Shown in pieces: positions 1 to 64,000 of a stretch of DNA of 64,000 nucleotides. The notes beneath the pieces were generated by a model. The model saw nothing but the letters and a program-made list of their open reading frames with translations. It was not told the DNA's origin and did no database searches. How positions within the stretch are numbered: position 1 is the stretch's first letter; each line of letters opens with the position of its first letter. A program made the position numbers and the translations under genes. This DNA comes from Acetomicrobium flavidum (GTDB taxonomy: Bacteria > Synergistota > Synergistia > Synergistales > Acetomicrobiaceae), in assembly GCF_900129645.1 (NCBI RefSeq), contig NZ_FSQZ01000001.1, positions 930,001 to 994,000 on the forward strand, in the 5' to 3' direction.

Positions 1-989
1 CCTACAGGAAGAACGATTGGGGCCATAATGCTCCTAGCTACGGTATCTGCACTTAATAAGATTAAAGCTCCCATGAAGCACGATTGAGGAAGTAAATGAC
101 GGTGATCTCCCCCTGTTATCCTACGGGTAATATGAGGTGCTGCCAGCCCTATAAACCCAATTACTCCAAAGGTTGCAACTGCCAAAGCGGCAACCAAAGC
201 AGCCATAATAAGGCTCGTCTTTCTTAGAGTTTCAACGTTTACCCCAAGGCTTTTTGCCACATCATCCCCCATTGCTAGGGCGTTAAAATTAAGCCTGTGG
301 ATCATAAAAAACAAGCTGGTAGGCACAAGAAGGCAAAACATTAGAAAAAGTTCGCTCCAAGAGGCTCTCCCCACATCCCCGAAGGTCCAGAACACGATGG
401 ATGCTACCTCAATGTCGCTGGCGAAATATTGGATCATCATGGTTCCAGACGTGGCGAGCGCTGACAAGGCCACCCCTGACAGGACAATTGCTTCGGGTGA
501 TAAACGCTTTCTTTGGCTCAAGAACAAGATGAGCCACGTGGAGGCAAAGGCCCCTAAAAAGGCGAACATGCTCACGCCCCAAGGTAAGCCTGCCAAGAAT
601 CCTTCGTTTTTGGCGCTCGGCCCCAGGCCTAAAACAACGAGAGCAAAGGCAGCGCCAAATGCTGCCCCCTGAGAGACGCCAAGCGTATAGGGCGAAGCAA
701 GGGGGTTGTGCAGGATGCACTGCATCGCCACCCCTCCCATGGCAAGCCCCCATCCGGCGAGGACCGCTCCAATGATCCTCGGAAGCCTGATACGCCATAG
801 GATGGTAGATGTAACGTCATCGGAACGCCCTAACAGGGCGATGAAAGCATCTCTTAAGTTCACCTGAGAAGAACCCACAGAGAGGGAAAGGAAAACCATA
901 ACCAAGAGGGCTAAGACAAGAACAACAAATACAACTTTGCGGCGATAAGCATATACTTCATAAATTTCAATGGTATCCCTACTTGACAT
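1..989 (-). CDS. FecCD-family iron/metal-chelate ABC transporter permease (3' truncated by window edge)
   Basis: Integral membrane permease of a siderophore, heme or cobalamin importer. It would pass the chelate from a periplasmic binding protein across the inner membrane, powered by a FecE/BtuD-type ATPase that must lie beyond base 1. The frame is open from the ATG at 989 to the window edge (about 329 residues; the family is about 330-350). It has a hydrophobic first segment after YRRKVVF, then the family stretch RLPRIIGAVLAGWGLA with GVAMQ, NPLASPYTLGVSQGAA, and near the edge GFIGLAAPHITR followed by PIVLPVG, the conserved end of FecCD proteins. A GGAGGG ribosome site lies about 6 bases before the ATG. 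Family assignment is firm; the substrate is unknown. It is preceded by a promoter wrapped in a long inverted repeat (1001-1046), so a metal- or ligand-responsive repressor is likely. Confidence 0.9.
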   Translation of the reverse strand, partial: MSSRDTIEIYEVYAYRRKVVFVVLVLALLVMVFLSLSVGSSQVNLRDAFIALLGRSDDVTSTILWRIRLPRIIGAVLAGWGLAMGGVAMQCILHNPLASPYTLGVSQGAAFGAAFALVVLGLGPSAKNEGFLAGLPWGVSMFAFLGAFASTWLILFLSQRKRLSPEAIVLSGVALSALATSGTMMIQYFASDIEVASIVFWTFGDVGRASWSELFLMFCLLVPTSLFFMIHRLNFNALAMGDDVAKSLGVNVETLRKTSLIMAALVAALAVATFGVIGFIGLAAPHITRRITGGDHRHLLPQSCFMGALILLSADTVARSIMAPIVLPV

Positions 990-1000
990 TTGAAGCCCTC

Positions 1001-1046
1001 CACATGAGTGTTACTCACAGTATAATTAGTAACACTCATGTGTCAA
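1001..1046 (-). promoter_or_regulatory. Promoter embedded in a perfect 15-bp inverted repeat upstream of the FecCD permease
   Basis: On the minus strand there is a TTGACA -35 (1041-1046) and a TATACT -10 (1019-1024) with 16 bp between them. The region is covered by an inverted repeat whose arms, 1001-1015 and 1028-1042, match at all 15 bases (core TGAGTGTTACT / AGTAACACTCA) around a 12-base centre. Overlap of -35, -10 and leader by a perfect dyad is the classic arrangement for a repressor operator. It does not resemble the Fur box at 2979, so a different regulator is implied. The repeat also begins at the ribosome site, so it could act as an RNA hairpin as well. Confidence 0.75.
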
Positions 1047-1085
1047 GAGCCTGCCAAAGACTGGACGCGGCCTAGTATGTTAAGA

Positions 1086-1108
1086 TATTTATATGTTATA
1101 TAAATATA
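1086..1108. other. AT-only palindrome between the NifX-like gene and the FecCD promoter
   Basis: Arms 1086-1095 and 1099-1108 are perfectly complementary (10 bp) around GTT. It lies 55 bases after the stop of the NifX-like gene and 40 bases upstream of the FecCD -35. It could be a weak transcription end or a second operator. The stem has no G or C, so a stable RNA terminator is unlikely. The remaining bases from 1047 to 1162 hold nothing else I recognise. Confidence 0.4.
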
Positions 1109-1162
1109 GAGCTAATGTCAGAGGCGTTGCCCTTGTAGCCCGTGCGTCTCTTCAAATGATGC

Positions 1163-1525
1163 TTATTGTGAGCAACTCCCGTTGTCGCCTCCCTCACCAT
1201 GATGACAAGAGTTGGAACTGCCGGAAAGCTCGCCCTTTATAAATGCTTCGAGCGCGCTGTCTACGTTCATGGGATGGCACGTTTGAACCGTTATGCCGAA
1301 AGAGGCAAACAGATCTCTTGCCCTCGGCCCCATATCTCCTGCTATAACTATATCCACATTAAGATCCTTCATCCATCTTGGCAGCACTCCAGGTGCATGT
1401 CCGGGATTAGTGTAGATCTCTTTTTTTACAACCCTGTTTCCGTCGATCTCAACGAGCCTAAATTCTGGAGCGTGGCCAAAATGGGAACAAACCATATCTC
1501 CATCGACAGCAATCATCACTTTCAT
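1163..1525 (-). CDS. NifX/NifB-type dinitrogenase iron-molybdenum cofactor domain protein (intact)
   Basis: Small cytosolic protein of about 120 residues. It begins MKVMIAVDGDMVCSHFGHAPEF, where the HFGHAP segment is the hallmark of the Dinitrogenase iron-molybdenum cofactor family. The middle has VDIVIAGDMGPRARDLF, another family motif. The C-terminus is His/Cys-rich (CHHGEGG and a final Cys), suggesting metal binding. Such genes are usually clustered with MinD-like ATPases carrying ferredoxin domains and with DUF5320 proteins, as here, in organisms without nitrogenase; a role in Fe-S or metal handling is assumed in the literature but not proven. The start ATG at 1525 has AGGAG just upstream. 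It is the last gene of the Fur-box operon and the only one of the four that looks undamaged. Confidence 0.85.
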   Translation of the reverse strand: MKVMIAVDGDMVCSHFGHAPEFRLVEIDGNRVVKKEIYTNPGHAPGVLPRWMKDLNVDIVIAGDMGPRARDLFASFGITVQTCHPMNVDSALEAFIKGELSGSSNSCHHGEGGDNGSCSQ

Positions 1526-1529
1526 GACA

Positions 1530-2233
1530 TCATCTCCTATTTCTATTGATTTCTACCCTCGTAACAATGGTACCCCACATTCGCTCTATTTCGTCTTTTA
1601 TATTTCCCCTATCGACCTCTACCACCGGCACTCCCCGCGATATAGCTTCAATAAAAACCTCGTCGAAGGGAAGTTTACCGATTAATTTACAGCCTCTACC
1701 ACTGGGCAAGAGGTGCCCGGAGCCACATCTATTATCACGTCCCTATGATTATCGGTTTGACCATATATATACATCTTGGCTTTCCTTATTACTGGCGTTG
1801 GCATGGGTTCCCCTGTATTGAGCCTTCCCTGGACAAGTTCCAGATTTCCGCGATAACCTACTTCAACAACACCTACCTGCCTATTAGCTTCTACAATAGC
1901 TGACTCTGGACACAAATAAGAACAGGCTCCACAACCGTGACACAGCTCAGGAAAAACAATCACCTTGCTCGGAAGGGACGCTATGGCATGATAGGCACAT
2001 ACTTCTGCGCATCTGCCACAATGATTACACCTATCAGCGTCTATTCTGGGAGTGGGGACATACACAGGCTCTGTTCTTTCGATAGACGCGCGCAGAAACA
2101 GGTTGGCATTAGGTTCTTCTACGTCACAGTCCAATATCTGTACTGAAGTACGTTCGCTTACGGCCAAGGCTAAACTCGTGGCCACCAGCGTTTTCCCTGT
2201 ACCGCCTTTGCCGCTCGCTACGGAGACGATCAC
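1530..2233 (-). pseudogene. MinD/Mrp-like P-loop ATPase with inserted 2x[4Fe-4S] ferredoxin domain, internal deletion plus frameshift
   Basis: The first 183 residues read as the cytosolic MinD-ferredoxin ATPase family: deviant Walker A GKGGTGKT, DCDVEEPNA, then two ferredoxin motifs CNHCGRCAEVC and CHGCGACSYLC, and the Walker-B-like segment IIDVAPGTSCPVVEAV. The frame then stops at 1682, about 100 residues short of the usual 280-290. The next bases, 1679 down to 1530, continue in another frame as LIGKLPFDEVFIEAISRGVPVVEV and on to an ending like the normal family C-terminus. The block between the 'CPVVEAV' and 'PFD' motifs (usually about 50-60 residues) is missing. Start: the GTG at 2233 follows GAGGGGG, better placed than the GTG at 2251. 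It could still make a truncated ferredoxin-ATPase, but the nucleotide site is probably incomplete. Confidence 0.8.
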
Positions 2234-2281
2234 ATCCCCACCCCCTCGCACGTATTTACAGCTTTTGCTACCATTGCCGCT

Positions 2282-2667
2282 CTAATGTCCAGAAGTTAAC
2301 TCATCAGTGCGCCCGAAGTGAGGAGGGACATCTGGGGCAGGCGTAGACGCCAACTTCCCCTGCTTAAAAGATAAAAGGCATCCCTTACTGTGCCAGAAAC
2401 GCCTGTGATGATCTGCACGCCAGCGGCAGATAGGACCTCATATGCATTGGGACCACAGCTTCCTGTAAGCACTGCCTGTACCCCTTTTCCCACTATCGCC
2501 TGAGCAACGCTGATTCCCGTCCCTCCTGGAGCACTTCCGCTGCTATTTTCCATAGCCTCAAATTGCATAGAATCAGGATCGACGATGATGAAGTAGGGAG
2601 CGCGTCCAAAGCGAGGATCTACCAACGCATCTAAATCAGGAGCAGTCGCCGATACGGCTATCTTCAT
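2282..2667 (-). pseudogene. NifX-like dinitrogenase cofactor-domain protein with a C-terminal frameshift
   Basis: From the ATG at 2667 it reads MKIAVSATAPDLDALVDPRFGRAPYF and continues with AVLTGSCGPNA and TVRDAFYLL, typical of the NifX-like family. Then the frame degenerates (SRGSWRL...) and stops at 2296. In the neighbouring frame, starting at the T/A-rich run 2363-2370, the expected family ending appears: KQGKLASTPAPDVPPHFGR followed by a stop at 2282. One base lost from the CTTTTAAG run, or a -1 shift there, explains it. The missing tail contains the second HFGR metal-site-like motif. A sequencing error in the run cannot be excluded, but both neighbours are also damaged. It is a paralogue of the intact gene at 1163-1525. 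Confidence 0.75.
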
Positions 2668-2678
2668 AAACTCCACCC

Positions 2679-2951
2679 CTACTTTCCCTCAAGCTCTCTG
2701 ACGCGGGCTTCGATAGCATCGAGTTGGGCCTTTACGGCATCAGCTTGAGCTTTTAGAAGCTCAATTTCCTGCTCCTTGCTCACTGCTTGAGGATTGGAAG
2801 TACCTTGCGCATACCCCTACGCCCCTGCAGCACCGCCCAAGAAGTACCAACACCTGGGAAGACCGCCTCTGCCCATACCAACGTATGGCCATGCGGGGCT
2901 CTGCCCCCGAAAGCCAAACCCACAACCGCCTCTGCCAAATCCTCTGGGCAT
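2679..2951 (-). pseudogene. DUF5320-like Gly/Arg-rich small protein with an in-frame amber codon
   Basis: The 91-codon frame starts at the ATG at 2951 behind a GGGGGGG ribosome site and encodes MPRGFGRGGCGFGF..., the glycine/arginine/aromatic-rich start seen in DUF5320 proteins. A TAG at 2817-2819 (codon 45) interrupts it, after which the same frame continues YAQGTSNPQ and a coiled-coil helix KEQEIELLKAQADAVK ending LEGK at 2679. Gly-rich start plus heptad helix is the complete DUF5320 plan, so the amber codon is a nonsense mutation or, less likely, a read error. It is the first gene after the Fur box. The molecular function of DUF5320 is unknown. Confidence 0.75.
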
Positions 2952-2978
2952 ACCCAAACCCCCCCTTGATATTAATAT

Positions 2979-3027
2979 TGATAATCATTATCAACTATAA
3001 TTATATTAAAATAACCGTCATTGTCAA
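2979..3027 (-). promoter_or_regulatory. Sigma-70-type promoter with perfect 7-1-7 Fur box for the NifX/MinD operon
   Basis: On the minus strand there is a -35 TTGACA (3022-3027), 16 bp, and a -10 TATAAT (3000-3005). Positions 2979-2993 read TGATAAT-C-ATTATCA, a perfect 7-1-7 dyad identical to the core Fur recognition sequence, sitting about 7 bases after the -10 and so over the transcription start. Gene fur itself lies 1.9 kb upstream. This predicts iron repression of the operon from 2951 down to 1163. The upstream stretch to 3122 contains no other recognisable element. Confidence 0.88.
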
Positions 3028-3122
3028 TGCATTTGCCGACAAAGGAGAGGCAACAGGTATATGATTATACGATTCTTAAACGAAATAACCGGTCAATATG
3101 TTCCTACCAAGCGTATGAAGGG

Positions 3123-3854
3123 TCATTCAAACTTTTTTGATAGCAGATTGGCCGCCGGAAGGAAAAAAATCAAAAAGAAGGCCATCAAAACAGCAGCATG
3201 AAGCGCTACATTGGCACCTTGACTAACGCCTGAAACGCCCTGGAATCCTTTAACTGCGTATGTGAGGGGAAAAAGATGAGCTAAAAATTGCAAGGCTTTC
3301 GGCATGGCCTCAACGGGATATACCACACCGCTTATAAATACCATGACAAAGCGAGGAAGATTGAGCAGGGTTTGAGCCTCAAAGACCTCCTTTACCATTA
3401 AACAGAGAAGTGATCCCATAGTGGAAAATGCCAGCAGGGCCGGCAAAAGAATTGATAAAAAGGATATCCAGTGCAAGTCAAAATTCAAGAGGAAGACGCA
3501 CATCACTGCCACTAGTGAGCTCATAAGAAGGCCAAAGATGGCTCCGCCCAGAATTTTCCCAAGTAAAATTGCCATAATGCTAATGGGAGCAAGTAAAAGC
3601 CTCTCCAATGACCCAAGGCGAAGCTCGAAGTTTATCACCACCGCTTCCGCAGCAGTGGTGCTGAACAACGCGGTCATGGCAAGGAGTCCGGGGATCAATC
3701 CCTTGAAATCCACTGGGTTTCTGAGATAGAAGGCCAGAACCCATGCGATGGGAAAGACTATTCCCCAACTTATGGCGGGGGGTTTAAGGTAATAGGTCTT
3801 CATGTCTTTTGCGATGATGCACCATATTCCCCTCAAGTCATCGCGCATCGTCAC
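3123..3854 (-). CDS. ABC-2 type transporter permease
   Basis: Membrane partner of the ATPase encoded just upstream. The 243-residue protein has about six hydrophobic segments (around residues 25-45, 52-75, 92-118, 125-150, 160-182 and 218-238) and the ABC-2 signature region LPRFVMVFISGVVYPVEAMP before the fifth, as in DrrB/NodJ-type exporters. Its GTG start overlaps the ATPase stop (GTGA), so the two are translationally coupled. The substrate cannot be read from sequence; drug, lipid or polysaccharide precursors are typical. It is the last gene of the fur-ABC operon; no clear hairpin was found before the divergent-side Fur box. Confidence 0.88.
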   Translation of the reverse strand: MTMRDDLRGIWCIIAKDMKTYYLKPPAISWGIVFPIAWVLAFYLRNPVDFKGLIPGLLAMTALFSTTAAEAVVINFELRLGSLERLLLAPISIMAILLGKILGGAIFGLLMSSLVAVMCVFLLNFDLHWISFLSILLPALLAFSTMGSLLCLMVKEVFEAQTLLNLPRFVMVFISGVVYPVEAMPKALQFLAHLFPLTYAVKGFQGVSGVSQGANVALHAAVLMAFFLIFFLPAANLLSKKFE

Positions 3855-4864
3855 TTACCCCCCTTTTCCATCGCCATCATAGTTGAAGAAAGCCCGGTGA
3901 TCCTCACAAAAGCTTCCTCAAGAGTGGGCTTTATAGTATTAACAGACTCAATTTCTGCCCCTGTATCTTGTATTGCTCGGCAGATATGAGGGAGAAGGCT
4001 ATTTGCGGTGCCGCTGCAACGCAAAGTGTTCGAGCCTACAATGATGGGCTTAGCTCCTATAAGAGCGGCTAGCCGCTCTGCCAATATTGAGGCAGATCCC
4101 CTTATGGTAAGTTCAATGGCCTGTTCCTTAGTGGCCATTTTCTTTAGCTCTTCGGGCTTTTCGACCACGACAATTTGTCCCCTTACGATGATCGCGATGC
4201 GGTCGCACAGAACGTCTGCCTCTTCCAGGTAATGGGTGGTCAAAAATATCGTCATCCCTTGATCGCGCAATTTTCGAATAGCACTTCTGAGAGAGCGTGC
4301 AGCCATGACGTCAAGTCCAACAGTTGGTTCATCCAGAAACAATATCTTAGGGTTGTGAATGAGGGCTGCGGCAATGGTAAGAGACCTCTTCATCCCCCGA
4401 GAGAGCGTCCGAAATGGACGATCCCTCTTTTCCTGCAGGCGAAAGAGCTCAAGCAGCGCCCCAGCTCGTTCGTACCTCTCCCTCCTTCTTACGCCATAGA
4501 GTTTGCCCATAAAGAGGAGGTTTTCCAAGGCCGTGAGCTCGTCGTAAAGGTTTGAGGCCTCCGGCACTACTCCCGTAAACCCCTTTGTCGTCGCAGCGTT
4601 CGCTTTAATGTCAAGGCCCAATAGCTCCACATTGCCTGCTGTAGGTTTAGATAGCCCTGTGAGCATACGGATGGTGGTGGTTTTCCCAGCACCATTGGGG
4701 CCTAAAAAGCCAAAAAGTTCTCCTTCTTCCACATCGAAGCTTACGCCGTTAACAGCAACTAAATCGCCATACCGCTTGATTAACCCTTCAGCTTTAATAG
4801 CTATGGACGTGACAATCCACTCCTCCTTTTTTTGGGCAATGAGGATATTGCAACAGCGGATCAC
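3851..4864 (-). CDS. ABC transporter ATP-binding protein (DrrA/CcmA-like)
   Basis: Cytosolic ATPase of an ABC-2 exporter. Visible motifs are Walker A GPNGAGKTTT, Q-loop region, signature LSRGMKRSL, Walker B ILFLDEPTVGLD and the switch His in TTHYLEE. A C-terminal domain of about 80 residues follows, as in DrrA-type subunits. Start is uncertain. The GTG at 4864 overlaps the fur stop as GTGA, like the next junction in this operon. The only strong ribosome site (GGAGGAG, about 4820-4826) instead precedes an in-frame ATT at 4816, and no ATG, GTG or TTG occurs between that point and the conserved KAEGLIKRYG start. Either a Cys-containing 16-residue leader is made or a rare ATT initiates. Confidence 0.9.
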   Translation of the reverse strand: MIRCCNILIAQKKEEWIVTSIAIKAEGLIKRYGDLVAVNGVSFDVEEGELFGFLGPNGAGKTTTIRMLTGLSKPTAGNVELLGLDIKANAATTKGFTGVVPEASNLYDELTALENLLFMGKLYGVRRRERYERAGALLELFRLQEKRDRPFRTLSRGMKRSLTIAAALIHNPKILFLDEPTVGLDVMAARSLRSAIRKLRDQGMTIFLTTHYLEEADVLCDRIAIIVRGQIVVVEKPEELKKMATKEQAIELTIRGSASILAERLAALIGAKPIIVGSNTLRCSGTANSLLPHICRAIQDTGAEIESVNTIKPTLEEAFVRITGLSSTMMAMEKGGK

Positions 4865-5442
4865 ATAAGTCCGCGATGCATGCGCCTCCTGCGACGACAA
4901 CGACATTCCCTTTGGGGCATTCTAGAGGGGTCAAAACCTTTTTCGAGGCATTCATGACATACGCCAAAGAGCTCAATGCTTTGCGGAAGGAGAGTAAACC
5001 CCATATCTTGAGCCCACTCTTCCGCAACCTGGCTCTTTTGATCTTCATCTTCAAGATGCACCACCTTGCCACAGCCGCGACAGACAAGATGGAAATGGAT
5101 ATCCTTGCGCGACACCTCAAATCGGCTAAAACCCTCATCTAAATTTACCTCGTGCAGAAAGCCCATCTCCACCAAGAGTTCTACTGTACGGTAGATCGTG
5201 GCAAGACCTATGGAGGGATCCTTTTCCTGTATGAGGTCCAAAAGCTCTCTGACGTTCGGATGTTTATCCCAATTTTGAAGTATGGTCTCTACTATGAGCC
5301 TCCTTTGACTGGTAATGCGAAAACCTTTTTCTTGCAAGGAACGCAAGTACTCCTCCACCTTTTCCTTCAATTTCTCTTCATCCACTATCTCAATCACCTC
5401 TCGATCAGCTTTCCGGTCATATAAAAAGGCGGCAAAGCCCAT
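4861..5442 (-). CDS. fur: Fur-family metal-dependent transcriptional regulator
   Basis: Winged-helix repressor of the Fur family (Fur, Zur or PerR type). Winged helix at about residues 30-105 with TIYRTVELLVEMG, then the metal-binding dimer domain with HFHLVCRGCGKVVHLED and a second CxxC (CHEC), the two structural zinc pairs. At 193 residues it is longer than the usual 140-150, with about 25 extra N-terminal residues and a Cys/Arg-rich tail (CRCRRRRR). A perfect 7-1-7 Fur box at 2979 fits an iron-sensing Fur as its local target. A possible promoter (TTGGAC, 19 bp, TATAAT at 5472-5477) lies just upstream. It starts the operon with the ABC exporter. Confidence 0.88.
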   Translation of the reverse strand: MGFAAFLYDRKADREVIEIVDEEKLKEKVEEYLRSLQEKGFRITSQRRLIVETILQNWDKHPNVRELLDLIQEKDPSIGLATIYRTVELLVEMGFLHEVNLDEGFSRFEVSRKDIHFHLVCRGCGKVVHLEDEDQKSQVAEEWAQDMGFTLLPQSIELFGVCHECLEKGFDPSRMPQRECRCRRRRRMHRGLM

Positions 5443-5507
5443 TGGTCACCTTTTTCAGAGGCCTTGCCACCATTATATTTCTATCTACTCTACTTCGTCC
5501 AACTGGC

Positions 5508-7067
5508 TTAGGTTCGACCTTTTTTCTTTACGTACGCCCTCCATGTGGTTGCCCAACGCTTGGGATCATCCAGCGCAGACTCATCGGCCAACTTGTGAGA
5601 TGCACACTTATGAGGCGCATTTTTCACAACTTCAGGATCTGAGTAAGCCTCATCGCGGATGTGTTTTAAAACTGCTGCGTATTCATCCAGATCCTCCTTG
5701 CCGTAGCTTTCGCAGGGCTCAAGCGTCATAGGTTCAGGCACAACCCAGGGATGATGGCTCGTCCAGTAATGCTGCAGGCCAAAATCGCCCACGCGTCTCA
5801 TGATGTCCGTCGTACTAATTCCCGTCGCCTCGAACAACTTCTGCCAACAGTAACGGGCTTCCTCAAGGCGTCTTCTTCCGGGTGCGTATGGTACGTCTAT
5901 TTCAGGGATCAATTCCTGCAGCTTCTTTTGCAGGTAATTGTGGTTTATCGTAGATATCTCGGATACTTCCTTGAGATATTCCTGTCCTATGGCCCTGATC
6001 CAGGCGTAGGCGCGCACCAATACCCCTGCAGGACCTTGAAACTGCCTTATTTTGCCCACGCTTTCCGGCCTGTCGAAATCGAGGTAATACTTTTCCCCGT
6101 CGTACTCGACCGTTGGGAAGGGCAGGTACTTTGCCAGATAATCCCTTACGCCCAGTGCACCTAAGCCTGGCCCCGAACAGCCGTGAGGGGTGCCGAAGGT
6201 CTTGTGAATATTGAAGTGACACATGTCAAATCCGGCCTCGCGTGCCCTTGCTATTCCCAGAAGGACGTTTGCGTTTGCTTGATCGTAAAAACACAGGCCG
6301 CCTGCATCGTGCACTATCTTGACGAATTGGTCGATCTCCGTGTTGTATATCCCGGTATCCTCGGGGTTGGTTATGAACATCCCGGCGGTCCTTTCCGATA
6401 CGGCAGCCTTGACCGCTTCTATTGAAGGATAGCCGTTCTCGCTGGGAGGAAGGATTATCAGCCTGAAGCCGGCCGTTGCAGGGGCTGCGTGATCACAGGG
6501 GTGCGTAAAGGCTGCGCTTATGATTTCCCTGCGTTTATCCAATTCGCCGCGATCGCGATGATAAGCCCTCATTATGCTTGCTGCCGTGTAAACGGCATGA
6601 GCCCCGCCCTGTGGATGCAAACTGAACTTGTCCATCCCGGAGACTTCTTTGAGGATCTCCTCGAATTCGTAATACATTTGAAGTATCCCTTGAACGGTAT
6701 CCACATCCTGCCAGGGATGAAGGGAAGCTATACCCGGATGTGCCGCCAGTTCTTCGTTGATCCTGGGGTTATATTTCATCGTGCACGTGCCTTGGCTTAT
6801 GTCGTTACACAGGTTTGCTCCAAGCGTCTCCTGGGCAAGGTGGATATAATGAGCCAAAACCCTCTTTTGATCCAGCTCGGGCAATGCCGGAGGTTGCTCT
6901 CGAAACATCCCCTTTGGCACGAGATTTTTCGCATCGCCCGCCTCCTTCTTGATTTCCTCGTCCGGAGCCGGAGGGATTAGGCCCCTTCGCCCCGGAACGG
7001 AGAGCTCAAATATTATCGGCTCGTTCCAATGGGCCTGATGAAAATTTCTCAATTTAACGTCCTCCAT
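5508..7067 (-). CDS. gcvPB: Glycine dehydrogenase (decarboxylating) subunit 2, P-protein beta
   Basis: PLP-bearing half of the two-subunit glycine decarboxylase: it decarboxylates glycine and passes the aminomethyl group to lipoyl-GcvH. The PLP lysine is in NIHKTFGTPHG, with the glycine-rich GPGLGALGV next to it, and GTCTMKYNPRINEE in the N-terminal third is characteristic. At 519 residues it is slightly longer than usual (about 480-500), the excess being a C-terminal tail ending WRAYVKKKGR. GGAGGGG precedes the ATG. gcvPA lies directly upstream, 19 bases away. gcvH and gcvT are not in the window, so the system must be completed elsewhere. Confidence 0.95.
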   Translation of the reverse strand: MEDVKLRNFHQAHWNEPIIFELSVPGRRGLIPPAPDEEIKKEAGDAKNLVPKGMFREQPPALPELDQKRVLAHYIHLAQETLGANLCNDISQGTCTMKYNPRINEELAAHPGIASLHPWQDVDTVQGILQMYYEFEEILKEVSGMDKFSLHPQGGAHAVYTAASIMRAYHRDRGELDKRREIISAAFTHPCDHAAPATAGFRLIILPPSENGYPSIEAVKAAVSERTAGMFITNPEDTGIYNTEIDQFVKIVHDAGGLCFYDQANANVLLGIARAREAGFDMCHFNIHKTFGTPHGCSGPGLGALGVRDYLAKYLPFPTVEYDGEKYYLDFDRPESVGKIRQFQGPAGVLVRAYAWIRAIGQEYLKEVSEISTINHNYLQKKLQELIPEIDVPYAPGRRRLEEARYCWQKLFEATGISTTDIMRRVGDFGLQHYWTSHHPWVVPEPMTLEPCESYGKEDLDEYAAVLKHIRDEAYSDPEVVKNAPHKCASHKLADESALDDPKRWATTWRAYVKKKGRT

Positions 7068-7086
7068 CTCATATCCCCTCCTACCC

Positions 7087-8493
7087 TTACATGCCTACGA
7101 CGGAGGCCAGAGCATCCGCCAGTATGTCTATGTCCTCTTTGCCGTGAAGCTCCGTCACGCAAAAGAGGGCGCTTTGCCCCATTTCAGGGAAGTCCTTCGA
7201 CAGGTCTTTGCCGCCAAATATTTTGTGGTCAAGCAGGGCTTTATTTATCTCTGCAACCGTCTTTTTTGTCCCGTCGAAATTAACCGTAAATTCTTTAAAG
7301 TGATAGGAGTCAAAGAGTGGCGCCTTAACTCCCTTGACGGACGAAAGCTTTTTAGCGGCATAAGAAGCCCTCTGAAGTAATCCCTCGCCCAATTCCTTCA
7401 TTCCCTGCGGTCCCATCAAGGCCATGTAGACGCCTGCCACGATGCCGTGAAGCTGGGCCATCGTCCCCAAGAAGTCCTTGGCCTTATCGCGAGATGCATA
7501 AGACGTCCTCTCGTACAAGACCTCGCCAAATCCGTATTCTCCGTCTTCCACGGTCTCCGCTATTCCAAAAAGCAAAGAGGGATACTCCGCCACGAACTTA
7601 GGCTCGTCGGGAGTAGCGATAAATCCACCCAAGCCGCCGCCATAGCTCATGGGAATGCCCATAGGCTGCACATCGCCACAGGCAAAATTGGCACCGTAGT
7701 GGGCAGGTGGTTCAAGCACGCCTAAAGAAAGAGGATCCACGCCCACCGACAGCAACGCCCCCTTAGAATGAAGAAGGTCGGCTATCTCCTGTCCCCGGCT
7801 TTCTATGACGCCGAAGAAATTAGGATTTTCCATATACAAGACGCATACGTCGTCGGACAGCTTGCTTTTTAAATCGTCAATATCGAGCAAGCCGGTTTTC
7901 GGATCGTACTTGACCATCTCTATATCCGGAGTCGCAGACCATGCGTAGTTTTTGATGCATGACAAACGCTCGGGGCTGATCGATTCGGCCACCAATGCCT
8001 TGCCTCTTCCCGTCATGCGCGATGCCATCCTTACGGTGGTGGCACATGCCATGGCCCAATCGTAGGTAGGAGTGTTCACCATATCCATGTCGACCAGTTC
8101 GCCTATGCAGCTTGCGTATTCAAACTGGGCCTGAAATTTGCCATGATCTGCGAAGGCCTCTCCGACGTAGGCGGACAAAAATTCATCCCTTTCCATTATG
8201 GTCTTACAAACTGCCGGCACGTAGTGCTGCCAGCATCCGCCGCCCAGAAAGTTTAGGTATTCCTCGCAATTTTTGTTCTTGGAAAGCAGGTCAGTTACAT
8301 GTTTTTTAAGCTCGTATTCCGATGTGATTGCCTTGGGGATGTTTAGAGGCCTTTTAAGCCTTAAATGTTCTGGGATTTGACCAAAAATATCTTCCGCGCT
8401 TTCAATCCCTATTTCCTTCAGCAACTCCTCCTTAATTTCGGGAACGGAATTGGGGATATAAGGATGTGCCCTTCTCTTTTCCTTCTCTTCCAT
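7087..8493 (-). CDS. gcvPA: Glycine dehydrogenase (decarboxylating) subunit 1, P-protein alpha
   Basis: N-terminal half-equivalent of the glycine cleavage P-protein, forming the heterotetramer with GcvPB. Recognisable stretches are the N-terminal HPYIPNSVPEIKEELLKEIG, FLGGGCWQHYVPA, and the fold-type I core MENPNFFGVIES and GIPMSYGGGLGGFIA. At 468 residues it is close to the normal length of about 450. The ATG at 8493 has a GGGAGGGG ribosome site. It follows a radical SAM gene in the same operon. In anaerobes glycine cleavage supplies methylene-THF, NADH and CO2, and in reverse can fix one-carbon units; direction cannot be told from sequence. Confidence 0.95.
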   Translation of the reverse strand: MEEKEKRRAHPYIPNSVPEIKEELLKEIGIESAEDIFGQIPEHLRLKRPLNIPKAITSEYELKKHVTDLLSKNKNCEEYLNFLGGGCWQHYVPAVCKTIMERDEFLSAYVGEAFADHGKFQAQFEYASCIGELVDMDMVNTPTYDWAMACATTVRMASRMTGRGKALVAESISPERLSCIKNYAWSATPDIEMVKYDPKTGLLDIDDLKSKLSDDVCVLYMENPNFFGVIESRGQEIADLLHSKGALLSVGVDPLSLGVLEPPAHYGANFACGDVQPMGIPMSYGGGLGGFIATPDEPKFVAEYPSLLFGIAETVEDGEYGFGEVLYERTSYASRDKAKDFLGTMAQLHGIVAGVYMALMGPQGMKELGEGLLQRASYAAKKLSSVKGVKAPLFDSYHFKEFTVNFDGTKKTVAEINKALLDHKIFGGKDLSKDFPEMGQSALFCVTELHGKEDIDILADALASVVGM

Positions 8494-8550
8494 GCTGTTA
8501 CCCCTCCCAAATGATAAATTTTGAAGCGCTAAATAACCCGATACATTTCC

Positions 8551-10416
8551 TCAGGGCATCACCTCTTCCTTGGTAACAAGGCTCAACAACATCTTGCCTT
8601 CCTTCAATACTATGCCATATTTTATTAAATTGATAATAGATTGCTTAATCTTATTTTCATCTTCTACGAAACCTTTTTCACTTAAACTTAACGCGATAGC
8701 CTCAATGGTCACGGGCTTACTGCAAGCTTTGCAAACCGCCAATGTCAAGGGATCAAGCCTTATGTGCCATTCGCCCTCGCCGGACCTTTTGTCGATTATG
8801 AGCCCTTCCTCGTCGCGTGAAAAACAAAGCGAACTTTTGGGATGAATTTCCTTCCAGAAAAATATGTTTTCCCGAAGTTCATGGGCATACTCGGCGCAAT
8901 TTTGGGGGATCTGATATTCGAAGGTAAAAAAAGAGGCTAAATTGTTCGTAGCTTTTTCGCCAAAGGGATATGTGAAGGCGTAAGAGGAGTAGGGTCTTAT
9001 CCGCTTTATGCCATATCTTTCGGGATCCTCAAAACAGGGGCTAAAACGGTCAAGTCTGAAAGGGCCAGCATAGTTGGGCGGAGGCAAATGATAAAGCAGA
9101 GGCATGATCTTTGCCATGTTCTCGTAAGCCTCAATGGGTTCGCCCGGAAAACCCCACAGAAAGTTCCACACCGGCGTTATTTTTGCTTCACGACACCCCT
9201 TGAGGAAGGCTATGTTTTGAAGTGCGCTTACGCCTTTGCCGATTATGGACAAAACCTTTGAGCTTAAGGATTCAATGCCTGCTTCTACCCTTTTGAGCCC
9301 ACATTCTGCCAGCTTCTTGATGGAGATCATGTCAATATCGGGCCTAACCTGAAGGTAGACAATCTCAGGCTTTCTCTCAAACATGGCAAGCGCTTCCATA
9401 AGCGAGTCAAGCATTTCCGCGTCGCAGGATTCATCGCTTAGAGATAAGCAAAAACCGGGGTAATCGCTCACGAGGCTTCTGACTTCCGAGATTATACGAC
9501 CTCGACTTTTCTTTCTAAAGCGCAACGTCTCGCTAGATTGGCCGCAGAAGATGCACCTCTTCCTCTGGCCCCAGTAACAACCCCTGGACATCTCGAAAAA
9601 TATCCTGGCCCTAACTTGGCCCATAAACTTCCTTTGTTCGTAAAGCGATGCATAATCGCTGTAATCCGGCATGGGCACGCTATTTAGATCGCTTTCTAAG
9701 GATACCTTTCCTTCGATGTTTTTTTGAAGAGCCATCCCTAAAATTTCATCTATGTCGTCCAAGCTTTGATCGGACATGTAAGCATCGACGAGCGACTTAA
9801 AGGCGCTGTCGCCCTCGCCCAGACACACGGCATCCACAAAGGGATGGCACCTCAAAAGCTCCTCGCCCATGACATTTTTGCAGTTTGCTCCGCCAAAGAC
9901 TATTAACGTTTGACTAAACACATCCTTGATCCTCTTTGCTAAAGACAGAGCAGCTATCTGCTGATGAAACATGCTCGTAAAGGCCACCACCTTAGGGTTG
10001 GCCTCTGCTATGGCTTGTAAGCACTTTTCCAGAAAGGGCCCCACGGCACTTTGGATCTCGACAAGCCCATCGTAAAATGTTTCGTCGACCGATCTCTTTT
10101 CGAAGGGAGCTTCGTGCTCTTGGGCTTTTCCCTTCAGAATCCTTTCTACGTATTCCTCAAAGGGAGGGATGAGACTTCCATAGAGATCTTGAGCAAATAA
10201 CCTATCGCCAAGCAAATCTACAATATGCCACGTAGATATTTCATCATAAAGGTCTAAGCCTATAATCTCGGCGAAATCCACATTAAAATCGAAAGTCTTA
10301 ACTTTATATTTTCCCCTGATCGAGCTTGCAAGCAAACCAAGTGCAAAGGATGGTTGTCTGATGCTGGCAAAGGGCATGTTGACCAATGCCACGTCAAGAA
10401 AATCGCTCGATGTCAT
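8551..10416 (-). CDS. B12-binding-domain radical SAM protein, RiPP C-methyltransferase-like
   Basis: Predicted cobalamin-dependent radical SAM enzyme of 621 residues. The first 220 residues carry an N-terminal B12-binding-like Rossmann fold (VALVNMPFASIRQPSFALG; VFGGANCKNVMGEELL; CLGEGDSAF). The radical SAM cluster site is in RGCYWGQRKRCIFCG: spacing C-x7-C-x2-C, not the classic C-x3-C-x2-C. That spacing, with Trp after the first Cys, is typical of the 'RiPP maturation radical SAM C-methyltransferase' family. A winged-helix-like C-terminal segment follows. No precursor-like small ORF is obvious beside it. Its ATG overlaps the YwlG-like stop (ATGA). The real substrate is unknown; co-transcription with glycine decarboxylase is suggestive only. 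Confidence 0.82.
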   Translation of the reverse strand: MTSSDFLDVALVNMPFASIRQPSFALGLLASSIRGKYKVKTFDFNVDFAEIIGLDLYDEISTWHIVDLLGDRLFAQDLYGSLIPPFEEYVERILKGKAQEHEAPFEKRSVDETFYDGLVEIQSAVGPFLEKCLQAIAEANPKVVAFTSMFHQQIAALSLAKRIKDVFSQTLIVFGGANCKNVMGEELLRCHPFVDAVCLGEGDSAFKSLVDAYMSDQSLDDIDEILGMALQKNIEGKVSLESDLNSVPMPDYSDYASLYEQRKFMGQVRARIFFEMSRGCYWGQRKRCIFCGQSSETLRFRKKSRGRIISEVRSLVSDYPGFCLSLSDESCDAEMLDSLMEALAMFERKPEIVYLQVRPDIDMISIKKLAECGLKRVEAGIESLSSKVLSIIGKGVSALQNIAFLKGCREAKITPVWNFLWGFPGEPIEAYENMAKIMPLLYHLPPPNYAGPFRLDRFSPCFEDPERYGIKRIRPYSSYAFTYPFGEKATNNLASFFTFEYQIPQNCAEYAHELRENIFFWKEIHPKSSLCFSRDEEGLIIDKRSGEGEWHIRLDPLTLAVCKACSKPVTIEAIALSLSEKGFVEDENKIKQSIINLIKYGIVLKEGKMLLSLVTKEEVMP

Positions 10417-10970
10417 TTTACGAAGTATGGGGGATATTTTGCCCTTTCTCCCCCTATCAGCTTGGGTCGAGTACGTGCCATGACCAGATTTGCATCGCCA
10501 ATTCTCTTTATTCCTGACCTCACGGGAACGGCGACCCTCTTAAGGTGCATGCCTATCATGGTATCTCCTATATCAATGCCTGCATGCCCCTCTATCTTTT
10601 CTACCACTACGGGCTTGTCGAACTTCTCGTAAGCGACCACCGCAAGTGCACCGCCCGCTTTAAGGTGAGGAAGCACGGTCACGATCTCAAGCTGATATTT
10701 CGTCGCACACTCCTCCTCAACGACCAAAGCCCTGTTTAAGTGCTCGCAACACTGCACTGCAATGAATAAATCAAATTTCTTCGTCAATGGTTCGATGCCT
10801 TCCATTATGGCACGTGCCACTTCGAGGTTGGAGGCAGATCCTATCTTCTTTCCCAAGATCTCGCTCGTACTGCATCCCACCACCAAAATATCCTTCGGTT
10901 TCAGTTCGGCCAAGGCCAACAACTCCGACAAAGCCCTATGCAGGGACGATGTGAGGTCTGCAAACTCCAC
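10413..10970 (-). CDS. UPF0340 (YwlG) family protein
   Basis: About 185 residues, the family's usual length. Family-conserved stretches are all present: DILVVGCSTSEILGKKIGSA, AVQCCEHLNRALVVE, GIDIGDTMIGMHLKRVAVPV and ARTRPKLIGGERA. YwlG/UPF0340 proteins are cytosolic and of unproven function; in many Firmicutes the gene sits near glyA. Its position here in an operon with glycine decarboxylase continues that association with glycine/one-carbon genes (inference). GTG start at 10970 with AGGAGGT about 9 bases upstream. It overlaps the radical SAM gene by four bases, so the two are translationally coupled. Confidence 0.9.
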   Translation of the reverse strand: MEFADLTSSLHRALSELLALAELKPKDILVVGCSTSEILGKKIGSASNLEVARAIMEGIEPLTKKFDLFIAVQCCEHLNRALVVEEECATKYQLEIVTVLPHLKAGGALAVVAYEKFDKPVVVEKIEGHAGIDIGDTMIGMHLKRVAVPVRSGIKRIGDANLVMARTRPKLIGGERAKYPPYFVK

Positions 10971-10990
10971 TTGAAATACCTCCTTTTAGT

Positions 10991-12124
10991 CTAGATCGAG
11001 ACCTTCATGAGCCGCTGCTCGAGATACCCGGTCACAACCCTAACATAGCCACAAAGCGCTTGATCCAACTCTTCGTCGCCTGTGTCTACCAGCAACGGGT
11101 TATAGCCCAAGGCGCTAACCTTGTTGCGCGTGGCTATGACAATTATGTTCTCCAAGCCTACCTTCCTTATCACCCTAGGGCTTATCTGCTGGTTCCCCCT
11201 TCCAAAGATATAGCCTTGTCCGCCTATTATGGTGACCACTATAAATGCCTTCTGCACGCCCGAGAGAAGTTGAAGCAAGGTGCTTTCGTCAGCATCTAGG
11301 GCAATAAATTTTTTATTCTGGCACACATCCACCCCAAGCAAGGTGTATTTATCTCCTATCTTCTGCTTTATAGCCCTGGTGGTAGTGCCGGGCCCTATGA
11401 TGTACAGGGCTCCTTGATTTTTATCCATGTGGTCTAAAATATAATAAGATATGCCCTCCAAGTCGATCATGTCCGATGCGGCCTGTCCTGCCTTTTTGCT
11501 CTGCACAAAGGTCCTCTCGTGAGGAATGAGTAGGTAGCCGTAAAGGGCAGCGCTTACCCGCCCCTGGCGAAAGGCCTCCTCGTCTATATCCATGACTTCG
11601 GCTTCCCTTACGTCCTTGACCTTTCCCTGCAAATAAAGGAGAGCAAGCTCGCCAGCTCTCCTTGGATTTATTGCGAACACTCCCGAATGGATCTTAACTC
11701 CTGCAGGGATGCCAAGCACTACTTGCCGGCGGTCTTTTACAGCAGAATATATGTCCCTTGCTGTCCCATCTCCGCCGGCAAACAACAATATATCCACTCC
11801 ATAATCTGCTATCTCTTTTGCCGCCCTTCTCGTATCTTCCGAGGTAGTTTCTCCCGGGGTGATCTTGCCTATAACGGTAGGATTAAAACCTGCATCTTTT
11901 GCCTCGATCTCGCCCATTTCTCCAGGGTACGTGACTATCTCTATTTCGCTTTTTAAGGGGGCTAGCCGGAGGAGCGCTTCTACAGCCTTTTTGGGCGCCT
12001 CAGCTATCGCCCCCTTTTCCCTGCAGATCCTCAAGACCTCTTCGCCGTCGGTACCTTTTAACCCCAATCTGCCTCCCATGCCGGCAATGGGATTGACCAC
12101 AAGCCCCAGTCGATGACGAATCAT
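10991..12124 (-). CDS. ATP-NAD kinase-like protein (AcoX-like)
   Basis: 377-residue protein of the NAD-kinase/diacylglycerol-kinase superfamily. It opens with GLVVNPIAGMGGRLGLKGTDG and has the superfamily nucleotide motif FAGGDGTARDIYSAV at about residue 115. Residues 220-360 include a nucleotide-site-like segment IGPGTTTRAIKQKIG. It is larger than canonical NadK (about 290) and matches the AcoX-like subgroup described as ATP-NAD kinase-like, whose activity is not established. ATG with GGGGG upstream. It is the first gene of the operon down to gcvPB; a weak promoter is suggested at 12200-12225. Confidence 0.82.
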   Translation of the reverse strand: MIRHRLGLVVNPIAGMGGRLGLKGTDGEEVLRICREKGAIAEAPKKAVEALLRLAPLKSEIEIVTYPGEMGEIEAKDAGFNPTVIGKITPGETTSEDTRRAAKEIADYGVDILLFAGGDGTARDIYSAVKDRRQVVLGIPAGVKIHSGVFAINPRRAGELALLYLQGKVKDVREAEVMDIDEEAFRQGRVSAALYGYLLIPHERTFVQSKKAGQAASDMIDLEGISYYILDHMDKNQGALYIIGPGTTTRAIKQKIGDKYTLLGVDVCQNKKFIALDADESTLLQLLSGVQKAFIVVTIIGGQGYIFGRGNQQISPRVIRKVGLENIIVIATRNKVSALGYNPLLVDTGDEELDQALCGYVRVVTGYLEQRLMKVSI

Positions 12125-12199
12125 TAATAAACCCCCTAACGACGATACAGCAGAAATAAGTCATTCACACAGTAGAAAACCGACAGATGACCTTTGTTC

Positions 12200-12225
12200 A
12201 TTATACAACATTAACTATCTTTCAA
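12200..12225 (-). promoter_or_regulatory. Possible promoter of the NAD-kinase-like/gcvP operon
   Basis: The minus strand has a perfect TATAAT (12200-12205) about 76 bases before the first start codon. Upstream TTGAAA (12220-12225) is only 14 bp away, shorter than ideal; TGTTGA at 16 bp is an alternative -35. No glycine riboswitch-like structure was recognised in the 12125-12290 leader. Confidence 0.4.
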
Positions 12226-12290
12226 CATCACAAATATGGTTTAGCTTATTAAAATAGTTTTAAGTACAGGCTCGATGTACGGACAAAAAT

Positions 12291-12322
12291 GGTCCCCGCT
12301 TACAAATTTCATTGCGGGGACC
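12291..12322 (-). terminator. Rho-independent terminator closing the microcompartment operon
   Basis: Arms GGTCCCCGC (12291-12299) and GCGGGGACC (12314-12322) form a perfect 9-bp GC-rich stem with a 14-base loop. On the minus strand it is followed by ATTTTTG. It starts 29 bases after the gldA stop and separates the BMC operon from the next one. Confidence 0.85.
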
Positions 12323-12350
12323 GACTGGCTATGTCATTTAGGTATCTTAC

Positions 12351-13448
12351 TTACTCCTCCAAAAAAGCCCTCCCCAATGCATCGGCGCCAAGCATGGCAT
12401 TTACGACCATTTCCGGGGTCACTTTGAACGGCATGTTTGCCATGGTGGTGCCTTCCGCACAGGCAGCTTCAGCAGCCGGAAGCAGTTTCTCGTAACTTAC
12501 ATCCTTGAGCCCAAGCTGCTTTAGCGTCACCGGAAGGCCAATGGAGCATGCGAAATCCAGCACCTCATATATGGTGTCAGGATCTGCGTCCTGAAGCACC
12601 AACTGCGTCAACGTGCCAAAGGATACCTTCTCCCCATGGTAGAACTTATGAGTTTCTTCCAAGACCGTCAGGCCATCATGCACTGCATGAGCTGCGGCCA
12701 AACCGCTGCTTTCAAACCCCAAGCCGGAAAGCAGGGTATTGGCTTCGACGATCTTTTCCAATGCGGGAGTCACGGCGTGGGCTTCGCAGGCGATCTTGGC
12801 ATCCAAGCCGTATTCCAATAACAATTCGTAACAGAGTTTAGCCAAGGCCAGTGCTGCGGCAGTCCCCTCGCCTCCGGGCATGTTGGGGGCCTTCGTGAAG
12901 CTGCACGCTTCTGCCTCAAACCACGTAGCTAAGGCGTCTCCCATGCCGGATACGAGCAACCTGGTTGGAGCCTTAGCAATTATATTGGTATCCACCAACA
13001 CCAAATTGGGATTATGGGGAAGGACGAAATACCTTTCAAATACGCCTTCAGGTGTATAGATGACGGCCAGTGCACTGCAAGGAGCGTCCGTCGCCGCTAT
13101 GGTGGGTATTGAAGCCACCGGAACCTTCATGTACTCGGCAACGGCCTTGGCGGTGTCTAACGCCTTTCCTCCGCCGACGCCAACTATAACGTCAGCACCG
13201 CTTTGCTTGGCAATCGCCGTTAGCCTGTCGATTTCCTGGTCGCAGCATTCCCCGCCAAAGTTCTCTTCAAAATATTCTATGCCGTTTTCGGAAAAACTTT
13301 TCTTCATGGCATCCCTAACGGAATCCAGCCCTCGTTTTCCGCCAAGCACCAGTGCCTTTTTGCCAAGCAATGCTACGTGCTTTCCGACCTCGTTCATTGC
13401 CCCTGCCCCCTGGACATACCTGCCCGGGGCTATCATTATCCTGGTCAT
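12351..13448 (-). CDS. gldA: Glycerol dehydrogenase-type iron/zinc alcohol dehydrogenase (GldA-like), last gene of the BMC operon
   Basis: NAD-dependent group III alcohol dehydrogenase. It has GVGGGKALDTAKAVA (NAD site, GldA type), PTIAATDAPCSA, SGMGDALATWFEAEA and the metal-ligand helices SSGLAAAHAVHDGLT and FYHGEKVSFG with the expected Asp and two His ligands. Length 365 is typical of GldA. GldA interconverts glycerol/dihydroxyacetone and, promiscuously, 1,2-propanediol, acetol and lactaldehyde (known of the family). In Pdu loci this place is normally held by PduQ, a different Fe-ADH that recycles NADH by reducing propanal. Here GldA may replace it or feed diol to the dehydratase. No N-terminal encapsulation-type helix is visible. 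RBS GGAGG at 13455-13459. Confidence 0.88.
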   Translation of the reverse strand: MTRIMIAPGRYVQGAGAMNEVGKHVALLGKKALVLGGKRGLDSVRDAMKKSFSENGIEYFEENFGGECCDQEIDRLTAIAKQSGADVIVGVGGGKALDTAKAVAEYMKVPVASIPTIAATDAPCSALAVIYTPEGVFERYFVLPHNPNLVLVDTNIIAKAPTRLLVSGMGDALATWFEAEACSFTKAPNMPGGEGTAAALALAKLCYELLLEYGLDAKIACEAHAVTPALEKIVEANTLLSGLGFESSGLAAAHAVHDGLTVLEETHKFYHGEKVSFGTLTQLVLQDADPDTIYEVLDFACSIGLPVTLKQLGLKDVSYEKLLPAAEAACAEGTTMANMPFKVTPEMVVNAMLGADALGRAFLEE

Positions 13449-13477
13449 TCCAATTCCTCCTTATAAGTTTAAATAGG

Positions 13478-14026
13478 TTACAAAACTGCGCCCTTCAGGT
13501 CGGGATGGGGATTGGGGATAAAAGAGGTATCCACAAGCAAACCCTTGCTTGCGACCAGCTCTTTGGCGACCGTAAGGGCCGTCTTGACCTCAGAAATATC
13601 TCCTCCCATGGAGAAGAAGGACTTAGCCCCCATGCCCCTTCCCAACCTGATCTCTATCAAAACTACCTTAGCAGCCTTGGCAGCCGCATCTGCTGCCTCT
13701 ATGATGCAGGGAGCAGCCAACGCTTCTACCACGCCCAATGCTCCCATATCGCCCACCTCTGTAGTGCATGCCAGGGCAGGAAAGACGGAAGGGTGAACGT
13801 TTGGAAGCAGCATCTCGTCTGTCAACATCTCCTCCGCCACTTGCTTTCCTGCGTTTAAGGCGTTTTTGACGGCACCCACCTGTCCCCATACCACTATCAG
13901 GTATTTCCCGGGGCATATTGGCGAGGCATGAAACAGCTTCACGTTAGCTGCCTTAAGCATAGCGTCAACCGTCGCCACGCCCCTGGCTACGCTGATAAGC
14001 TCGAAAGTTCCTATAGCCCTTTCCAT
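13478..14026 (-). CDS. pduT: BMC-T shell protein PduT-like, predicted [4Fe-4S] pore
   Basis: Tandem BMC-domain protein of 182 residues forming a pseudo-hexameric trimer in the shell. Domain 1 begins AIGTFELISVARGVA, domain 2 ALGVVEALAAPCIIEAADAA. The Cys in SPICPGKYLIVVWG matches the PduT cysteine (SxxCPGKF in the family) that binds one [4Fe-4S] cluster at the three-fold axis, so electrons may cross the shell here. The ATG at 14026 is preferred because GGGGG lies 9 bases upstream; the ATG at 14035 is too close to it. The adjacent upstream gene is PduS, the flavin/Fe-S electron carrier thought to dock on PduT. Confidence 0.92.
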   Translation of the reverse strand: MERAIGTFELISVARGVATVDAMLKAANVKLFHASPICPGKYLIVVWGQVGAVKNALNAGKQVAEEMLTDEMLLPNVHPSVFPALACTTEVGDMGALGVVEALAAPCIIEAADAAAKAAKVVLIEIRLGRGMGAKSFFSMGGDISEVKTALTVAKELVASKGLLVDTSFIPNPHPDLKGAVL

Positions 14027-14039
14027 GGCAACCATCCCC

Positions 14040-15362
14040 CTACAGGCCTGAAGCCCTAATTGCAATATATTCCGAGGTTATCTCCTCGACCAAGCCGCTG
14101 ATGGAGGCATGGACGTTAGCTCCCAAGGCATTATCCGGCAGCTTGGCTATCAAATCTCCCTCCTGAACCTCATCATGCAACGACACGACGGGAATAGACG
14201 GGGCACCGGTATGTTGTTTAAGAGGTATCTTCACCCTTTCAGCCACAAACTCCCCGTTAAAGGGAGGATGTACGTCGTATGTGCCCAGACCCAGGCGCGA
14301 CATCAGCCTCTTGGTCGGGACCAACCTGAAGGGCCTTTCTGCTCTGGGATATATCGCCTTTTTCTCGAACTGTGGCTTTACCCCCTGTTGCCTCATTGCT
14401 CCCTTTATCACCTGATTTACCCGCCTTGGGGAAAGGTGCATGGGACATGCATAAAGGCCGCTGCACAAATTGCATTCTGAACAAAGCATGGCCGACTGGA
14501 CTATTTCAGGCAATCTCATGGATTCATAAGCCATGGCCTGCATAATCTTATGCGGGCGAAGGTCGTAGCCTATGAGATAGCGGGAACATACCATGGTGCA
14601 TTCGCTGCACTGACAGCATGCCACGCGAGCCTGCCTAAGCATTACGCTGACCGGCATGTTCTCGTACCTTGCAAAGGCAGAGTTTGATGGCAGTACCAAT
14701 ATGGCCTTTGTCATCTTGGTGACGGGGAAATTTGCATCTTTGTGATATTGCCCCATCATTGGACCACCGTCCACAAACACGGGCTCATCGACGGTCAGTC
14801 CCCCGGCAGCCTCGACCAACTTTGAGGCCTCCACTCCCAGGGGAACGCTCCATACGCCTGGAGAGAGGACCGCTCCTCCGACCTGGACGAAGCTATGAGT
14901 TACGGGTTTTCCCTCTAAAGCCCGACCTATATTGTAAAGCGTCTCTACGTTGTTTACGATGGCGCCCACATGGAGCGGCAAGCCGCCCTCAGGGACAATA
15001 CGGCCGACGCACTCGTGAAGGAGGATAACCTCATCTCCGGCCGGGTAGTAATCGCCTAAAACGCATACATCGCCTCCTGCAGCCTGCAAGGCGCTTATGC
15101 AGTCGCCATGTTTTTGTTTTACCCCAAAAACGACCTTACACCCCATGACAGACGATATGGCCTTAGATGCAGCTATCAGATAGGAGGCCCAATTTAACAT
15201 CAAGGTCTGATCTACGTAAAGGAGCGGCTCGCATTCAGCGCCGTTTATGACGTAGGTATCTATATCTGTAGCCTGAAGCTTCACATGGGTGGGGAATCCC
15301 GCTCCTCCAGCCCCCACAACACCTGCATGTCTTACAAGCTCTGTCAATTCATCCTTAGTCAT
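14040..15362 (-). CDS. pduS: PduS-like RnfC-type flavo/Fe-S cobalamin reductase of the microcompartment
   Basis: Electron-transfer protein of the BMC, related to RnfC and the NuoF fold. It would reduce cob(II)alamin for re-adenosylation by PduO or exchange electrons through PduT. N-terminal GVVGAGGAGFPTHVKLQ and INGAECEPLLYVDQ belong to the FMN/NADH-binding part. Two [4Fe-4S] motifs follow at about residues 255-310: CCQCSECTMVC and CSECNLCSGLYACP. A C-terminal barrel-sandwich/SLBB-like region ends it. Length 440 equals the usual 440-450. It starts 13 bases after the aldehyde dehydrogenase stop. Confidence 0.92.
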   Translation of the reverse strand: MTKDELTELVRHAGVVGAGGAGFPTHVKLQATDIDTYVINGAECEPLLYVDQTLMLNWASYLIAASKAISSVMGCKVVFGVKQKHGDCISALQAAGGDVCVLGDYYPAGDEVILLHECVGRIVPEGGLPLHVGAIVNNVETLYNIGRALEGKPVTHSFVQVGGAVLSPGVWSVPLGVEASKLVEAAGGLTVDEPVFVDGGPMMGQYHKDANFPVTKMTKAILVLPSNSAFARYENMPVSVMLRQARVACCQCSECTMVCSRYLIGYDLRPHKIMQAMAYESMRLPEIVQSAMLCSECNLCSGLYACPMHLSPRRVNQVIKGAMRQQGVKPQFEKKAIYPRAERPFRLVPTKRLMSRLGLGTYDVHPPFNGEFVAERVKIPLKQHTGAPSIPVVSLHDEVQEGDLIAKLPDNALGANVHASISGLVEEITSEYIAIRASGL

Positions 15363-15375
15363 AGGTTTCGCCTGC

Positions 15376-16764
15376 CTAAACTATGCGAAACGCTCCGTGA
15401 AGGACGCAACGGCGCAGCCTGCAGAAGGACAGCGGCGTAGTCGGGCCATCTCCGGTGGTCGTTCCTATGGTAAATGCCGTGGGGCAGTCGCCTCCAACGC
15501 CTATAGATGCAAATGAGGGTGCATTTTTGACGAACATCGACGTCTCCATCACCTTTGCCATGTCGCTCATGTTGTCTATGTTGGTGCTGTGGATTATGGC
15601 AGAATGCCTGAAGCCGTGTTCTACGCGCTTTGCCATGGCCAGTCCCTCTTTGAAGTCGGCAACCCTTACCATGGCAAGTATCGGCATCATGAGCTCTTCC
15701 TGGACGAAGGGATGTCTTTCGTCACATTCGACTAATATAAGCCGCACATTGGGAGGAGGGGTAATGCCCAACTTTTCCAGGTATACGCATGCATCCTTGC
15801 CAACCATATCCTTTTTTATTTTGTGATCCTTTGTCAACACCAGGTCGACCAAAGCGTCTATCTTCGATCGATCCTTTAATTCGTACGCCCCGTTATGGCA
15901 CATTAGATCTTTCAGCTCGTCGGCAATACAATTGACGGCTATCAGTTCCTTTTCCGCGATGCAGGGAAGGTTGTTGTCAAAGGAAGCACCTGCGATTACG
16001 TCCTTGGCAGCTTTTTCGAGATGCGCCGTCTCGTCGACCAAGACCGGAGGGTTGCCAGGACCCGCCCCTATGGCAGGCTTGCCTGAAGAAAGGGCAGCCC
16101 TTACCACTCCTGGTCCTCCTGTGGCCGATATCAGCTTAATGTCCGGATGGGACATTAACTCCTTTAAACTATCCAGCGACGCATCGCTTAACGTCGATAC
16201 CACCTCAACGGGAGCGCCTTCCTCGGCCAAAATGCCCCTGATGAGGTCGATGGTCTTAAAGGTACAGCGCAACGCTCCCGGATGAGGAGAGAACACCACT
16301 CCGTTCCCTCCCGACAGCATGCAGATCGTATTATTTATGACGGTTGCCACCGGATTGGTTGAGGGCGTTATCGAGGCTATGAGTCCAAAGGGAGCCAGCT
16401 CTTCCAGTATAAGGCCATTGTCGCCTGATATTGCCCTGGTAGTGAAGTATTCAGGCCCCGGCGTCTTGGTAATTGCAAGTTTCTTCTTTAATATTTTATC
16501 GTCTAGACGACCCATATTAGTATCGTCTCGCGCAATTTTGGCCAATTCCTCGGCATGGGGCAAGAGCTTTGATTTTAAGGCTGAAATTACCCTCGTTCGG
16601 CTTTCCAGGTTGAAATCCCACTGCCAGGCCCTCTGGGCTTTGACTGCAGCTTCAACGATCTGATTTACAGAGGTGGGAGGTTTTGCCTCTTCGCGAGCTA
16701 GCTCGCTGGCAACTCTTGCCACTATTTTTTTAACGAGATCATCGACTTCGATTGTCGTGTTCAT
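15376..16764 (-). CDS. pduP: CoA-acylating propionaldehyde dehydrogenase PduP
   Basis: Converts propanal (or 3-hydroxypropanal/acetaldehyde) + CoA + NAD to the acyl-CoA inside the compartment. The catalytic Cys is in [39 protein letters not shown] holds the nucleotide/CoA region. 462 residues, as in PduP (about 464). The N-terminal 18 residues [18 protein letters not shown] are a typical amphipathic encapsulation peptide that docks on shell proteins, joined by a Pro-rich linker to the catalytic domain. ATG at 16764 is chosen because GGAGGGG is 5 bases upstream. Downstream neighbour is PduS, upstream PduO. Confidence 0.93.
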
Positions 16765-16775
16765 GTAAACCCCTC

Positions 16776-17750
16776 CTAACTCTCCCACGCCTTTACCATG
16801 GCCTCCGCCACGATCGTGTCCTCTTTGACGGATCCTCCGCTTACCCCGACGGCTCCAACTATTTCTTCGCCATTTTTAAGCAACAAGCCGCCGCCAAATA
16901 CCACGAGCTCAGGGTCATTCTGAAGTCCGTACAATTCTTTACCCGGTTGCACCAATTCAGCCAAATTGCCCGTCGGCATCTTAAGTTTTATGGCGGTGGA
17001 AGCCTTCTTTGGGGCAAGGCCTAAGCTGACTTGAAGCACTCCCTCCATCCTTTCAAAAGCCACAGGAAGGCCGAAGGCATCACACACTGCCATCGCCATG
17101 GGGACGCCTATCTCGTTGGCTTTATTGCGCCCTGCATTCATCAGCTTACGCGCCACATCCGCATTTAAAGGTTTTGACCCCATATCCGCCTGTTGTCCCA
17201 TTTTTAACACCACCTTTTTTGTGACTCTGTTTATAACGCTTTCCCAATGTGCCGAGATAGCAAGAGCATATATATAATCAGAAAGGCGGTTCAAATACAT
17301 ATAAGTCTCGCTGTCTATTAAATTCAATTCCAAAGCCTGCAGCCCTGCCCTTTCCGCCCTCCTGGCAAAGGACCTTGCAAGGTGAAGCATCGAACTTACC
17401 TCGTCGTCACCCGGGAGCACGAACTGATTGAAAAAGGGATATTCGCTTATGAGGAGATCGATGCGTTTTTCCAGTTCCTGGGGTGAAGGTTTTTGCCTTT
17501 GGGCTTGCCCGCGCGCTATGTAAGCCATGACCAATATTAGCTCCGACTGAAGCTCACAAATCCAGCCTGAAACCTTAGGCGTGGCCTTAGATCGCGCAAT
17601 TCCCAAAGCGCAGGTCACCTCATCCAGCGTACCGTTTAAGACGATTCTCGGGTCATCCTTTCTCACCCGAGTGCCGTCGTATAAGGACGTTTCCCCCACA
17701 TCTCCCGTTTTGGTATATATCTTCACCATGGCACTTCTTTGGCCTCTCAC
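16776..17750 (-). CDS. pduO: PduO-type corrinoid adenosyltransferase fused to a GlcG/HbpS heme-binding-like domain
   Basis: Residues about 8-185 are the trimeric PduO adenosyltransferase (ATP:cob(I)alamin): KIYTKTGDVGETSLYDG, then LNGTLDEVTCALG and FARRAERAGLQALE. Residues about 200-320 are a GlcG/DUF336 domain: GVPMAMAVCDAFGLPVAFERMEG and VGAVGVSGG. The product is adenosylcobalamin for the dehydratase. The GTG at 17750 overlaps the PduN stop as GTGA; the internal ATG at 17729 (MVKIYTKTG) is the alternative and matches the family start better. Fits Salmonella PduO in domain order and length (about 336). Confidence 0.93.
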   Translation of the reverse strand: MRGQRSAMVKIYTKTGDVGETSLYDGTRVRKDDPRIVLNGTLDEVTCALGIARSKATPKVSGWICELQSELILVMAYIARGQAQRQKPSPQELEKRIDLLISEYPFFNQFVLPGDDEVSSMLHLARSFARRAERAGLQALELNLIDSETYMYLNRLSDYIYALAISAHWESVINRVTKKVVLKMGQQADMGSKPLNADVARKLMNAGRNKANEIGVPMAMAVCDAFGLPVAFERMEGVLQVSLGLAPKKASTAIKLKMPTGNLAELVQPGKELYGLQNDPELVVFGGGLLLKNGEEIVGAVGVSGGSVKEDTIVAEAMVKAWES

Positions 17751-18049
17751 ATGATCTCATCGGAGCATACGTCTACCGTATCGACAATGCCTACTATCGC
17801 AAAATCTATGGGGGCATCCGTTACACCGGCCGCATTCCTGGCCGAGCTGCCTGAACAAAGGAGGACTATCTCCCCAACTCCGGCACCCACAAGGTCAACC
17901 GATATCTCGACACGACCGTCACCCCGCGCGGACATGAGCCTTCCGTCCTTTCCAGGCTCTAGAAACTGCACTAACAGCAGTTTATGTCCTACTAACCTTT
18001 CATCCTTTCTAGTCGAGACAACTTGTCCTATGACTTTTCCAAGTTTCAT
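17747..18049 (-). CDS. pduN: BMC-P pentameric vertex protein (EutN/CcmL/PduN)
   Basis: 100-residue OB-fold vertex protein that caps the twelve corners of the shell. Family markers: MKLGKVIGQVVSTRKDERLVGHKLLLVQ, VDLVGAGVGEIVLLCSGSSARNA and DFAIVGIVDTVD. It overlaps the preceding BMC-like gene by ATGA and the pduO start by GTGA, so three genes are translationally chained. Only one vertex protein is visible in the locus. Confidence 0.95.
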   Translation of the reverse strand: MKLGKVIGQVVSTRKDERLVGHKLLLVQFLEPGKDGRLMSARGDGRVEISVDLVGAGVGEIVLLCSGSSARNAAGVTDAPIDFAIVGIVDTVDVCSDEIM

Positions 18050-18366
18050 TGTAATTTACCCCCACCTTTCAAGGCCTCCAAGGCCCTTTCCACTTCGGCA
18101 ACAGCCCCAACTATGGCAACGGCAGGCATATGTTGGGGGCAATTGCCCATGACTTCGAAGGCCTCCACGGAGGCTATATCGGTTGCAATGTCGACGGCTG
18201 CTATGGTCTGTGCCACCATTCCCTGCAATATCAGCACGGCTCCCCATTTAACGCTATCAAGCAGTTCTTGATCCTCCTTGGAGGAAATGCCCCTGCGTAT
18301 GCGATTTTTTATGATCCGCTTACAGGAAACGGACGGTGCAATTATGAGTTCCCACTGAAGGGCCAT
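18046..18366 (-). CDS. Divergent BMC-domain-like small protein, function unknown
   Basis: 106 residues. The second half resembles a BMC fold in pattern: a start like ILQGMVAQTIAAVDIATDIASVE mirrors the '[24 protein letters not shown]' helix, and AVAIVGAVAEVERALEALK mirrors '[19 protein letters not shown]'. The first 40 residues (WELIIAPSVSCKRIIKNRIRRG) are not BMC-like, and the usual 3' strand with VIPRPH is lacking, so it may be a circularly permuted or degenerate shell protein or an adaptor. It sits between the PduM-like gene and pduN with an ATGA overlap to the latter. Its place in the operon is certain; the fold is inference. Confidence 0.6.
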   Translation of the reverse strand: MALQWELIIAPSVSCKRIIKNRIRRGISSKEDQELLDSVKWGAVLILQGMVAQTIAAVDIATDIASVEAFEVMGNCPQHMPAVAIVGAVAEVERALEALKGGGKLQ

Positions 18367-18375
18367 GGATCCAAC

Positions 18376-19011
18376 CTACCTTTCGATCTTTATGCCAAGC
18401 GACCTCAATCTGTCCTCGGCTTCATCGGTCAAACGAGATCCATTTTTTAAGATCACCACACCAATGCCTGAGAGGCGGTCAGCTATCTCACACCAACTTA
18501 TCCAACCCTTTTCGTCTAACTCGAGGACACGGGAAGAGTTAGTCGATCCTATTTTTGAAATTACGATAAACCCCAAATTACAAAGCCTGGACGTAATTTC
18601 GTCGATCCTCTTAGGGTCTATTGTCCTTAGCCATCTTGTAATGCAGGTATCGTCAACTATCACGGGCAGTTGTTCGTCCAGACATCCGAAAACGAGAGAC
18701 CCTGCAGCGGTAAAGGGCAACCCCAAACACAGCTTAGAAACGAAATCAAGGGAAATGTTGGGTATGATCAGAGCCGATAACGTCTTTGCCTCACGATACG
18801 GATCGGTCAATGACTCGACAATATAGCAGGGGTTGTTGGCGTGATTAGACGATTTAGTGAAATCGCCTGACAAATAATGCACCCATGTCAGTTCCCCAGA
18901 TGGAGCCCACCGGAGGAAATCGTGATTGCCGGACGTCCAAAGTATGCCCACCCTGGGCATATGTAGCCTTTTAAGCACGATGTCGCATATATTATTTACC
19001 ATGGCCTCCAT
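18376..19011 (-). CDS. PduM-like microcompartment assembly protein (divergent, enlarged)
   Basis: 211 residues. It starts with a short amphipathic helix (MVNNICDIVLKRL) like the encapsulation helices elsewhere in the operon. It ends with WCEIADRLSGIGVVILKNGSRLTDEAEDRLRSL, resembling the C-terminal 'yrDVaaltrv...vvVrrktivTalA' region of PduM. PduM itself is about 163 residues, so this homologue is larger, with an unusual central part (HYLSGDFTKSS, GCLDEQLPVIVDD). PduM is needed for Pdu shell assembly in Salmonella (known); no catalytic motif is seen. ATG at 19011 has GGAGG 6-7 bases upstream and overlaps eutJ by 20 bases. Assignment to PduM is by position and end similarity only. Confidence 0.6.
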   Translation of the reverse strand: MEAMVNNICDIVLKRLHMPRVGILWTSGNHDFLRWAPSGELTWVHYLSGDFTKSSNHANNPCYIVESLTDPYREAKTLSALIIPNISLDFVSKLCLGLPFTAAGSLVFGCLDEQLPVIVDDTCITRWLRTIDPKRIDEITSRLCNLGFIVISKIGSTNSSRVLELDEKGWISWCEIADRLSGIGVVILKNGSRLTDEAEDRLRSLGIKIER

Positions 19012-19891
19012 GACAACGCCTCCACAGACATTCAGCGATACCCGAAGGAGTGACTACCATGGAATAGGGAGCCAAAACCGCTTCGCTTCCCATAGCTTGA
19101 GATATCGCCTCGGGAGCGCCCTCTATGTTGGCTCCGCCCCCAACGATAACTACAGGCACCTTTCCCAGGAAGCCGCTTTTGTCCAAATGATCTCTGGCAA
19201 TGACGCCCATCTTTTCGAACACGGGACGAATTATATTGAAAATCCTCCTGTGAGATTTGGTATCCCGCTTTAACCTTTCGGCTTCATCGAAGGATATGCC
19301 TAAAGCTCCAGCCAGGACCAACGTGACATGAGTGCCACCCGTTGGCTCGTCGGCAGAATATACCACCTCTCCCCCCTGGATGACGGCGATACCGGTAGTC
19401 CCGCCTCCTATGTCTACTATTGCGCCGTTTTCAATTCCCAGCGCAACGGAGGCAACTACAGGCTCCTCGTAAAGCCCCATGCAGGGAAATCCCAAAGCCT
19501 CAACTATGTTTGCGCACACTTGGGCCGTCCTCTGCGATATCCCCGGAGGATAGGCAGCTGCGCCCATGGCCGTAAAGTCAAGGTCGCCCAGGCGTCGCCT
19601 TAGGGTCTTTAGACACATTTCCATGCCCTCTATTGCAGCCATGTAGTCCACTATGACCCCGTCACGTATCGAGGAACGCGAATCGTTCAAGACCGCACTG
19701 ACAGGTTGTCCCGATTCGTTAAGGGCGACCAGTTTCATGTTGGTTGTTCCAAGATCAAATCCCAGATAAAGTTCATCCCAATCGGTCAATGGCCCGCCAA
19801 AGGTCAATGCCTTATCAATAGAGGCTAGCTTTTCCACCGTTTGTTCGCTGAGGACGTTGTTGATCGTAGCACCGCAAGTCTCAAAGCTCAT
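18992..19891 (-). CDS. eutJ: EutJ-like actin/Hsp70-fold protein of the microcompartment
   Basis: 299-residue protein of the Hsp70/actin ATPase superfamily: LYLGFDLGTTNMKLVALNE (phosphate 1), IGGGTTGIAVIQGGEVVYSAD (phosphate 2) and VVIVGGGANIEGAPEAIS (adenosine). EutJ has this length and these motifs; it is viewed as a chaperone in ethanolamine BMCs. Its presence in a Pdu-type dehydratase locus is a mixed Eut/Pdu composition. The start overlaps the pduL stop as ATGA. An N-terminal extension of about 40 residues (TINNVLSEQTVEKL) precedes the core. Confidence 0.9.
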   Translation of the reverse strand: MSFETCGATINNVLSEQTVEKLASIDKALTFGGPLTDWDELYLGFDLGTTNMKLVALNESGQPVSAVLNDSRSSIRDGVIVDYMAAIEGMEMCLKTLRRRLGDLDFTAMGAAAYPPGISQRTAQVCANIVEALGFPCMGLYEEPVVASVALGIENGAIVDIGGGTTGIAVIQGGEVVYSADEPTGGTHVTLVLAGALGISFDEAERLKRDTKSHRRIFNIIRPVFEKMGVIARDHLDKSGFLGKVPVVIVGGGANIEGAPEAISQAMGSEAVLAPYSMVVTPSGIAECLWRRCHGGHGK

Positions 19892-20526
19892 ACCAAGACC
19901 CTCACATAATCCCCGGTTTTAAGGCTACATGCGTTTGCCTCGTCAATATCAACATGAAATTCGCTTATCATGTCCGGACCAACCCTCACCCATACTCGCT
20001 TAAAGATGAGGCCTCGATCTCCCCTTACTTCCACATCTATTTCTTGGCCATCCTTTAGGCCAAGTGCCTGGGCTTCAGCCGGAGATAGGTGCAGATGACG
20101 ACGCGCCATGCCGACGCCTTTGGTCAAAACGATGTGCCCCTTGGGTCCCAATACAATGATGGGAGGGCAGGGTTGGCTTGATCCGCTTTTGATAAGCGGT
20201 ATGTCGATATGAAGCCTTATCGCGTCCGACATCGCCATCTCCACCTGCGTGCTCTTCCTTATAGGTCCAAGGATGCGAACGTTTTCCAATACACCGCCAG
20301 GCGCAACTAAGGTAACGGTCTCCTTGCAGGCATACTGACCGGGCTGACGCAGATCGCGAAGTTTAGTCAAAGTATAGTCCTCTCCAAACAAGATCTTCAC
20401 GTCTACAGCGGTGAGATGAATGTGGCGATTGCTTACACCCGCCACAACTAAAGTGGGATCGCTTAAGTCAACGTTAAGCTTATCCAATACGCGGCGAACG
20501 ATCTCACTTATCAGTACATCATTCAT
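19888..20526 (-). CDS. pduL: Phosphate propanoyltransferase PduL
   Basis: Phosphotransacylase converting propanoyl-CoA + Pi to propanoyl-phosphate and recycling CoA inside the compartment. Two repeats of the PduL fold are seen: GVSNRHIHLTAVDVKILFG with its zinc-ligand HxH and RDLRQPGQYACKETV, then ARRHLHLSPAEAQALGLKDGQ with the second HxH. The N-terminal MNDVLISEIVRRVLDKL is an encapsulation-type helix. ATG at 20526 is chosen over the GTG at 20535 because AGAGGAA is about 9 bases upstream. No acyl kinase (PduW) is in the window, so the acyl-phosphate must be used by an enzyme encoded elsewhere. Confidence 0.94.
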   Translation of the reverse strand: MNDVLISEIVRRVLDKLNVDLSDPTLVVAGVSNRHIHLTAVDVKILFGEDYTLTKLRDLRQPGQYACKETVTLVAPGGVLENVRILGPIRKSTQVEMAMSDAIRLHIDIPLIKSGSSQPCPPIIVLGPKGHIVLTKGVGMARRHLHLSPAEAQALGLKDGQEIDVEVRGDRGLIFKRVWVRVGPDMISEFHVDIDEANACSLKTGDYVRVLV

Positions 20527-20561
20527 CGTCGTCACTTCCTCTTTTCAGCCGCAGGTATTCT

Positions 20562-20876
20562 TCAATCGGTTTGTACATTGAGCGATTCGGCCTTGGGCGC
20601 ACCTTCCTGCGGTAAAATGGTTTCCGTATCGGTATGTGGCCTTGGAATGACGTGAGATGAAACGACCTCGCCAACCCTGGAGGCTGCTGCCACTCCGGCA
20701 TCCACCGCGGCCTTCACGGCACCAACATCACCACGAACCATCACCGTCACTAATCCTGCCCCCGAAAACCTCTGTCCTGCCAAACGGACGTTTGCCGCTT
20801 TTACCATGGCGTCAGCGGCTTCTATGGCGCCAATCAGACCTCTAGTTTCAATCATCCCCAGGGCTTCCTGAGTCAT
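20562..20876 (-). CDS. pduJ: BMC-H hexameric shell protein (PduA/J paralogue 2, altered pore)
   Basis: Single BMC-domain protein of 104 residues that tiles shell facets: [50 protein letters not shown]. It is closely similar to the PduA/J-like gene at 27496, but its pore loop reads RFSGAGL instead of KIGSGL, replacing the canonical pore serine context. A short extra tail ([13 protein letters not shown]) follows. The ATG at 20876 overlaps the preceding BMC-H gene by 29 bases; AGGGAGG lies upstream within that gene. PduA versus PduJ cannot be decided. Confidence 0.92.
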
Positions 20877-21381
20877 ATGTCATACCTCCCTCTTCTTCAT
20901 CCATAATTACATCCTGATCGTCCTTTTCCGAGATCCTCTTGTACCTTTTTCTAGGCGCTCTTTTCTTGGTTCGATTCTTTTGTGCCTCTTCCTGGTCCAT
21001 GTTTTTCTCTGGTTTGCCTTCACCAACCATAGGTCCCTTTTGTTCTAGGGCTTTGGATGAAAGCATCAAATTTAGCCATTCCTGTGATCCCAGTGTTGCC
21101 TTGTTATAGGTTAACATTCCACCAATACCCTGCCCCGGCCTTGGAATGACGTCTATGGACCAAACACGGTTAACCCTTTCAGAGACAGCCTTGGCAGCAG
21201 ACAGGGCAGCCTTCACCGCGCTGACATTTCCTGCAATTTTGACGGTCATCATGCCACCTTGGGAATTCTCGCGGCCTATTAAGCTCACGTCTGCGGCCTT
21301 TAAAGCCGCATCCGCAGCTGCAATAGCAGCTACTAAGCCTATTGTCTCTATAAACCCAAGGGCTAATTTAATCTCCTGCAC
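20848..21381 (-). CDS. BMC-H shell protein with long charged C-terminal extension (PduK/EutK-like architecture)
   Basis: Residues 1-90 are a BMC domain: [40 protein letters not shown] and [11 protein letters not shown]. Residues 95-177 are a non-BMC extension with a strongly basic run ([11 protein letters not shown]) followed by an acidic one (DEEEGG) and no Cys, so it is not the Fe-S-type tail of Salmonella PduK. It might bind nucleic acid, as EutK's tail may, or cargo (inference). The GTG at 21381 has GGGGGA about 8 bases upstream. The last 29 bases overlap the next shell gene in another frame, unusual for this tightly spaced operon. Confidence 0.85.
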
Positions 21382-21399
21382 ACCGGGGATCCCCCTTTC

Positions 21400-21846
21400 T
21401 CAAGCCAAGCCCATTTCTCTCAATATCTTGGCTACTATTTCAGCGACCTGACTTTCATCCGGATCGTCTTTCTTCACATCTGCTTTGCCGTCCATGGGAG
21501 GAAGGGGAAGGCCTTTAACCAAGCGCGCTGCAGCTTGTCCAAGCCATCGAAGTGAGGTTTCCCCATTTTCAACGAGAATTAGGGGATTGCCGGGATCCAG
21601 GTTCGCCAGCGTTATTGCGTAAGCCTTAGGGGTAACGCCGATCCCCACACGCAGACGTGACCTGTTGGCAGCCTCCCAGGCTAAAGTTTTAGGGTCTCCA
21701 TCCATAAAATCCCATTCCATTGGAACCCCCTCTTCCTCTGCGCCAACCCCAACTTCGTTAGCCTTATCTTTCAAGGACTCCGGAAGAAGGAGAAGTATAG
21801 TCGGTCGCTCATCCCTGAGTTCGCCTACCCTCCCGCACCAAGTCAT
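21400..21846 (-). CDS. pduH: Diol/glycerol dehydratase reactivase small subunit PduH (DdrB)
   Basis: 148-residue protein with the DdrB-like fold: PTILLLLPESLKDKANEVGVGAEEEGVP, GDPKTLAWEAANRSRLRVGIGV and IGVTPKAYAITLANLDPGNPL. With PduG it releases damaged cobalamin from the dehydratase. It overlaps the pduG stop (ATGA), guaranteeing coupled synthesis. It is somewhat longer than average (about 115-125) owing to a C-terminal linker plus a helix (ESQVAEIVAKILREMG) that resembles the encapsulation helices of the cargo proteins. Confidence 0.92.
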   Translation of the reverse strand: MTWCGRVGELRDERPTILLLLPESLKDKANEVGVGAEEEGVPMEWDFMDGDPKTLAWEAANRSRLRVGIGVTPKAYAITLANLDPGNPLILVENGETSLRWLGQAAARLVKGLPLPPMDGKADVKKDDPDESQVAEIVAKILREMGLA

Positions 21847-23678
21847 AAAATCTTCCTCCCAACGGTCGACAACACGAGGCCTGTTGCCACGGCGTTGCGC
21901 GGACCCAAGGTCCCCCTGATGTTGCCCCTACCAGCCACGACCGAATATTTCGACAGCTCCTCCGTTATCATGTTTGGAATTTCGAAATCCAAAGCCGAAC
22001 CGCCGACCAACACCACGAAGTCAATGAGGCGAATGTTCTGTGCCGGGGCAACGTGTTTCAAAGCTCTAGTCGCATTAGTCACGAAGACTTCCCTTTTTGC
22101 CTTTCTTCTGACGTCCCTTATTTTCTCAATCGAGGCATCGAGTAGAATTGGACTCAAAAAATCTTCGCTTATGATCAGAGCTACCCTGCCAAAGAGCTCG
22201 GGCGCCAAAGGTTTGTCGAAAAACCTTACCGTGCCGTCTTCAAGCCTTACGTGAAACACGCTTTCAACCTTGCAAAGGGGGTGCATCTTGATGTTTTCCA
22301 CCAGCTCCATGTCATCTAGCCCAAGCTCACTTGCTATTATCGTATTAACCATATTGCCCGCGCCGGCCAGGTGTATGAGCTCGACTTGTCCGTTGGGCCG
22401 CATCAGAGAGGCATCAGTGCTTCCCGCACCTAAGTCCAAGACGGCCAAGGGGGTGCTTGTGCCAGGGGTGGTCAAAGCACCCATTATGGCCATCTCGGCT
22501 TCAACCCCCCCTATTTCCGCCTTCACCCCTATTTCCGACTCTATGGCGGAAGCAAGCCTTTGCATGGGAAGCTCCTGAGCTTCAACCATAACCGCCAGAG
22601 CTACCCCATTTTCCATCGCAAACTCCTCAGCTAAACCCCCAACGACCCGCTGAGGGACCATGGTATCAACTGCCAGCAAGTCTTTAATATGTATCTCTCC
22701 CAAGGGGAGGCTAGTCAGTTCCGACATGGTCTTTCGGACTCTTTCCATCATTCCGCCCACATTTGTCCCCGGCTGCCCAAAGATATCCTGAATAGGCCAG
22801 CTGGATTCAACCATTTCCATTATGGCTTTTGCGCCTTCGTCGATATTTATGCTTCTTCTGCCTGTCGGACCAACAATGTAAAGCTCTCCGGCAGGAATTC
22901 GCCTTTCCTTTACTTCGCCTAGGGGGGTCCTTATGACGACCGCGGATCTGTTCCCTATAAGGGCCTTGGCGACGGGAACGATTTGGCGAGTCTCATCGGC
23001 AGATAAGCCAAAAATCGTGGCAATGTCGTAGGGATTGGAAAGCAACTCTACCGATCGTCCGGGAGGGGCAACTTCCACACAACATTGCATGCCCAATGGA
23101 ACGCGATCTATGGCTTTTACCTCATCGACTATTGGGATGACCTTGTTTAATCTGTTTGCTATCAATACTCCGTCATCCGATTGGCATATGGCTCCTCTCA
23201 CATCTATCCCCTTAGAAAAGGCATCGTTTATCATCTTGGCAGCTTCCTCAAAGCTCACGCTGCCTGGGATGACGACCACTACAGGATGATCGCGTTCAAC
23301 CTTATCCAAATCAAAGATCGATATCGTCTCTCCGACGCCTACGCCAACCCCTCCGGGGGTAGAGGGGTTGTGTCCTATCATGGTCGATTCAGTGATTATC
23401 GTCTCCGTAATGGTCTCCATCGCCACATCACCTATTACGGGGGCAGCCTTGTTCAAGCAGACCAGGTCAACCTTTTTAAAATCTTCCCGTGACCATCCGG
23501 CTTTTTCCAAGGCAAGGGACAATGCCCTGCGCACCCCGGTAATGTTTTGCAAGGTTCCCTTTATTCCCGTAGTATAGGCAATAGAAGAAGCAAGAAATTC
23601 CACTAAGCCCTTATCCACTCTTGCTAGGGCGACTTCGGTTGTGGCGTTTCCTATGTCAATGCCTGCAACGATAGGCAC
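21843..23678 (-). CDS. pduG: Diol/glycerol dehydratase reactivase large subunit PduG (DdrA)
   Basis: 611 residues, the exact size of DdrA. ATPase of the actin/Hsp70 superfamily: VAGIDIGNATTEVALARVD at the start, LAVLDLGAGSTDASLMRPNG in the middle and FVVLVGGSALDFEIP near the end. It exchanges modified coenzyme for intact adenosylcobalamin on the dehydratase. GTG start with GGGGG 7 bases upstream. Located immediately after the dehydratase small subunit, as in all Pdu operons. Confidence 0.96.
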   Translation of the reverse strand: MPIVAGIDIGNATTEVALARVDKGLVEFLASSIAYTTGIKGTLQNITGVRRALSLALEKAGWSREDFKKVDLVCLNKAAPVIGDVAMETITETIITESTMIGHNPSTPGGVGVGVGETISIFDLDKVERDHPVVVVIPGSVSFEEAAKMINDAFSKGIDVRGAICQSDDGVLIANRLNKVIPIVDEVKAIDRVPLGMQCCVEVAPPGRSVELLSNPYDIATIFGLSADETRQIVPVAKALIGNRSAVVIRTPLGEVKERRIPAGELYIVGPTGRRSINIDEGAKAIMEMVESSWPIQDIFGQPGTNVGGMMERVRKTMSELTSLPLGEIHIKDLLAVDTMVPQRVVGGLAEEFAMENGVALAVMVEAQELPMQRLASAIESEIGVKAEIGGVEAEMAIMGALTTPGTSTPLAVLDLGAGSTDASLMRPNGQVELIHLAGAGNMVNTIIASELGLDDMELVENIKMHPLCKVESVFHVRLEDGTVRFFDKPLAPELFGRVALIISEDFLSPILLDASIEKIRDVRRKAKREVFVTNATRALKHVAPAQNIRLIDFVVLVGGSALDFEIPNMITEELSKYSVVAGRGNIRGTLGPRNAVATGLVLSTVGRKIL

Positions 23679-23707
23679 CTAGACACCCCCTTTTTTCAAA
23701 CTTGTCG

Positions 23708-24250
23708 CTATTCGGGAACATCGCCTCTCAGGAGTTTTCGACGTTCATATACGGCCACAGCTTCTCTGACAAAGGTGGCACAGCTCTTTGCTCCATATTT
23801 GTTCTCAAGCTCATCGCCGATGGCCAGAAGCTCTTCCTTGGTCGAGCGATGGGGCCTCATGGCATTGTATATCTCCAAGATCCTTTCGTCCGGAACTTTA
23901 GTTAATTCAGCTGCTCTCTTTAAATTAAAAGCCATTTGCTTTCTACCTGCGGCTTCGGCTATCTGAGCCTGCATCAACAAGGCATCCGGATCAATACGAA
24001 AGTCTTCGAAGGTCGCCTTTCCTTCCATGACGGCATCCAGGGTAAGATCGTTAAAGGCATTACCCCTCGGGCTTTTTATAATCTCGGGCCTTTTCGAACC
24101 TAAGGGATAATCTTCAACGGTAAGACGGCCCTCTTGAGCTTGTCCTCTATAGGTTGCTTCAGCCTTTTTCTCGCCCTGCGGTTTTGCCATTTCCTTCAAG
24201 ACTTGCTTCACCAATTCGGCTATCATTTCCTCGTTAAGCTTTTCAGCCAA
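23708..24250 (-). CDS. pduE: Propanediol/glycerol dehydratase small subunit PduE
   Basis: Small subunit of the AdoCbl-dependent dehydratase, about 180 residues (PduE 173). Core: DYPLGSKRPEIIKSPRGNAFNDLTLD, family-invariant, and RAAELTKVPDERILEIYNAMRPHRST. The first 28 residues (LNEEMIAELVKQVLKEMAK) form an encapsulation-type helix followed by a linker. TTG at 24250 is chosen by analogy with pduC, whose initiation region is nearly identical (see the 28-base repeat); TTG at 24256 is also possible. Confidence 0.93.
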   Translation of the reverse strand: MAEKLNEEMIAELVKQVLKEMAKPQGEKKAEATYRGQAQEGRLTVEDYPLGSKRPEIIKSPRGNAFNDLTLDAVMEGKATFEDFRIDPDALLMQAQIAEAAGRKQMAFNLKRAAELTKVPDERILEIYNAMRPHRSTKEELLAIGDELENKYGAKSCATFVREAVAVYERRKLLRGDVPE

Positions 24251-24266
24251 TTTCAACGCCCCCTTT
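24239..24266 (-). repeat. 28-base translation-initiation repeat, copy at pduE
   Basis: Matches 26598-26625 at 27 of 28 positions. It covers the AAAGGGGGCG ribosome site, the TTG start and the first codons (Leu-Ala-Glu-Lys). The two copies sit at the starts of the small and large dehydratase subunits. The single difference turns the pduC TTTAAA into TTGAAA here, adding a second possible TTG start. Confidence 0.8.
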
Positions 24267-24925
24267 TATTCAAAACGGACTTCTAGCTCCATCGGTGGCT
24301 TGGAGCGATCCAAATAGCGCGCTTCTTTATTGTGAAGAAGCGCTGCAATCCCTTGATATCGAGGTCTGGCCATGGGATCATTTCTAGTCGGAACCGGAGT
24401 GGGGCGCTCTCCCTTGGCGTATTTGGCAGCATTACGTCCAATTGCCCTAAAGACCTCCGGATCAAGAAGGGGGGATTGAGGGAAGAGCTCCAAATTGTTC
24501 AGAGGATTCAAGTCACGTTGATGGATAACAGTTGTACCCCTAGACAGTATGCCAATACCAACGCCCGAACCGGACAGTTTGGCCGCTTGATGCGCTATGA
24601 ACCCAACGTCTGCAGTATGATATACGCGAACAAGCCTGGGCTTTAAGCCTTCCTCTTCGATCCCGGCAAATACCTGACGCAACACTTCACTGTGGGGTAC
24701 ACCGACTATAGTTTCCGTAAAGACGGTCCCAAAGGCAGGGGGTACGCCAACGACGACTTCCTTAGGATCGGTGCCTTTTTTAGCAACCCCCACCTCCACC
24801 AGGGTCATCTTTCCTCCCCTTTGGATCTGCGTGGCCGTCGGGGAAGACGATTTAGCCTGCTCTCCTAGGACTTCTTGCAGAACCTCTTCTATCACCTTTT
24901 TGACTAATTCTTCGTTGACCTGCAT
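24266..24925 (-). CDS. pduD: Propanediol/glycerol dehydratase medium subunit PduD
   Basis: 219 residues (PduD 224). Core segments: LVEVGVAKKGTDPKEVVVGVPPAFG, HSEVLRQVFAGIEEEGLKPRLVRVYHTADVGFIAH and GIGILSRGTTVIHQRDLNPLNNLELFPQ, all strongly conserved in B12 diol/glycerol dehydratases. It contributes to the cobalamin site. The N-terminal 20 residues (MQVNEELVKKVIEEVLQEVL) form the encapsulation peptide known from PduD. ATG at 24925 with AAGGAGGGG upstream; the longer frame start at 24946 lies inside pduC. Confidence 0.95.
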   Translation of the reverse strand: MQVNEELVKKVIEEVLQEVLGEQAKSSSPTATQIQRGGKMTLVEVGVAKKGTDPKEVVVGVPPAFGTVFTETIVGVPHSEVLRQVFAGIEEEGLKPRLVRVYHTADVGFIAHQAAKLSGSGVGIGILSRGTTVIHQRDLNPLNNLELFPQSPLLDPEVFRAIGRNAAKYAKGERPTPVPTRNDPMARPRYQGIAALLHNKEARYLDRSKPPMELEVRFE

Positions 24926-24938
24926 GGTCTTCCCCTCC

Positions 24939-26609
24939 TTACACATCCTCGGGCCTAATTGCCCAAGGAATGTTCTTTATCTCCTCCCAACGTTCGTCGG
25001 AGATCCTATAACCGGTCCCTGGACCTCGGTAATCGTTGGGATCATTGACGGAGCTATAAACAGTACCGTCACGATCTATCCAGGCCGAAGTCTGCAGATA
25101 ATCGCCGGAAACCCTTTGGCGCATCATCATGACTATCGCTTCGGCTATGTCCCTAAAACCTCTCTGCGCAAGGATCTTGGCTATATCAATGCCGTTTATG
25201 CCTTCGTTCAAGAGTCTCTCTGCGGCCCTTAAATCCTCAGTTACGTTTCTGTCGGGCACATCCTTGCTTCCGTTAGCATAGGTCGCAGCTTCCACCTCGG
25301 CGTCAGTTATGGGCGGGAACCCTAAAGCGTCATAAACGGCCTGAAGGGCTCTTACGGCTTTGTTGCGGACAGCGACTACCTCCTCTTCGGAGACGGGCTT
25401 GCAACCGCCATCAACCTTGAAGTCGCGCTGAATCGCCAGATAGTCGTCCATATCCTCAATATCCCAGTTGGATCCAGCAAACATGTTGTCGTAATTCGGA
25501 ACGCCGGAATAGCCGGAAAAGATCAGGTCTGTGCCTGAAAAGAGTTGAGGTATCGTACGAGCGGTTCGCCTTAGATCGGAATGAGAAAAGGTCTGGTCAT
25601 TGCCGGAAGCGACCTCCATATCAAGCGTGACGGTAATCAAGTTTTCCGCCGCAACGGCCCTCAAGCCGCTTGGAACAGCTCCCGGTACGCCTATGCAGGA
25701 AATTGAGCCGTTTTGAAGGCCCTGAACCCCGGCGCCCTTGGTGATCATGACGCATCTGGCTTCCAGGTAAAGCATGCTCTTGCCCTCTGCGGCCCCCATC
25801 TGTACTTCTGCCCCGGTGCCACTGGTAAAACGCATCTTCAAGCCCCTGCTCGCGTATGCGGAAGCAAGAAACGCCTTAGACCAGGGCGTGTCGTCGCCAT
25901 CAATGAATACGCTTTCGGTACCGTATACCGAGACCGTCTCCGCATAACTGGTAAGGCCTCTCATTCCGATCTGGAGCTCGAAGGCCTCCTCAAGAGCGCA
26001 CTGCGTAAGCACTCCGGGTCTGCCCGTTTGAGATCCTATAAGCAGAGACAAGGCATTCAAAGGGGCATAGCGATTTACGCCAACGGTGGTCTCGAGTTCC
26101 ACGAAGCCCCTTAACGCCCCCTCCGCTGCATCTGCGGCAAGCTGGACCGGGTGATCCTTTGCGCTGGTTATGTGGGCCTGATTGGCTGGAGTCTTACGAG
26201 ATCTCATCTTAGAAAGACCCATCATTATCTCAACAATGTTGAGGCAATCCATAACCCTGCTTATCTTGGCCGGAGTTAAGCCCTGGAAGACCCTCGTAAC
26301 TTCTGTCCTTGGAACGTTAGGATCGACAAGCATCATTGCCAGTTCTGTCTCGCTTTTCGCCATGGCCTGTGGGGCCATATCTATATCGATGGCATAATCC
26401 GCGATGAATTGTTCTATCATATCGAAATCCTGACGCTTCTTTCCGTCCATCTCCCCTATCTTGCCGTTTTCTATCTTTATGGACGGCACGGGATCGTTAG
26501 GACTTCCCATTGCAATAAGCCCCACATCTATCCATTCCGCTATGAAGCCGTCCTTATGGACCGGCCTATTATTTAGCACTTCAAATCTTTTGCTTTTCTT
26601 TTCAGCCAA
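24939..26609 (-). CDS. pduC: AdoCbl-dependent propanediol/glycerol dehydratase large subunit PduC
   Basis: Catalytic subunit converting 1,2-propanediol to propanal, or glycerol to 3-hydroxypropanal, by radical rearrangement. 556 residues (PduC 554). Conserved active-site stretches are present: NQAHITSAKDHPVQ, RGFVELETTVGVNRYAP, LTQCALEEAFEL, VQGLQNGSISCIGVP, SNDQTFSHSDLRRTA variant (GNDQTFSHSD) and FSGYSGVPNYDNMFAGSN. The substrate preference, diol versus glycerol, cannot be fixed by eye. TTG at 26609 is chosen: it follows AAAGGGGGCG and gives the family start AEKKSKRFEVLNNRPV; the ATG-like start at 26636 would lack a ribosome site. Confidence 0.96.
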   Translation of the reverse strand: MAEKKSKRFEVLNNRPVHKDGFIAEWIDVGLIAMGSPNDPVPSIKIENGKIGEMDGKKRQDFDMIEQFIADYAIDIDMAPQAMAKSETELAMMLVDPNVPRTEVTRVFQGLTPAKISRVMDCLNIVEIMMGLSKMRSRKTPANQAHITSAKDHPVQLAADAAEGALRGFVELETTVGVNRYAPLNALSLLIGSQTGRPGVLTQCALEEAFELQIGMRGLTSYAETVSVYGTESVFIDGDDTPWSKAFLASAYASRGLKMRFTSGTGAEVQMGAAEGKSMLYLEARCVMITKGAGVQGLQNGSISCIGVPGAVPSGLRAVAAENLITVTLDMEVASGNDQTFSHSDLRRTARTIPQLFSGTDLIFSGYSGVPNYDNMFAGSNWDIEDMDDYLAIQRDFKVDGGCKPVSEEEVVAVRNKAVRALQAVYDALGFPPITDAEVEAATYANGSKDVPDRNVTEDLRAAERLLNEGINGIDIAKILAQRGFRDIAEAIVMMMRQRVSGDYLQTSAWIDRDGTVYSSVNDPNDYRGPGTGYRISDERWEEIKNIPWAIRPEDV

Positions 26610-26625
26610 TTTAAACGCCCCCTTT
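26598..26625 (-). repeat. 28-base translation-initiation repeat, copy at pduC
   Basis: Second copy of the element at 24239-24266 (27/28 identity), spanning ribosome site, TTG start and first four codons of pduC. See findings. Confidence 0.8.
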
Positions 26626-26642
26626 AATCTCGGCAACCCTGC

Positions 26643-27467
26643 TTAAATGTAGGGAGTCGTAGCCGATTTGGGCTCAGCACCCATGGCACCCAGGAGCTTT
26701 TTGCCTATGCTTCTGGCGGCAATTAATGCCTGACGCACTGCGCCGGAATCCCCTGTAAAGGTTATGACCACTTCGTTCGTCAAAGATAGGCCCTTTGTGG
26801 GAGACAGGTAATCTATCAGCTCTACTTCAGCAGCTTTCAGTGCGGTATCGCTCATGACAAAGCCGATCCCCGCAGGAGCTCCTACGATGAGGCCAAATGC
26901 CCTGCCAACGGGGGCATTGAATGCCTTGTTGCATGCGTAGCTTGCTCGAGCCGTATACTGAAACTCCAAATGACCGGCATCGTTGGCATAAACATCGCCA
27001 AAGGTACGACGCAAATCCTTTAAAGCCACTTCTATTGCCCTTCTGGCATCGGATACGTCTTCCGCTCCAAAGATTATCAATGATCCGTGTCCGGCACCGC
27101 CCTTAGTATCCCTGGGAAGCTCGATGACAACTATCTCCGTGTTCGTCGCCTTAACGGCCTCATCTGCGGCCATTATCTGCGGCCCGGCCCCCGTCCTGCC
27201 GGAAAAGATCCCAACGGATCTGAATTTTTTGTCTATGCCCAGCTTTTCGTGAAGCATAGGCTCAACGTTGGCCACGACCAGGCCGATGGTATCGCCCTCG
27301 GAGATGCCGACGTATTCGGTGACGCCTACAATGTTTTGTGCGCACACACTGGCAACCTTTTCCTCATCGCTTTGCTGCTGGGAAGCCTTCTCGGGGGCTA
27401 CCACGCTGCCGCCACCGATACGCTTCATCACCTCATCCATTACTTTTTTCATCATCTCTTGTTCCAT
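26643..27467 (-). CDS. pduB: BMC-T trimeric shell protein PduB
   Basis: Tandem BMC-domain shell protein of 274 residues (PduB 270). Domain 1: VGVTEYVGISEGDTIGLVVANVEP; domain 2: PVGRAFGLIVGAPAGIGFVMSDTALKAAEVELIDYL and GDSGAVRQALIAAR. The N-terminal extension (MEQEMMKKVMDEVMKRIGG) is the helix that in Salmonella PduB links the shell to the enzyme core. ATG at 27467 has GGAGGTG about 8 bases upstream. It lies between a PduA/J gene and the dehydratase, the canonical order. Confidence 0.95.
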   Translation of the reverse strand: MEQEMMKKVMDEVMKRIGGGSVVAPEKASQQQSDEEKVASVCAQNIVGVTEYVGISEGDTIGLVVANVEPMLHEKLGIDKKFRSVGIFSGRTGAGPQIMAADEAVKATNTEIVVIELPRDTKGGAGHGSLIIFGAEDVSDARRAIEVALKDLRRTFGDVYANDAGHLEFQYTARASYACNKAFNAPVGRAFGLIVGAPAGIGFVMSDTALKAAEVELIDYLSPTKGLSLTNEVVITFTGDSGAVRQALIAARSIGKKLLGAMGAEPKSATTPYI

Positions 27468-27495
27468 CAATCACACCTCCCGAAAAAGGGTGCCG

Positions 27496-27774
27496 CTATT
27501 CCAGCTTAGGAAGCAGCTTCTCTGTGTCGCTGTGGGGCCTGGGGATCACGTGTACGGAGACTATTTCGCCCACTCGCTTTGCCGATGCGGCGCCTGCATC
27601 AACGGCAGCCTTAACGGCTCCAACATCACCGCGAACCATCACGGTCACTAGTCCCGAGCCTATTTTCTCGTAACCTATAAGCCGAACATTTGCCGCTTTC
27701 ACCATCGCATCCGCCGCTTCTATCGCTCCAACTAAGCCTTTTGTTTCGATCATCCCTAACGCTTCACCAGTCAC
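27496..27774 (-). CDS. pduA: BMC-H hexameric shell protein (PduA/J paralogue 1, canonical pore)
   Basis: 92-residue single BMC domain: [44 protein letters not shown] and [16 protein letters not shown]. The pore loop KIGSGL is the one of PduA/PduJ, whose serine-lined pore passes 1,2-propanediol (known). GTG at 27774 chosen because GGAGGTG lies upstream in the end of pduV. It is a near-twin of the gene at 20562, which differs at the pore. Confidence 0.94.
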
Positions 27775-27778
27775 GGTT

Positions 27779-28222
27779 CTACACACCTCCTGCTAAGCTT
27801 GCGATTTTGTGCCTTAGTTCCATTATCCCCTCTCCTGTCAGTGCCGAGACACAGACCACCTCCTTAACCCCTGTTTCCTGCAGTATTCTTTTCGCCCTAT
27901 TTATCTGCTCTTCGCTCGATAAATCTATCTTGTTGATCACCCCTATAACTGTGGATCTGAGGGCCTTCACGAAACGAGAGGGAAACTGCTTTAAATTTGT
28001 GGGGTCAACCAAAAGAAGGATCATTGCAGACCTGGAAGAATAAGTTATTAACGCATGATAAAAGCGGGGCAGATCGAAAAATTCCCCCGGGGTATCGATG
28101 GCTTTCCCAAAGAACTGAATGAAAGAGGTCTTACGAACGGAGCTCTCATCATTGGTTAACCCTAACGTTTTCAGCAACGTCGTCTTACCGGATCCAGATG
28201 GGCCTATGACCATGATGCGCAT
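27779..28222 (-). CDS. pduV: PduV/EutP-type small GTPase
   Basis: 147-residue Ras-like GTPase: P-loop [21 protein letters not shown] (switch II, G3) and NKIDLSS (G4), SALTGEG (G5). PduV is about 150 residues and associates with the outside of Pdu compartments (known), possibly with filaments; EutP has been reported to have acetate kinase activity, relevant because no PduW kinase is in this locus. ATG at 28222 overlaps the pduU stop (TGATG). The longer frame to 28333 lies inside pduU and is not needed. Confidence 0.92.
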
Positions 28223-28566
28223 CACGTAAAGGTAACGTCCGTCGGGAAAAACCCCAGGACCTCTTTCAAGGAATTGACGGCTGTACGAAGGGCATTTTCC
28301 ACGGAGGCAACTTCGCCTGTGAGCATTACGCAACCGGTAAACCTGTCGACGAACTCTATGTTTACGCTGGAGGACTTGCTTGCCATGTCGGCTGCGATAA
28401 TCGCGCCCTCACCCGGAGTAATTGTCATGATCCCTATTGCTCCGGCTCTATCGATGCCAACCTTATTGCACAGCTCTCCTTTGGGATTTCTTATTATGTG
28501 AGCAAGGGTCACCTGTTTGCCGGGAACGTATTCCTGTATCACCCTTAAACGATCGCTTCCGTCCAC
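28222..28566 (-). CDS. pduU: Permuted BMC-H shell protein PduU (EutS-like), first gene of the BMC operon
   Basis: 114 residues. Circularly permuted BMC domain: RVIQEYVPGKQVTLAHIIRNPKGEL, GAIGIMTITPGEGAIIAADMA and FVDRFTGCVMLTGEVASVENAL. The N-terminal beta-barrel sequence typical of PduU is present. GTG at 28566 chosen: GGGGG lies 7 bases upstream and the resulting length matches PduU (116); the upstream in-frame residues (MQRHRFFVLL...) lack a ribosome site. Promoter must lie in 28567-28670; no good -35/-10 pair was seen, as expected if an AraC-type activator is required. Confidence 0.93.
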   Translation of the reverse strand: MDGSDRLRVIQEYVPGKQVTLAHIIRNPKGELCNKVGIDRAGAIGIMTITPGEGAIIAADMASKSSSVNIEFVDRFTGCVMLTGEVASVENALRTAVNSLKEVLGFFPTDVTFT

Positions 28567-28670
28567 AAAAGCACCCCCTATGTCCCTTATAAGTAAAACA
28601 AAAAAGCGATGCCTTTGCATTCAAAGATAATGGCGATATTTTGTTCAATAATTCCTATTAATGCATACAT

Positions 28671-28704
28671 AAAAAGACCTGAGAGCTTGATCTCAGGTCT
28701 TTTT
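28671..28704. terminator. Bidirectional-looking terminator between the regulator gene and the BMC operon
   Basis: Arms 28671-28684 and 28691-28704 (AAAAAGACCTGAGA / TCTCAGGTCTTTTT) pair over 14 bp with a 6-base loop; both strands end in five T. It lies 55 bases after the response-regulator stop and about 105 bases before pduU, so the regulators and the BMC operon are separate transcripts. Confidence 0.9.
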
Positions 28705-28758
28705 ACTAAACTTTCGTTTTTTTGTTCCTGCCGACCTTAAACCACTGGAGCTAATATC

Positions 28759-30357
28759 CTATATTGCACCAACGCTATCGCTCGAATGCAACGACCTCTT
28801 ATATTCGCTGGGGGGACATCCTGCCATTTCCTTAAAAAGGGTGCTGAAATAAGTTATGTTGTCGTATCCTACAGATGTCGCCGTCTCCGTAACGCTGCAT
28901 CCCATTGCCAAGAGCTTCTTTGCGCGCTCTATTCGCTTTTCTTTAATTACGTCGATAAATCTTTTATTCAAAACCTTACCAAACATGCGACTTAAATAAC
29001 TGGGGCTTACGTAGACGTGTTCCGCTACTTTCGATAAATTGGCCTCTTGCAGGTTGTCCTCTATGAAGGCCAGGGCTTTTTGTATTAAAGCAAGATCGGG
29101 ATCTCTTACGCTTTGCCTAACCCTCCATGCCTCCTCAAGGGAAATGAAGAACATGTTTTTAAGGTCGACAACGGACCTTATGGGTATCATCATGTCCCTG
29201 ACCTGTCTTCTAGCCCAAGCCTTAAGGGTTTCCTCGTCGCATTTGAGGTCTAAAAGCAATTTACATATTTGCCCGATGTATCCAGCGAACAATAACCTTA
29301 CGATCTCAACATTGACCGCGACATCGGATTGAGATAAGAGCGCAAAGAGCTTGCCGGCGCCATCGTTTACAAGCTGCAATTGCCCACCACGCATCCCCTC
29401 CAAAATAGCTGAAAAAGCCTGGTCAAAATCGGCATGGCTATCGCTCGTCGACTTACTGTCAACCTTAGCCTGAGGCTGTCCGTATATGAGCTTGCCAAAG
29501 CCCTCGAGGATGCTTTCTTCGAGGATCTCTTCTAACGACGGGAGGACCTCATCAATTTCGTTTAAACCTGTCACCTTGCCCATGTATACTACATTGCAAT
29601 GCATATCATTTTGTAAGGCAACATCGAAGATCTTTGACGCCACGGATTCTGGATTTTCCATCGGACCATTGAAAAACAAAAGAGTGATATAGCGCACCCA
29701 TGGAACCAGAAAAACCGAATCCCCCAAGATCCTTTGAAGTTCCCCTAAAAGCATTAGCTGTGACCACTGTTTTTCTTCAGCATCAAATCCGCTTAAAGCT
29801 ATCACGCCAAAGACATGCATGCCCTGAATTGGAAGGAAGCCCACTTCCTTTGCTACGGCTTTAAGCCCCTCCGTGATCTCCTCTCCGCGGACCAATCCCT
29901 GAATTATCATCGAGGCAACAAAGCTCTTGTTTTCTAAAATAAATTTCTTCAACCTAATGAGTTGCTGAGAAATTTTGTCCGTTTCCTGTATTTCCTCTAT
30001 GGCCTTGTTTAAGGCGTCATAAAGGACATCATCTTTGACGGGTTTAACCAAAAAGGCAGTTACGTTGAGCCCTACGGCCTGTTGAGCGTACTCGAAGAAA
30101 TCATAGGCAGTCACTATTACGACCTTTCCCTGAAATCCTTCATTTCTCAACACCCCCAACGATGTCAGGGTATTTCCGCCGGGAATCTTTATATCCAATA
30201 AGACGACGTCCGGCTTCCATAGGCGCACCTTTTCCTCAAAATCGATCGTATTGGCAGCCTCGTCTATCTCCAAAAGCAGAGGATAGGACTTAAGCATCTC
30301 CACTAAGGCTCGCCTTTCCAAAGGTTCATCTTCGACGACAAGCACCTTTTTGGGCAC
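28759..30357 (-). CDS. AraC-type response regulator (YesN-like)
   Basis: Cytosolic DNA-binding regulator of 532 residues. Receiver domain at 1-120 with acidic pocket VVEDEPLER, phospho-Asp in VVLLDIKIPGGN and Lys in FLVKPVKDD. A long linker (125-400) without recognisable motifs follows, then an AraC helix-turn-helix pair at about 420-525 (SKVAEHVYVSPSYLSRMFGK and SVTETATSVGYDNITYFSTLFK). GTG start follows AAGGAGG inside the end of the kinase gene. The adjacent BMC operon is the obvious target (inference from position and from PocR in Salmonella). Confidence 0.92.
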   Translation of the reverse strand: MPKKVLVVEDEPLERRALVEMLKSYPLLLEIDEAANTIDFEEKVRLWKPDVVLLDIKIPGGNTLTSLGVLRNEGFQGKVVIVTAYDFFEYAQQAVGLNVTAFLVKPVKDDVLYDALNKAIEEIQETDKISQQLIRLKKFILENKSFVASMIIQGLVRGEEITEGLKAVAKEVGFLPIQGMHVFGVIALSGFDAEEKQWSQLMLLGELQRILGDSVFLVPWVRYITLLFFNGPMENPESVASKIFDVALQNDMHCNVVYMGKVTGLNEIDEVLPSLEEILEESILEGFGKLIYGQPQAKVDSKSTSDSHADFDQAFSAILEGMRGGQLQLVNDGAGKLFALLSQSDVAVNVEIVRLLFAGYIGQICKLLLDLKCDEETLKAWARRQVRDMMIPIRSVVDLKNMFFISLEEAWRVRQSVRDPDLALIQKALAFIEDNLQEANLSKVAEHVYVSPSYLSRMFGKVLNKRFIDVIKEKRIERAKKLLAMGCSVTETATSVGYDNITYFSTLFKEMAGCPPSEYKRSLHSSDSVGAI

Positions 30358-30362
30358 GTATT

Positions 30363-31571
30363 TTAATCCTCCTTACAGGGAATGCATATGTTGACCTTTG
30401 TTCCTACGTCGGGTTTGCTCCAAATGTTAAACGAAGCATCATCGCCGTAATGCAGTTTAAGCCTTTCCTTTACATGGGATATGCCCAGGCCTTCTTTGAT
30501 CTTTTCAGGCAAACAACCCACCCCGTTATCTTCCACGCTGATTTCCAATTTTCCTTCACATATCTTTCCTCTTAAAAGTACGACTCCTGGGCGCAATGAC
30601 GGTTCTATGCCGTGGACCACGGCATTTTCCACTATTGGCTGAAGGATCAAAAAAGGTATCTTACACGATAGGGCCTCAGGCTCAACATCCAAAACGTAGG
30701 AAAATCTGTCGCTGAACCTCACCTTCTGTATGGACAGATATTGTTTCAGGCATTCCAATTCGCTGCTTAAAGGGACTAATTCGTCACGCGATTGTCTCCT
30801 GAGTATGTATCTAAGATAGTCGGCAAATTGAATCGTGAGTTCTTGCGTCTGGGGTGCGCCCTCGAACATGGCCATGCGCGACATTATGTTTAAAGTGTTG
30901 AACATAAAATGCGGATTAAGTTGATTCTGCAAAGCCTTTAGCTGAGCCATCTTTAGGTTCCTTTCAAGCGTTTCCTTATCTCGCTGCGCTTTGACCAGCT
31001 CCATGGTCCTATGCAATAATTTGCTCTCTATGAGGTGACGTTCGCAGAGCTCAACTACGTGCGATGCCATCACATTAAGCAGATTCATGGCATTGAGCAC
31101 GGTCGTCTCGTCGACCACGGGCAAAGCCAAAAAGTCTTGAACCCAATCATCGACTTCGGTGGCGTCACAGGGCCACAATGGAACGATTTCCTTTCGGACT
31201 TCCTCTTCGGTATAAGGCCTGAGCAATACCTGTCCACAAAGCAAGGTGCCCACTAACCTTCCCTCAATTATCAAGGGGCTCGCCATATCGATCAATCCGC
31301 AGTGGCACCTGTAAACCAGTGGACCGCCAACATCCAGGGCATGCTCTCCTCCCCAGGCATCGCTTCTTTCGCAACCACACCTGCCTTCGGGATGGGAACG
31401 AAGCCTGCGACAGAAGGCACAAAAATTGCTAGGTATCGTCAGCGCAGTTCCGTCGGTGGTTGCTATCACGGCACCAACGTGCATGGCTGCAGCAAATCTG
31501 TCTACAAGGTCCTTAAGCCTGTCCAGCTCAATTACCTCAGACCACCACTCGTAAGATCCATAGGAAGCCAT
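30363..31571 (-). CDS. PocR-domain sensor histidine kinase (LytS/YesM-type)
   Basis: 402 residues. N-terminal PocR ligand-binding domain (about 15-175), Cys-rich: SNFCAFCRRL, EGRCGCERSD, YRCHCGLIDMASP and GTLLCGQVLL. A short coiled coil is followed by a His_kinase domain with the phospho-His in NPHFMFNTLNIMSR, and an HATPase with VENAVVHGIEP and DNGVGCLPEK. No transmembrane segment, so it senses a cytosolic ligand. In Salmonella the PocR domain senses 1,2-propanediol within a one-component AraC activator; here the sensor and AraC output are separated into a two-component pair. The ATG has GGAGAG upstream. Confidence 0.92.
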   Translation of the reverse strand: MASYGSYEWWSEVIELDRLKDLVDRFAAAMHVGAVIATTDGTALTIPSNFCAFCRRLRSHPEGRCGCERSDAWGGEHALDVGGPLVYRCHCGLIDMASPLIIEGRLVGTLLCGQVLLRPYTEEEVRKEIVPLWPCDATEVDDWVQDFLALPVVDETTVLNAMNLLNVMASHVVELCERHLIESKLLHRTMELVKAQRDKETLERNLKMAQLKALQNQLNPHFMFNTLNIMSRMAMFEGAPQTQELTIQFADYLRYILRRQSRDELVPLSSELECLKQYLSIQKVRFSDRFSYVLDVEPEALSCKIPFLILQPIVENAVVHGIEPSLRPGVVLLRGKICEGKLEISVEDNGVGCLPEKIKEGLGISHVKERLKLHYGDDASFNIWSKPDVGTKVNICIPCKED

Positions 31572-31762
31572 CTTGTTATCTCTCCAGGTAAGATAAATAG
31601 ATATTTCTGCAATTATATATTATAATACGTTCACAACTAAACATAAATGACCTCCCATGACTTGAGGAGAGTGTGGCATTCATATTTAATGAAATTAGCA
31701 TCCGGAAAGTGCTTCCTTAAATAAAACCATTACTAACTACTAGAACTTTCATCTCGCATCAC
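31572..31762 (-). other. Intergenic leader of the sensor kinase gene
   Basis: 191 bases without a reading frame. Near the kinase start the minus strand is very A/T-rich with a TATAAT at about 31619-31625, but no convincing -35 at proper distance. I see no terminator directly after the aldolase stop, so read-through from the aldolase into the kinase is possible. Confidence 0.4.
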
Positions 31763-32407
31763 TCACTTTTGCCCATAGGTCTTAAACTTCTCAAGCATCA
31801 ATTCCATCTCTTCGTCGGGCAGAATTACAGGTTCTCCAACGCATTTGGCCCTATAGTAGATTTCACATACCATCTCTATTATTTCTGCTATTCCAAAGGC
31901 AGAGGGCATATCCGGCCCAACCGCGATAAGGCCATGATTAGCCAAAAGAACAGCATTGTATTCTTCGCCCATAGCATTATATGCGGCGTCTGCTATCTCT
32001 TGTGTGCCAAAGGTGGCGTAGGGGGCGCAGGGGACTTTCTTTCCGGCATAGGCGATCAGGTAGCTTGCAGGGGGAACCTCCCAATGCAGGGTAGCAAGAG
32101 TTGTAGCAAACATGGAATGCGTATGGACAACGGCACCGACATCTTCCCTTTTTTGATAAAAAATTAAATGCATTCTCCATTCACTTGACGGCTTTCTAAA
32201 CCCATCCACAATTTTTCCGTTTAAATCCATGACCACAACGTCTTCAGGTTTGGTCTCAAAATAATCCATGCCGCTGGGAGAAATTGCCATCAACTTACTT
32301 TTTTCATCTAAAACACTGATATTACCTCCCGTGCCCCTGGTAAGCCCCGCCGCTATAAGTTTCTTGCCATATTCAACAATAACTTGCCTTTTCTCTTCTA
32401 AAAGCAA
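31763..32407 (-). CDS. Class II (zinc) aldolase, fuculose/rhamnulose-phosphate-type
   Basis: 214-residue aldolase of the FucA/RhaD/AraD family: TRGTGGNISVLDE (phosphate loop), Ser-rich PSSEWRMH, zinc His pair in VVHTHSMFATTLATLH, and LLANHGLIAVG with a third His. FucA-type enzymes cleave fuculose-1-phosphate or rhamnulose-1-phosphate to DHAP and L-lactaldehyde, whose reduction gives 1,2-propanediol, the BMC substrate (known of the family; assignment to this sugar is inference). TTG start at 32407 with GGGGTGG 7 bases upstream. No encapsulation helix. It is upstream of the regulator pair, same strand. Confidence 0.88.
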   Translation of the reverse strand: MLLEEKRQVIVEYGKKLIAAGLTRGTGGNISVLDEKSKLMAISPSGMDYFETKPEDVVVMDLNGKIVDGFRKPSSEWRMHLIFYQKREDVGAVVHTHSMFATTLATLHWEVPPASYLIAYAGKKVPCAPYATFGTQEIADAAYNAMGEEYNAVLLANHGLIAVGPDMPSAFGIAEIIEMVCEIYYRAKCVGEPVILPDEEMELMLEKFKTYGQK

Positions 32408-32460
32408 ATGATACCACCCCTATTTGTACTCATTCCATTTTCTCGCTTCATTATAATATA

Positions 32461-32987
32461 ACCATCATGCGCACGACTCCCGAAGAAAACGCCAAACTTG
32501 GGCAAATAATGGCACAAAGGCTGAATCAATTGAAGGGCCCTACATACAAAACTTGGAAGAGACCGGCATGGGCTACGACCTGGAGGTGGAGACCATTGCC
32601 TTGGCCCATGAGATGGATATGCTGACCTGTCCTTACGTATTCGATACAAAACAGGCCATGGCCATGACCCGGGCAGGCGCTGATATCATAGTTGCCCATA
32701 TGGGGTTGACCACGAAAGGTAGCATCGGGGCCAAGACTGCCTTGACCCTGGAAGAAGCGGCAAAGCGCGTGCAGGAGATACATGATGCAGCAAAGTCCGT
32801 CAATCCTGACGTCATGGTGATATGCCATGGAGGTCCCATAGCCGAACCGGAGGATGTGGAATATATCTTTGCGCATACCAAGGGCATCGTGGGATTTTTT
32901 GGCGCATCGAGCATGGAACGCATACCTGTGGAAAGGGCAATAAAGGAACAGGTGGAACGCTTCAAATACTTAAGGGTAAATATGTAA
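32461..32987 (+). pseudogene. Fused remnant of a Tm-1-like/UPF0261 gene and a PEP-hydrolase-family gene
   Basis: From the ATG at 32467 the frame encodes MRTTPEENAKLGQIMAQRLN up to LKGP, which I recognise as a stretch of Tm-1-like/UPF0261 proteins, where it normally continues as 'VAVFIPLKGVSMIDA'. At about 32540 this is abandoned and another frame carries YIQNLEETGMGYDLE and on, through MGLTTKGSIGAKTALTLEEA and HGGPIAEP to GASSMERIPVE: the C-terminal half of the phosphoenolpyruvate hydrolase-like TIM-barrel family (about 275 residues). These two families are commonly adjacent genes in this order. A deletion of the UPF0261 end and the hydrolase N-terminal half, and loss of the UPF0261 start, explains it. 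A TTG at 32553 could still start a 144-residue fragment. Confidence 0.82.
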
Positions 32988-33010
32988 AAAAACAGACATA
33001 CTGTGATAAT

Positions 33011-33042
33011 ATAAAGGGCAAGCTGATCGGCTTGCCCTTTAT
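33011..33042. terminator. Terminator between the convergent PEP-hydrolase remnant and leucine dehydrogenase
   Basis: Arms 33011-33023 and 33030-33042 (ATAAAGGGCAAGC / GCTTGCCCTTTAT) pair over 13 bp with a 6-base loop. It is symmetric and lies 24 bases after one stop and 18 bases before the other, so it can end both transcripts. Confidence 0.8.
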
Positions 33043-33060
33043 GTTATGCACCACACTAAA

Positions 33061-34125
33061 TTACTTTATGTAGTTATTCCTAACCTTCGCCAGCAAATTA
33101 ATCCTATTTTCGGCCAATCTGTCGGCCGCTTTGTAGGTGGGTATGTTTTCCTTCTTGGCTATCTCTATTACCTCTAGGACGGCGTTATAAAGGGCTTCCA
33201 CTTTCCTTGTGGCCTTCTCCTTAACATAACCGCCCGGCTCAAGTTCGGCAGCCACGTTGATGACCCCACCTGCGTTGATGATATAATCCGGTACGTAGAG
33301 AATTCCCTTTTGCTGCAGCATGTCGCCATGTCTTTCCTCTTTGAGCTGGTTATTTGCGGAACCGGCAACTATCTTGCATTTCAGCTTATTTATGGTGTCA
33401 TCGTTGATGATAGCCCCAAGAGCGCAGGGAGCAAATACGTCACACTCCACTCCAATGATCTCATCCGGCTTTACTGCCTTTGCGCCAAGTTCATTCACTG
33501 CCCTCTTTACGTTTTCTTCGAAAATATCTGTCACGATAAGTTCAGCACCGGCCTCTTTCAGGTACTTTGCCAAATTAAAGCCCACATTTCCAATGCCCTG
33601 AATGGCAACTTTCTTTCCGGCGACATCATCAGTTCCAAATACCTCTTTGCAGGCAGCCCTAATTCCCTGAAATACGCCAAGGGCTGTGAAGGGCGACGGA
33701 TCTCCGCTGCCTTCTCCCAAACCGGCAACATATTTGGTCTCCATCCTAATATATTCCATATCCTGCACATTGGTGCCCACATCTTCCGCCGTTATGTATC
33801 TGCCGCCCAGAGATTCAATATATCTGCCTAACGCCCTAAAGAGCGCTTCAGATTTATCTTTTTTAGGGTCCCCAATAACAACGGTCTTTGCTCCTCCGAG
33901 ATTGAGTCCAGCTGCAGCGTTCTTATATGTCATTCCTCTGGCTAATCTTAATGCGTCTTCAATGGCCTCATCCTCGGATGCGTACGTCCACATGCGGCAA
34001 CCGCCCAATGCCGGTCCTAAGGTCGTATCATGAATTGCAATGATAGCACGCAATCCAGAAGCCGCATCGTGACACAAGACCACTTGTTCGTAATCGTACT
34101 TCTGCATATACTTAAATATTTCCAC
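33061..34125 (-). CDS. Leucine (Glu/Leu/Phe/Val) dehydrogenase
   Basis: NAD-dependent oxidative deaminase of branched-chain amino acids. It has [30 protein letters not shown], catalytic Lys region [21 protein letters not shown], catalytic Asp in TAEDVGTN, and the dinucleotide fold [15 protein letters not shown]. 354 residues from the GTG at 34125, close to the Bacillus enzyme (about 364). GTG at 34125 is chosen because GGAGGG lies 8 bases upstream; GTG at 34134 would touch it. Substrate choice among Leu/Val/Ile/Phe is not resolved. Consistent with amino-acid fermentation. Confidence 0.92.
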
Positions 34126-34225
34126 TTTAAACACCCTCCTTTTATCTTATAATAAGTACATCTTTTATAGAGCATCACATACAATCTCTATACATGCATT
34201 ATTAAATATACCATAAAATAACAAA

Positions 34226-34265
34226 ATGTCCATTGGATTTGCCCCTTTAAATTTCCAATGGACAT
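34226..34265 (-). other. Hairpin in the leader of leucine dehydrogenase (possible attenuator/second terminator)
   Basis: Arms 34226-34237 and 34254-34265 pair over 12 bp (ATGTCCATTGGA / TCCAATGGACAT), loop 16. On the minus strand it is followed by TTTTGTTATTTTATGG, a T-rich tract. It lies about 100 bases before the start codon and 35 bases after the next hairpin, so it may be a second terminator for the upstream gene or an attenuator. No amino-acid-rich leader peptide was found. Confidence 0.5.
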
Positions 34266-34298
34266 GATGGGAATGTGTATTATAAGCCTTTTAGCATT

Positions 34299-34345
34299 AA
34301 AAATATGACAGCGCCAATTCATTAGCTTAGCGCTGTCATATTTTT
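34299..34345. terminator. Strong terminator after the membrane-protein gene
   Basis: Arms 34299-34313 and 34331-34345 (15 bp, AAAAATATGACAGCG / CGCTGTCATATTTTT) with a 17-base loop. On the minus strand, the direction of the neighbouring gene, the stem is followed by its own T5 tract. It lies 32 bases after the stop at 34377. Confidence 0.85.
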
Positions 34346-34376
34346 CCTACTAATTAATAATTATATGTTTAATTGA

Positions 34377-35266
34377 TTAGAATAGTACGTATACCATGAA
34401 GGTCATTATGAATATAGCCGTTGCAGGGGGGTCTATGTGTGTATCGCCATGAATATAAAATGTCCGCGAAGCCAATTCTCCAACAAAAGCGGATATAACG
34501 CCCATGACAGCACCAATAACGACATTGCCGCTTGCCGTAGCAGCAATAGCGGCAATAAGAGTCATATGATGTGTAACCGGGACATTTATCCCAAAGCATA
34601 GAAATGCCAAAGATGCAGCAGAGATGCCGAAACCGGTTAAATTGGCCACCGGTAAATAAGTTTGATCGACATTTAGAACCGTGACCGCAAACCAAGATAT
34701 CACTAGGCTAATGCCTAGAGATATTACGAAGAGTTGACCGAAATCTTGTTGCTGGGGCGCCCAAACATCATTTCCCCCAGGGGTAAAGCGTCCGCGATTC
34801 CTGGCTTCTTCGCTCAATGTGCCCAAAAGGCCCGTCTTTCCAAAGACTAAACGCACTATGGAGTTAGATAAAAACACTGTTAGGGCTACATTGTCGGTTA
34901 AGCCGGCAGGGAAAATCGAATTAAATACAGAAACCAACAGATAGCCTAATATGCCAAATAGCCCTCCGACCAGTAGCGCTGCGGGATCCCTGAAACCCGC
35001 CCCACCGGAGACGATGTCTTTGCCCTCTCCGTGGGTACCCTTTTTGCTGCATAGGCCACAGCCGCAACGCCGCCACAGAAGGCAACGTGCGGGCCGAATA
35101 CAGGACCAAAAGCCACATTTGAAATGAAATCAAAAGATGATCCCCCAAGTATGGCAGCAGCGCCTAACAATACCGCCAAACCAGTAAATACAAAGATTGG
35201 CAGTCCTCCTAGGGCAGCTCCAAATACTCCGCCCCCAAATGAAGCTAGAAGCGTCATAAAATTCAC
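34377..35266 (-). pseudogene. Multi-pass membrane protein gene of unknown function, split by a one-base frameshift
   Basis: Two frames that belong to one protein of about 296 residues. The first (GTG 35266, GGGGAG ribosome site) gives FGGGVFGAALGGLPIFVFTG, GPVFGPHVAFCGG and VAYAAK, then runs out of frame. From the A-run at about 35040-35045 the other frame reads KGTHGEGKDIVSGGAGF, DPAALLVGGLFGILGYLL and joins the second ORF SVFNSIFPAGLTDNVALTVFLSN with GKTGLLG, and HHMTLIAA, to FIMTFMVYVLF. Restoring one A (AAAAA to AAAAAA) repairs the whole protein. About 7-8 hydrophobic segments; no transporter family that I can name. The homopolymer makes a read error or phase-variable slippage possible. 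Confidence 0.78.
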
Positions 35267-35385
35267 TCAAACTCCCCCTCTCTGATTTTAAATCTCACTA
35301 AAAACCTTAAACAAAGCAGAAATAGACTAAATATCACCTCCAGAAATTAATCGCCGGCCATAAGCAACCGGACAAAAGTTATATC

Positions 35386-35415
35386 AATGGCTCAAGTAAA
35401 CTTACTTGAGCCATT
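35386..35415 (-). terminator. Hairpin after DUF362 gene
   Basis: Arms 35386-35399 and 35402-35415 pair over 14 bp (AATGGCTCAAGTAA / TTACTTGAGCCATT) around AC. It lies 7 bases after the DUF362 stop on the minus strand. Only a loose T-rich tract follows. The leader 35267-35385 holds no gene. Confidence 0.7.
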
Positions 35416-35421
35416 AGTGGA

Positions 35422-36726
35422 TTAAATCTTACCTTGAGCGAAAGCCTGAAGATCGGTATTAACTTTCGAGAAAACGTAAACAGGAGCACAACCAGGATAG
35501 GTAAACACTTTCTTTGCGAGCTTCATAGCCTCTTCGACCTTTTCCCTTGAGGGGAAATACTTCCAACAGTCACCGAGGACAAAAAGGTTTTTGCCTTCGG
35601 CATAAAGGGGATCAAAGTCAGGCACGCCGCCTGCAATGAAGACGCATTCGCCCTTTTCCGCTACCATTTTTTCAACATCAATGCCAGTGTTTTTAAAGGA
35701 ATCCAAAGCTCCGCGCAGGTACACGTAACAACCCGGGCAGGTCTGCTGAATTATGACAGTCAGGCCTTTATATACTCCAACGGGATTATCGTTGGCTCGC
35801 TTAAAGAACCTCCTCACATTTTCCAGCTTTTCGCCAACGACATCGATGGAGGTCAAATCGCCAACCCCAAGCCCCTCGGTGGCTGCTATCCTGACGGCAG
35901 GAATTTCACCTGGCTCAAAGCCCATGATGTAGGAGGTAACAGTATCGACGGCTACCGTGTCCTTACCTGCAACTATCAAGTTCATTTCAATGGGCGTACC
36001 CGCGTGGGGTCCCTGCCCTTCCATTCCGATGATCCCATCGACGATCGTTAAATCGGCCTTTCTGATGCGAAGCATGTCCGCCAGCTTTTGGCCCAGATCG
36101 ATCCTGTGGGCGCCTTGCTGTTGCCCGCTCGGATGCCTGTTCGGCACTATGCCGTTCCAGTTTTTGATGCCCAAAGTCACTGTTCCTCCAACATGCACTT
36201 TCATCTTGGGCAGGTTGATTACGACATCGGCATCCAAAACTGGACGAAATACCTCTGCCTTCTTGAATACCCTGCCTTCCGGTATTTCTACGACCACGGT
36301 GGCCTCTTCATCGAAATAGATAACGCGATCTGCTCCGCCACGCAGCGCAGCCTCTTCCATGCCGGATTCCTTGAAAGCCGGCTTCGCCTTGCCGACATGC
36401 AGGCCCAGGGACGGGTTATCGCCCACCCAAACCTCGGCAGCCTTAGACTCTTCCTTTAAAAAGGCTACCACGGCTTCGACCGTCCTCGGATCAACTACCG
36501 CGAAACTTTCGGGAGGAGCTTGGAAAGCCAGATTTGGCTTTATCAAGACCCTGTCTCCCGGCTTGACGATAGTATCAATGCTTCCAACGGCAAGCTCAAC
36601 GGCCTTTTTGACGGCTGCTTTTATGGCTGCCACGTCCTCATCGTATCTTACGAACTTGCCCCCCATGAACTCCTGATTGCCCTTTACCCCAACAGCCCTA
36701 ACAACAGCGACCTTTACATCTGCCAT
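35422..36726 (-). CDS. DUF362 domain-containing protein
   Basis: 434 residues with the DUF362 plan: KPGDRVLIKPNLAFQAPPESFAVVDPRTVEAVV, VVINLPKMKVHVGGTVTLGIKNWNG, HRIDLGQKLADM and DLTIVDGIIGMEGQGPHAGTP. Several Cys lie in the last third (TCPGCYVY, KGECVF, GDCWK, YPGCAPV), which may bind metal but do not form a ferredoxin pattern. DUF362 proteins are cytosolic and of unknown function; some carry Fe-S clusters. ATG with AGAGAGG upstream. No operon partners. Confidence 0.85.
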   Translation of the reverse strand: MADVKVAVVRAVGVKGNQEFMGGKFVRYDEDVAAIKAAVKKAVELAVGSIDTIVKPGDRVLIKPNLAFQAPPESFAVVDPRTVEAVVAFLKEESKAAEVWVGDNPSLGLHVGKAKPAFKESGMEEAALRGGADRVIYFDEEATVVVEIPEGRVFKKAEVFRPVLDADVVINLPKMKVHVGGTVTLGIKNWNGIVPNRHPSGQQQGAHRIDLGQKLADMLRIRKADLTIVDGIIGMEGQGPHAGTPIEMNLIVAGKDTVAVDTVTSYIMGFEPGEIPAVRIAATEGLGVGDLTSIDVVGEKLENVRRFFKRANDNPVGVYKGLTVIIQQTCPGCYVYLRGALDSFKNTGIDVEKMVAEKGECVFIAGGVPDFDPLYAEGKNLFVLGDCWKYFPSREKVEEAMKLAKKVFTYPGCAPVYVFSKVNTDLQAFAQGKI

Positions 36727-36846
36727 CCTCTCTCACCCCTCATTATCTAAATCTGTTATTATATTATAAAGTAATCCGTTTAGACATGATACAGCTTAAG
36801 GTGAAAGATAACGCTGGTTATATCCCTTGGGGAGCCATCTCAACAG

Positions 36847-36875
36847 TTGCAATTTATGTGTTTAGCTATCATAAT
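36847..36875 (+). promoter_or_regulatory. Likely promoter of the leader-peptide/glpF unit
   Basis: TTGCAA (36847-36852), exactly 17 bp, CATAAT (36870-36875). It lies about 97 bases before the leader ORF. The rest of 36727-36971 is A/T-rich and holds no other element that I recognise. Confidence 0.6.
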
Positions 36876-36971
36876 TTATTGCTATAGGGACGTTTTATTG
36901 CTAAAATAATCAACAAGAGACCAAGAGAATCCCAAAATAAAATAAGGACAACTAAATAAAGGGGGTGGGCT

Positions 36972-37037
36972 ATGCCAACTATATTTGGGCGTATAGTTAA
37001 AGCTTTGCTGTTCACTAAAGAGGAGGGATGTGAATAA
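36972..37037 (+). CDS. 21-residue leader ORF directly upstream of glpF
   Basis: ATG at 36972 follows AAAGGGGGTGGGCT, a strong ribosome site. The peptide MPTIFGRIVKALLFTKEEGCE has an amphipathic/hydrophobic first half. Its TAA overlaps the glpF ATG (TAATG at 37035-37039), and the glpF ribosome site AGGAGGG lies inside its last codons. This is the arrangement of a translationally coupled or regulatory leader peptide. Too short for normal gene callers; function unknown. Confidence 0.6.
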   Translation: MPTIFGRIVKALLFTKEEGCE

Positions 37038-37831
37038 TGGAACAGAAAAGCACAATGGGTGAGGTATTAGCGGAGTGTTTTGGGACTTTTATCCTCATTT
37101 TACTTGGAGATGGCGTAGTTGCTCAGGTTGGACTAGCTCCCCGTCTTGCGGCATCAGCTTATAACTGGAATACAATAGCATTTGGATGGGCAATGGCAGT
37201 CATGGTGGCCGTTTATGTTACGGGTGGAGTTTCCGGAGCTCATCTCAATCCCGCCGTAACTGTGGGACTTGCAGTGAAAGGCGCTTTTCCCTGGAAAAAG
37301 GTAGTTCCCTTCTGCATAGCACAGCTTATAGGGGCTTTTTTTGGCGCTCTCTTCGTTTACCTGGTTTATATGGACGGTTTAATCTCTGCAGGGATGCCAA
37401 ATGTGTGGTGCACCGGACCTGGATCAACCTTTGGACAGGCCTTTTGGGGAGGTGCAGGCGGGTCGCCTTTGGGCGTATATTCTCTCCGCACTGCCTTCAT
37501 CGCCGAGGTCATGGGAACGGCAGTGTTGCTGTGGGGAGTTCAGGCATCCTCTGACTCACGCAACCTGGGCGTTGGAGCCAACCTTGGCCCTCTCATCGTA
37601 GGCCTGGTGGTGCTCACGGTAGGTCTGTGCTTGGGCGGACCAAGCGGATATGCTATCAATCCTGCCCGTGATTTGGGTCCCAGGATCTTTGGTGCTATGG
37701 TCGGATCCTCAGACCTCTTCACCGGCGCTTACTGGATTGTGGCGCCGATAATCGGACCATTGCTTGGCGGTGCCATAGGAGTGCTCACTTACGATTGGTT
37801 TGTAACTCCTTATCTCCCTAAAAAATCATAG
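37037..37831 (+). CDS. glpF: Aquaglyceroporin / glycerol uptake facilitator (GlpF-like)
   Basis: 264-residue MIP-family channel with six membrane spans and two half-helices. First pore motif GGVSGAHLNPAVTVGLAV, second GPSGYAINPARDLGPRIFGAM; the Asp after the second NPAR (NPARD) is the glycerol-facilitator signature. It would let glycerol, and probably 1,2-propanediol, diffuse into the cell; PduF has the same role in Salmonella (known). It lies 4.6 kb from the BMC regulators, on the other strand. AGGAGGG upstream; coupled to a 21-codon leader. Confidence 0.92.
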   Translation: MEQKSTMGEVLAECFGTFILILLGDGVVAQVGLAPRLAASAYNWNTIAFGWAMAVMVAVYVTGGVSGAHLNPAVTVGLAVKGAFPWKKVVPFCIAQLIGAFFGALFVYLVYMDGLISAGMPNVWCTGPGSTFGQAFWGGAGGSPLGVYSLRTAFIAEVMGTAVLLWGVQASSDSRNLGVGANLGPLIVGLVVLTVGLCLGGPSGYAINPARDLGPRIFGAMVGSSDLFTGAYWIVAPIIGPLLGGAIGVLTYDWFVTPYLPKKS

Positions 37832-37859
37832 CAAAAACCGTTATATTTATGATATAAAA

Positions 37860-37901
37860 ACAGGAGCAGGACTCTAATGGTTATATAGGTCCTGCTCCTG
37901 T
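37860..37901 (+). terminator. Terminator after glpF
   Basis: Arms 37860-37872 and 37889-37901 (ACAGGAGCAGGAC / GTCCTGCTCCTGT), 13 bp, loop 16, then TGTGCTT. It begins 29 bases after the glpF stop. Confidence 0.8.
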
Positions 37902-37958
37902 TGTGCTTATGCAATCACAACATATATCGTCAAATATGATTTATTGAGGTGGTATTAA

Positions 37959-38828
37959 TTGTTCAAAAAGGCAACTCTTACAATAAATGCCGTTTCTGTT
38001 TTACTAATTTTGTTTATCCTCTCATCCCGAGCTCAATCTGCAGAACTTAAATGTACCTACGTTGCAAGCATGGGGAAGCCTTTTTTAGCACGTCTGGTTT
38101 CTCCCTACGATATTTCTGATGTCAAGATTTCTTGGCTCGATCGTCAAACTCCACTACAGGTAACGCGTGGCGATGGCAAATATGAGGCGAGCATCCTTTT
38201 GGGCTCGGATGTCAGAGACACAAAGCCCGGGATTTACACATTGACCGTGAGCTACTTTGAAAGGGGAAGACAATGGACGTTACATCATGATATCGATGTA
38301 CGGCCCAAGTCATACCCCGTACAGGAACTCAAGCTCCCACAAGCCATGGTAACGCCTCCAAAGGAGGCAATGGCGAGGATTAAAGAAGAATCGTTATTAA
38401 TCTCTAATGCAATCAACACAATAACGAATGAACGGCATTGGGAGTTGCCTTTGAAACGTCCGGTAGACGGGATAGTAACCTCGCCCTACGGGTTAAAACG
38501 CATATACAACGGCAGTCCGGGAAGCCCCCACAGGGGTGTAGATTTCAGGGCAGCCTCAGGAACTCCCGTAAGATGTGCTGCGGATGGAACGGTAATCCTA
38601 ACTGGCGATCACTATTTCGGCGGTAAAAGTGTTTACGTTGATCACGGTAACGGCGTGATTTCATGTTATATGCATCTGTCTAAAATAAACGTTTTAAATA
38701 ACCAGCGCCTTAAAAAGGGAGACATAATCGGCTATTCGGGACAGACCGGAAGGGCGACGGGCCCACATCTTCATTTTGGGCTCTACCTGTTGGCTCATGC
38801 CGTAGATCCCATGCCGCTTTTTCAATGA
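37959..38828 (+). CDS. Exported M23-family (LytM) peptidase
   Basis: 289 residues. N-terminal signal peptide (about 1-27, KKATLTINAVSVLLILFILSSRAQSA). A beta-rich middle domain (30-115) is followed by the M23 peptidase domain: SPYGLKRIYNGSPGSPHRGVDFRAA, with zinc His and Asp of HRGVDF, and GRATGPHLHFGLYL (HLH). It hydrolyses peptidoglycan cross-bridges or acts as an amidase activator outside the inner membrane. All catalytic residues expected are there. TTG start at 37959 with GAGGTGG upstream. It stands alone between terminators. Confidence 0.92.
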   Translation: MFKKATLTINAVSVLLILFILSSRAQSAELKCTYVASMGKPFLARLVSPYDISDVKISWLDRQTPLQVTRGDGKYEASILLGSDVRDTKPGIYTLTVSYFERGRQWTLHHDIDVRPKSYPVQELKLPQAMVTPPKEAMARIKEESLLISNAINTITNERHWELPLKRPVDGIVTSPYGLKRIYNGSPGSPHRGVDFRAASGTPVRCAADGTVILTGDHYFGGKSVYVDHGNGVISCYMHLSKINVLNNQRLKKGDIIGYSGQTGRATGPHLHFGLYLLAHAVDPMPLFQ

Positions 38829-38838
38829 GCAGGATATA

Positions 38839-38879
38839 AAGCAAGCCTGTCGTTCGAAAAACGAACGACAGGCTTGCTT
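38839..38879. terminator. Terminator between the M23 peptidase and the convergent tautomerase
   Basis: Arms 38839-38856 and 38862-38879 form a perfect 18-bp stem with an AAAAA loop (core GCAAGCCTGTCGTTCG). It lies 10 bases after the peptidase stop and 32 bases before the tautomerase stop, and serves both strands. Confidence 0.85.
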
Positions 38880-38911
38880 CTAGAGTGTAAGTGTTTTAAT
38901 AGATCTAATAA

Positions 38912-39166
38912 CTAAGCTTCGGCTTTTTTTCTTCTGCATCCGCCTCTTTTAGGTTTTTCCTCAGGAGCCTCTTCGCAGCCCTTTTCTCTATCAGCCAACA
39001 AGGCCCCGCCAACGCCAACGTTTTCATGCGGATTTTCATTTATCAAAACGACGAATGCCTCTTTAGGAATTCCCATTACGTTGCTGGCTATCTCCGTAAA
39101 ACCCTTCACCAATTCCCTCTTTTTCTCTACATCTAAGACAGGACAATTTACGGTGATGACTGGCAT
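38912..39166 (-). CDS. 4-oxalocrotonate tautomerase-family protein with Cys/Lys-rich tail
   Basis: 84 residues. After removal of Met it starts with Pro1 (PVITVNCPVLDVEKKRELVKGF), the catalytic base of the tautomerase superfamily, followed by EIASNVMGIPKEAFVVLINEN. The usual enzyme is about 62 residues; here a tail of about 22 residues, with GCEEAPEEKPKRGGCRRKK, is added. ATG at 39166 chosen because Pro must follow and GGAGGT lies 7 bases upstream. Substrate unknown. Confidence 0.85.
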   Translation of the reverse strand: MPVITVNCPVLDVEKKRELVKGFTEIASNVMGIPKEAFVVLINENPHENVGVGGALLADREKGCEEAPEEKPKRGGCRRKKAEA

Positions 39167-39262
39167 GTCTAACACCTCCTAGATTAAAAATGTTTTATGA
39201 TATATCATACCTAAATGATAACATACTTTAAAAACTCTTAAAATTCCAAAGGGAGGATGACC

Positions 39263-40462
39263 TTGAACGCAGGAAACTCAAAAATGAACACCTACAAAGG
39301 ACTTTTAATCCTAACGATGGGCCATTTCATAAACGACGTGCACGCTGCCTTTTTGCCGACCTTCACGCCAATCTTAATGATGAAGCTCGGGCTATCCATC
39401 ACTCAGGCGAGCATGCTAACCTTTTTGTCCGGAATAATTAATACGTTTATGCAACCCGTCCTCGGATATACATCAGACCAAACCGCACGTCCATTCATGA
39501 TACTCATTGGACCAATCTTTACCGCGTTAGGTGCATCTCTAATCCCTTCGTCTCCAACCTATGCCTTGGCTTTTTTCTTCGTGGGATTATGGGCAATGGG
39601 AAGCGCGACCTTTCATCCGCAGGGGCAGGGCTCAGTTGGCCATGTGTCTTCTCCGGAAAACCTGTCATTTGCCTTTTCCATCTTTTCCATGGGTGGCACA
39701 TTGGCAAGTGCCTTAAGCCCCCTTTACGGCGCCTATCTCTATCAAAAATTGGGAGAGGGTTTTTTGCCAATAGTAACTTCAATACCGGTCATAATGTACG
39801 CAATGCTGGTAATTAAGTTTTTCCCTTCCATCCCCGGTAAGCGCGTTCATATGAGCCCCACCGACAGGGGCCTTAAGTCCATATTTCACGCCATAAAAAC
39901 GACGTTTCCTCCTCTATCAGTTGCCACGCTGAGAGATACATCCATCCAGGGCATTCAATTTTTCATGCCGATTGCAATTGCGGCAAAGGGAGGCACCATC
40001 GGCGATGTAGGTAAGGTGTTGTTCATCATAATGATAGCAAGATCTATATCGCCGTTGATAGGCGGCTACATTGCCGATCGCACCAGCAAGGGCAAATTAA
40101 TTTTTTTGTGCATGTCCATAGGAGGCGCACTGCTGATTCCTGCAGCCATAACGCACGGCATATTGTCCGTGTTGTTGTTTACATTGGGCGCAGCTTTTAT
40201 AGAAGCCACAACTCCAATTACCGGCGCCATATCGCAGGAATGGATGCCCGAGTCCAGGGCCATGGCAAGCTCCATCGTAATGGGCTTTGCATGGGGATTG
40301 GGAGGCTTGCTAATTCCACCTCTGGGCATGATTGGAGACCACTTTGGATTAGAATGGGCTTTGTTGATGGTTGGAGCTTTGCCTATATTAAGCTTGTACT
40401 TCGTGTCCATAATAAAAAAGAAAGAAAGGGCAATCGTCTCACAGGCTTCTGCACAGGAGTAA
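39263..40462 (+). CDS. MFS transporter, fosmidomycin-resistance (Fsr) type
   Basis: About 399-residue permease with 12 hydrophobic segments. N-terminal LTMGHFINDVHAAFLPTFTPIL resembles the Fsr family; GYTSDQTARPFM is the loop 2-3 MFS motif and YIADRTSKGKL is its repeat in the second half. It is expected to export a small molecule. TTG at 39263 is spaced 6 bases from GGGAGG; the ATG at 39257 touches that site, and a later ATG (MNTYKG) is also possible. Confidence 0.85.
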   Translation: MNAGNSKMNTYKGLLILTMGHFINDVHAAFLPTFTPILMMKLGLSITQASMLTFLSGIINTFMQPVLGYTSDQTARPFMILIGPIFTALGASLIPSSPTYALAFFFVGLWAMGSATFHPQGQGSVGHVSSPENLSFAFSIFSMGGTLASALSPLYGAYLYQKLGEGFLPIVTSIPVIMYAMLVIKFFPSIPGKRVHMSPTDRGLKSIFHAIKTTFPPLSVATLRDTSIQGIQFFMPIAIAAKGGTIGDVGKVLFIIMIARSISPLIGGYIADRTSKGKLIFLCMSIGGALLIPAAITHGILSVLLFTLGAAFIEATTPITGAISQEWMPESRAMASSIVMGFAWGLGGLLIPPLGMIGDHFGLEWALLMVGALPILSLYFVSIIKKKERAIVSQASAQE

Positions 40463-40485
40463 CAATGCACATGTGTGATTACAAC

Positions 40486-41667
40486 TCATGAAACTTCCAG
40501 CAAGAGGCATTTGAGATATAAAGACTCATCGAAGCCCATCAAAACGGGATGGTCGGAAGGCTGAGACGTCTTGGCCACGACGCGAAGGCTTTTATGTGCA
40601 TCTTTAGCCGCCTCCAAGAGGGTCCCCTCGAACAAATCCCACGAAATATGATGTGAGCAGGAACAGGTCAGAAGAAAACCGCCGTTTCTCAAAATCTTCA
40701 TGGCCCTCAAATTGATTTCCTTGTACCCCTTGATAGCCCCTTCCACTGCTCGTTTGTTCTTCGCGAAAGCCGGCGGATCCAAGACAACTACATCGAATTG
40801 CATGCCTTTCTCTTCCAGCTCTCTCAGACGATCGAAGACATTAGCGACCTCATATTTGCAGATTTCACCGACCTCATTTAGCCCGGCATTGCGCCTGGCT
40901 GCATTTATAGCCTCCTCGGAGGCATCGATCCCAAGAACGCTTTTGGCCCCGAACTTGGCGGCATTCAGACCAAAGCCTCCAGTGTAGCAGAAGGCATCCA
41001 AGACATGAGCACCACGGGATATGGGATTTAAAAGGGCCCTGTTGCAGCGCTGGTCCAAGTAATGGCCGGTCTTCTGCCCTCCGGCTATGTTTACGTAAAA
41101 TCGCACTCCGTTTTCGTCGATGACTACCTCCTCGGGGACCTCCCCAAAAAGCAGCTCATCAACCATGGAGAGACCCTCAATGGATCTGACTGCGATATCG
41201 TTTTTTTGATATATTCCTTTAACGGGAAGTAGGTCTACGAGGATCTTTACTATCGTTTCCTTAACCCTTTCCATACCCAGGGTCAATACCTGCATGACCA
41301 GATAGTCATTGAATTTATCGATTATCAAACCGGGCAGAAAATCGGCCTCGCTGAACATCAACCTGTAGGCATTCAAGGCATCGATGCCCAATTTCTTCCT
41401 AAAATCAAGGGCTTGTTTTAGCTTCCCGCGCCAAAAGCGGCCATCGATGTTCTCTTTTTTTCGGGTCAGAATGCGCACGGTTATATAGGAAGCGGGATTT
41501 ATGTAACCTATTCCCAAAAATTTCCCTCGCCAATCTTTAATTTCCACACAATCTCCCGGGCTGCAGTCGCCCCTTACCCTATCTATGGCGTTTTTATAGA
41601 TCCAGGGATGCCCATTATAAATGGTTTTTTCAAAGCCCTTCTTCACGTAAAGCGTATTTAGCGGCAT
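40486..41667 (-). CDS. Class I SAM-dependent rRNA methyltransferase (RlmI-like, PUA domain)
   Basis: 393 residues. PUA-like N-terminus (about 1-75, KTIYNGHPWIYKNAIDR and PGDCVEIKD), middle domain, then the methyltransferase with QKTGHYLDQRCNR, VLDAFCYTGGFGLNAAKFGA (SAM motif I) and VVLDPPAFAKNK (motif IV), and CSCSHHI with the catalytic-type Cys. This is the RlmI (23S rRNA m5C1962) family by architecture and length; the precise target is inferred. ATG at 41667, 6 bases after the MoaD-like stop on the same strand. Confidence 0.9.
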   Translation of the reverse strand: MPLNTLYVKKGFEKTIYNGHPWIYKNAIDRVRGDCSPGDCVEIKDWRGKFLGIGYINPASYITVRILTRKKENIDGRFWRGKLKQALDFRKKLGIDALNAYRLMFSEADFLPGLIIDKFNDYLVMQVLTLGMERVKETIVKILVDLLPVKGIYQKNDIAVRSIEGLSMVDELLFGEVPEEVVIDENGVRFYVNIAGGQKTGHYLDQRCNRALLNPISRGAHVLDAFCYTGGFGLNAAKFGAKSVLGIDASEEAINAARRNAGLNEVGEICKYEVANVFDRLRELEEKGMQFDVVVLDPPAFAKNKRAVEGAIKGYKEINLRAMKILRNGGFLLTCSCSHHISWDLFEGTLLEAAKDAHKSLRVVAKTSQPSDHPVLMGFDESLYLKCLLLEVS

Positions 41668-41673
41668 ATTTAT

Positions 41674-41886
41674 TTAACCTCCTCCTAAGGGGGGAAAGAT
41701 GCGCACCTCATCGTCAACATCGACTAGATCATCAAAGGCGATAAAATTGGATTTGCAGATGGCAAAGCCAATGCTTTCCCTCGGAAGGCCGATCTTAGCG
41801 ATAAGCTCCCTCAATGTAACCGGCGAATCTAATTCAACATATTCCTCGATCAATTCATTGCCCTGAAATATGATCACTTTTGCCAT
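41674..41886 (-). CDS. MoaD/ThiS-family sulfur carrier protein
   Basis: 70 residues of beta-grasp fold: KVIIFQGNELIEEYVELDSPVTLRELI and a C-terminal VRIFPPLGGG whose Gly-Gly end is the site of thiocarboxylation. Such carriers occur next to aldehyde:ferredoxin oxidoreductase genes and serve tungstopterin/molybdopterin synthesis. ATG at 41886 (MAKVIIF) lies within the end of the oxidoreductase frame, overlapping it by 32 bases. No strong ribosome site, so coupling to the upstream, now interrupted, gene would matter. Confidence 0.87.
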   Translation of the reverse strand: MAKVIIFQGNELIEEYVELDSPVTLRELIAKIGLPRESIGFAICKSNFIAFDDLVDVDDEVRIFPPLGGG

Positions 41887-43768
41887 AGCCTTCGACCAGC
41901 CAATCAAGTCCCAATTCCAACAGCTTTTCCTCGGTAGGGACTCCCCCTTCGTCCCAACCCATCATGGCATAATAAAGATGCAGGGCCTCCAGGAAATCCT
42001 CCTTGGGAAGAAAGTTTCCCTTAAGGGCGCCGTTTTGAAGCGGACTGTGCAACCTTTCGGGCAACAAGTCGTCTTCGACGCCAAAACCCTCTCGGGCGTT
42101 GAATACCCTGGCTAAGGCTAAGGCCCTTTCGCCAACTTTGACGGCCTCAAAGAGGCTGGTCTTCCATCCGGTAAAAGAACTTAAGGCATTGATCACGTCA
42201 TTTACAGGCATGGAACTTCTCGGCACAGGCACGAAATCGCATATGCCGGCTGCGTTGAAAAAGCTCCACCACGCGGTAAGGTAGGCGAAGGTTCGCACCT
42301 TTAATGGGGAAAACTTGGTGGGTTTTTCAGGTTCAAGGATGCCAAAGGGCGCTATCTCGGAGAAGCTGTATTGGTCTTTCGAGGCTATCATCGTATCGTG
42401 AGCTGCAACCATGTGATCGGCGCCCTTTTCCGAGGTGGCATAAGCCAGCCCTACAGAATATTTTCCTCGAGGGTCATGCATGGGAAGCTCTTGCCCCTTA
42501 ACGGTCAAGACGAACTTCTCAGAACCTCTTCCTATGATCTTTGAAGCCCTCTTGCTGCCTTCGGCCAAGACATCGCCAAAGCCTTCCCTTTTAGCTATCT
42601 TATCTATCATTGCAAGGAGGGCTTCGCTGTTGCCAAAGGTTAATTCCATGCCATCGGTTTCCTCCTTGGTCAGTATGCCAGCCTCAAAGCATTCCATGGC
42701 AAAGGCTATGGTCATTCCTGTACTGATGGTGTCCAAGGTATATTCGTTGCACATTTGGTTTGCCTTGGCTATTACTTCTACGTCATCTATCATGCAAAGC
42801 TACCCAAAGGAGGCAAGGGTCTCGTATTCCGGCCCCCCAAATCGTGGTTCGACGGAGAAGCGTTCGGATTTAACCGCCCGCTTACATCTTACGGGACAGG
42901 CATAGCATCCTTCACGTGCGACCAGTATCTTTTCGTTCATCGCCTTGGCGGAGATCAAGTCTGCACGGTCAAACTCGCCGTAGTGAAAGTTCTTGGTCGG
43001 CAAGATTCCTGCAGCGTTGTTTCCCAAAACGCTCGCTGCCGTGCCATTTTCGTAAAGTCCCCTTGTCAGCGGGTTTTCCATCACTGACGTTCCAAATTTC
43101 TTTGATATCTCGGACATGAGCTTGCGATCTGCTACAGGGATCTGTCTTTTACCGCGAACCGCTATAGCCTTCAAATTTTTGGAACCCATGACTGCACCTA
43201 AGCCGTTCCTGCCGTTAAAGTGCTTGAGCTCATTCGTTATGCAGGCAAATCTGACGAGGTTTTCCCCTCCGGGGCCAATTTGCGCGACACGTATTGCCGG
43301 GTCGTCATGCTCGGCCCTTATGATATCCTGAACTTCCCCGGTCTTTTTGCCCCAAAGATGACCTGCACCACAGATCTTCACGTCCCCATCATCTATGTAG
43401 ATGTATACAGGCTTGTCAGCCTTTCCCTTGATGACGATGGCATCAAAGCCGGCACGCTTGAGCTCGGGCCCCCAAAACCCTCCTGCTTCAGATTGGCCAA
43501 AGGCATTGGTCAAGGGAGATTTGGCGCCAACTGCAAACCTGCACATTCCGCCCAGGGGAGCCCCCGTCATCACGCCCGGAGCGAAGACCAATACGTTATC
43601 CGGACTAAAGGGATCCGTTCCGGGTTTAAGCATCTTTAGCAGGTAATACCCAATAAGACCCGAACCACCCATATAGGTGCGATAAAACTCTTCTCGTAAG
43701 CTTTCAACATCTATCGACCCCGATGAAAGGTCGAGATGCAGTATTTTGCCGTTATACCCGAAGGGCAC
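41855..43768 (-). pseudogene. Aldehyde:ferredoxin oxidoreductase (AOR) interrupted by an in-frame TAG
   Basis: Two ORFs in one frame form a complete AOR of about 637 residues. The first half (GTG 43768) contains FGYNGKILHLDLSSG, GKSGG-like family stretch [42 protein letters not shown] and the cluster motif CYACPVRCKRAV. A TAG at 42800-42802 falls in ETLASFG-stop-LC, where the family reads 'GSLC', so a Ser TCG to TAG change is likely. The remainder (from about 42793) continues with IAKANQMCNEYTLDT, GPRGKYSVGLAYATS-like HDPRGKYSVGLAYATSEKGADH and GICDFVPVP. Read-through, loss of function and a base-calling error are all possible. A separate AOR at 55869 is intact. Confidence 0.85.
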
Positions 43769-45050
43769 TCCTAATCCCCCTTTGTTTAACAAGTAAGTTG
43801 TCGTAGGTTTCCCTCTCTACAACCAATATATCTTCCCCCTTATCCACAAAAACGACTGCAGGTTTGGGCAACATGTTATAGTTGCTTGCCATGGAGTAGC
43901 TATAAGCCCCGGTGTTAAAGACTGCCAAGATGTCACCTGGCTCGATATCCCCGGGAACGGGAAGGTCTTCTATCAAAATGTCGCCACTTTCGCAGCACCT
44001 TCCCGCGACCGTAACGATCTTATCCTTATCACGTCCCATCTTATTGGCCACTTCTGCGCGATACCTCGCACCATATAAAGCGGGCCTGATGTTATCGGCC
44101 ATTCCTCCATCAACGCTGACGTAGGTGCACGATCCTGGAATTTCTTTTATGGCGCCAACAGTATATAAAGTGATCCCGGCCTCGCCTGTTATCCACCTTC
44201 CGGGTTCAATGGCAACCGAAGGCAAGGGCAAGCCAAAGGTCAAACATCTGGCTTTAATTCTTTCCATTGCCGGATCCGTAAAATAGGAGATTGGCTTTGT
44301 CAAGCTCCCCTCTCCGTTTCCTATTCCGAAACCGCCACCTATATCCAGCTCTTCGGTGGTATATCCAAGTCCTTCGCGCAAATCACTCATTAGCTTAGTT
44401 ATCACATCAACGGCTTCGAGATATGTTCTGTAGTCGTCAATCTGGGATCCCAAATGAAAGTGAAATCCTTTTAACTCCACGTTCGACAAAGATATGGTTT
44501 TTTTAACCACATATGGTATGCGCTCCAACGGGATGCCAAACTTCGATCCCCTGTGGCCGGTCTGGATGTATTTATGGGTCATAGCCTTGACTTCTGGGGT
44601 AACCCGCAACAGGATCGGCGTCTTTTGCCCCTTTATTTTGGAGACTTCATCGATGATGTCTATCTCGCCCTCCCAATCTACAACGATCCTGCCTACACCA
44701 CTTTCAACGGCCATTTCTATCTCTTGGCGCAATTTATTGTTTCCGTGCAGGACGATTCTCTCTGCAGGAAAGGAGGCCTTCAGCGCCAGATGAAGCTCTC
44801 CACCCGAAACGACGTCAAGGCCAAGCCCTTCTTTTTCTATTATCTGGCACATGGCAAGCGTTAAAAAGGCCTTGCTGGCATAGTAAGCATGAGACCCTTC
44901 GTGACGATTCAAAAACTGCTCTTTAATCTCCCTGCAACGCCTCTCGATCATGCCCTGAGAAAAAACGTACAATGGAGTGCCGTACTTTAGTGCGAGCTTT
45001 ACCAAATCGCATCCGTCCAAGTTCAAATTGTTACTCACCCTTAAATTCAT
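43752..45050 (-). CDS. lysA: Diaminopimelate decarboxylase
   Basis: PLP enzyme of lysine synthesis: meso-diaminopimelate to lysine + CO2. PLP-lysine region HAYYASKAFLTLAM, GGGFGIGNGEG phosphate loop, AIEPGRWITGEAG, and CCESGDILIED near the C-terminus with the second-subunit active-site Cys. About 432 residues. Start is uncertain: ATG at 45050 directly abuts AAGGAGG, GTG at 45038 is 12 bases away. The 3' end overlaps the AOR start by 17 bases. The ClC gene is just upstream on the same strand. Confidence 0.93.
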   Translation of the reverse strand: MNLRVSNNLNLDGCDLVKLALKYGTPLYVFSQGMIERRCREIKEQFLNRHEGSHAYYASKAFLTLAMCQIIEKEGLGLDVVSGGELHLALKASFPAERIVLHGNNKLRQEIEMAVESGVGRIVVDWEGEIDIIDEVSKIKGQKTPILLRVTPEVKAMTHKYIQTGHRGSKFGIPLERIPYVVKKTISLSNVELKGFHFHLGSQIDDYRTYLEAVDVITKLMSDLREGLGYTTEELDIGGGFGIGNGEGSLTKPISYFTDPAMERIKARCLTFGLPLPSVAIEPGRWITGEAGITLYTVGAIKEIPGSCTYVSVDGGMADNIRPALYGARYRAEVANKMGRDKDKIVTVAGRCCESGDILIEDLPVPGDIEPGDILAVFNTGAYSYSMASNYNMLPKPAVVFVDKGEDILVVERETYDNLLVKQRGIRSALRV

Positions 45051-45104
45051 CCTCCTTACTTCCAGTATGGCTAATACGACATGAAATTGCACTGCGATTT
45101 AATG

Positions 45105-46457
45105 TCAGCGCTTACATCTTTGTTTAAAGATATTTATATATCTTATCACCGTCACCTTGGAAGACATAAGTTTTACTTTAAAGATATTTTTCCCGTCGGG
45201 AAGTGGTGATATCTCAAAGGCTTTTGATTTGGGTCTGGCCAAAATCTGGGTCGAATATATGCTCCTGTGACCGCTTACAACAAACGATACGACACAAGCC
45301 AGAGCAGCCAGTGGAGTAGCCTGCGGACCTATCAGCTCCATTGCCATGATGCTGGCGGTTATGGGGGTATTCGCCGAGCCTGCCAACACCGCCGTCAAAC
45401 CCATAGCGCTGAACAATGCGGGACTAGCGTTAAATAGGCGGGCCAAAGCAGCCCCCGCCGTCGCCCCGACAAAAAAGGTAGGAGTAAGCACTCCCCCGCT
45501 TCCTCCGCAGGAAAGCGTTATGGCCATAGCAAAGGACTTAATCGCAAACGCCAACAATGGAATTCGGTCTCCCGACAGGGCATCGTAGACCGTATCCATT
45601 CCAAGTCCAAGATACCTGGTACCAAAGATCAAGGCTACCGCCAAGAGGATAAACCCGCCGTAAATCGGCTTCTTCCACCAGGAGACGCGAAGGTTCGCAA
45701 ATTTATCTTCGATGTAATTTAACATCTCTATGTGCATAATGGAAACCAAACCGAAGAAAACTCCGCCAAATATAGCCATGGCAACGTACTTCCAATCAAG
45801 TGATATGGAGACAGTTGTCCCCGCTAAACTTGAAATACCGAAACTTGAAGCAACTATGCGAGCGATAATACCGCTTATGAAGGAGGGCAACAATACATCG
45901 TAAAGCATTTGTCCTATATAAAGCACTTCCACTCCAAACACAGCGCCCGAAATGGGGGTCCCAAACACCGCAGAAAAACCGGCAGAGATGCCGCAAACCA
46001 CTAGCTTTTTCCTGTCTTCGACGTCAAGGCGGAATATTTGGGCCATCCAGGACATCAATCCTCCACCGATATGCGCACAGGGACCTTCCTTGCCGGCCGA
46101 TCCCCCGGAGGCCAATGTGATTATGGTAGCAACCAACTTCACCGGCACAACTCTCAGAGGAATTATCCCTTCCTTAAAATGGACGGCCTCGATAACCTTC
46201 TCGGTGCCATGACCCTTGGCTTCCGGAGCCAACGCTCTGATCAAAAAGGCACTCAAAAAAAGCCCAAGCGGCAGAAGTAAAAATCGCCACGACGGCAATT
46301 CGGCCACAAAGGAGATGGATTTTTCCAGAAGGTAAAGAAAAAGCGAGGCAGCTCCACCAACAACGAGTCCTGCCATGACGGAAAGTATTCCCCATTTGGC
46401 CGTAGAATACAAAAGGACAAAGGTCTCATCGATTTTTTCCCTAAGGTTATCTGGCAC
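45105..46457 (-). CDS. ClC-family chloride channel/antiporter
   Basis: 450 residues, about 10-12 membrane segments. ClC motifs: GGSAGKEGPCAHIGGGL (variant of GxEGP with the gating Glu), and GGSGGVLTPTFFVGATAGAA (GxFxP equivalent). No C-terminal CBS domains. It would exchange chloride, or fluoride in a subset, for protons; the typical fluoride-exporter signatures are not evident. GTG start at 46457. It is separated from lysA by 54 bases. Confidence 0.9.
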   Translation of the reverse strand: MPDNLREKIDETFVLLYSTAKWGILSVMAGLVVGGAASLFLYLLEKSISFVAELPSWRFLLLPLGLFLSAFLIRALAPEAKGHGTEKVIEAVHFKEGIIPLRVVPVKLVATIITLASGGSAGKEGPCAHIGGGLMSWMAQIFRLDVEDRKKLVVCGISAGFSAVFGTPISGAVFGVEVLYIGQMLYDVLLPSFISGIIARIVASSFGISSLAGTTVSISLDWKYVAMAIFGGVFFGLVSIMHIEMLNYIEDKFANLRVSWWKKPIYGGFILLAVALIFGTRYLGLGMDTVYDALSGDRIPLLAFAIKSFAMAITLSCGGSGGVLTPTFFVGATAGAALARLFNASPALFSAMGLTAVLAGSANTPITASIMAMELIGPQATPLAALACVVSFVVSGHRSIYSTQILARPKSKAFEISPLPDGKNIFKVKLMSSKVTVIRYINIFKQRCKR

Positions 46458-46541
46458 TTGACATCACCCAATGGTGATTATAGCATTTTATGACCACTTG
46501 ACATTTTATATTAAAGCAATGAAATAGGGAGATGACTTCTA

Positions 46542-47021
46542 ATGAACAGAAAACGCATAGCCCTGGTAGCTCACGATAGCATGAAAAGCGACCTGATCGA
46601 GTGGGCACTTTACAATAAAGGCACTCTTAAAGAACATGAACTTTACTCTACAGGCACAACGGGATTCTTGGTCGAAAAGGAGCTGGGAGTACCTGTACAT
46701 AAATTCAAATCCGGCCCCCTGGGAGGAGATCAACAACTGGGGGCTCGCATTGCCGAGGGTTTAATCGATATATTGATCTTCTTTTGGGACCCATTAAACG
46801 TACAACCCCATGACCCTGATGTAAGGGCGTTGCTTCGAATATCCGTTGTTTACAACATACCCACAGCCTGCAACAGGTCCACGGCCGACTATTTAATTTC
46901 TTCTCCTCTGCTGAAAGAGACTTACGTCCCAAAGCGCAAGTTCAATCCGGAAGAATATCAGCAAAGGCGCAATGTGCAGTTCTTGGAACAGATAAGTTCA
47001 ATCAAGGGTGACAGAGATTGA
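46542..47021 (+). CDS. mgsA: Methylglyoxal synthase
   Basis: 159 residues (family about 130-155). Converts dihydroxyacetone phosphate to methylglyoxal + phosphate. Active-site stretches present: [43 protein letters not shown] and [18 protein letters not shown] with catalytic Asp and His. Methylglyoxal can be reduced to lactaldehyde and 1,2-propanediol (known), linking it in principle to the BMC. It overlaps the TrmO start by four bases (TTGA). Confidence 0.94.
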
Positions 47022-47443
47022 CATCCAAAATTTACAGCTGGAATATACGCCCCATAGGTAAAGTAATCTCTTCCATCAAGGAGCCCGCAAGCACCGAGCT
47101 TTTTTACAATCTAAGGAGCACCATAGAGATATATCCCGAATTCGAGGAAGGATTGCTTGGACTGCAGGGAAAAGATGAAGTATTGGTCATATTTTTGTTT
47201 CATTTGAATATCGACAATGCACATCTTTTGGTACATCCGCGAGGGGATATTTCCGCACCCTTACGCGGCGTATTTGCTACCTGTTCGCCCGCGAGGCCTA
47301 ATGGATTAGGAACAAGCAGGTGCCGTCTTATCGCCCTCGATGGCCCAAAGATACACCTCCTTGGACTTGAAGCGATCGACGGCACCCCTGTCATCGACGT
47401 AAAACCTTTCTCGTGCCTGGATCCTCGCTACGACTTACTTTAA
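47018..47443 (+). CDS. trmO: TrmO/TsaA-type tRNA methyltransferase
   Basis: 141-residue beta-barrel SAM-dependent enzyme that N6-methylates t6A37 in tRNA (known of TrmO). Family stretches: [60 protein letters not shown] and [15 protein letters not shown] start overlaps the mgsA stop. Its TAA is directly followed by the stop of the convergent ppdK with no spacer. Confidence 0.9.
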
Positions 47444-50107
47444 TTAGTTTAACAGGCCTAACGCTGCATGGGCAGCAGAAAGGCGAGCTACCGGAACCCG
47501 CATGGCCGAGCAGCTGACGTAATCTAAGCCGATGGAATGGCAAAAGGCGATGCTAGATGGATCTCCGCCATGCTCGCCGCATATGCCAAGCTCCAAATCT
47601 TTGTTGGTACCCTTGCCCCTTTCCACGGCCATCTTCATCAACGTGCCGACGCCCTTGCGATCCAGGGAGTGGAAGGGGTCTTCCATGTATATGCCCAGCC
47701 TCACGTAAGCAGCCAAAAACTTTCCCTCGGCATCGTCTCGAGACACTCCAAGCGTCGTCTGAGTGAGGTCGTTCGTACCAAAGCTGAAGAAATCGGCATA
47801 CTCGGCTATTTCGTCGGCAACTATCGCTGCCCTTGGAAGCTCTATCATGGTCCCAACTTTGCAAGGCAGATTAACTCCATACTTGCCAGCCGTTGCAGTT
47901 GCGACCTTTTCTATGTTGGAACGAAGCATGCACATCTCCTGTCCGGTTGCCACTAAGGGAACCATTATCTTAACGTTGACGTCGATACCTTGCATCATGA
48001 GTTCGCAGGCAGCTTCAACGATGGCCCTTACTTGAGCCTCATATATCTCCGGATACAGAACTCCGATGCGACAACCCCTGAAGCCCAACATGGGGTTATT
48101 TTCCTTGAGAGCCTCTATCCTCCTCAAAAGGGCCTCCAAACGCTTGATTTCCCCCTCGGAGCCGCCATTAGATCTAAGCTGGAATAATTTTTTAGTCACA
48201 TCTTGTTCTTTGGGCAAAAATTCGTTCAAAGGAGGATCGAGCAGCCTGATCACCACAGGCAAACCTGCCATGACCTTGAAGATTTCCAAGAAATCGCCTT
48301 TCTGTAATGTAACGAGCTTCTCTAGGGCATGCAACCTCTCATCCTTGCTATCTGCCACAATGACCTGTTGCATTATGGGCAACCTGTTTGCCTCCCTGAA
48401 CATGTGCTCAGTCCTGCACAATCCTATCCCTTTTGCCCCAAGTTCGCGCGCCTGCCTTGCCTCACTTGGAGTATCGCAATTGGCCCAAACTTGCAGCCTT
48501 GCAAATTTGTCAGCCATACCCAACAAGTTGGTAAGGTTTTTTTCGCGCAGGGAAGGATCGACCAGGGGCACCGCACCGAGGTAAACGTTTCCGCTTGTCC
48601 CGTCAATGGTTATTACATCATCTTTTTTAACCGCAACTTCACCGACGGTAAACGCCTCATTGGCAAAATCTATGTTTACTGCCTCACATCCGACCACGCA
48701 TGGTATCCCAAGGGAGCGGGCAACCAGGGCGGCATGGCTTGTCTGACCGCCTCTGCTGGTGAGCAACCCCGCAGCCATAGAAAGGCCGTGAATGTCTTCA
48801 GGGGTAGTCTCGGGCCGAACGAGTATGATCGATTCGCCGTTTTTACCGCGCTCTTCCGCCTCGTCCACATCGAATACGACCTTGCCGACGGCGGCACCTG
48901 GCGATGCAGCGATGCCGGTCGCAATTGGGGATATCTGCACTGATGGATCTATTTGCCTGTGAAGCAGCTGTTCTACTTCCTTAGGGGTTACCCTGCTTAC
49001 AGCCGTCCGCTCGTCGATTATGCCTTCGGCCACCATTTCTGAGGCAATCCTCACGGCGGCTTTGGCAGAACGCTTGCCGCTCCTGGTCTGAAGGATGTAA
49101 AGCTTTCCCCTTTCCACCGTGAACTCTATGTCCTGCATATCCCTAAAATGCCTCTCAAGTGATTCGGCCACCTTCAGAAGCTCGCCATAGACTTTAGGAT
49201 TAGTCTCCCTGAGCAACGCTATGGGCTGCGGCGTCCTTATGCCGGCAACCACATCTTCTCCCTGAGCGTTGACAAGAAACTCTCCAAAAAGCTCTTTTTC
49301 TCCAGTTGACGGATTGCGCGTGAAGACAACCCCCGTACCACAGTCTTCCCCCAAGTTCCCAAAGACCATTTCCATCACTGTTACAGCAGTCCCGAGGTCG
49401 TCAGGTATATTGCTGATCCTTCGATAGGTAATGGCTCGCTTGTTGTTCCAGCTCTTGAAAACTGCTTCAATGGCCATCTTAAGCTGTATCCATGGGTCCT
49501 GCGGAAAGGCCTGATCAATTTTTGATCTAACGATGTTCTTAAATTGATCCACTACGTCACGAAGGACATCTGCGGGGATCTCATAATCGTATTTGACGTT
49601 TAGCTTCTGCTTGACCTCTGATAGGACGCCTTCAAACAAGTTGAGCTCTATGCCCAAGACAACGTCTGCAAACATTTGGATAAACCTTCTGTAGCAGTCG
49701 TAAGCAAAACGGAGGTCTTTCGAAATTTCAGCCAAAGCCTCGGTCGTCTCGTCGTTTAGTCCCAGATTCAATATGGTATCCATCATGCCCGGCATGGAAA
49801 TCGGGGCACCTGAGCGAACAGACACCAGAAGCGGATTCTCACGACCTCCAAAGGTCTTTCCCGTCGCGCGCTCGAGAAAATGCATGTGCTCCACTACGGC
49901 AGGCCACAGGCTATCCAACCACTGTGGGCCTTCTTTCATATAAGCGCGACAGGCTTCTGTGGAGATGATGAAACCGTTGGGCACGGGAAAACCCAGCCTC
50001 TTCATCTCGGCCAGGTTGGCACCCTTGCCACCCAAAAGGGACACCATAGCCGCACTTCCCTCGTCAAAGCGATATACGTACTTGACTTCGGTCCTTACTA
50101 CACTCAT
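47444..50107 (-). CDS. ppdK: Pyruvate, phosphate dikinase
   Basis: 887 residues (family about 875-890). Interconverts pyruvate + ATP + Pi and PEP + AMP + PPi. ATP-grasp N-terminal domain (GGKGANLAEMKRLGFPVPNGFI), phospho-His domain with TSRGGQTSHAALVARSLGIPCVVG and the C-terminal TIM barrel ending with FFSFGTNDLTQTTLG and the Cys-containing GICGEHGGDP. ATG at 50107. An extended -10 (TGGTATACT; 50198-50206) lies upstream. Confidence 0.96.
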   Translation of the reverse strand: MSVVRTEVKYVYRFDEGSAAMVSLLGGKGANLAEMKRLGFPVPNGFIISTEACRAYMKEGPQWLDSLWPAVVEHMHFLERATGKTFGGRENPLLVSVRSGAPISMPGMMDTILNLGLNDETTEALAEISKDLRFAYDCYRRFIQMFADVVLGIELNLFEGVLSEVKQKLNVKYDYEIPADVLRDVVDQFKNIVRSKIDQAFPQDPWIQLKMAIEAVFKSWNNKRAITYRRISNIPDDLGTAVTVMEMVFGNLGEDCGTGVVFTRNPSTGEKELFGEFLVNAQGEDVVAGIRTPQPIALLRETNPKVYGELLKVAESLERHFRDMQDIEFTVERGKLYILQTRSGKRSAKAAVRIASEMVAEGIIDERTAVSRVTPKEVEQLLHRQIDPSVQISPIATGIAASPGAAVGKVVFDVDEAEERGKNGESIILVRPETTPEDIHGLSMAAGLLTSRGGQTSHAALVARSLGIPCVVGCEAVNIDFANEAFTVGEVAVKKDDVITIDGTSGNVYLGAVPLVDPSLREKNLTNLLGMADKFARLQVWANCDTPSEARQARELGAKGIGLCRTEHMFREANRLPIMQQVIVADSKDERLHALEKLVTLQKGDFLEIFKVMAGLPVVIRLLDPPLNEFLPKEQDVTKKLFQLRSNGGSEGEIKRLEALLRRIEALKENNPMLGFRGCRIGVLYPEIYEAQVRAIVEAACELMMQGIDVNVKIMVPLVATGQEMCMLRSNIEKVATATAGKYGVNLPCKVGTMIELPRAAIVADEIAEYADFFSFGTNDLTQTTLGVSRDDAEGKFLAAYVRLGIYMEDPFHSLDRKGVGTLMKMAVERGKGTNKDLELGICGEHGGDPSSIAFCHSIGLDYVSCSAMRVPVARLSAAHAALGLLN

Positions 50108-50279
50108 TTTACTGACCTCCCTGCAGATTGCTGATCTGCATATCGCATTGACGATTTATCTCTCAAATCTCTCATCGTCTAATTTACGTTTTTTACAAGT
50201 ATACCACTATATTTCGACTTTATGTAGGTCCCTGTAAAAACTTCCTTTTTGCTATCAGCAGTCACCATGACGGGGCAAA

Positions 50280-50308
50280 TTGAAGAAATAGGACATTTAA
50301 GTTAAAAT
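50280..50308 (+). promoter_or_regulatory. Promoter of the ferritin-like gene
   Basis: TTGAAG (50280-50285), 17 bp, TAAAAT (50303-50308), on the + strand 47 bases before the start codon. No Fur box is visible around it. Confidence 0.6.
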
Positions 50309-50355
50309 TATTTTATAAAAGCTGCAAACATTAAATTTCAAAGGAGGAGATCGCA

Positions 50356-50841
50356 ATGGCACAAAAGACGAGGGAACTTGTAGGGGCACATGTCGACAAG
50401 CTGATAGAACTGCTGAATAAGGCTTATGCAGACGAGCTGATTGCCTATTTCTACTACAAAACGGCAGCTATGTTGGTAAAGGGCATCCATGCTAAAACTG
50501 TTGCCGACCAACTGGAGGAGATAGCCAAGGAGGAGCTGGAACACTCCGAAGAGCTGGCTGAACGCATTATCCAGCTTGGAGGGGAGCCCATCGATGATTG
50601 GGATGCCATAACCAAGATGGCGAACTACCCCAAGGTGGATATCCCCAAGGACAGATCAGACTACGTTGGAATACTGAAGGGGGTACACATTGCTGAGCAG
50701 GGAGCCATAGAGGTATATGCCAATATCATCAAGTTCCTGCAGACAGAGGCCAAAGATCCCATAACCTTCCATGTCATTCGTCACATAATGGGAGAGGAAA
50801 TGCATCACGAAGAAGAAGTGGAGACCTTGTTGGGCATCTAG
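50356..50841 (+). CDS. Ferritin-like/Dps-type diiron protein
   Basis: 161-residue four-helix ferritin-like protein. Metal-ligand patterns: NKAYADELIAYFYY (E), EELEHSEELAERI (ExxH), HIAEQGAIEVYANII and RHIMGEEMHHEEEVETL (ExxH). Likely iron storage or peroxide detoxification; resembles bacterioferritin-like proteins of anaerobes. AAGGAGGAG 7 bases before the ATG. Single-gene unit with its own promoter and a long perfect terminator. Confidence 0.88.
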   Translation: MAQKTRELVGAHVDKLIELLNKAYADELIAYFYYKTAAMLVKGIHAKTVADQLEEIAKEELEHSEELAERIIQLGGEPIDDWDAITKMANYPKVDIPKDRSDYVGILKGVHIAEQGAIEVYANIIKFLQTEAKDPITFHVIRHIMGEEMHHEEEVETLLGI

Positions 50842-50858
50842 ACCCTAAAGCATAGACA

Positions 50859-50906
50859 AAATGAAAAAGCCAAGAAATGGTTAACCATTTCTTGGCTTTT
50901 TCATTT
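50859..50906 (+). terminator. 24-bp perfect palindromic terminator after the ferritin-like gene
   Basis: Positions 50859-50882 and 50883-50906 are exactly complementary (24 bp, centre GGTTAACC) with T5 within the 3' arm (GGCTTTTTCATTT). It lies 17 bases after the stop. Confidence 0.85.
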
Positions 50907-51015
50907 CATCGAACATGATGTAAAATAATGTACAAAGGAAGCTGTTAACTGCCATTTATAATAACGGGGGAGGGTGGCTAAAAGTCCCCACATGCGGCGT
51001 GCAGTAAGGGGTTTA

Positions 51016-52074
51016 ATGCCAAAAAATTTTATGAAGGCTTTGTTGATCGGATTCGGAAATGTTGGAAGGACTTTAGTTGAGATATTATCGGATGGTGGTC
51101 AGTATTGTAAATTAAAGGACTTGAATGTAAGCATAATAGGAATTATAACAAAAAATCACGGCAATTTGGTCAACTCGAGGGGCATAGATTTGATAAGGGC
51201 TCTATCGGAGTTCGAAAAGGGAAACTTTGCTGCGGCAAATCCTGATCGATGCGATCTAGACGCGTTAAATGCCGTAAAAGAGCTTGAGTATGACGTCATG
51301 ATTGAGACATCTCCCCTATCGATCGAAGGCAAAGGAGAACCAGCTGTAACTTACGTTCGCGAGGCTTTATCGCGCAATTGCAACGTCATTACGGCCAACA
51401 AAGGACCTGTGGCCTTCGCTTACAGCGAATTGATGGCCATCGCAAAGGACAAAGGTGTTTTGCTCTTGCATGAAGCCACAGTCATGGACGGAACGCCCTT
51501 GTTTAACATGGCACGACACTGCCTTCGTGGGACAAGGGTAACGTCGTTAGAAGGCATCCTCAACTCGACCAGCAACTACGTCCTTTCCATGATGGAATCC
51601 GGGATGTCTATGGACCAAGCGATATCCCAAGCTCAAAAAATGGGAATTGCCGAGAAAAATCCCATGTACGATCTAGAAGGGTGGGATTCGACGGTTAAGC
51701 TGTGCGTCCTCGTCAACGCCCTCTGCAACGCCAAAATTACGCCTTTCGAGGTGGATAGAAACGGCATAACCGATATAACGTCAGATCAGGTCCAAAATGC
51801 CCTCAGAGCCGGCAAGCATTTAAAGTTGATCTGCAAGGCCAAACTTGACGAAAGCTCTCCTAGGGCAGAAGTTAAGGTAACTGAGGTAGAAGCTCGAGAC
51901 ATATTTTCAACTGTAAAAGGTCAGGGGGCTATGTTAAAAATTTATACAGATATAATGGCACCATTTGTGGTATCACAAACCGACCCAACCTTACCCGATA
52001 CGGCTTATGGCATAATAAACGACCTTTTTGAGGTTAAAGATCACATTAGCTTGCATACAAATAAGGCGGGCTAA
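51016..52074 (+). CDS. hom: Homoserine dehydrogenase
   Basis: About 352 residues. NAD(P)-dependent reduction of aspartate semialdehyde to homoserine. Nucleotide fold ALLIGFGNVGRTLVEIL, then NVITANKGPVAFAY, catalytic region LLHEATVMDGTPLFN, LEGILNSTSNYVLSMM and NPMYDLEGWDSTVKLCVL. ACT domain absent. ATG at 51016 with AAGGGG upstream is favoured over the GTG at 50974. The terminator stem begins within its last codons. Confidence 0.93.
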   Translation: MPKNFMKALLIGFGNVGRTLVEILSDGGQYCKLKDLNVSIIGIITKNHGNLVNSRGIDLIRALSEFEKGNFAAANPDRCDLDALNAVKELEYDVMIETSPLSIEGKGEPAVTYVREALSRNCNVITANKGPVAFAYSELMAIAKDKGVLLLHEATVMDGTPLFNMARHCLRGTRVTSLEGILNSTSNYVLSMMESGMSMDQAISQAQKMGIAEKNPMYDLEGWDSTVKLCVLVNALCNAKITPFEVDRNGITDITSDQVQNALRAGKHLKLICKAKLDESSPRAEVKVTEVEARDIFSTVKGQGAMLKIYTDIMAPFVVSQTDPTLPDTAYGIINDLFEVKDHISLHTNKAG

Positions 52075-52095
52075 ACTTGCCCGCCTTATTTGTAT
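52055..52095. terminator. Terminator overlapping the end of homoserine dehydrogenase
   Basis: Arms 52055-52071 and 52079-52095 pair over 17 bp (ATACAAATAAGGCGGGC / GCCCGCCTTATTTGTAT), 7-base loop. It contains the stop codon and serves both the dehydrogenase and the convergent small gene. Confidence 0.85.
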
Positions 52096-52104
52096 AATCT
52101 AAAA

Positions 52105-52305
52105 CTACAACGCTTCCGGTTCACAAAGGTTTTCGGCCTTCGCAGCTGCTCTACCGCACCTACGGCAAACGTACTTAGGGTCTCTGACTAGCTTTTTGTA
52201 CTCTTCCAAATTGGCATCGATGAACCTGATGTTTTCCAGATAACAAAGGTGTTCCTCGTGACCAACATGGGGCATCGCAAATTTAGCTTCAGCCATGCGT
52301 GCCAT
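52105..52305 (-). CDS. Small Cys-rich protein with a putative zinc ribbon
   Basis: 66 residues: FAMPHVGHEEHLCYLEN, then YVCRRCGRAAAKAENLC with a CxxC plus third Cys. I recall close relatives as uncharacterised small proteins in other anaerobes but cannot name a family. Probably a zinc-binding accessory protein. ATG at 52305 with GGAGGG 8 bases upstream, TATAAT near 52357-52362. Confidence 0.75.
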   Translation of the reverse strand: MARMAEAKFAMPHVGHEEHLCYLENIRFIDANLEEYKKLVRDPKYVCRRCGRAAAKAENLCEPEAL

Positions 52306-52470
52306 TTCACAACCCTCCTTTAGTTATCTTACGATTGTCCTACCTACTGTAAATTTATTATAACTTTTCTACATAGTAAAAATAAGGCCGTTGAACTCAC
52401 TTAAGTTGACTTGGGCGGGTTTTGGTTATCAATTAAGTTCGTATTTTGAAAGGAGCTCATTGTCTTTATA

Positions 52471-53874
52471 ATGAATGCCATAGAAAGTTTATTCAATTCG
52501 TCCGAAAGATCCGTTATATGCCTTTTCGGCATATCTATTGGTATTGTATTATTGCTAATTTATCATCATAAAAAACAACACGAGATCCCATCGTCCGATT
52601 CCATATACAGTGAAGTGTTTTTGCTCACTTTAATAGAGCTACTGCCGGAACCCATATACTTCAAGGACAGCAGTGGCATCATATTGCTTTGCAATGAAGC
52701 TTTAGTGCGCTTTTTAAATACGCCAAAGGAACAAATCATAGGCAAAAATATATTCGATATCTTGCCTGCGGAAGACGCTAAGACATGTGCGGAAAGTGAA
52801 AAACCTCTATTTGAAACTGATGGGCCGGCTTATGTCAGCTATGAGAGGGCAAGGATGATTAACGGCAAAAGGCATTACGCGATAGAGCGCAAGAGGGCAA
52901 TCAAAGACCCTTCCGGGAAACTGCTTGGCATAGTAGGCATTATCATTGATATAACCGAACTAAAACAAGCACAAGAGAAGCTCATGGCAGAAAAAAACCG
53001 CTTAAACCTGGCGCTTGAAATTGGAAATATAGCCTATTGGGAACATGACTTGCTAACGAACAATATAAACATCAGCGAATATGGGTTAAGGCTTTTAGGC
53101 TATGAAATTCTGGATGATATTAACACATTAGAGCAATTTATTGATTTAATTCATCCTGATGATAAGAAAAAATTCCTATCGGATCTTCATTCCGGACTGT
53201 TAAAAAATGACGTCTTCAGTTTACAGTTCAGGATCAAAAAACCAGACGGAACTTACATATGGCTCGAGAGCAAGACAAAGCCCATCGAGAAGGATTTTGA
53301 TTCAGGCGAGACGACAAAGCTCGCGGGCGTCTTTGTTGACATTACACATTATAAAAATGAAGTTTTACATCAAAAACAGCTGATCAACGACCTATACACC
53401 TTAGCGGCTATCGATAACCTCACCGGTGCTATGGCCAGATGGACAGGAGAGGCTCTCATCAGTCGCAGCTTGTCTTCAGCCACAAATGAAACATACTCTA
53501 TAATCTTACTCGATTTGGATAATTTTAAAATGATCAATGACTCCTACGGACACCTGATGGGCGACGCTGTTCTTTCCAAAGTGGGCGAGGTCGTCAAAAA
53601 ATCTTTACGCAAGACTGATCTTTTCGTTCGTTGGGGTGGGGATGAATTTTTGATATTCTGTCAAAACTCAATAGATCAAACTCTACACTTGGCCGAAAGG
53701 TTACGTCGTATCATCAAGGAAGAATTTTTATCGGAAGGCTTGCCAGTAACAATCAGCATGGGATTAACAATCGCCAGACCAAAGGAGCCTCTCGAAGACA
53801 TCTTTAGACGAGCCGATGAAGCTTTATATAAAGCAAAAAGCTTGGGCAAGGATCAGGCATATGTAATTGAATAA
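52471..53874 (+). CDS. PAS-PAS-GGDEF diguanylate cyclase
   Basis: 467 residues. One membrane helix (residues 14-32, ICLFGISIGIVLLLIY), PAS 1 (50-165, with IYFKDSSGIILLCNEAL), PAS/PAC 2 (180-300, AYWEHD... IWLESKTKPIE), and GGDEF (310-467): LDLDNFKMINDSYGHLMGD, active motif RWGGDEFLIF and the inhibitory I-site RKTD five residues before it. It should make cyclic di-GMP with product inhibition. No EAL. It overlaps the next small frame; ribosome site AAGGAG is distant, so start is somewhat uncertain. Confidence 0.92.
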   Translation: MNAIESLFNSSERSVICLFGISIGIVLLLIYHHKKQHEIPSSDSIYSEVFLLTLIELLPEPIYFKDSSGIILLCNEALVRFLNTPKEQIIGKNIFDILPAEDAKTCAESEKPLFETDGPAYVSYERARMINGKRHYAIERKRAIKDPSGKLLGIVGIIIDITELKQAQEKLMAEKNRLNLALEIGNIAYWEHDLLTNNINISEYGLRLLGYEILDDINTLEQFIDLIHPDDKKKFLSDLHSGLLKNDVFSLQFRIKKPDGTYIWLESKTKPIEKDFDSGETTKLAGVFVDITHYKNEVLHQKQLINDLYTLAAIDNLTGAMARWTGEALISRSLSSATNETYSIILLDLDNFKMINDSYGHLMGDAVLSKVGEVVKKSLRKTDLFVRWGGDEFLIFCQNSIDQTLHLAERLRRIIKEEFLSEGLPVTISMGLTIARPKEPLEDIFRRADEALYKAKSLGKDQAYVIE

Positions 53875-53911
53875 GTTAGAAGGGAAAATATATGCTATGA
53901 GGTGTCATAAC

Positions 53912-54178
53912 ATGAAGGCCTACAAAGAAGTTCTTCTGGAAATGAGGACCATAAAAAGGGATGAATTTCTAAATTGGTTTCGCCAAATAGGTGGCATTGA
54001 AGGAGATGACGGTTTTTTTGAGGGCCTCTCTTGGAAAGCGTACATAGGCGAGACATCGAAGGTCAAATTGGGCGCCATGGACTTTCCGGTCGTTTACGTG
54101 AGAATATTGGTCGAAGAAGAACAATTCGAGGATTTCATGAAGGCCTTCAGGTTGCGCTTCTTGAGAGCAGGCGGTTAA
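53912..54178 (+). CDS. Small protein of unknown function downstream of the cyclase
   Basis: 88 residues from ATG 53912 (AGGTG 7 bases upstream). Mixed alpha/beta: RTIKRDEFLNWFRQIGGIE, SWKAYIGETSKVKLGAMDFPVVYVRILVEE, EDFMKAFRLRFLRAGG. No signal peptide, no membrane span, no recognised motif. It follows the diguanylate cyclase by 37 bases, possibly in operon with it; a longer frame from 53867 would overlap that gene. Confidence 0.65.
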   Translation: MKAYKEVLLEMRTIKRDEFLNWFRQIGGIEGDDGFFEGLSWKAYIGETSKVKLGAMDFPVVYVRILVEEEQFEDFMKAFRLRFLRAGG

Positions 54179-54257
54179 ACACCGATAATACATGAACTTT
54201 CCCGCTTCAGGATATATAATAAAATTAAAATGACTTTACAAATTAGGAGGGGTCGTA

Positions 54258-54767
54258 ATGGAATTGGAGAGAAAAATTTTGGAATTTGCCCTGAAGATGG
54301 AAAAAGAGGCCAGAGATTTTTATCTTAGCGCTAAGAATAGGGTTAGCAATCCAAACACTAAGTTGCTCATTGATTATTTAGCAGATTGGGAGTTATCCCA
54401 TTGCAAGTTCATCGAAGATCAGCTTAACAAAATTAAGAGCACCGGCAAATGGGATACCTATGCAGCGACGGAAATGGACGAGGAAACGGCTCAGGAAATA
54501 TTAAGAAAACCTTGGGTAGAAGAGGAGCTTCAGACGTCGCTAATTGCAGACGTCTCCGATATAAGCGTCCTTCGCATGGCCTTGTCGCTGGAGCGCGACT
54601 TCAACAATTTCTATACAAAAGCCTCTCAAAAGATAGATCAGCCGGACGGGAAAAAGGTGTTGAATAAGCTGGCCGGTTGGGAAGCGGAACACATGAGAAT
54701 TATCGATGAACAGATAAAGGAGATGCACAGAGATTTCATGGCAGAAATGGGCTTCGAGCCGTTTTAA
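54258..54767 (+). CDS. Rubrerythrin-like ferritin-fold protein
   Basis: 169 residues with two ferritin-type half-repeats: ALKMEKEARDFYLSAK with WELSHCKFIE, and ALSLERDFNNFYTKAS with WEAEHMRIIDE. ExxxR/ExxH-like metal pairs suggest a diiron site, although the second helix motif (LERDFNNF) lacks one usual Glu. No C-terminal rubredoxin domain. Role in oxidative or metal stress is inferred. AGGAGGGG before the ATG. Confidence 0.8.
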   Translation: MELERKILEFALKMEKEARDFYLSAKNRVSNPNTKLLIDYLADWELSHCKFIEDQLNKIKSTGKWDTYAATEMDEETAQEILRKPWVEEELQTSLIADVSDISVLRMALSLERDFNNFYTKASQKIDQPDGKKVLNKLAGWEAEHMRIIDEQIKEMHRDFMAEMGFEPF

Positions 54768-55741
54768 ATGCCAAAACTTCCCCAAGGAGGGTTTATGCCC
54801 TCCTTGGGTTTGGGGTAGCTCTTAGATAATCTCTCGGGATCAGCCGGCTCCATGTGAACAGTTATTATGCTGTGGGGTCCAAAGCGTTCCTTAAAGCGCT
54901 TTTCCAGCTGAATGGTAATATCGTGTGCTTCGCTAAGGGGCATGTCTTGTTCCATCATGATATGGACGCTCACGGCGATATGAGGACCCAAACGGCGAGT
55001 CCTGAGGTCATGTATGCCCTTTATGCCCGGTATTGCCCATATAAGCCTCAGAATCTCTTCTTCTTCCTTTTCGGGCAGGGAAGCCTCAAGAAGTTCATTC
55101 AAGCTCTCCAGTGCCAAGGGCATCGCCAATTTTAATATGATGATTCCCAAGATAAGCGCAGTAAGAGGATCGAGCACGCGCCATTTATCGCCGCACAATA
55201 CGGCTCCCGCTATCCCTAAAAACGTCCCTCCCGCGAGGAATACGTCGCTTCTGTGATCCCAGGCCTTTAGCTTCAAGGAGCTGCTATCTAACCTTTTTGC
55301 CATTCCATTCGTATATACATACAACAACTCCTTGACTATCATGGTAAAGGCAGCCGGAATTAGGGCTATGACGCTTATCCCCTCGATAGGAACTCCTTTC
55401 ATGGCGGAAACTATCTTGCCCGCGCTGCGCCATAGTATAAAACCCGCAGCCACCATCAAAAAGATGCCAATTACCAAGGTCGATAACGTTTCAAACTTCG
55501 CATGGCCAAAGTCGTGCGTTGCATCTTTGGGCTTGCCGGTCACATAGAAGCTGAACAATGCAACTCCGTCGGTGATGGAATCGGACAACGAGTTGATGGC
55601 ATCGGCCACGAGGGCGCTGCTTTTGGCCCATATTCCCACCATTAACTTAAAAACCATCAACAGCAGATTACACGTCAAGCCTATTAATATGACCTTGCGC
55701 GCATATCTTGCCCTGATCTCTAAGTCGTATTGATCCACCAT
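54764..55741 (-). CDS. Cation diffusion facilitator (CDF/FieF-like) exporter
   Basis: 325 residues, about six membrane spans. It exports Zn2+/Fe2+/Mn2+ against protons. Metal-site motifs: ALVADAINSLSDSITDGVALF, THDFGHAKFETLSTLVIG, AWDHRSDVFLAGGTFLG (HxxxD), then the cytoplasmic domain with GIHDLRTRRLGPHIAVSVHIMMEQ. Sits with ferritin- and rubrerythrin-like genes. Its stop overlaps the convergent rubrerythrin stop (TTAA). ATG at 55741. Confidence 0.92.
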   Translation of the reverse strand: MVDQYDLEIRARYARKVILIGLTCNLLLMVFKLMVGIWAKSSALVADAINSLSDSITDGVALFSFYVTGKPKDATHDFGHAKFETLSTLVIGIFLMVAAGFILWRSAGKIVSAMKGVPIEGISVIALIPAAFTMIVKELLYVYTNGMAKRLDSSSLKLKAWDHRSDVFLAGGTFLGIAGAVLCGDKWRVLDPLTALILGIIILKLAMPLALESLNELLEASLPEKEEEEILRLIWAIPGIKGIHDLRTRRLGPHIAVSVHIMMEQDMPLSEAHDITIQLEKRFKERFGPHSIITVHMEPADPERLSKSYPKPKEGINPPWGSFGI

Positions 55742-55817
55742 GAACAGGCTCCCCTGTTAGATTTTACGTCCAATTATAGACCAATAGCCTGAAAAACCAA
55801 GCCTAGGCACAGAGGGC

Positions 55818-55854
55818 AAAAAGGCAGGAAAGGGTTACCCTTACCTGCCTTTTT
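55818..55854 (-). terminator. Terminator of the NuoEFG-AOR operon
   Basis: Arms 55818-55828 and 55844-55854 (AAAAAGGCAGG / CCTGCCTTTTT) extended by an inner AAGGG/CCCTT stem and one A-A mismatch; T5 on both strands. It lies 15 bases after the AOR stop on the minus strand. Confidence 0.85.
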
Positions 55855-55868
55855 ATATATCTTAAGTG

Positions 55869-57683
55869 TTAAAGGGAATATTTCGCTGCGATGTCCAGCA
55901 ATCCCAGGCTTTCCAGCCTTTCCTTAGTAGGTATCCCATTTTTGCCCCATCCACGCAGCTCATAGTACTTGGGAAGCATTTCATGAAGCTTATTTACCCT
56001 GCCCTTAGATGGGCCTGCCGGGATAGGTTCGTTAAGCAATCGTGGCGGTAGCGTGTCCTCCTTTGGCGATATGCCGGCCTTCAAGTTGAATAACCTCTCC
56101 AAGTTCCATATCCTCTCGCCGGCAAGAAGCAGTTCTTCTGCAGTGACCTTTTTGCCGATAATTGGAGCAACCTGGGCAGCAAGGTCTCCGGCATCCAACG
56201 CAAAGGTCAAAAACAGGCAGAAGCCCAAAGAGTCGACGGCAGCGGTCAAATCCTGGAAGGTCTTGGTCCACTGCGGCTTAGATGCGATATCTGTCGGATC
56301 CAACTTCTCGGGTATGCCCAGCACTTCCGGCGAAGTTAAGTAACCCCTTACGTGACATCCGCCTCTGTTGCTGGTAGCATACTCCAATCCCATGCCCTGC
56401 AAAGCCCTTGGATCGTAAGCGGGCATTTCCTGCTTTTTGGCCGACATGGAAAGCTCGGGATGCCCATACTTCTCGCCGAGCCTGTAAGACCCAAGAGCTA
56501 GCTCCTCGCCAAAGCCACGCTTGTAGCCCGTATCCTCTGTTAGCTTTACGATCGCCTCAGCGTTTCCCCAATGCAGGGATACGCCCGCCTTTTTTTCGTC
56601 AATCAAGCCAAGCTCGGCCAACTCCATGGCGCATCCTATGGTGCTTCCCATGGTTATCGGGTCCATGCCAAGCTTATTGCAAATGAAGTTGGCCTTACAG
56701 ATGGCCTCCAGATTATCCACGCCGCACTGCGCTCCATATGCCCAAACGGCTTCGTATTCTGGACCCTCGCCGATCTCCCCCATGGCCTTGGTGACCCTGC
56801 CGCAAGCGGATGCGCAGCTGGCACATGCCTTGTTTTTAAGAAGTATGGTTTCGGCCATGGTCTCTCCAGAAATTTTGTCGGCTCCTTCGAACCATGCCTC
56901 CTTAAAGTTTCTCGTCGGCAAGGCCCCGGCAGCGTTTATGACGTTTACTAGGACGTTAGTTCCATAGGCAGGCAATCCTCCACCCGTGACGGGATGTTCG
57001 GCAATTTTTTTGCGCGCCTTTCGAAGCGCTTCCAAAAAGGCTTCCTTATCTGCGAGCTTTATTCCTCCGGTTCCCCTGACGACGACGGCCTTGAGGTTTT
57101 TGGAACCCATAACGGCACCAACGCCTGTCCTGCCTGCTGCCCTATGCTTATCGTTCATCACGCAGGCAAAAAGCACCAACCTCTCTCCCGCCGGACCAAT
57201 ACAGGCAACCTTCGCCTCAGGGTCGGTCTCGGACAGAAGAGCGTCTGTGGTCTCATAGCTATCCTTTCCCCAAACGTGAGATGCATCCCGCAGCTCTACG
57301 TGATCGTTGTAGATCCACAAATACACCGGGTTTGCAGATTTACCTTCGAAAATTATCATGTCGTATCCTGCGTACTTCAGCTCGGGACCAAAGTAACCAC
57401 CGGAATTCGAAGCAGCTATCGTCCCGGTCAAGGGCCCCTTTGTAACCACATTGAACCTTCCGGCAGAGGTGGCAAGAGTCCCGGTGACAGGACCGGTTGC
57501 AAAAATCAGTTTATTATCCGGGCTAAAGGGATCTACATTGGGGTCGACCTCTTCGACCAGGTATCTGCTTCCCAAGCCTCTGGCTCCCAAAAAGTCCTTA
57601 GCCCAATCCATCCTCAGAGGCTCAAGAGTTATGTTCTTGGTCGATAAATTTACGCGCAAAACCTTTCCCATGTAGCCAAACAT
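55869..57683 (-). CDS. Aldehyde:ferredoxin oxidoreductase (tungsten-type), intact
   Basis: 604 residues, normal AOR size. Interconverts aldehydes and carboxylic acids with a tungstopterin and one [4Fe-4S] cluster. It has [56 protein letters not shown], cluster motif [11 protein letters not shown], and [24 protein letters not shown] in the second half. ATG at 57683 overlaps the ferredoxin-like stop (TGATG). Aldehyde specificity is not readable. The operon partners suggest NAD(P)H-linked turnover rather than simple ferredoxin use. Confidence 0.93.
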
Positions 57684-58159
57684 CACTCGCTCACCTCCTG
57701 GGCAATTTTGGCAAACCTCGCCGAAAACTCCTTTTTCTTTTGGAGGCTTATGGCATCTGCAGGAACGTAATCCAATGCCTTGGTCGGGCAAAACTCCACG
57801 CAGTAGGGACTGCCGTTGCACTGATCGCATTTGATGGCAGTGCTCTGTTCCCAATGGTAGGACATATTGCCAAAGGGGCAGGCCATCACGCACATCCTAC
57901 ACCCTATACATTTAGATGAATCGACTTGAACGACGTTTTTTTCATCCCGAGCCAGGGCACCCGCCTTGCATACGCTGATGCATGGAGCATCATCGCACTG
58001 CTGACATGTCATTGGTACGTTAGCCCCCGCCTCAAACCTGTAGACAGTGACCCGCGCCAAAGATGGCCTACACTCTCCCTCCTTTTCCAGAGAGCAGGCC
58101 AACTCGCAACTGCCACAGCCTACGCACTTCTCCGGAGAAATGACAAGTACCTTCTCCAT
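57683..58159 (-). CDS. Four-cluster ferredoxin-like electron carrier of the AOR complex (HycB/AorA-like)
   Basis: 158 residues with Cys arranged as [20 protein letters not shown]...[16 protein letters not shown] and [15 protein letters not shown]: capacity for four [4Fe-4S] clusters, as in HycB/DmsB-type subunits. It should shuttle electrons between AOR and the NuoEFG-like module. ATG at 58159 with GGGGGG upstream. No twin-arginine signal on either partner, so the complex is cytosolic. Confidence 0.9.
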
Positions 58160-58241
58160 TTCCAATCCCCCCTATAAATAAGTTTTTTAAACAGGCCCGC
58201 TTCCCCCCTTGGGCAGGCCCAAAACCAATTCATAAAATGTG

Positions 58242-58985
58242 TTAATGTACGAAAATCCGAAACTTCGACGCATACTCGCGTTTCCTACACCTAGGGCATA
58301 ACCTGGCATCCGGATCCTCTATTCCCGCAAATTTCAATGCTTCTTCCGTGGTATATGTTTGGCCACAAATTGGGCATCGTATTAAAGTAAATTTGCGATC
58401 CCATATGGTCCTTTCATCGCCTTCATCGACGCACTCAATATATCCGGTAGGACATACGTCGGCGCAAGCACCGCAACCTATGCACTGCCTTGGCGGCTCC
58501 ATGAAAGGCGGAACTATCCTCTTGTTAAATCCCCTCCATGCCGGCCCTATGGCACTGGGACCAAGGGTCTCGCAAGCCCTGACACACCTGTCGCACCTCA
58601 CGCACTCGTCGGGATCAAAGGAAAACCTTGATTCGACGCTCACGCCATATTCATTGGCTAAGGCGTTTAACCTGGCCGACTTGGGCGCCCGATTCAGCAA
58701 AAGCTTTAAGACGAATTTTCGTGCCCTTATGACCTCATCGCTTTTCGTATTTACTTCAATCTGAGCACGTATGGGATACATGCAGGATATGGCAAGCTCG
58801 CCCCTTCTGCCGGGTCTAAGGATCTCAACCATACACAGCCTGCAGTTACCGTCAGGCGGTAATGCCGGATGATGACAGAGCGTTGGGATCTCTACGCCCG
58901 CCATCTGGGCAGCCTCCAAAACGGTCGTCTCCATGGGAACCGACAGGCTTACGCCATCTATTACGATATCGATAGGATCACGCAT
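58242..58985 (-). CDS. NuoG N-terminal-like / FdhB/HydC-type Fe-S subunit
   Basis: 247 residues. Residues 1-80 [2Fe-2S] domain: [23 protein letters not shown]; 80-120 NuoG-like His/Cys region [15 protein letters not shown]; 140-215 two [4Fe-4S] motifs [11 protein letters not shown] and [15 protein letters not shown]-terminal zinc-ribbon-like CPICG and CPRCRK. The last part (CxxC...CxxC) is unusual for NuoG. It overlaps the NuoF-like gene by 8 bases (ATGCGTGA). Confidence 0.9.
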
Positions 58986-60846
58986 TTTTAACCCTCCTTG
59001 AGGAGGCTATCGAGTTAGTAGGACAAACGTCCATGCATTGCCCGCAGCCTATGCATTTTAACGCATCGACTACATGAGGTCCTCTAGCCTCGCCCGAAAT
59101 GGCCTTCACAGGACATGTCCTGGCGCATTGCCCGCAGCCTATGCAGCTGTCCTTGTCTATTTTTGCAGCAAAAAGTCCGGTACATACCCCGGCGCGACAG
59201 TAGCCTTCGACGTGCTCCTCGTACTCTTCATGAAAGTACTTTAAAGTGGAAAGGACAGGATTTGCTGCCGTCTTGCCTAAACCGCACAAAGCGGTTTTAC
59301 CCAGCTCATGTGCCGTATCCTCTAAAAGCCCTACATCCTGTAGGCTACCCTTGCCTTCAGTTAAATCATGAAGCAGCTTTTGCAATACCTTTAGCCCCTC
59401 CCGACAGGGAGTACATTTGCCGCAGGACTCCTCGACGAGGAAGTCGATGAAGTACTTCGCCACGTCGACCATGCAGGATCGTTCGTCCATCACTATCATG
59501 CCGCCAGAGCCCATCATCGATCCGGCTTTTACCAAAGTGTCAAAATCTACCGACAAATCAAGTAGCGAAGCGGGAATGCACCCCCCAGAAGGACCTCCCG
59601 TCTGAACGGCCTTGAAAGCCTTGTCCTTCAGCGTTCCACCACCGATCTCGTATATTATCTTGCGCAGGGTCACTCCCATCGGCACTTCAACCAAGCCGGT
59701 GTTCTTCACCTTGCCCACCAAAGCAAAGATCTTGGTGCCGCTGTTGCGTTCAGTGCCAAGCGATTTGTACCACTCGACGCCGTTCATCAAGATGATGGGG
59801 ACATTGGCCCAGGTTTCTACGTTGTTAAGCACAGTCGGCTTATCCCAAAGGCCCTGTTCGGTGGCATGAATGTACTTCACCCTTGGAACGCCCGGATAGC
59901 CTTCGATGGAGCGCATCAAAGCAGAGGACTCGCCGCACACGAAAGCGCCACCACCTTTACATATCTGTATATCGAAATCAAACCCAGAGCCCAATATGCT
60001 CTTGCCCAGCAATCCGTACTCCCGGGCCCTTTCAATGGCGATCTGCAGTCTTCTCACTGCTAAGGGATATTCATTTCTCACGTAAATGTAACCTTCGTTG
60101 GCACCTATGGCATAAGCCCCTATTATCATTCCTTCTATTACGCTATGGGGATCTCCTTCCATCAGGCTCCTGTCCATGAAGGCACCGGGGTCCCCTTCGT
60201 CGCCGTTGGCTATCACGTATTTTGGAAAATCATCTACCTCCCTGCAGGACTTCCATTTATACCCGGTCCTAAAGCCTCCGCCCCCGCGTCCGCGAAGGTA
60301 GGAATCCGTGATCTGTTTTATTATCTCATCGGGGCCAAGCTTGAAGGCAAGGCTCAACGCCTCATACCCGTCCGTTGCTATGTAATCCTCGATGGAGGTG
60401 GGGTCAATGTGTCCCGACCTTCGAAGCACCAACCTTTGCTGATTGGCGTAAAACGGAATTTCGTGGTCGCTTCTGTAAGTTTTCTTGGTGACAGGGTCAC
60501 GGTAAAGCAGGCGCTCTATCACTTCGCCATCTAAGATGGTCTTTTGCACGATTTCAGGGACGTCTTTCGTCTTTACGTTTTGATAAAATATCTCGCCGGG
60601 GGAGACGATCACTATCGGTCCCCTTTCGCAAAAGCCGTGACAGCCGGTGAATTTCACCACAGGTTCGACCTTGCCAATCCCTTTTAAGGCTTCCTCTAGG
60701 GCACTTAAAACTTCCATGCTGCCGTTAGAAACGCATCCTGTCCCACAGCAAACGCGCACTACGGGAAGTAGGCTTGCCCTCTTTAAGTCATCCTTCAGTT
60801 TTAGCCGATAATTTCGAAGGTCATCTGGCTTTAGAAATAATGGCAT
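58978..60846 (-). CDS. NuoF-like NADH-binding flavoprotein (HydB/HylB type) with thioredoxin-like [2Fe-2S] and 2x[4Fe-4S] domains
   Basis: 622 residues. N-terminal thioredoxin-like [2Fe-2S] domain (about 20-110: [20 protein letters not shown]); NADH/FMN part with [33 protein letters not shown] and [12 protein letters not shown]; [4Fe-4S] site [19 protein letters not shown]-terminal ferredoxin pair [16 protein letters not shown] and [12 protein letters not shown]. Such subunits bind NAD(P)H and can bifurcate electrons to ferredoxin in HydABC-type enzymes (known); bifurcation here is inference. ATG at 60846 ([10 protein letters not shown]); overlaps the NuoE-like end. Confidence 0.93.
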
Positions 60847-61312
60847 CTTCTTTCTCCGCCTCCAGTATCCTTGCAACGTCAGCGACGGACAGTTTGCCGT
60901 ATACCTTATCGCCGACCATCATGACGGGCGCCATGGCACAGCATCCAAGACAATTGACGGTCTCCAAAGTGAAGATGCCGTCCTTAGTGGTCTCGCCCGC
61001 CCTTATCTTTAACCTCTCGCTAATGGCGTTTAAGATCTGAGATCCTCCACGAAGATGACAGGCAGTTCCCTGGCAGACCTTTATAGTCTTTTCCCCCTTC
61101 GGAACCAGGCTCAAGACCTTATAAAAGGTTGCTACGGCAAATACCCTGCTTTCGGGAATCTCAAAATACTCGGCAACGGAACGCATTGCATCGGTAGGTA
61201 AATATCGAAACTTTTCTTGAACGTCTAAAAGCACTTGCAGCAAAAAACGTGGATTTTTTTCGTAGCGACATAAGATATCACTTATCGCTACGTCTGATGT
61301 AGCGCTTAACAC
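60821..61312 (-). CDS. NuoE-like thioredoxin-fold [2Fe-2S] subunit
   Basis: 163 residues: [32 protein letters not shown], and the four cluster Cys in [13 protein letters not shown] and [14 protein letters not shown]. Partner of the NuoF-like subunit. GTG at 61312 (VLSATSD) is chosen because AAGGGGG lies 8 bases upstream; the TTG at 61336 has none. First gene of the operon. Confidence 0.92.
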
Positions 61313-61364
61313 TGAAAATTCCCCCTTTTTCTCCAATCCCCTATAACAATCCCCTTGTTTGAGT

Positions 61365-61393
61365 ATAATAGCACTTTATTGGCGAAATGTGAA
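61365..61393 (-). promoter_or_regulatory. Promoter of the NuoEFG-AOR operon
   Basis: Minus strand TTCACA (61388-61393), 17 bp, TATTAT (61365-61370), overlapping a TATACT one step on. It lies about 55 bases before the first start. No other motif is seen between here and 61460. Confidence 0.55.
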
Positions 61394-61460
61394 GAGATCG
61401 TCAAAAAAATACATATCTTGCCATTAATAATATAATATATTCAAATTATTCTCCATAAGT

Positions 61461-62348
61461 TCATCTGCTTTCTCCAAGTGCAGCCAGGGCGATTCCGACA
61501 AGGACCAACAAACCGCCCAAAACAGTCACGGGCATTATCGCTTCCTTCAATATGAAATAAGCCAAGATAGGGCTTACCACTGGTTCGCCCAGTAAGGCTA
61601 TGGCCACAAAGCTCGCGGAGAAATATTTAAGAGACCAATTGTAGCTGCTGTGTCCGATAATTTGGGGAAAGACGGCAAGTCCCCAAAGACAGAGCCATGT
61701 CCTTGCAGGATAACCATGCAATGGATAACCTAAACCTATCACAATGGCAAAGAGTATAATTGCTGCGGTAGCGTAACATATGGTTATGTATGAAAGAAGC
61801 GACATCCTTTGCCTCAACCTGCGACCAAACAGGAGGTAAAAGGCTGCAGCCCAGCTTCCTGCGATCGCCAGCAAATCCCCTAGCAAGGCTTTCCCGCCAA
61901 GGGCAAAATCTCCTGCGCTTATTATGGCACTTCCTATGACGCTAAAGACCACTCCCAAAATTGACATCCTGGTCAGTCTATCGCTGCTCAGAAAAGGCGT
62001 GAGCAGAGCAACCCATATCGGATTCGTGTTGACCAGCACTACGCTGCTGGCAACGGTAGTATAATCAAGCGAAGAAATCCAGGCGGCAAAATGAAGGCTT
62101 AAAAAAGCACCTGAAGCAATGGCTATTTTGATATCGGCAAAGGAAAGCGACATTATTTCCTTCCTTGCAAACAATAAAGCTGCAGGTATCAAGATGAGGC
62201 TTGCCAATCCAACTCGATAAGCCGAAATCACCAAGGCGGGGGCGTCGGCAAGACGAATTATCGTAGCTCCCGTAGAGACGGCCACAACGCCTATGAGTAG
62301 GACAACTATCGGCAAAAACAGAGGCCTTTCTTCCGTTTCCCTTTTCAT
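61461..62348 (-). CDS. EamA/DMT-family transporter
   Basis: 295 residues, ten hydrophobic segments in two EamA halves (LPIVVLLIGVVAVSTGATIIR ... and GDLLAIAGSWAAAFYLLFGR ...; second-half marker LKYFSASFVAIALLGEPVVSPILAY). Typical of metabolite exporters; substrate unknown. ATG at 62348 (MKRETEERP) with GAGGAA upstream, TTG at 62357 alternative. Confidence 0.88.
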   Translation of the reverse strand: MKRETEERPLFLPIVVLLIGVVAVSTGATIIRLADAPALVISAYRVGLASLILIPAALLFARKEIMSLSFADIKIAIASGAFLSLHFAAWISSLDYTTVASSVVLVNTNPIWVALLTPFLSSDRLTRMSILGVVFSVIGSAIISAGDFALGGKALLGDLLAIAGSWAAAFYLLFGRRLRQRMSLLSYITICYATAAIILFAIVIGLGYPLHGYPARTWLCLWGLAVFPQIIGHSSYNWSLKYFSASFVAIALLGEPVVSPILAYFILKEAIMPVTVLGGLLVLVGIALAALGESR

Positions 62349-62480
62349 ATCGCGCAATTTCCTCGCCTGCCCCTGCGCTTTACGTAGGATAAATGGTATA
62401 CTTAATCAAGTATATGGTATTGTTAGTCATGCTTCAAGGCAACACGGCAAGACCGTCAATTCCCGGGGGGAAATCTGTAT

Positions 62481-64000
62481 ATGCATGAAGAAATTGACGC
62501 CAACTTCTTGGCCGACTTGTTCAATCGTATAGCCATATTGCTTGAGATAAAAGGCGAAGACAGATTTAAGATAAACGCCTACAGGCGAGTCGCTGAAAGC
62601 TTGGAAAAAGAGACCAGGGATATATTTGAGCTTTACAGGGAAGGAAAGCTCATGGAGATACCCGGTGTGGGTAAGGCCATTGCACAAAAGATCTCCGAAA
62701 TATTGGAGAGCGGCAAACTGGAATTTTATCAAAGGCTGACCTCAGAAATTCCCGAAAAGCTGATATATCTGCGTGAGGTCCCTGAGATGGGCCCGAAGCG
62801 CATTAAGACAGTCTGGGAAAAACTGGGCATAGATTCGGTAGATAAACTCGAGCAGGCGGCACGTCAGGGAAAGCTTCGGGATCTGCCTGGATTTGGGCCT
62901 AAGGTCGAACAAAAGATACTCGATGCCATCTTAGCGATCAAAGAAAGACGCCTGAACAGGAGGTTTCCTCTAGGAGAGGGATGGAAGTTATCCGAGCTAG
63001 TAACGGGCAGATTAAGCAGGTGTAATGGTGTCGTAATGTCGTCTCCTGCCGGTTCTCTTAGGCGCATGAAGGATACCATAGGCGACTTGGATATATTGGT
63101 CGCAGCCAAAACTGAAGCCGCGGACGAAGTTATAAGGGCATTTACCGAGTTGGACATGGTCGAAGAGGTTATGCTTTCCGGGCCAACCAAGACGAGCGTC
63201 AGGTTCAAGGACGACCTTCAGTGCGATTTGAGGATAGTCGAGCCATCGAGGTGGGGGACGGCCCTGCAGTATTTCACCGGTAGCCAGCAGCATAACGTAC
63301 TTTTAAGGGAAGTGGCGCTGAAAAATAACTTAAGCCTTAGCGAATATGCAATAACAGATAAGGCTAGCGGCAGGGAAATAGTTTGCGCAAGCGAGGAAGA
63401 GGTGTATAGAATACTTGGAATGAGCTGGATACCTCCTGAAATTAGGGAAGGCACCATCGAGATAAAGCTGGCGCTGAAAGACGGCCTTCCGCGGCTGGTG
63501 GAGCTAGGCGACATAAAAGGTGACCTGCAAATGCATTCGACTTACAGCGACGGGAGACGTTCAATAAGGGAGATGGCCGAAAAAGCCCTTCTACTAGGAC
63601 GAAGTTACATACTCGTCACAGATCACTCCCAAGGGTTGGGCGTCGCAAGGGGCTTAAGCATTGAAAGATTAAGGAACCAATGGCGCGAGATAGACAAACT
63701 GAACGAGGAATTCGAGGGCAAATTGGTCATACTCAAGGGCGCCGAGGTGGAAGTGAAGGCCGATGGAACGCTAGATTATCCCGATGATGTACTAGGGCAG
63801 CTCGACGTGGTCGTAGCATCAATCCATTCAAGCCTTAGACAGGACAAAGACCGCCTGACCGAGCGATATCTCAAAGCCGTAACACATCCATTGGTCCACA
63901 TTCTCGCCCATCCCACGGGGAGGCTTTTTGGCGTGCGCGAAGGGGCAAATGCCGATTGGGACATAATATTCAACGCAGCCGCCTCGTGTAAGACGTTTCT
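62481..64000 (+). CDS. polX: Family X DNA polymerase with PHP domain (PolX), 3' truncated by window edge
   Basis: The frame is open from ATG 62481 to the window end (506 residues of about 570). Helix-hairpin-helix 8-kDa region (LFNRIAILLEIKGEDRFKINAYR; IPGVGKAIAQKI; LPGFGPKVEQKIL), palm with GDLDILVA and the third Asp in DLQCDLRIVE, thumb with QYFTGSQQHNVLLREVALK, then the PHP domain beginning LQMHSTYSDGRR with DHSQGLGVARGL, GAEVEVK, SIHSSL and AHPTGRL. Gap-filling repair polymerase with 3'-5' exonuclease activity in the PHP domain (known of B. subtilis PolX). GGGGGG upstream. Confidence 0.92.
   Translation, partial: MHEEIDANFLADLFNRIAILLEIKGEDRFKINAYRRVAESLEKETRDIFELYREGKLMEIPGVGKAIAQKISEILESGKLEFYQRLTSEIPEKLIYLREVPEMGPKRIKTVWEKLGIDSVDKLEQAARQGKLRDLPGFGPKVEQKILDAILAIKERRLNRRFPLGEGWKLSELVTGRLSRCNGVVMSSPAGSLRRMKDTIGDLDILVAAKTEAADEVIRAFTELDMVEEVMLSGPTKTSVRFKDDLQCDLRIVEPSRWGTALQYFTGSQQHNVLLREVALKNNLSLSEYAITDKASGREIVCASEEEVYRILGMSWIPPEIREGTIEIKLALKDGLPRLVELGDIKGDLQMHSTYSDGRRSIREMAEKALLLGRSYILVTDHSQGLGVARGLSIERLRNQWREIDKLNEEFEGKLVILKGAEVEVKADGTLDYPDDVLGQLDVVVASIHSSLRQDKDRLTERYLKAVTHPLVHILAHPTGRLFGVREGANADWDIIFNAAASCKTF

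Follow-up and report, generated by a model that had tools for sequence, protein, structure and literature searches.

Among the described catabolic microcompartment loci, those of the PDU1D type (Axen 2014; Sutter 2021) are among the closest to the system analysed here. As far as the accessible descriptions go, these loci combine a B12-dependent diol dehydratase and shell genes with a two-component system whose kinase carries a PocR domain, the latter being a published trait of the type (Axen 2014, PMC4207490). A published report (PMC6620236), in its accessible part, already counts the Pdu cluster of Acetomicrobium (Anaerobaculum) hydrogeniformans among the Pdu microcompartments. The pdu cluster of Halanaerobium polyolivorans contains eutJ and lacks pduQ and pduW, as does the operon considered below, but, unlike that operon, is reported to lack pduL; the accessible text does not describe gldA as part of the cluster (PMC10536098). 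GrpU shell proteins, which have the pore motif G-X-C-P-Q-N/H, have been described, in the part of the source at hand, as almost exclusive to glycyl-radical compartments (PMC6325248).

Here, we analysed a 64-kb stretch of Acetomicrobium flavidum DNA (the window) that contains a Pdu operon. With the Pdu operon of Escherichia coli (K_EC180, locus L179), it shares homologues of PduA, B, C, D, E, G, H, J, K, L, M, N, O, P, S, T, U and V; in contrast to that operon, it starts with U and V, lacks PduQ, contains additional EutJ, GrpU and GldA genes, has a relative of the flavoprotein fold in the PduM slot and is accompanied by a two-component regulator instead of PocR. The dha regulon of E. coli AW1.7 (L178) similarly combines GldA-type glycerol dehydrogenases with a B12 dehydratase, its reactivase and a MIP channel, but has no shell genes; DhaT and DhaKLM belong to the cluster there, whereas DhaKLM and a DhaT-like dehydrogenase lie elsewhere in the A. 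flavidum genome.

Results

Gene content and limits of the operon

The operon consists of 21 close-set open reading frames on the minus strand, running from 28620 to 12351 in the order U V A B C D E G H K J L EutJ M GrpU N O P S T GldA, with intergenic distances of -29 to +29 bp. All 21 could be named, the PduM-slot protein and one small shell protein through profile comparison only. The operon and the adjacent regulators comprise the following features:

30363-31571, minus strand: histidine kinase with PocR sensory domain (PF10114, E 1.5e-43; PF06580)
28759-30357, minus strand: response regulator with AraC output domain (NCBIfam receiver and AraC-domain matches)
28671-28704, minus strand: intrinsic terminator in the gap between response regulator and PduU (14-bp perfect stem, T tract)
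28222-28620, minus strand: PduU/EutS-type permuted BMC-H protein, first gene (NF012012, 118.9 bits, cut-off 123)
27779-28222, minus strand: PduV/EutP GTPase-like protein (PF10662, E 4e-34)
27496-27786, minus strand: PduA-type BMC-H shell protein (NF012018, 132 bits, cut-off 133)
26643-27470, minus strand: PduB trimeric shell protein (NF011944, 423.9 bits)
24939-26636, minus strand: PduC, large subunit of B12 diol/glycerol dehydratase (NF011979, 963 bits)
24266-24946, minus strand: PduD, medium subunit, with N-terminal encapsulation-type helix (NF011616, 319 bits)
23708-24256, minus strand: PduE, small subunit, with N-terminal encapsulation-type helix (NF011972, 232 bits)
21843-23678, minus strand: PduG, reactivase large subunit (TIGR04491, 962 bits)
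21400-21846, minus strand: PduH, reactivase small subunit (PF02288, E 1e-26)
20848-21381, minus strand: PduK-like BMC-H protein with C-terminal extension (PF00936, E 7e-23)
20562-20876, minus strand: PduJ-like BMC-H protein (NF012018, 123 bits, cut-off 133)
19888-20535, minus strand: PduL phosphotransacylase with N-terminal encapsulation-type helix (NF011652, 231.6 bits)
18992-19891, minus strand: EutJ, actin-fold protein (NF011660, 257 bits, cut-off 182; PDB 3h1q, E 1e-55)
18376-19011, minus strand: PduM-slot protein, apparently a diverged flavoprotein-type PduM (hhalign, Foldseek)
18046-18366, minus strand: GrpU-type shell protein with GNCPQH pore motif and predicted Fe-S site (hmmsearch, 4olp and 4olo)
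17747-18049, minus strand: PduN pentameric vertex protein (NF053795, 86 bits, cut-off 125; NF011992, 65.6 bits, cut-off 118)
16776-17750, minus strand: PduO cob(I)alamin adenosyltransferase (TIGR00636, 128 bits, cut-off 108)
15376-16788, minus strand: PduP CoA-acylating aldehyde dehydrogenase with N-terminal encapsulation-type helix (NF011927, 588 bits)
14040-15362, minus strand: PduS, RnfC-like FMN/4Fe-4S oxidoreductase (PF01512, PF13534, PF10531, PF13375)
13478-14065, minus strand: PduT trimeric shell protein (PDB 3nwg, 3e-46; PduT 3n79, 1e-42), with the CPGKY stretch of solved PduT relatives
12351-13448, minus strand: GldA, glycerol dehydrogenase, last gene (NF006941 glycerol dehydrogenase model, 539.6 bits, cut-off 336; PDB GlyDH, 2e-126)
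12284-12322, minus strand: intrinsic terminator after GldA (9-bp perfect GC-rich stem, then ATTTTTG)

The true start of PduU possibly lies slightly inside 28620, and for PduV the ATG at 28222 is likelier than 28333, which overlaps PduU.

The presence of PduCDE, PduGH, PduP, PduL and the shell genes bears out the proposal of the earlier note that the locus encodes a complete B12-dependent Pdu compartment, and the gene set is largely standard for a B12 propanediol/glycerol compartment. As also claimed there, the operon lacks PduQ, PduW and PduX: every reading frame is assigned to another family, and GldA is the only iron-dependent alcohol dehydrogenase (Fe-ADH) in the window. Genes of the acetate kinase family are located in the genome only outside the window, and all nine BMC-domain matches of the genome (E 0.001) lie inside the operon. 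A script scan of the operon strand from 12201 to 28800 for intrinsic terminators (perfect stem of at least 8 bp, loop of at most 16, T tract) returned only the two listed above; an earlier scan had not reported the hairpin after GldA, the loop of which exceeds the limit of that scan. Since the only two terminators, both of them strong, bracket the stretch from PduU to GldA, gldA is the final gene of a single unit, in agreement with its reported place at the operon end, directly upstream of the terminator at 12284-12322. No promoter was found upstream of PduU by simple consensus. A B12 riboswitch was considered and rejected, as nothing in the window reached the gathering score of an Rfam model.

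Regulators, EutJ and the type of the locus

In the kinase, a PocR sensory domain (PF10114) is combined with PF06580; in the response regulator, the match to the PocR model covers only the AraC part, so that this protein is no PocR-domain AraC regulator. The best reading is that the locus is PDU1D-like, a placement made by the accessible published description of the PocR two-component trait. The earlier note had allowed that such loci might have been typed before, which is partly the case: in the accessible sources, the A. hydrogeniformans cluster is listed and the PocR system matches PDU1D. The window operon differs from the described PDU1D loci in having GrpU and a terminal GldA, although PDU1D is known here by partial description and its members may share both.

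EutJ had been taken as a sign of an unusual Pdu/Eut mixture. It is present in 25 of the 27 assessable Synergistota Pdu loci, as is GrpU (for both counts, G001, G023, G055 and G145, where the contig ends before the region, are left aside), and also in the Bacillota Pdu loci L111, L121 and L123, though not in the E. coli pdu operon. EutJ was thus rejected as a hybrid mark, being ordinary in these loci, and its occurrence in the Halanaerobium cluster likewise speaks against a special mixture.

A GrpU-type shell protein

The reading frame at 18046-18366, overlooked in the earlier note, was considered as a hypothetical or spurious frame, which was rejected on account of its conservation and likeness to GrpU. 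Hmmsearch matches it to the GrpU proteins of glycyl-radical microcompartments (4olp, 4e-19; 4olo, 1.5e-16), and these two are also the best Foldseek matches (E 1e-4, probability 1.00) of its AlphaFold2 model (pLDDT 93). It has the length, the fold and, as GNCPQH, the pore motif of these proteins, but is encoded between PduM and PduN in a B12-dependent Pdu operon; there is no glycyl-radical enzyme in the locus, where the signature enzyme is PduCDE and all other operon frames are assigned. GNCPQ is present in each of the 23 further copies that homology searches recovered from Synergistota, followed by H or N in 19 and by Q in four, and the motif is invariant in a 19-row alignment (A1) of the window protein and 18 of these copies. 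G134 and G163 are the two assessable loci that apparently have no GrpU; in these loci and their flanks, a profile search for GrpU yielded only weak matches to PduT and no GxCPQ motif. From the motif, we infer that the protein binds an Fe-S cluster in its pore. GrpU is not a simple replacement for PduQ, since it is also present in loci with a DhaT-type alcohol dehydrogenase nearby (G020, G021, G022, G036, G090 and G139).

The PduM slot

The protein at 18376-19011 has no Pfam or NCBIfam match at 0.001 and none to the PduM family PF15953 even at an E limit of 10, and its comparison with one E. coli PduM sequence is not convincing (E 0.043, probability 1.2%). When compared by hhalign with a profile of flavoprotein-type PduM proteins (A4), it is matched over the full length with 97% probability and E 8e-11, which upholds the PduM-like protein reported in mid-operon. 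The A4-type proteins in the PduM slot of other Pdu loci combine PF02441 with a weakly scoring PF15953 tail (14.7-27.3 bits in five proteins, one of them above the cut-off of 27), and Foldseek relates the predicted fold of the window protein to UbiX/HFCD proteins. The slot is thus apparently filled by a diverged PduM of predicted flavoprotein fold that has lost the flavin motif. A literature search found no paper joining PduM, flavoproteins and microcompartments.

Encapsulation helices

An N-terminal helix of the form [E/D]xLVxxVLxxL had been ascribed to PduP, PduD, PduE, PduL and the PduM-like protein. As written, the motif occurs in none of the 21 operon proteins; in a relaxed form, it is found at the N-termini of PduP, PduL, PduE and PduD, so the shared helix stands for these four and falls for PduM. 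The relaxed form is also absent from GldA, as had been stated. The helical moment separates cargo poorly, PduU, PduC and PduA also reaching 0.57-0.66, and for this reason the motif alone was relied on. The lack of the motif fits weakly with a cytosolic place of GldA; it is weak evidence because the Pdu alcohol dehydrogenase also has no targeting helix of its own and, according to the accessible part of the source, probably gains entry by binding to the aldehyde dehydrogenase (PMC6325248).

Alcohol dehydrogenases and the missing PduQ

The genome contains four Fe-ADH family genes. GldA, the only one in the window, does not belong to the PduQ/DhaT group, of which there is no member in the operon or the window. 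Its identity is 53% with the glycerol dehydrogenase from the dha regulon of E. coli but about 23% with DhaT and, over 227 aa, about 24% with PduQ from E. coli. The protein aligns end to end with solved enzymes (5zxl 1-365), is the sole glycerol dehydrogenase of the genome at E 1e-40 and is 98% identical to GldA of the sister species A. hydrogeniformans. By sequence, it is to be regarded as an ordinary glycerol dehydrogenase.

Of the other three Fe-ADHs, L001, with 41% identity to DhaT, could act for the compartment. It seems quite unlikely, however, that L001, L002 or L003 does so and that GldA is an unrelated glycerol gene at the operon end, considering that L001 and L002 lie about 0.9 and 0.18 Mb away, L003 is on a separate short contig, all BMC-domain matches are in the operon, and the GldA gene follows PduT in six genera of Synergistota and in L216, a genome from a different class. 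Of the 31 pduC-bearing genomes of Synergistota, 13 or more show this linkage; the figure is a minimum, as the label "not linked" is doubtful for G055. In G055, GldA is on a 3.8-kb contig next to a PduS-like fragment. A tree of GldA, built from 33 of 61 Synergistota matches (all 30 with loci and three more; the duplicate locus L165 was dropped), forces at least three changes of the PduT-linked state.

GldA might instead be a true substitute of PduQ that is carried into the lumen by a cargo protein, reduces propanal or 3-hydroxypropanal and recycles NAD+. Its terminal position in a Pdu operon without PduQ would fit this role, as would the entry of the helix-less Pdu alcohol dehydrogenase together with its partner and the tendency of DhaT-type dehydrogenases to occur nearby where GldA is absent. 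Among Synergistota loci with both flanks at least partly readable, such a dehydrogenase is nearby in 1 of 11 loci with GldA and in 7 of 9 without it (Fisher test, p 0.005 by genome, 0.10 and not significant by genus). Loci were assigned by hand from the locus map; G001, G023, G055, G145, G105, G180, G152, G067, G151, G153 and G159 were omitted (contig end or short flank), and flank lengths are unequal, one of the two flanks being short in G139, G163 and G090. The single locus with both enzymes, G090, the affiliation of GldA with the glycerol dehydrogenase family and its low identity to PduQ and DhaT make a lumenal substitute very unlikely.

Substrate of GldA and its link to glycerol genes

The earlier note suggested that GldA makes diol from lactaldehyde, acetol or methylglyoxal. 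If GldA formed 1,2-propanediol in the cytosol, from acetol, methylglyoxal-derived products or lactaldehyde, and the diol then passed into the compartment, this would agree with the second-best NCBIfam match of GldA, the equivalog of bifunctional L-1,2-propanediol/glycerol dehydrogenases (NF047954), but the score of 486.6 bits is below the stricter cut-off of 700 of this model, so that the substrates proposed for GldA are candidates. Upstream of the operon, the same strand also encodes a FucA-type aldolase (31763-32407). Between it and the histidine kinase gene, the sister genomes L181 and L182 have three genes, one encoding an FGGY-type kinase (25% identity to GlpK) and the other two, named by eye, dehydrogenase- and peptidase-like proteins; in the window, all three are gone, apart from an apparent degenerate start of the dehydrogenase-like gene. 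FucA was rejected as a lactaldehyde source of the operon in view of a 191-bp gap and this decayed sugar module. The loss weakens lactaldehyde supply, and Acetomicrobium mobile does not use rhamnose, as far as stated in the accessible text (PMC3739175). Overall, provision of diol by GldA appears unlikely.

A dhaK-dhaL-dhaM-glpK group, in which all but DhaK were named by reading the sequence, lies elsewhere in the genome (DhaK is located near 1.44 Mb and the window spans 0.93-0.99 Mb, which puts DhaKLM about 0.5 Mb from the operon), and no single cluster combining GldA, DhaK and the dehydratase, as in a dha regulon, is formed here. The dhaKLM-glpK genes and a MIP channel adjoin the pdu locus in at least 4 of the 31 Synergistota pduC genomes (G139, G151, G154 and G159), a lower bound since some contigs end early; the link to glycerol is indirect, because these loci differ from those with GldA. 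The best reading is that GldA would act as a cytosolic glycerol or diol module and not as a PduQ substitute.

Discussion

The locus is probably a PDU1D-like B12 propanediol/glycerol compartment operon with a cytosolic GldA, in which export of electrons may take the place of PduQ. In this scheme, PduCDE would form the aldehyde in the lumen, where its conversion to acyl-phosphate would be the task of PduP and PduL, and a housekeeping acetate kinase outside the compartment would yield the acid. GldA would most likely oxidize cytosolic glycerol to dihydroxyacetone, to be used by DhaKLM (the oxidative branch), or, alternatively, interconvert the diol and its hydroxyketone, and one regulon would thereby handle both glycerol and 1,2-propanediol. 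As internal recycling of NAD+ by PduQ is absent, NADH made by PduP must leave or find another use. The GrpU motif, the shell protein resembling the Fe-S protein PduT, and PduS together suggest electron export through the shell as the likeliest replacement of PduQ: electrons may exit via PduS, PduT and GrpU to cytosolic acceptors. Acetomicrobium is a hydrogen-producing genus, and H2 may be the acceptor product here.

More tentatively, and with considerable doubt, the same might hold for the B12 Pdu compartments of Synergistota and a few Bacillota, where an electrically open shell would replace the sealed NAD+ cycle. PduS would take the electrons of PduP's NADH and pass them by way of two distinct Fe-S pore proteins, PduT and GrpU, to acceptors in the cytosol and finally to H2, and the GldA or DhaT at the locus edge would be a swappable cytosolic module that sets the polyol and the product.

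The range of GrpU extends past glycyl-radical compartments into a B12-dependent Pdu operon, and a flavoprotein fold may be the origin of the proteins in the PduM slot. For the typing of Pdu loci, the redox set should be considered as well as the signature enzyme. Two redox models exist for catabolic microcompartments, a private NAD+ cycle run by PduQ and electron export through Fe-S proteins of the shell, and a Pdu operon that has PduS, PduT and GrpU while lacking PduQ would allow both models to be distinguished in one organism.

Organization of the operon

Assignment of the open reading frames from 28620 to 12351 places 21 genes on the minus strand, with intergenic spacing of -29 to +29 bp throughout, and a scan of the minus strand from 12201 to 28800 for hairpins with a perfectly paired stem of 8 or more bp followed by a T tract yielded two sites only:

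28671-28704, minus strand: hairpin with T tract in the gap between the response regulator gene and PduU
28620 to 12351, minus strand: PduU, PduV, PduA, PduB, PduC, PduD, PduE, PduG, PduH, PduK-like BMC-H, PduJ-like BMC-H, PduL, EutJ, PduM-slot protein, small shell protein, PduN, PduO, PduP, PduS, PduT and GldA
12284-12322, minus strand: hairpin with T tract directly 3' of GldA

Since such terminators occur only before PduU and after GldA, the latter is part of the operon by position, which bears out its placement at the operon end in the earlier note. Upstream, ahead of the first terminator, lie genes for a histidine kinase with a PocR domain and a response regulator of the AraC type. All nine BMC-domain matches in the 2.02-Mb genome (E 0.001) fall inside the operon, and the window contains no match to an Rfam family at or above the gathering score.

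Three further features were observed. At its C-terminal end, PduH (21400-21846) has an amphipathic segment (residues 132-146) similar to an encapsulation peptide. What looks like the remnant of a decayed sugar module, FucA plus fragments, stands upstream of the kinase gene (31572-33060); the module is longer in the loci of two sister genomes (L181, L182). At 8551-10416, a RiPP-type radical SAM C-methyltransferase (TIGR03975, 505 bits) is flanked by the glycine cleavage protein GcvPA and a TIGR01440 protein.

Comparison with other Pdu loci

The locus had been proposed to represent a mixed Pdu/Eut composition, a proposal that comparison with other genomes and published precedents does not sustain. 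Among 185 Synergistota genomes (comparison genomes and individual loci are denoted by G and L numbers, respectively), 31 carry pduC, and EutJ is the rule in their Pdu loci: of the 27 loci not cut short by a contig end before that region, 25 have it, the exceptions being G152 and G153, and in G036 it is split into two pieces. EutJ is likewise present in the Bacillota Pdu loci L111, L121 and L123. The PDU1D type has been described with a PocR-domain two-component system (Axen 2014), the Pdu cluster of A. hydrogeniformans is already on record (PMC6620236), and a published Halanaerobium pdu cluster contains eutJ and lacks pduQ (PMC10536098). The operon encodes a Pdu compartment of an already known type whose redox set is modified.

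In the Fretibacterium locus of G036 (L075), PduV, PduG and EutJ are fragmented and PduD, PduE and PduH have no match, so that this locus may be decaying or carry sequencing errors. The loci of G163 (L044) and G134 (L045) are of a different Pdu type, with a DhaT-type alcohol dehydrogenase (ADH), a flavoprotein-type PduM and EutJ, GrpU not being found, and look like a separate acquisition.

GldA and its linkage to Pdu loci

The last gene of the operon scores 539.6 bits against the glycerol dehydrogenase family model (cut-off 336) and 486.6 bits against the narrower bifunctional equivalog, below the cut-off of 700. Solved glycerol dehydrogenases align with its product end to end; identity is 53% to the glycerol dehydrogenase of an E. 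coli dha regulon, against only about 24% to PduQ. At E 1e-40 the genome contains no second gene of this kind.

The linkage of GldA to Pdu loci is recurrent rather than accidental, as follows from its distribution, its phylogeny and cases outside Synergistota. Thirteen of the 31 pduC-bearing Synergistota genomes, representing six genera, have GldA downstream of PduT (G000, G012, G014, G015, G016, G017, G090, G092, G105, G106, G108, G179 and G180). The genes intervening between PduT and GldA are a MIP gene in G105, a PduL-like gene in G092, and a PduL-like gene plus a DhaT-type ADH in G090. In G015, a sister genome of the same genus as the window, a second, diverged pduCDE (L046:3650-6480; 59, 56 and 44% identical to that of the window) separates GldA from an NAD-kinase-like gene. 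G055, where GldA adjoins a PduS-like fragment on a 3.8-kb contig (L153), is perhaps a fourteenth case with another gene order. In a phylogeny of 33 GldA sequences from Synergistota and two from E. coli, 5 changes of the linked state are required (10.7 in shuffles), and well-supported branches force no fewer than 3 of these. In the class of Propionispora, which we take to be Negativicutes, pduC scores above the cut-off in 49 of 380 genomes, three of which have GldA on the same contig within about 15 kb: G514 (L216), which shares the PduT-then-GldA end, and G202 and G520, with GldA upstream of the kinase gene and, in G202, its frame interrupted by a stop. PduL is present in all 13 GldA-bearing Synergistota loci; loci lacking GldA, such as those of G020, G021, G022, G121 and G139, gave no PduL match over the stretches read.

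GldA had also been suggested to stand in PduQ's place. Among Synergistota loci with both flanks at least partly readable, a DhaT/PduQ-type ADH is nearby in 1 of 11 with GldA versus 7 of 9 without it (Fisher p 0.005 by genome); as p is 0.10 when counted by genus, this alternation is a tendency only.

A shared N-terminal helix, [E/D]xLVxxVLxxL, had been attributed to PduP, PduD, PduE, PduL and the PduM-like protein, and denied to GldA. As written, the motif occurs in none of the 21 operon proteins; when relaxed, it is found at the N terminus of PduP, PduL, PduE and PduD only, the PduM-like protein lacking it, and GldA has neither form. Helical moments alone fail to separate cargo from other proteins.

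A GrpU-type shell protein and the PduM slot

The small shell protein (18046-18366, minus strand) gives only a weak BMC match. GNCPQ is present in all 23 other Synergistota copies retrieved by homology search and invariant in a 19-row alignment of the window protein and 18 of these copies. The family profile matches both solved GrpU proteins (4olp, 4e-19; 4olo, 1.5e-16), and GrpU is the best structural match of the predicted structure (pLDDT 93). Of the 27 Synergistota Pdu loci that could be assessed, 25 carry GrpU; it was not found in G134 and G163, whose loci belong to a different Pdu type that includes a DhaT-type ADH. Of the 49 pduC-bearing genomes of the Propionispora class, 14 encode GrpU anywhere; in two, G515 and G518, it lies no more than 20 kb from pduC, the G515 copy being on the opposite strand and upstream of the kinase gene. 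GrpU is not universal among Pdu loci. It follows PduT in L111, L120, L121, L123 and the short contig L122, which were chosen for holding GrpU and give no frequency. In A. woodii, GrpU is encoded outside BMC loci and adjoins a corrinoid biosynthesis gene (PMC7593272). In the main-text passages on microcompartments that were covered, GrpU is not placed in a B12 Pdu operon, though supplementary locus catalogues may already record it there. GrpU genes without a shell gene found nearby by tblastn with the operon proteins, in some cases on short stretches, were seen in L102, L103, L108, L112-L114 and L116-L119.

At E 0.001, no family model matches the PduM-slot protein. In other Pdu loci the protein in this slot joins a flavoprotein domain (PF02441) to a tail that weakly resembles PduM (PF15953); in profile comparison, the window protein aligns with such proteins over its full length (97%, E 8e-11). 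Flavin enzymes of the UbiX/HFCD kind match its predicted structure (pLDDT 84, pTM 0.64) at a best E of 4e-4, with TM-scores of 0.44-0.50 by query length and 0.48-0.62 by target length for the first six matches. Alignments show that LTxNTAAK, presumably the flavin site, is kept by the other slot proteins and not conserved in the window group; the protein is most likely a scaffold that lost FMN. The deltaproteobacterial locus L106, which also encodes GrpU and a glycyl-radical enzyme, has a PduM-like protein of very small size, about 110 aa, that matches PF15953 no better than at E 0.06.

Proposed role of GldA and the predicted Fe-S shell proteins

A MIP gene lies at 37037-37831, and dhaK-dhaL-dhaM-glpK are grouped about half a megabase from the operon; the same four genes and a MIP channel adjoin the pdu locus in four other Synergistota (G139, G151, G154 and G159). 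A single regulon of E. coli AW1.7, devoid of shell genes, unites GldA-type enzymes with DhaKLM and a B12 dehydratase. Against a glycerol link, the GldA-bearing and the dhaKLM-linked loci belong to different genomes. Likewise, GrpU and a nearby DhaT-type ADH occur together in six genomes (G020, G021, G022, G036, G090 and G139), so GrpU is no simple replacement for PduQ, which counts against electron export. The best-supported account combines the two: judging from homology and linkage, GldA would serve in the cytosol as a glycerol/diol module, and the presence of GrpU, PduT and PduS together with the absence of PduQ suggests that export of electrons through predicted Fe-S shell proteins would take the place of PduQ.

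Follow-up and report, generated by a model that had tools for sequence, protein, structure and literature searches.

A PocR-type two-component system precedes a B12-dependent pdu operon

The window, a 64,000-nt stretch of the Acetomicrobium flavidum genome (Synergistota), encodes on its minus strand a sensor kinase, a response regulator and, beginning 138 nt past this pair, the genes pduU-V-A-B-C-D-E-G. In gene order, the features are:

30363..31571 (-), PocR-domain sensor histidine kinase, soluble, LytS-type, 402 aa (Pfam/NCBIfam and catalytic box check)
28759..30357 (-), response regulator with a receiver (5-116), a middle region and an AraC-type HTH_18 domain (445-521), 532 aa (Pfam/NCBIfam and residue check)
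28711..28724 (-), CAAAAAAACGAAAG box 5' of pduU, candidate operator (box search)
28670..28700 (-), hairpin and T-run between the regulator and pduU, GACCTGAGA-TCAAGC-TCTCAGGTC-TTTTT (by eye)
28222..28620 (-), PduU/EutS-type shell protein (Pfam and NCBIfam)
27779..28333 (-), PduV/EutP-type GTPase (Pfam and NCBIfam)
27496..27786 (-), PduA-type shell protein (Pfam and NCBIfam)
26643..27470 (-), PduB shell protein (423.9 bits, cut-off 173)
24939..26636 (-), PduC, diol/glycerol dehydratase large subunit (963 bits, cut-off 788)
24266-24946 (-), PduD (profile match)
23708-24256 (-), PduE (profile match)
21843-23678 (-), PduG (962.5 bits)
21400-21846 (-), PduH, assigned by position only, with no NCBIfam match
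12351..21381 (-), remaining pdu operon: shell proteins, PduL, EutJ-like, vertex protein, PduO, PduP, PduS, PduT
12351-13448 (-), GldA-like dehydrogenase ending the pdu operon

The kinase comprises a PocR domain (residues 12-175; PF10114, 148.9 bits), a His_kinase domain (209-290; PF06580, 94 bits) and a HATPase_c domain (309-399), and its H-, N- and G-boxes were verified. A hydropathy scan gave no transmembrane segment in the kinase (maximum of 1.46 over 19-aa windows). The regulator, whose gene follows after a 5-nt gap, matches Response_reg (62.7 bits) and HTH_18 (72.9 bits) in Pfam, and the D/T/K residues of its receiver were verified. The kinase provides the only PF10114 match in the genome, which therefore has no one-protein PocR regulator. 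A sequence-only reading of this locus had proposed that PocR sensing is split here between a kinase and an AraC-type response regulator. The Pfam domains confirm that split, with both genes as described, but it is not new: the pair is a PDU1D-type two-component system, a known type of regulator.

PDU1D loci, as described in passages of Axen et al. (2014, PMC4207490), are B12 diol dehydratase BMC loci with a two-component system whose kinase bears a PocR domain. The window likewise holds B12-dependent PduC/D/E together with BMC shell proteins, and here too a two-component PocR kinase replaces the one-protein PocR. Control of B12 pdu loci by a PocR two-component system is known, and what we describe is a Synergistota case; in those passages PDU1 loci are confined to two phyla, and the PDU1D description mentions no aldolase, whereas the window locus has one adjacent. 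The Acetobacterium-type arrangement of A. woodii is similar, in that the kinase and response regulator (Awo_c25930/Awo_c25920) lie directly upstream of pdu (PMC7593272). In A. woodii, the regulator binds DNA ahead of both pduA and its own kinase gene, and a reporter was induced by 1,2-PD, 2,3-BD, ethylene glycol and ethanol (PMC7593272). It differs in size (~43 kDa, versus 532 aa in the window), and pduU, present in the window, is reported to be absent from the A. woodii cluster (PMC7593272). Diol-dependent signalling to the pdu promoter is a demonstrated feature of A. woodii (PMC7593272) and a predicted one of the window locus.

The hairpin between the regulator and pduU is kept in an alignment with the sister species and is absent from the list of our terminator scan; terminator and promoter counts in this region were no higher than in shuffled sequence. 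Boxes resembling CAAAAAAACGAAAG (TCAAAAAAACRAA) precede pduU in other genera, with nine matches observed in the pooled regions versus 0.22 expected, and the box may be the operator of the AraC-type regulator. An Rfam scan at gathering thresholds returned no riboswitch in the window, cobalamin riboswitches included.

Eight species, belonging to three other genera, keep the order kinase-regulator-pduU-V-A-B-C (G020, G021, G022, G107, G108, G110, G182 and G183), and the block is also present in G123 with the kinase/regulator order inverted. Because the block recurs in relatives, the arrangement is not a matter of chance. Related pairs do occur elsewhere: in G116 one adjoins an operon of 2-oxo-acid/acetoin-dehydrogenase-like type that includes two GldA homologues, and those of G016 and G017 have no pdu genes alongside. 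Taken with the hairpin ahead of pduU, these cases could mean that the pair controls other or additional genes in response to a non-diol ligand. We consider this very unlikely, given that several genera have the pair in direct synteny with pduU, and given the A. woodii data on regulator and diols, and a Rahnella pair that adjoins pduF, a BMC gene and a glycyl radical enzyme. We infer instead that the cytoplasmic PocR domain would sense a short-chain diol, 1,2-propanediol first and probably related diols, that the LytS-type kinase would phosphorylate the receiver of the regulator, and that the AraC-type domain would then activate the pdu operon starting at pduU.

Deletions placed the aldolase gene beside the kinase

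On the other side of the kinase lie a class II aldolase gene and several gene remnants:

31675..31763 (-), decayed 5' stub of a 2-hydroxyacid dehydrogenase gene, MKVLVVSNGFI*...RKHFPDANFIKYE (alignment)
31763..32407 (-), class II aldolase, PRK06833 family, DrdA-like, 214 aa (Pfam, NCBIfam, PDB match and tree)
32455..32543 (+), UPF0261 gene remnant (sister comparison; the gene is divergent from the aldolase there)
32547..32987 (+), PEP-hydrolase-like TIM-barrel gene of which the 3' half is left; the sister species keep it intact (278 aa)

Three sister species carry the aldolase gene ~4.6 kb away, within an operon encoding the aldolase, a 2-hydroxyacid dehydrogenase (2HADH) and an FGGY kinase, and the dehydrogenase gene comes after that of the aldolase. 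A. hydrogeniformans has the kinase operon. The trio is also present in G013, in whose genome the PocR kinase was not found. The operon kinase and 2HADH were deleted in the window lineage, of which a decayed stub is left, with more remnants on the opposite side of the aldolase. The stub gave an alignment score of 61 with L059 (shuffle maximum 56) and of 59 with L039 (shuffle maximum 67). Most of the kinase upstream region known from the sister species is lost in the window lineage; when the 191 nt ahead of the kinase gene were aligned with sister sequences (FGGY kinase, C69 and PocR-kinase upstream regions), the scores did not exceed those of shuffles, so the original kinase upstream region is unrecognisable in the window. 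None of the eight species above, nor G123, has the aldolase alongside the kinase/regulator/pduU block, and its adjacency to the kinase is specific to the window genome. Deletions on both flanks brought the aldolase next to the PocR kinase, and the adjacency is secondary. The aldolase stands outside the diol-sensing device: it is the survivor of a separate operon that lies ~4.6 kb upstream in the sisters, and it is an unlikely source of lactaldehyde for the compartment. In the sisters themselves, there may still be co-regulation despite the break in synteny.

The genome lacks a deoxysugar pathway to the aldolase

The sequence-only reading placed the aldolase in the FucA/RhaD family and had it make lactaldehyde, a precursor of 1,2-propanediol for the B12 compartment; fuculose- or rhamnulose-1-phosphate would then be its substrate, and the lactaldehyde would be reduced to the diol. 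The NCBIfam name of its family is indeed L-fuculose-phosphate aldolase (PRK06833, 335.6 versus a cut-off of 264; Pfam Aldolase_II, 191 bits), a close relative is the FucA of Streptococcus pneumoniae, and the GldA-like dehydrogenase at the end of the pdu operon could reduce lactaldehyde. There is precedent in C. methylpentosum and, according to PMC8386454, in Listeria, which grows on rhamnose. The partner enzymes are missing, however. FucI (PF02952) is absent from all six Acetomicrobium genomes searched and RhaA (PF06134) from the window genome, which also has no fuculokinase or rhamnulokinase; GlpK is its only clear FGGY kinase, the two further FGGY_C matches being weak and below cut-off. The kinase of the sister operon is XylB-like and scores well under the fuculokinase and rhamnulokinase cut-offs. 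The fucose-rhamnose microcompartments (GRM5/PVM) resemble the window in having a class II aldolase encoded near the BMC locus, but the window BMC has a B12 diol dehydratase, and the aldolase is absent beside related pdu loci and carries no N- or C-terminal encapsulation extension (214 aa, the same span as in FucA and DrdA). With the secondary adjacency and the affinity to DrdA described below, these absences speak against the proposed lactaldehyde supply, which we now regard as highly improbable. The genome also encodes two enzymes of the glycyl radical type, HypD among them, and a description of the genome as free of such enzymes was rejected.

The well-founded part of the locus, PocR two-component control of B12 pdu, can in this way be separated from the guess prompted by a gene neighbour: next to a propanediol operon, a name such as 'fuculose-phosphate aldolase' can be misleading, and both the gene content of the genome and the sister species indicate a deletion and an enzyme that salvages by-products.

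The aldolase probably serves 5'-deoxynucleoside salvage

The aldolase is the sole PF00596 protein of the genome, and its residues E76, H95, H97 and H158 are intact. Its top PDB match is 6BTD (278.6 bits), the DrdA of Bacillus thuringiensis, with the same catalytic Glu/His. DrdA, or the DHAP-shunt aldolase Ald2, is known from B. thuringiensis and E. coli ATCC 25922 as a 5-deoxyribulose-1-phosphate aldolase with acetaldehyde as product (PMC6079011, PMC12632272). The S. pneumoniae fuculose-1-phosphate aldolase (4C24) is nearly as close (251 versus 279 bits for DrdA). FucA shares the fold and family, but the FucI/FucK/RhaA/RhaB partners are absent from the window genome. In the aldolase tree, the window enzyme groups with both DrdA and S. 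pneumoniae FucA in one weakly resolved clade, and E. coli FucA (1FUA) and a haloarchaeal aldolase fall outside it. As DrdA and S. pneumoniae FucA share the clade, the sequence is compatible with either substrate.

Genome content points to salvage. The genome has an MtnA homologue (TIGR00512, 425.7 bits versus a cut-off of 279), encoded in an MtnA-AHCY-amidohydrolase operon, as well as PNP-DeoB. Unlike in the DrdA/Ald2 systems, the aldolase gene in Acetomicrobium clusters with neither mtnA nor mtnK; in the window genome mtnA is ~617 kb away and mtnK/mtnP clustering is likewise lacking, and the upstream route would run via a deaminase and PNP. Both of these steps are guesses: the candidate deaminase scores below every equivalog cut-off, and the only PF01048 protein is an inosine/guanosine-type PNP by NCBIfam, for which an MTAP label was rejected. 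Among Synergistota genomes at least 95% complete, 83 have both a class II aldolase and MtnA, 3+3 have only one of them and seven have neither; these are raw counts that take any PF00596 protein and include shared ancestry. The two genes adjoin in G049 and G148, and L. intestinalis has the order mtnK-mtnA-aldolase; in the Acetomicrobium sisters the partner is the FGGY kinase, not MtnA. The co-occurrence of aldolase and MtnA offers a way to test for 5'-deoxynucleoside salvage in an anaerobe phylum.

Removing by-products left by SAM-using enzymes is a more plausible job for the aldolase, which probably serves 5'-deoxyadenosine/methylthioadenosine salvage. Acting after MtnA, it would cleave 5-deoxyribulose-1-phosphate, yielding dihydroxyacetone phosphate and acetaldehyde, or 5-methylthioribulose-1-phosphate, with methylthioacetaldehyde in place of acetaldehyde. 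The DHAP shunt would be a dispersed one, made up of deaminase, nucleoside phosphorylase, MtnA and aldolase. Overall, we think it reasonably probable that the locus combines a diol two-component system of known type with a neighbouring, Pdu-unrelated aldolase of salvage function. A bolder version is a long shot: most Synergistota might run this shunt unclustered with a DrdA-like aldolase, turning 5'-deoxyadenosine into dihydroxyacetone phosphate and acetaldehyde, with inactivated B12 diol dehydratase as one source in Acetomicrobium and the acetaldehyde passing to the Pdu aldehyde enzymes. Cofactor damage in the compartment would then be recycled as carbon.

A less likely, though still appreciable, alternative to salvage is a pentulose-1-phosphate (ribulose-1-phosphate) aldolase: the XylB-like kinase of the sisters would make a ketose-1-phosphate, to be cleaved to dihydroxyacetone phosphate and glycolaldehyde, and ethylene glycol formed from the glycolaldehyde could even be a substrate of the diol dehydratase. 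The haloarchaeal ribulose-1-phosphate aldolase model (NF053831) is the second-best on the window enzyme, but its 210.7 bits fall below the curated cut-off of 300. Haloarchaea have a known pathway, and one of their FGGY kinases, with 44% identity to that of the sisters, adjoins a 50% identical aldolase; in the tree, the haloarchaeal aldolase lies outside the clade of the window enzyme. A glycolaldehyde reductase model gives 458.7 with the dehydrogenase that ends the pdu operon, and a kinase-2HADH-aldolase module is also found in Paracoccus and Sinorhizobium; yet the window genome no longer has the kinase and 2HADH, and the scheme gives 2HADH no explained role.

Since the rest of its operon is deleted or reduced to stubs, the aldolase might instead be a leftover with no role in the window strain and with decay yet to come. 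This we judge unlikely next to a salvage role: the catalytic residues are intact and the adjacent stub is badly decayed, while the aldolase is not. Non-synonymous distances, compared alone because synonymous sites are saturated, reveal no accelerated change in the window aldolase, its values to the sisters (0.076-0.090) being no larger than those between two kinase-bearing sisters (0.091-0.096).

Sensor pair ahead of the pdu operon

The sequence-only reading had described three genes here, all of which are present with the domain content it gave (domain search):

32407-31763 (-): class II aldolase, 214 aa
31571-30363 (-): PocR + LytS-type His_kinase + HATPase protein, 402 aa
30357-28759 (-): receiver + AraC-type HTH protein, 532 aa

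The PocR kinase lacks a transmembrane segment, and phosphotransfer motifs were found in both the kinase and the regulator. All three genes precede an extended pdu operon, which opens with pduU, V, A, B, C, D, E and G and continues with shell proteins, PduL, PduO, PduP, PduS, PduT and a GldA-like dehydrogenase. It is this dehydrogenase (12351-13448, - strand), not PduQ, that closes the operon; its scores are high against the models for glycerol dehydrogenase and for glycolaldehyde reductase. Downstream of the operon (8551-10416, - strand) lies a radical SAM C-methyltransferase belonging to the RiPP-maturation family TIGR03975 (505 bits against a cut-off of 282). The genome, 2.02 Mb in size, has its closest named relatives in Acetomicrobium (Synergistota), A. 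hydrogeniformans among them. Elsewhere it encodes a glycyl radical enzyme scoring 746 with the CutC model (cut-off 1050; locus L146 1492-3864, C1:14496-16439) and a second (L147) that is HypD, above cut-off.

A PocR sensor split into a kinase and an AraC-type regulator is an already known type. Axen et al. 2014 (PMC4207490) describe the PDU1D subtype as having a two-component system with the PocR domain on the kinase, and point to a comparable one in Clostridium butyricum. The A. woodii counterpart of the regulator binds upstream of both pduA and its own kinase gene, and reporter expression there is induced by 1,2-propanediol, by other diols and by ethanol (PMC7593272). For Anaerobaculum (Acetomicrobium) hydrogeniformans, a published survey already records a pdu cluster acquired from Clostridiales.

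Across Synergistota, the pair lies directly before pduU in the same genus (genomes G012, G014, G015) and in three other genera (G020, G021, G022, G107, G108, G110, G182, G183); in G123 its transcription is directed away from pduU. Related pairs in G016/G017 and G115/G116 have no pdu genes nearby. That of G116 (L052 6815-16465) adjoins two GldA homologues and a 2-oxo-acid/acetoin-dehydrogenase-like operon. In Rahnella, a related pair has as neighbours pduF, a glycyl radical enzyme and a BMC gene. Judging from the neighbours, the pair family seems to serve small-diol catabolism generally, beyond B12 compartments.

Candidate operator before pduU

In the window, a T-run hairpin and a CAAAAAAACGAAAG box lie in the gap between the regulator and pduU; near variants of the box precede pduU in other genera. 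Across the pooled intergenic regions, its core pattern was counted 9 times, versus 0.22 in shuffles; terminator tails could account for part of this enrichment, and the match in one genus (G108), which lies on the opposite strand, resembles such a tail. The CAAAAAAACGAAAG box is a possible operator, a lead rather than a defined site. A TCAAAAAAACRAA box recurs across genera between regulator and pduU (window 28700-28759 and the equivalent regions of loci L041, L042, L046 and L050); G182/G183 have two of them, 21 bp apart.

Origin of the aldolase-kinase adjacency

The aldolase is a neighbour of the PocR kinase through deletion. In three sister species (other Acetomicrobium), the order starts with opposite-strand UPF0261 and PEP-hydrolase-like genes and continues with the aldolase, a 2-hydroxyacid dehydrogenase (342 aa), a XylB-like FGGY kinase (513 aa), a C69 dipeptidase and then the PocR kinase, ~4.6 kb from the aldolase. 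The operon starts in the same way in G011; in G013 (89% complete), the aldolase-dehydrogenase-kinase trio is located elsewhere and a PocR kinase was not detected. In the window, a dehydrogenase stub (MKVLVVSNGFI-stop ... RKHFPDANFIKYE) immediately follows the aldolase. Its DNA alignment with one sister sequence scored 61 against a shuffle maximum of 56 (above all 200 shuffles), and with the other 59 against 67, not above shuffles; the argument is therefore carried by the peptide matches and position. At the nine pair-bearing pdu loci of other genera, the stretch examined contained no aldolase. On the aldolase's other side, 32455-32987 (+) holds UPF0261 remnants fused to half of the TIM-barrel, PEP-hydrolase-like gene; sister locus L039 has intact copies of the two (14208-15428 and 15447-16283).

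As a rival to the DrdA-type substrate discussed below, the sister operon possibly carries out a ribulose-1-phosphate type reaction yielding glycolaldehyde, as shown in haloarchaea: the closest plasmid-record matches of its kinase are haloarchaeal kinases, one adjoining an aldolase, and Paracoccus and Sinorhizobium also have a module of kinase, dehydrogenase and aldolase. The kinase is no longer in the window genome. The alphaproteobacterial modules combine FGGY kinase, 2-hydroxyacid dehydrogenase and class II aldolase (S. meliloti pSymB, L149 5421-8710; P. denitrificans, L148 5282-8504).

Role of the aldolase

The proposal that the aldolase feeds lactaldehyde to Pdu found no support, the adjacency having arisen by deletion. 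Lactaldehyde supply from deoxyhexoses is improbable here, because a genome search found neither FucI nor RhaA, glycerol kinase is the sole clear FGGY kinase, there is no deoxysugar kinase, and the aldolase (the genome's single PF00596 member) lacks a compartment-targeting extension at either its N- or its C-terminus. FucI was likewise absent from every other Acetomicrobium searched.

The best solved-structure match is 6BTD, B. thuringiensis DrdA, which converts 5-deoxyribulose-1-phosphate to dihydroxyacetone phosphate and acetaldehyde (for DrdA and the E. coli ATCC 25922 DHAP-shunt aldolase Ald2: PMC6079011, PMC12632272). S. pneumoniae FucA is nearly as close and the aldolase phylogeny did not separate the two, so the sequence gives no verdict on specificity. 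In the genome, MtnA shares an operon with adenosylhomocysteinase and an amidohydrolase of nucleoside-deaminase-like type, and DeoB accompanies a purine nucleoside phosphorylase. Placing deaminase and phosphorylase in a salvage pathway is a weak assignment, because the former scores under every equivalog cut-off and the latter is inosine/guanosine-type.

Among Synergistota genomes at least 95% complete, 83 have both class II aldolase and MtnA, 3 aldolase only, 3 MtnA only and 7, mostly from two related genera, neither (Fisher p = 1e-6, genomes counted without correction for ancestry). The two genes adjoin in G049 and also in G148, whose enzyme forms a very long branch. Acetoanaerobium and Lactobacillus intestinalis have mtnA/mtnK/aldolase clusters, with aldolase relatives 52% identical. 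In G158, one of the few aldolase-only genomes (MtnA undetected), a FucI-like isomerase domain adjoins a class II aldolase (C98:6286-7355). Amino-acid change of the window aldolase is not above that of sisters retaining the kinase, whereas the adjacent dehydrogenase stub has decayed; this contrast suggests that the aldolase is still in use.
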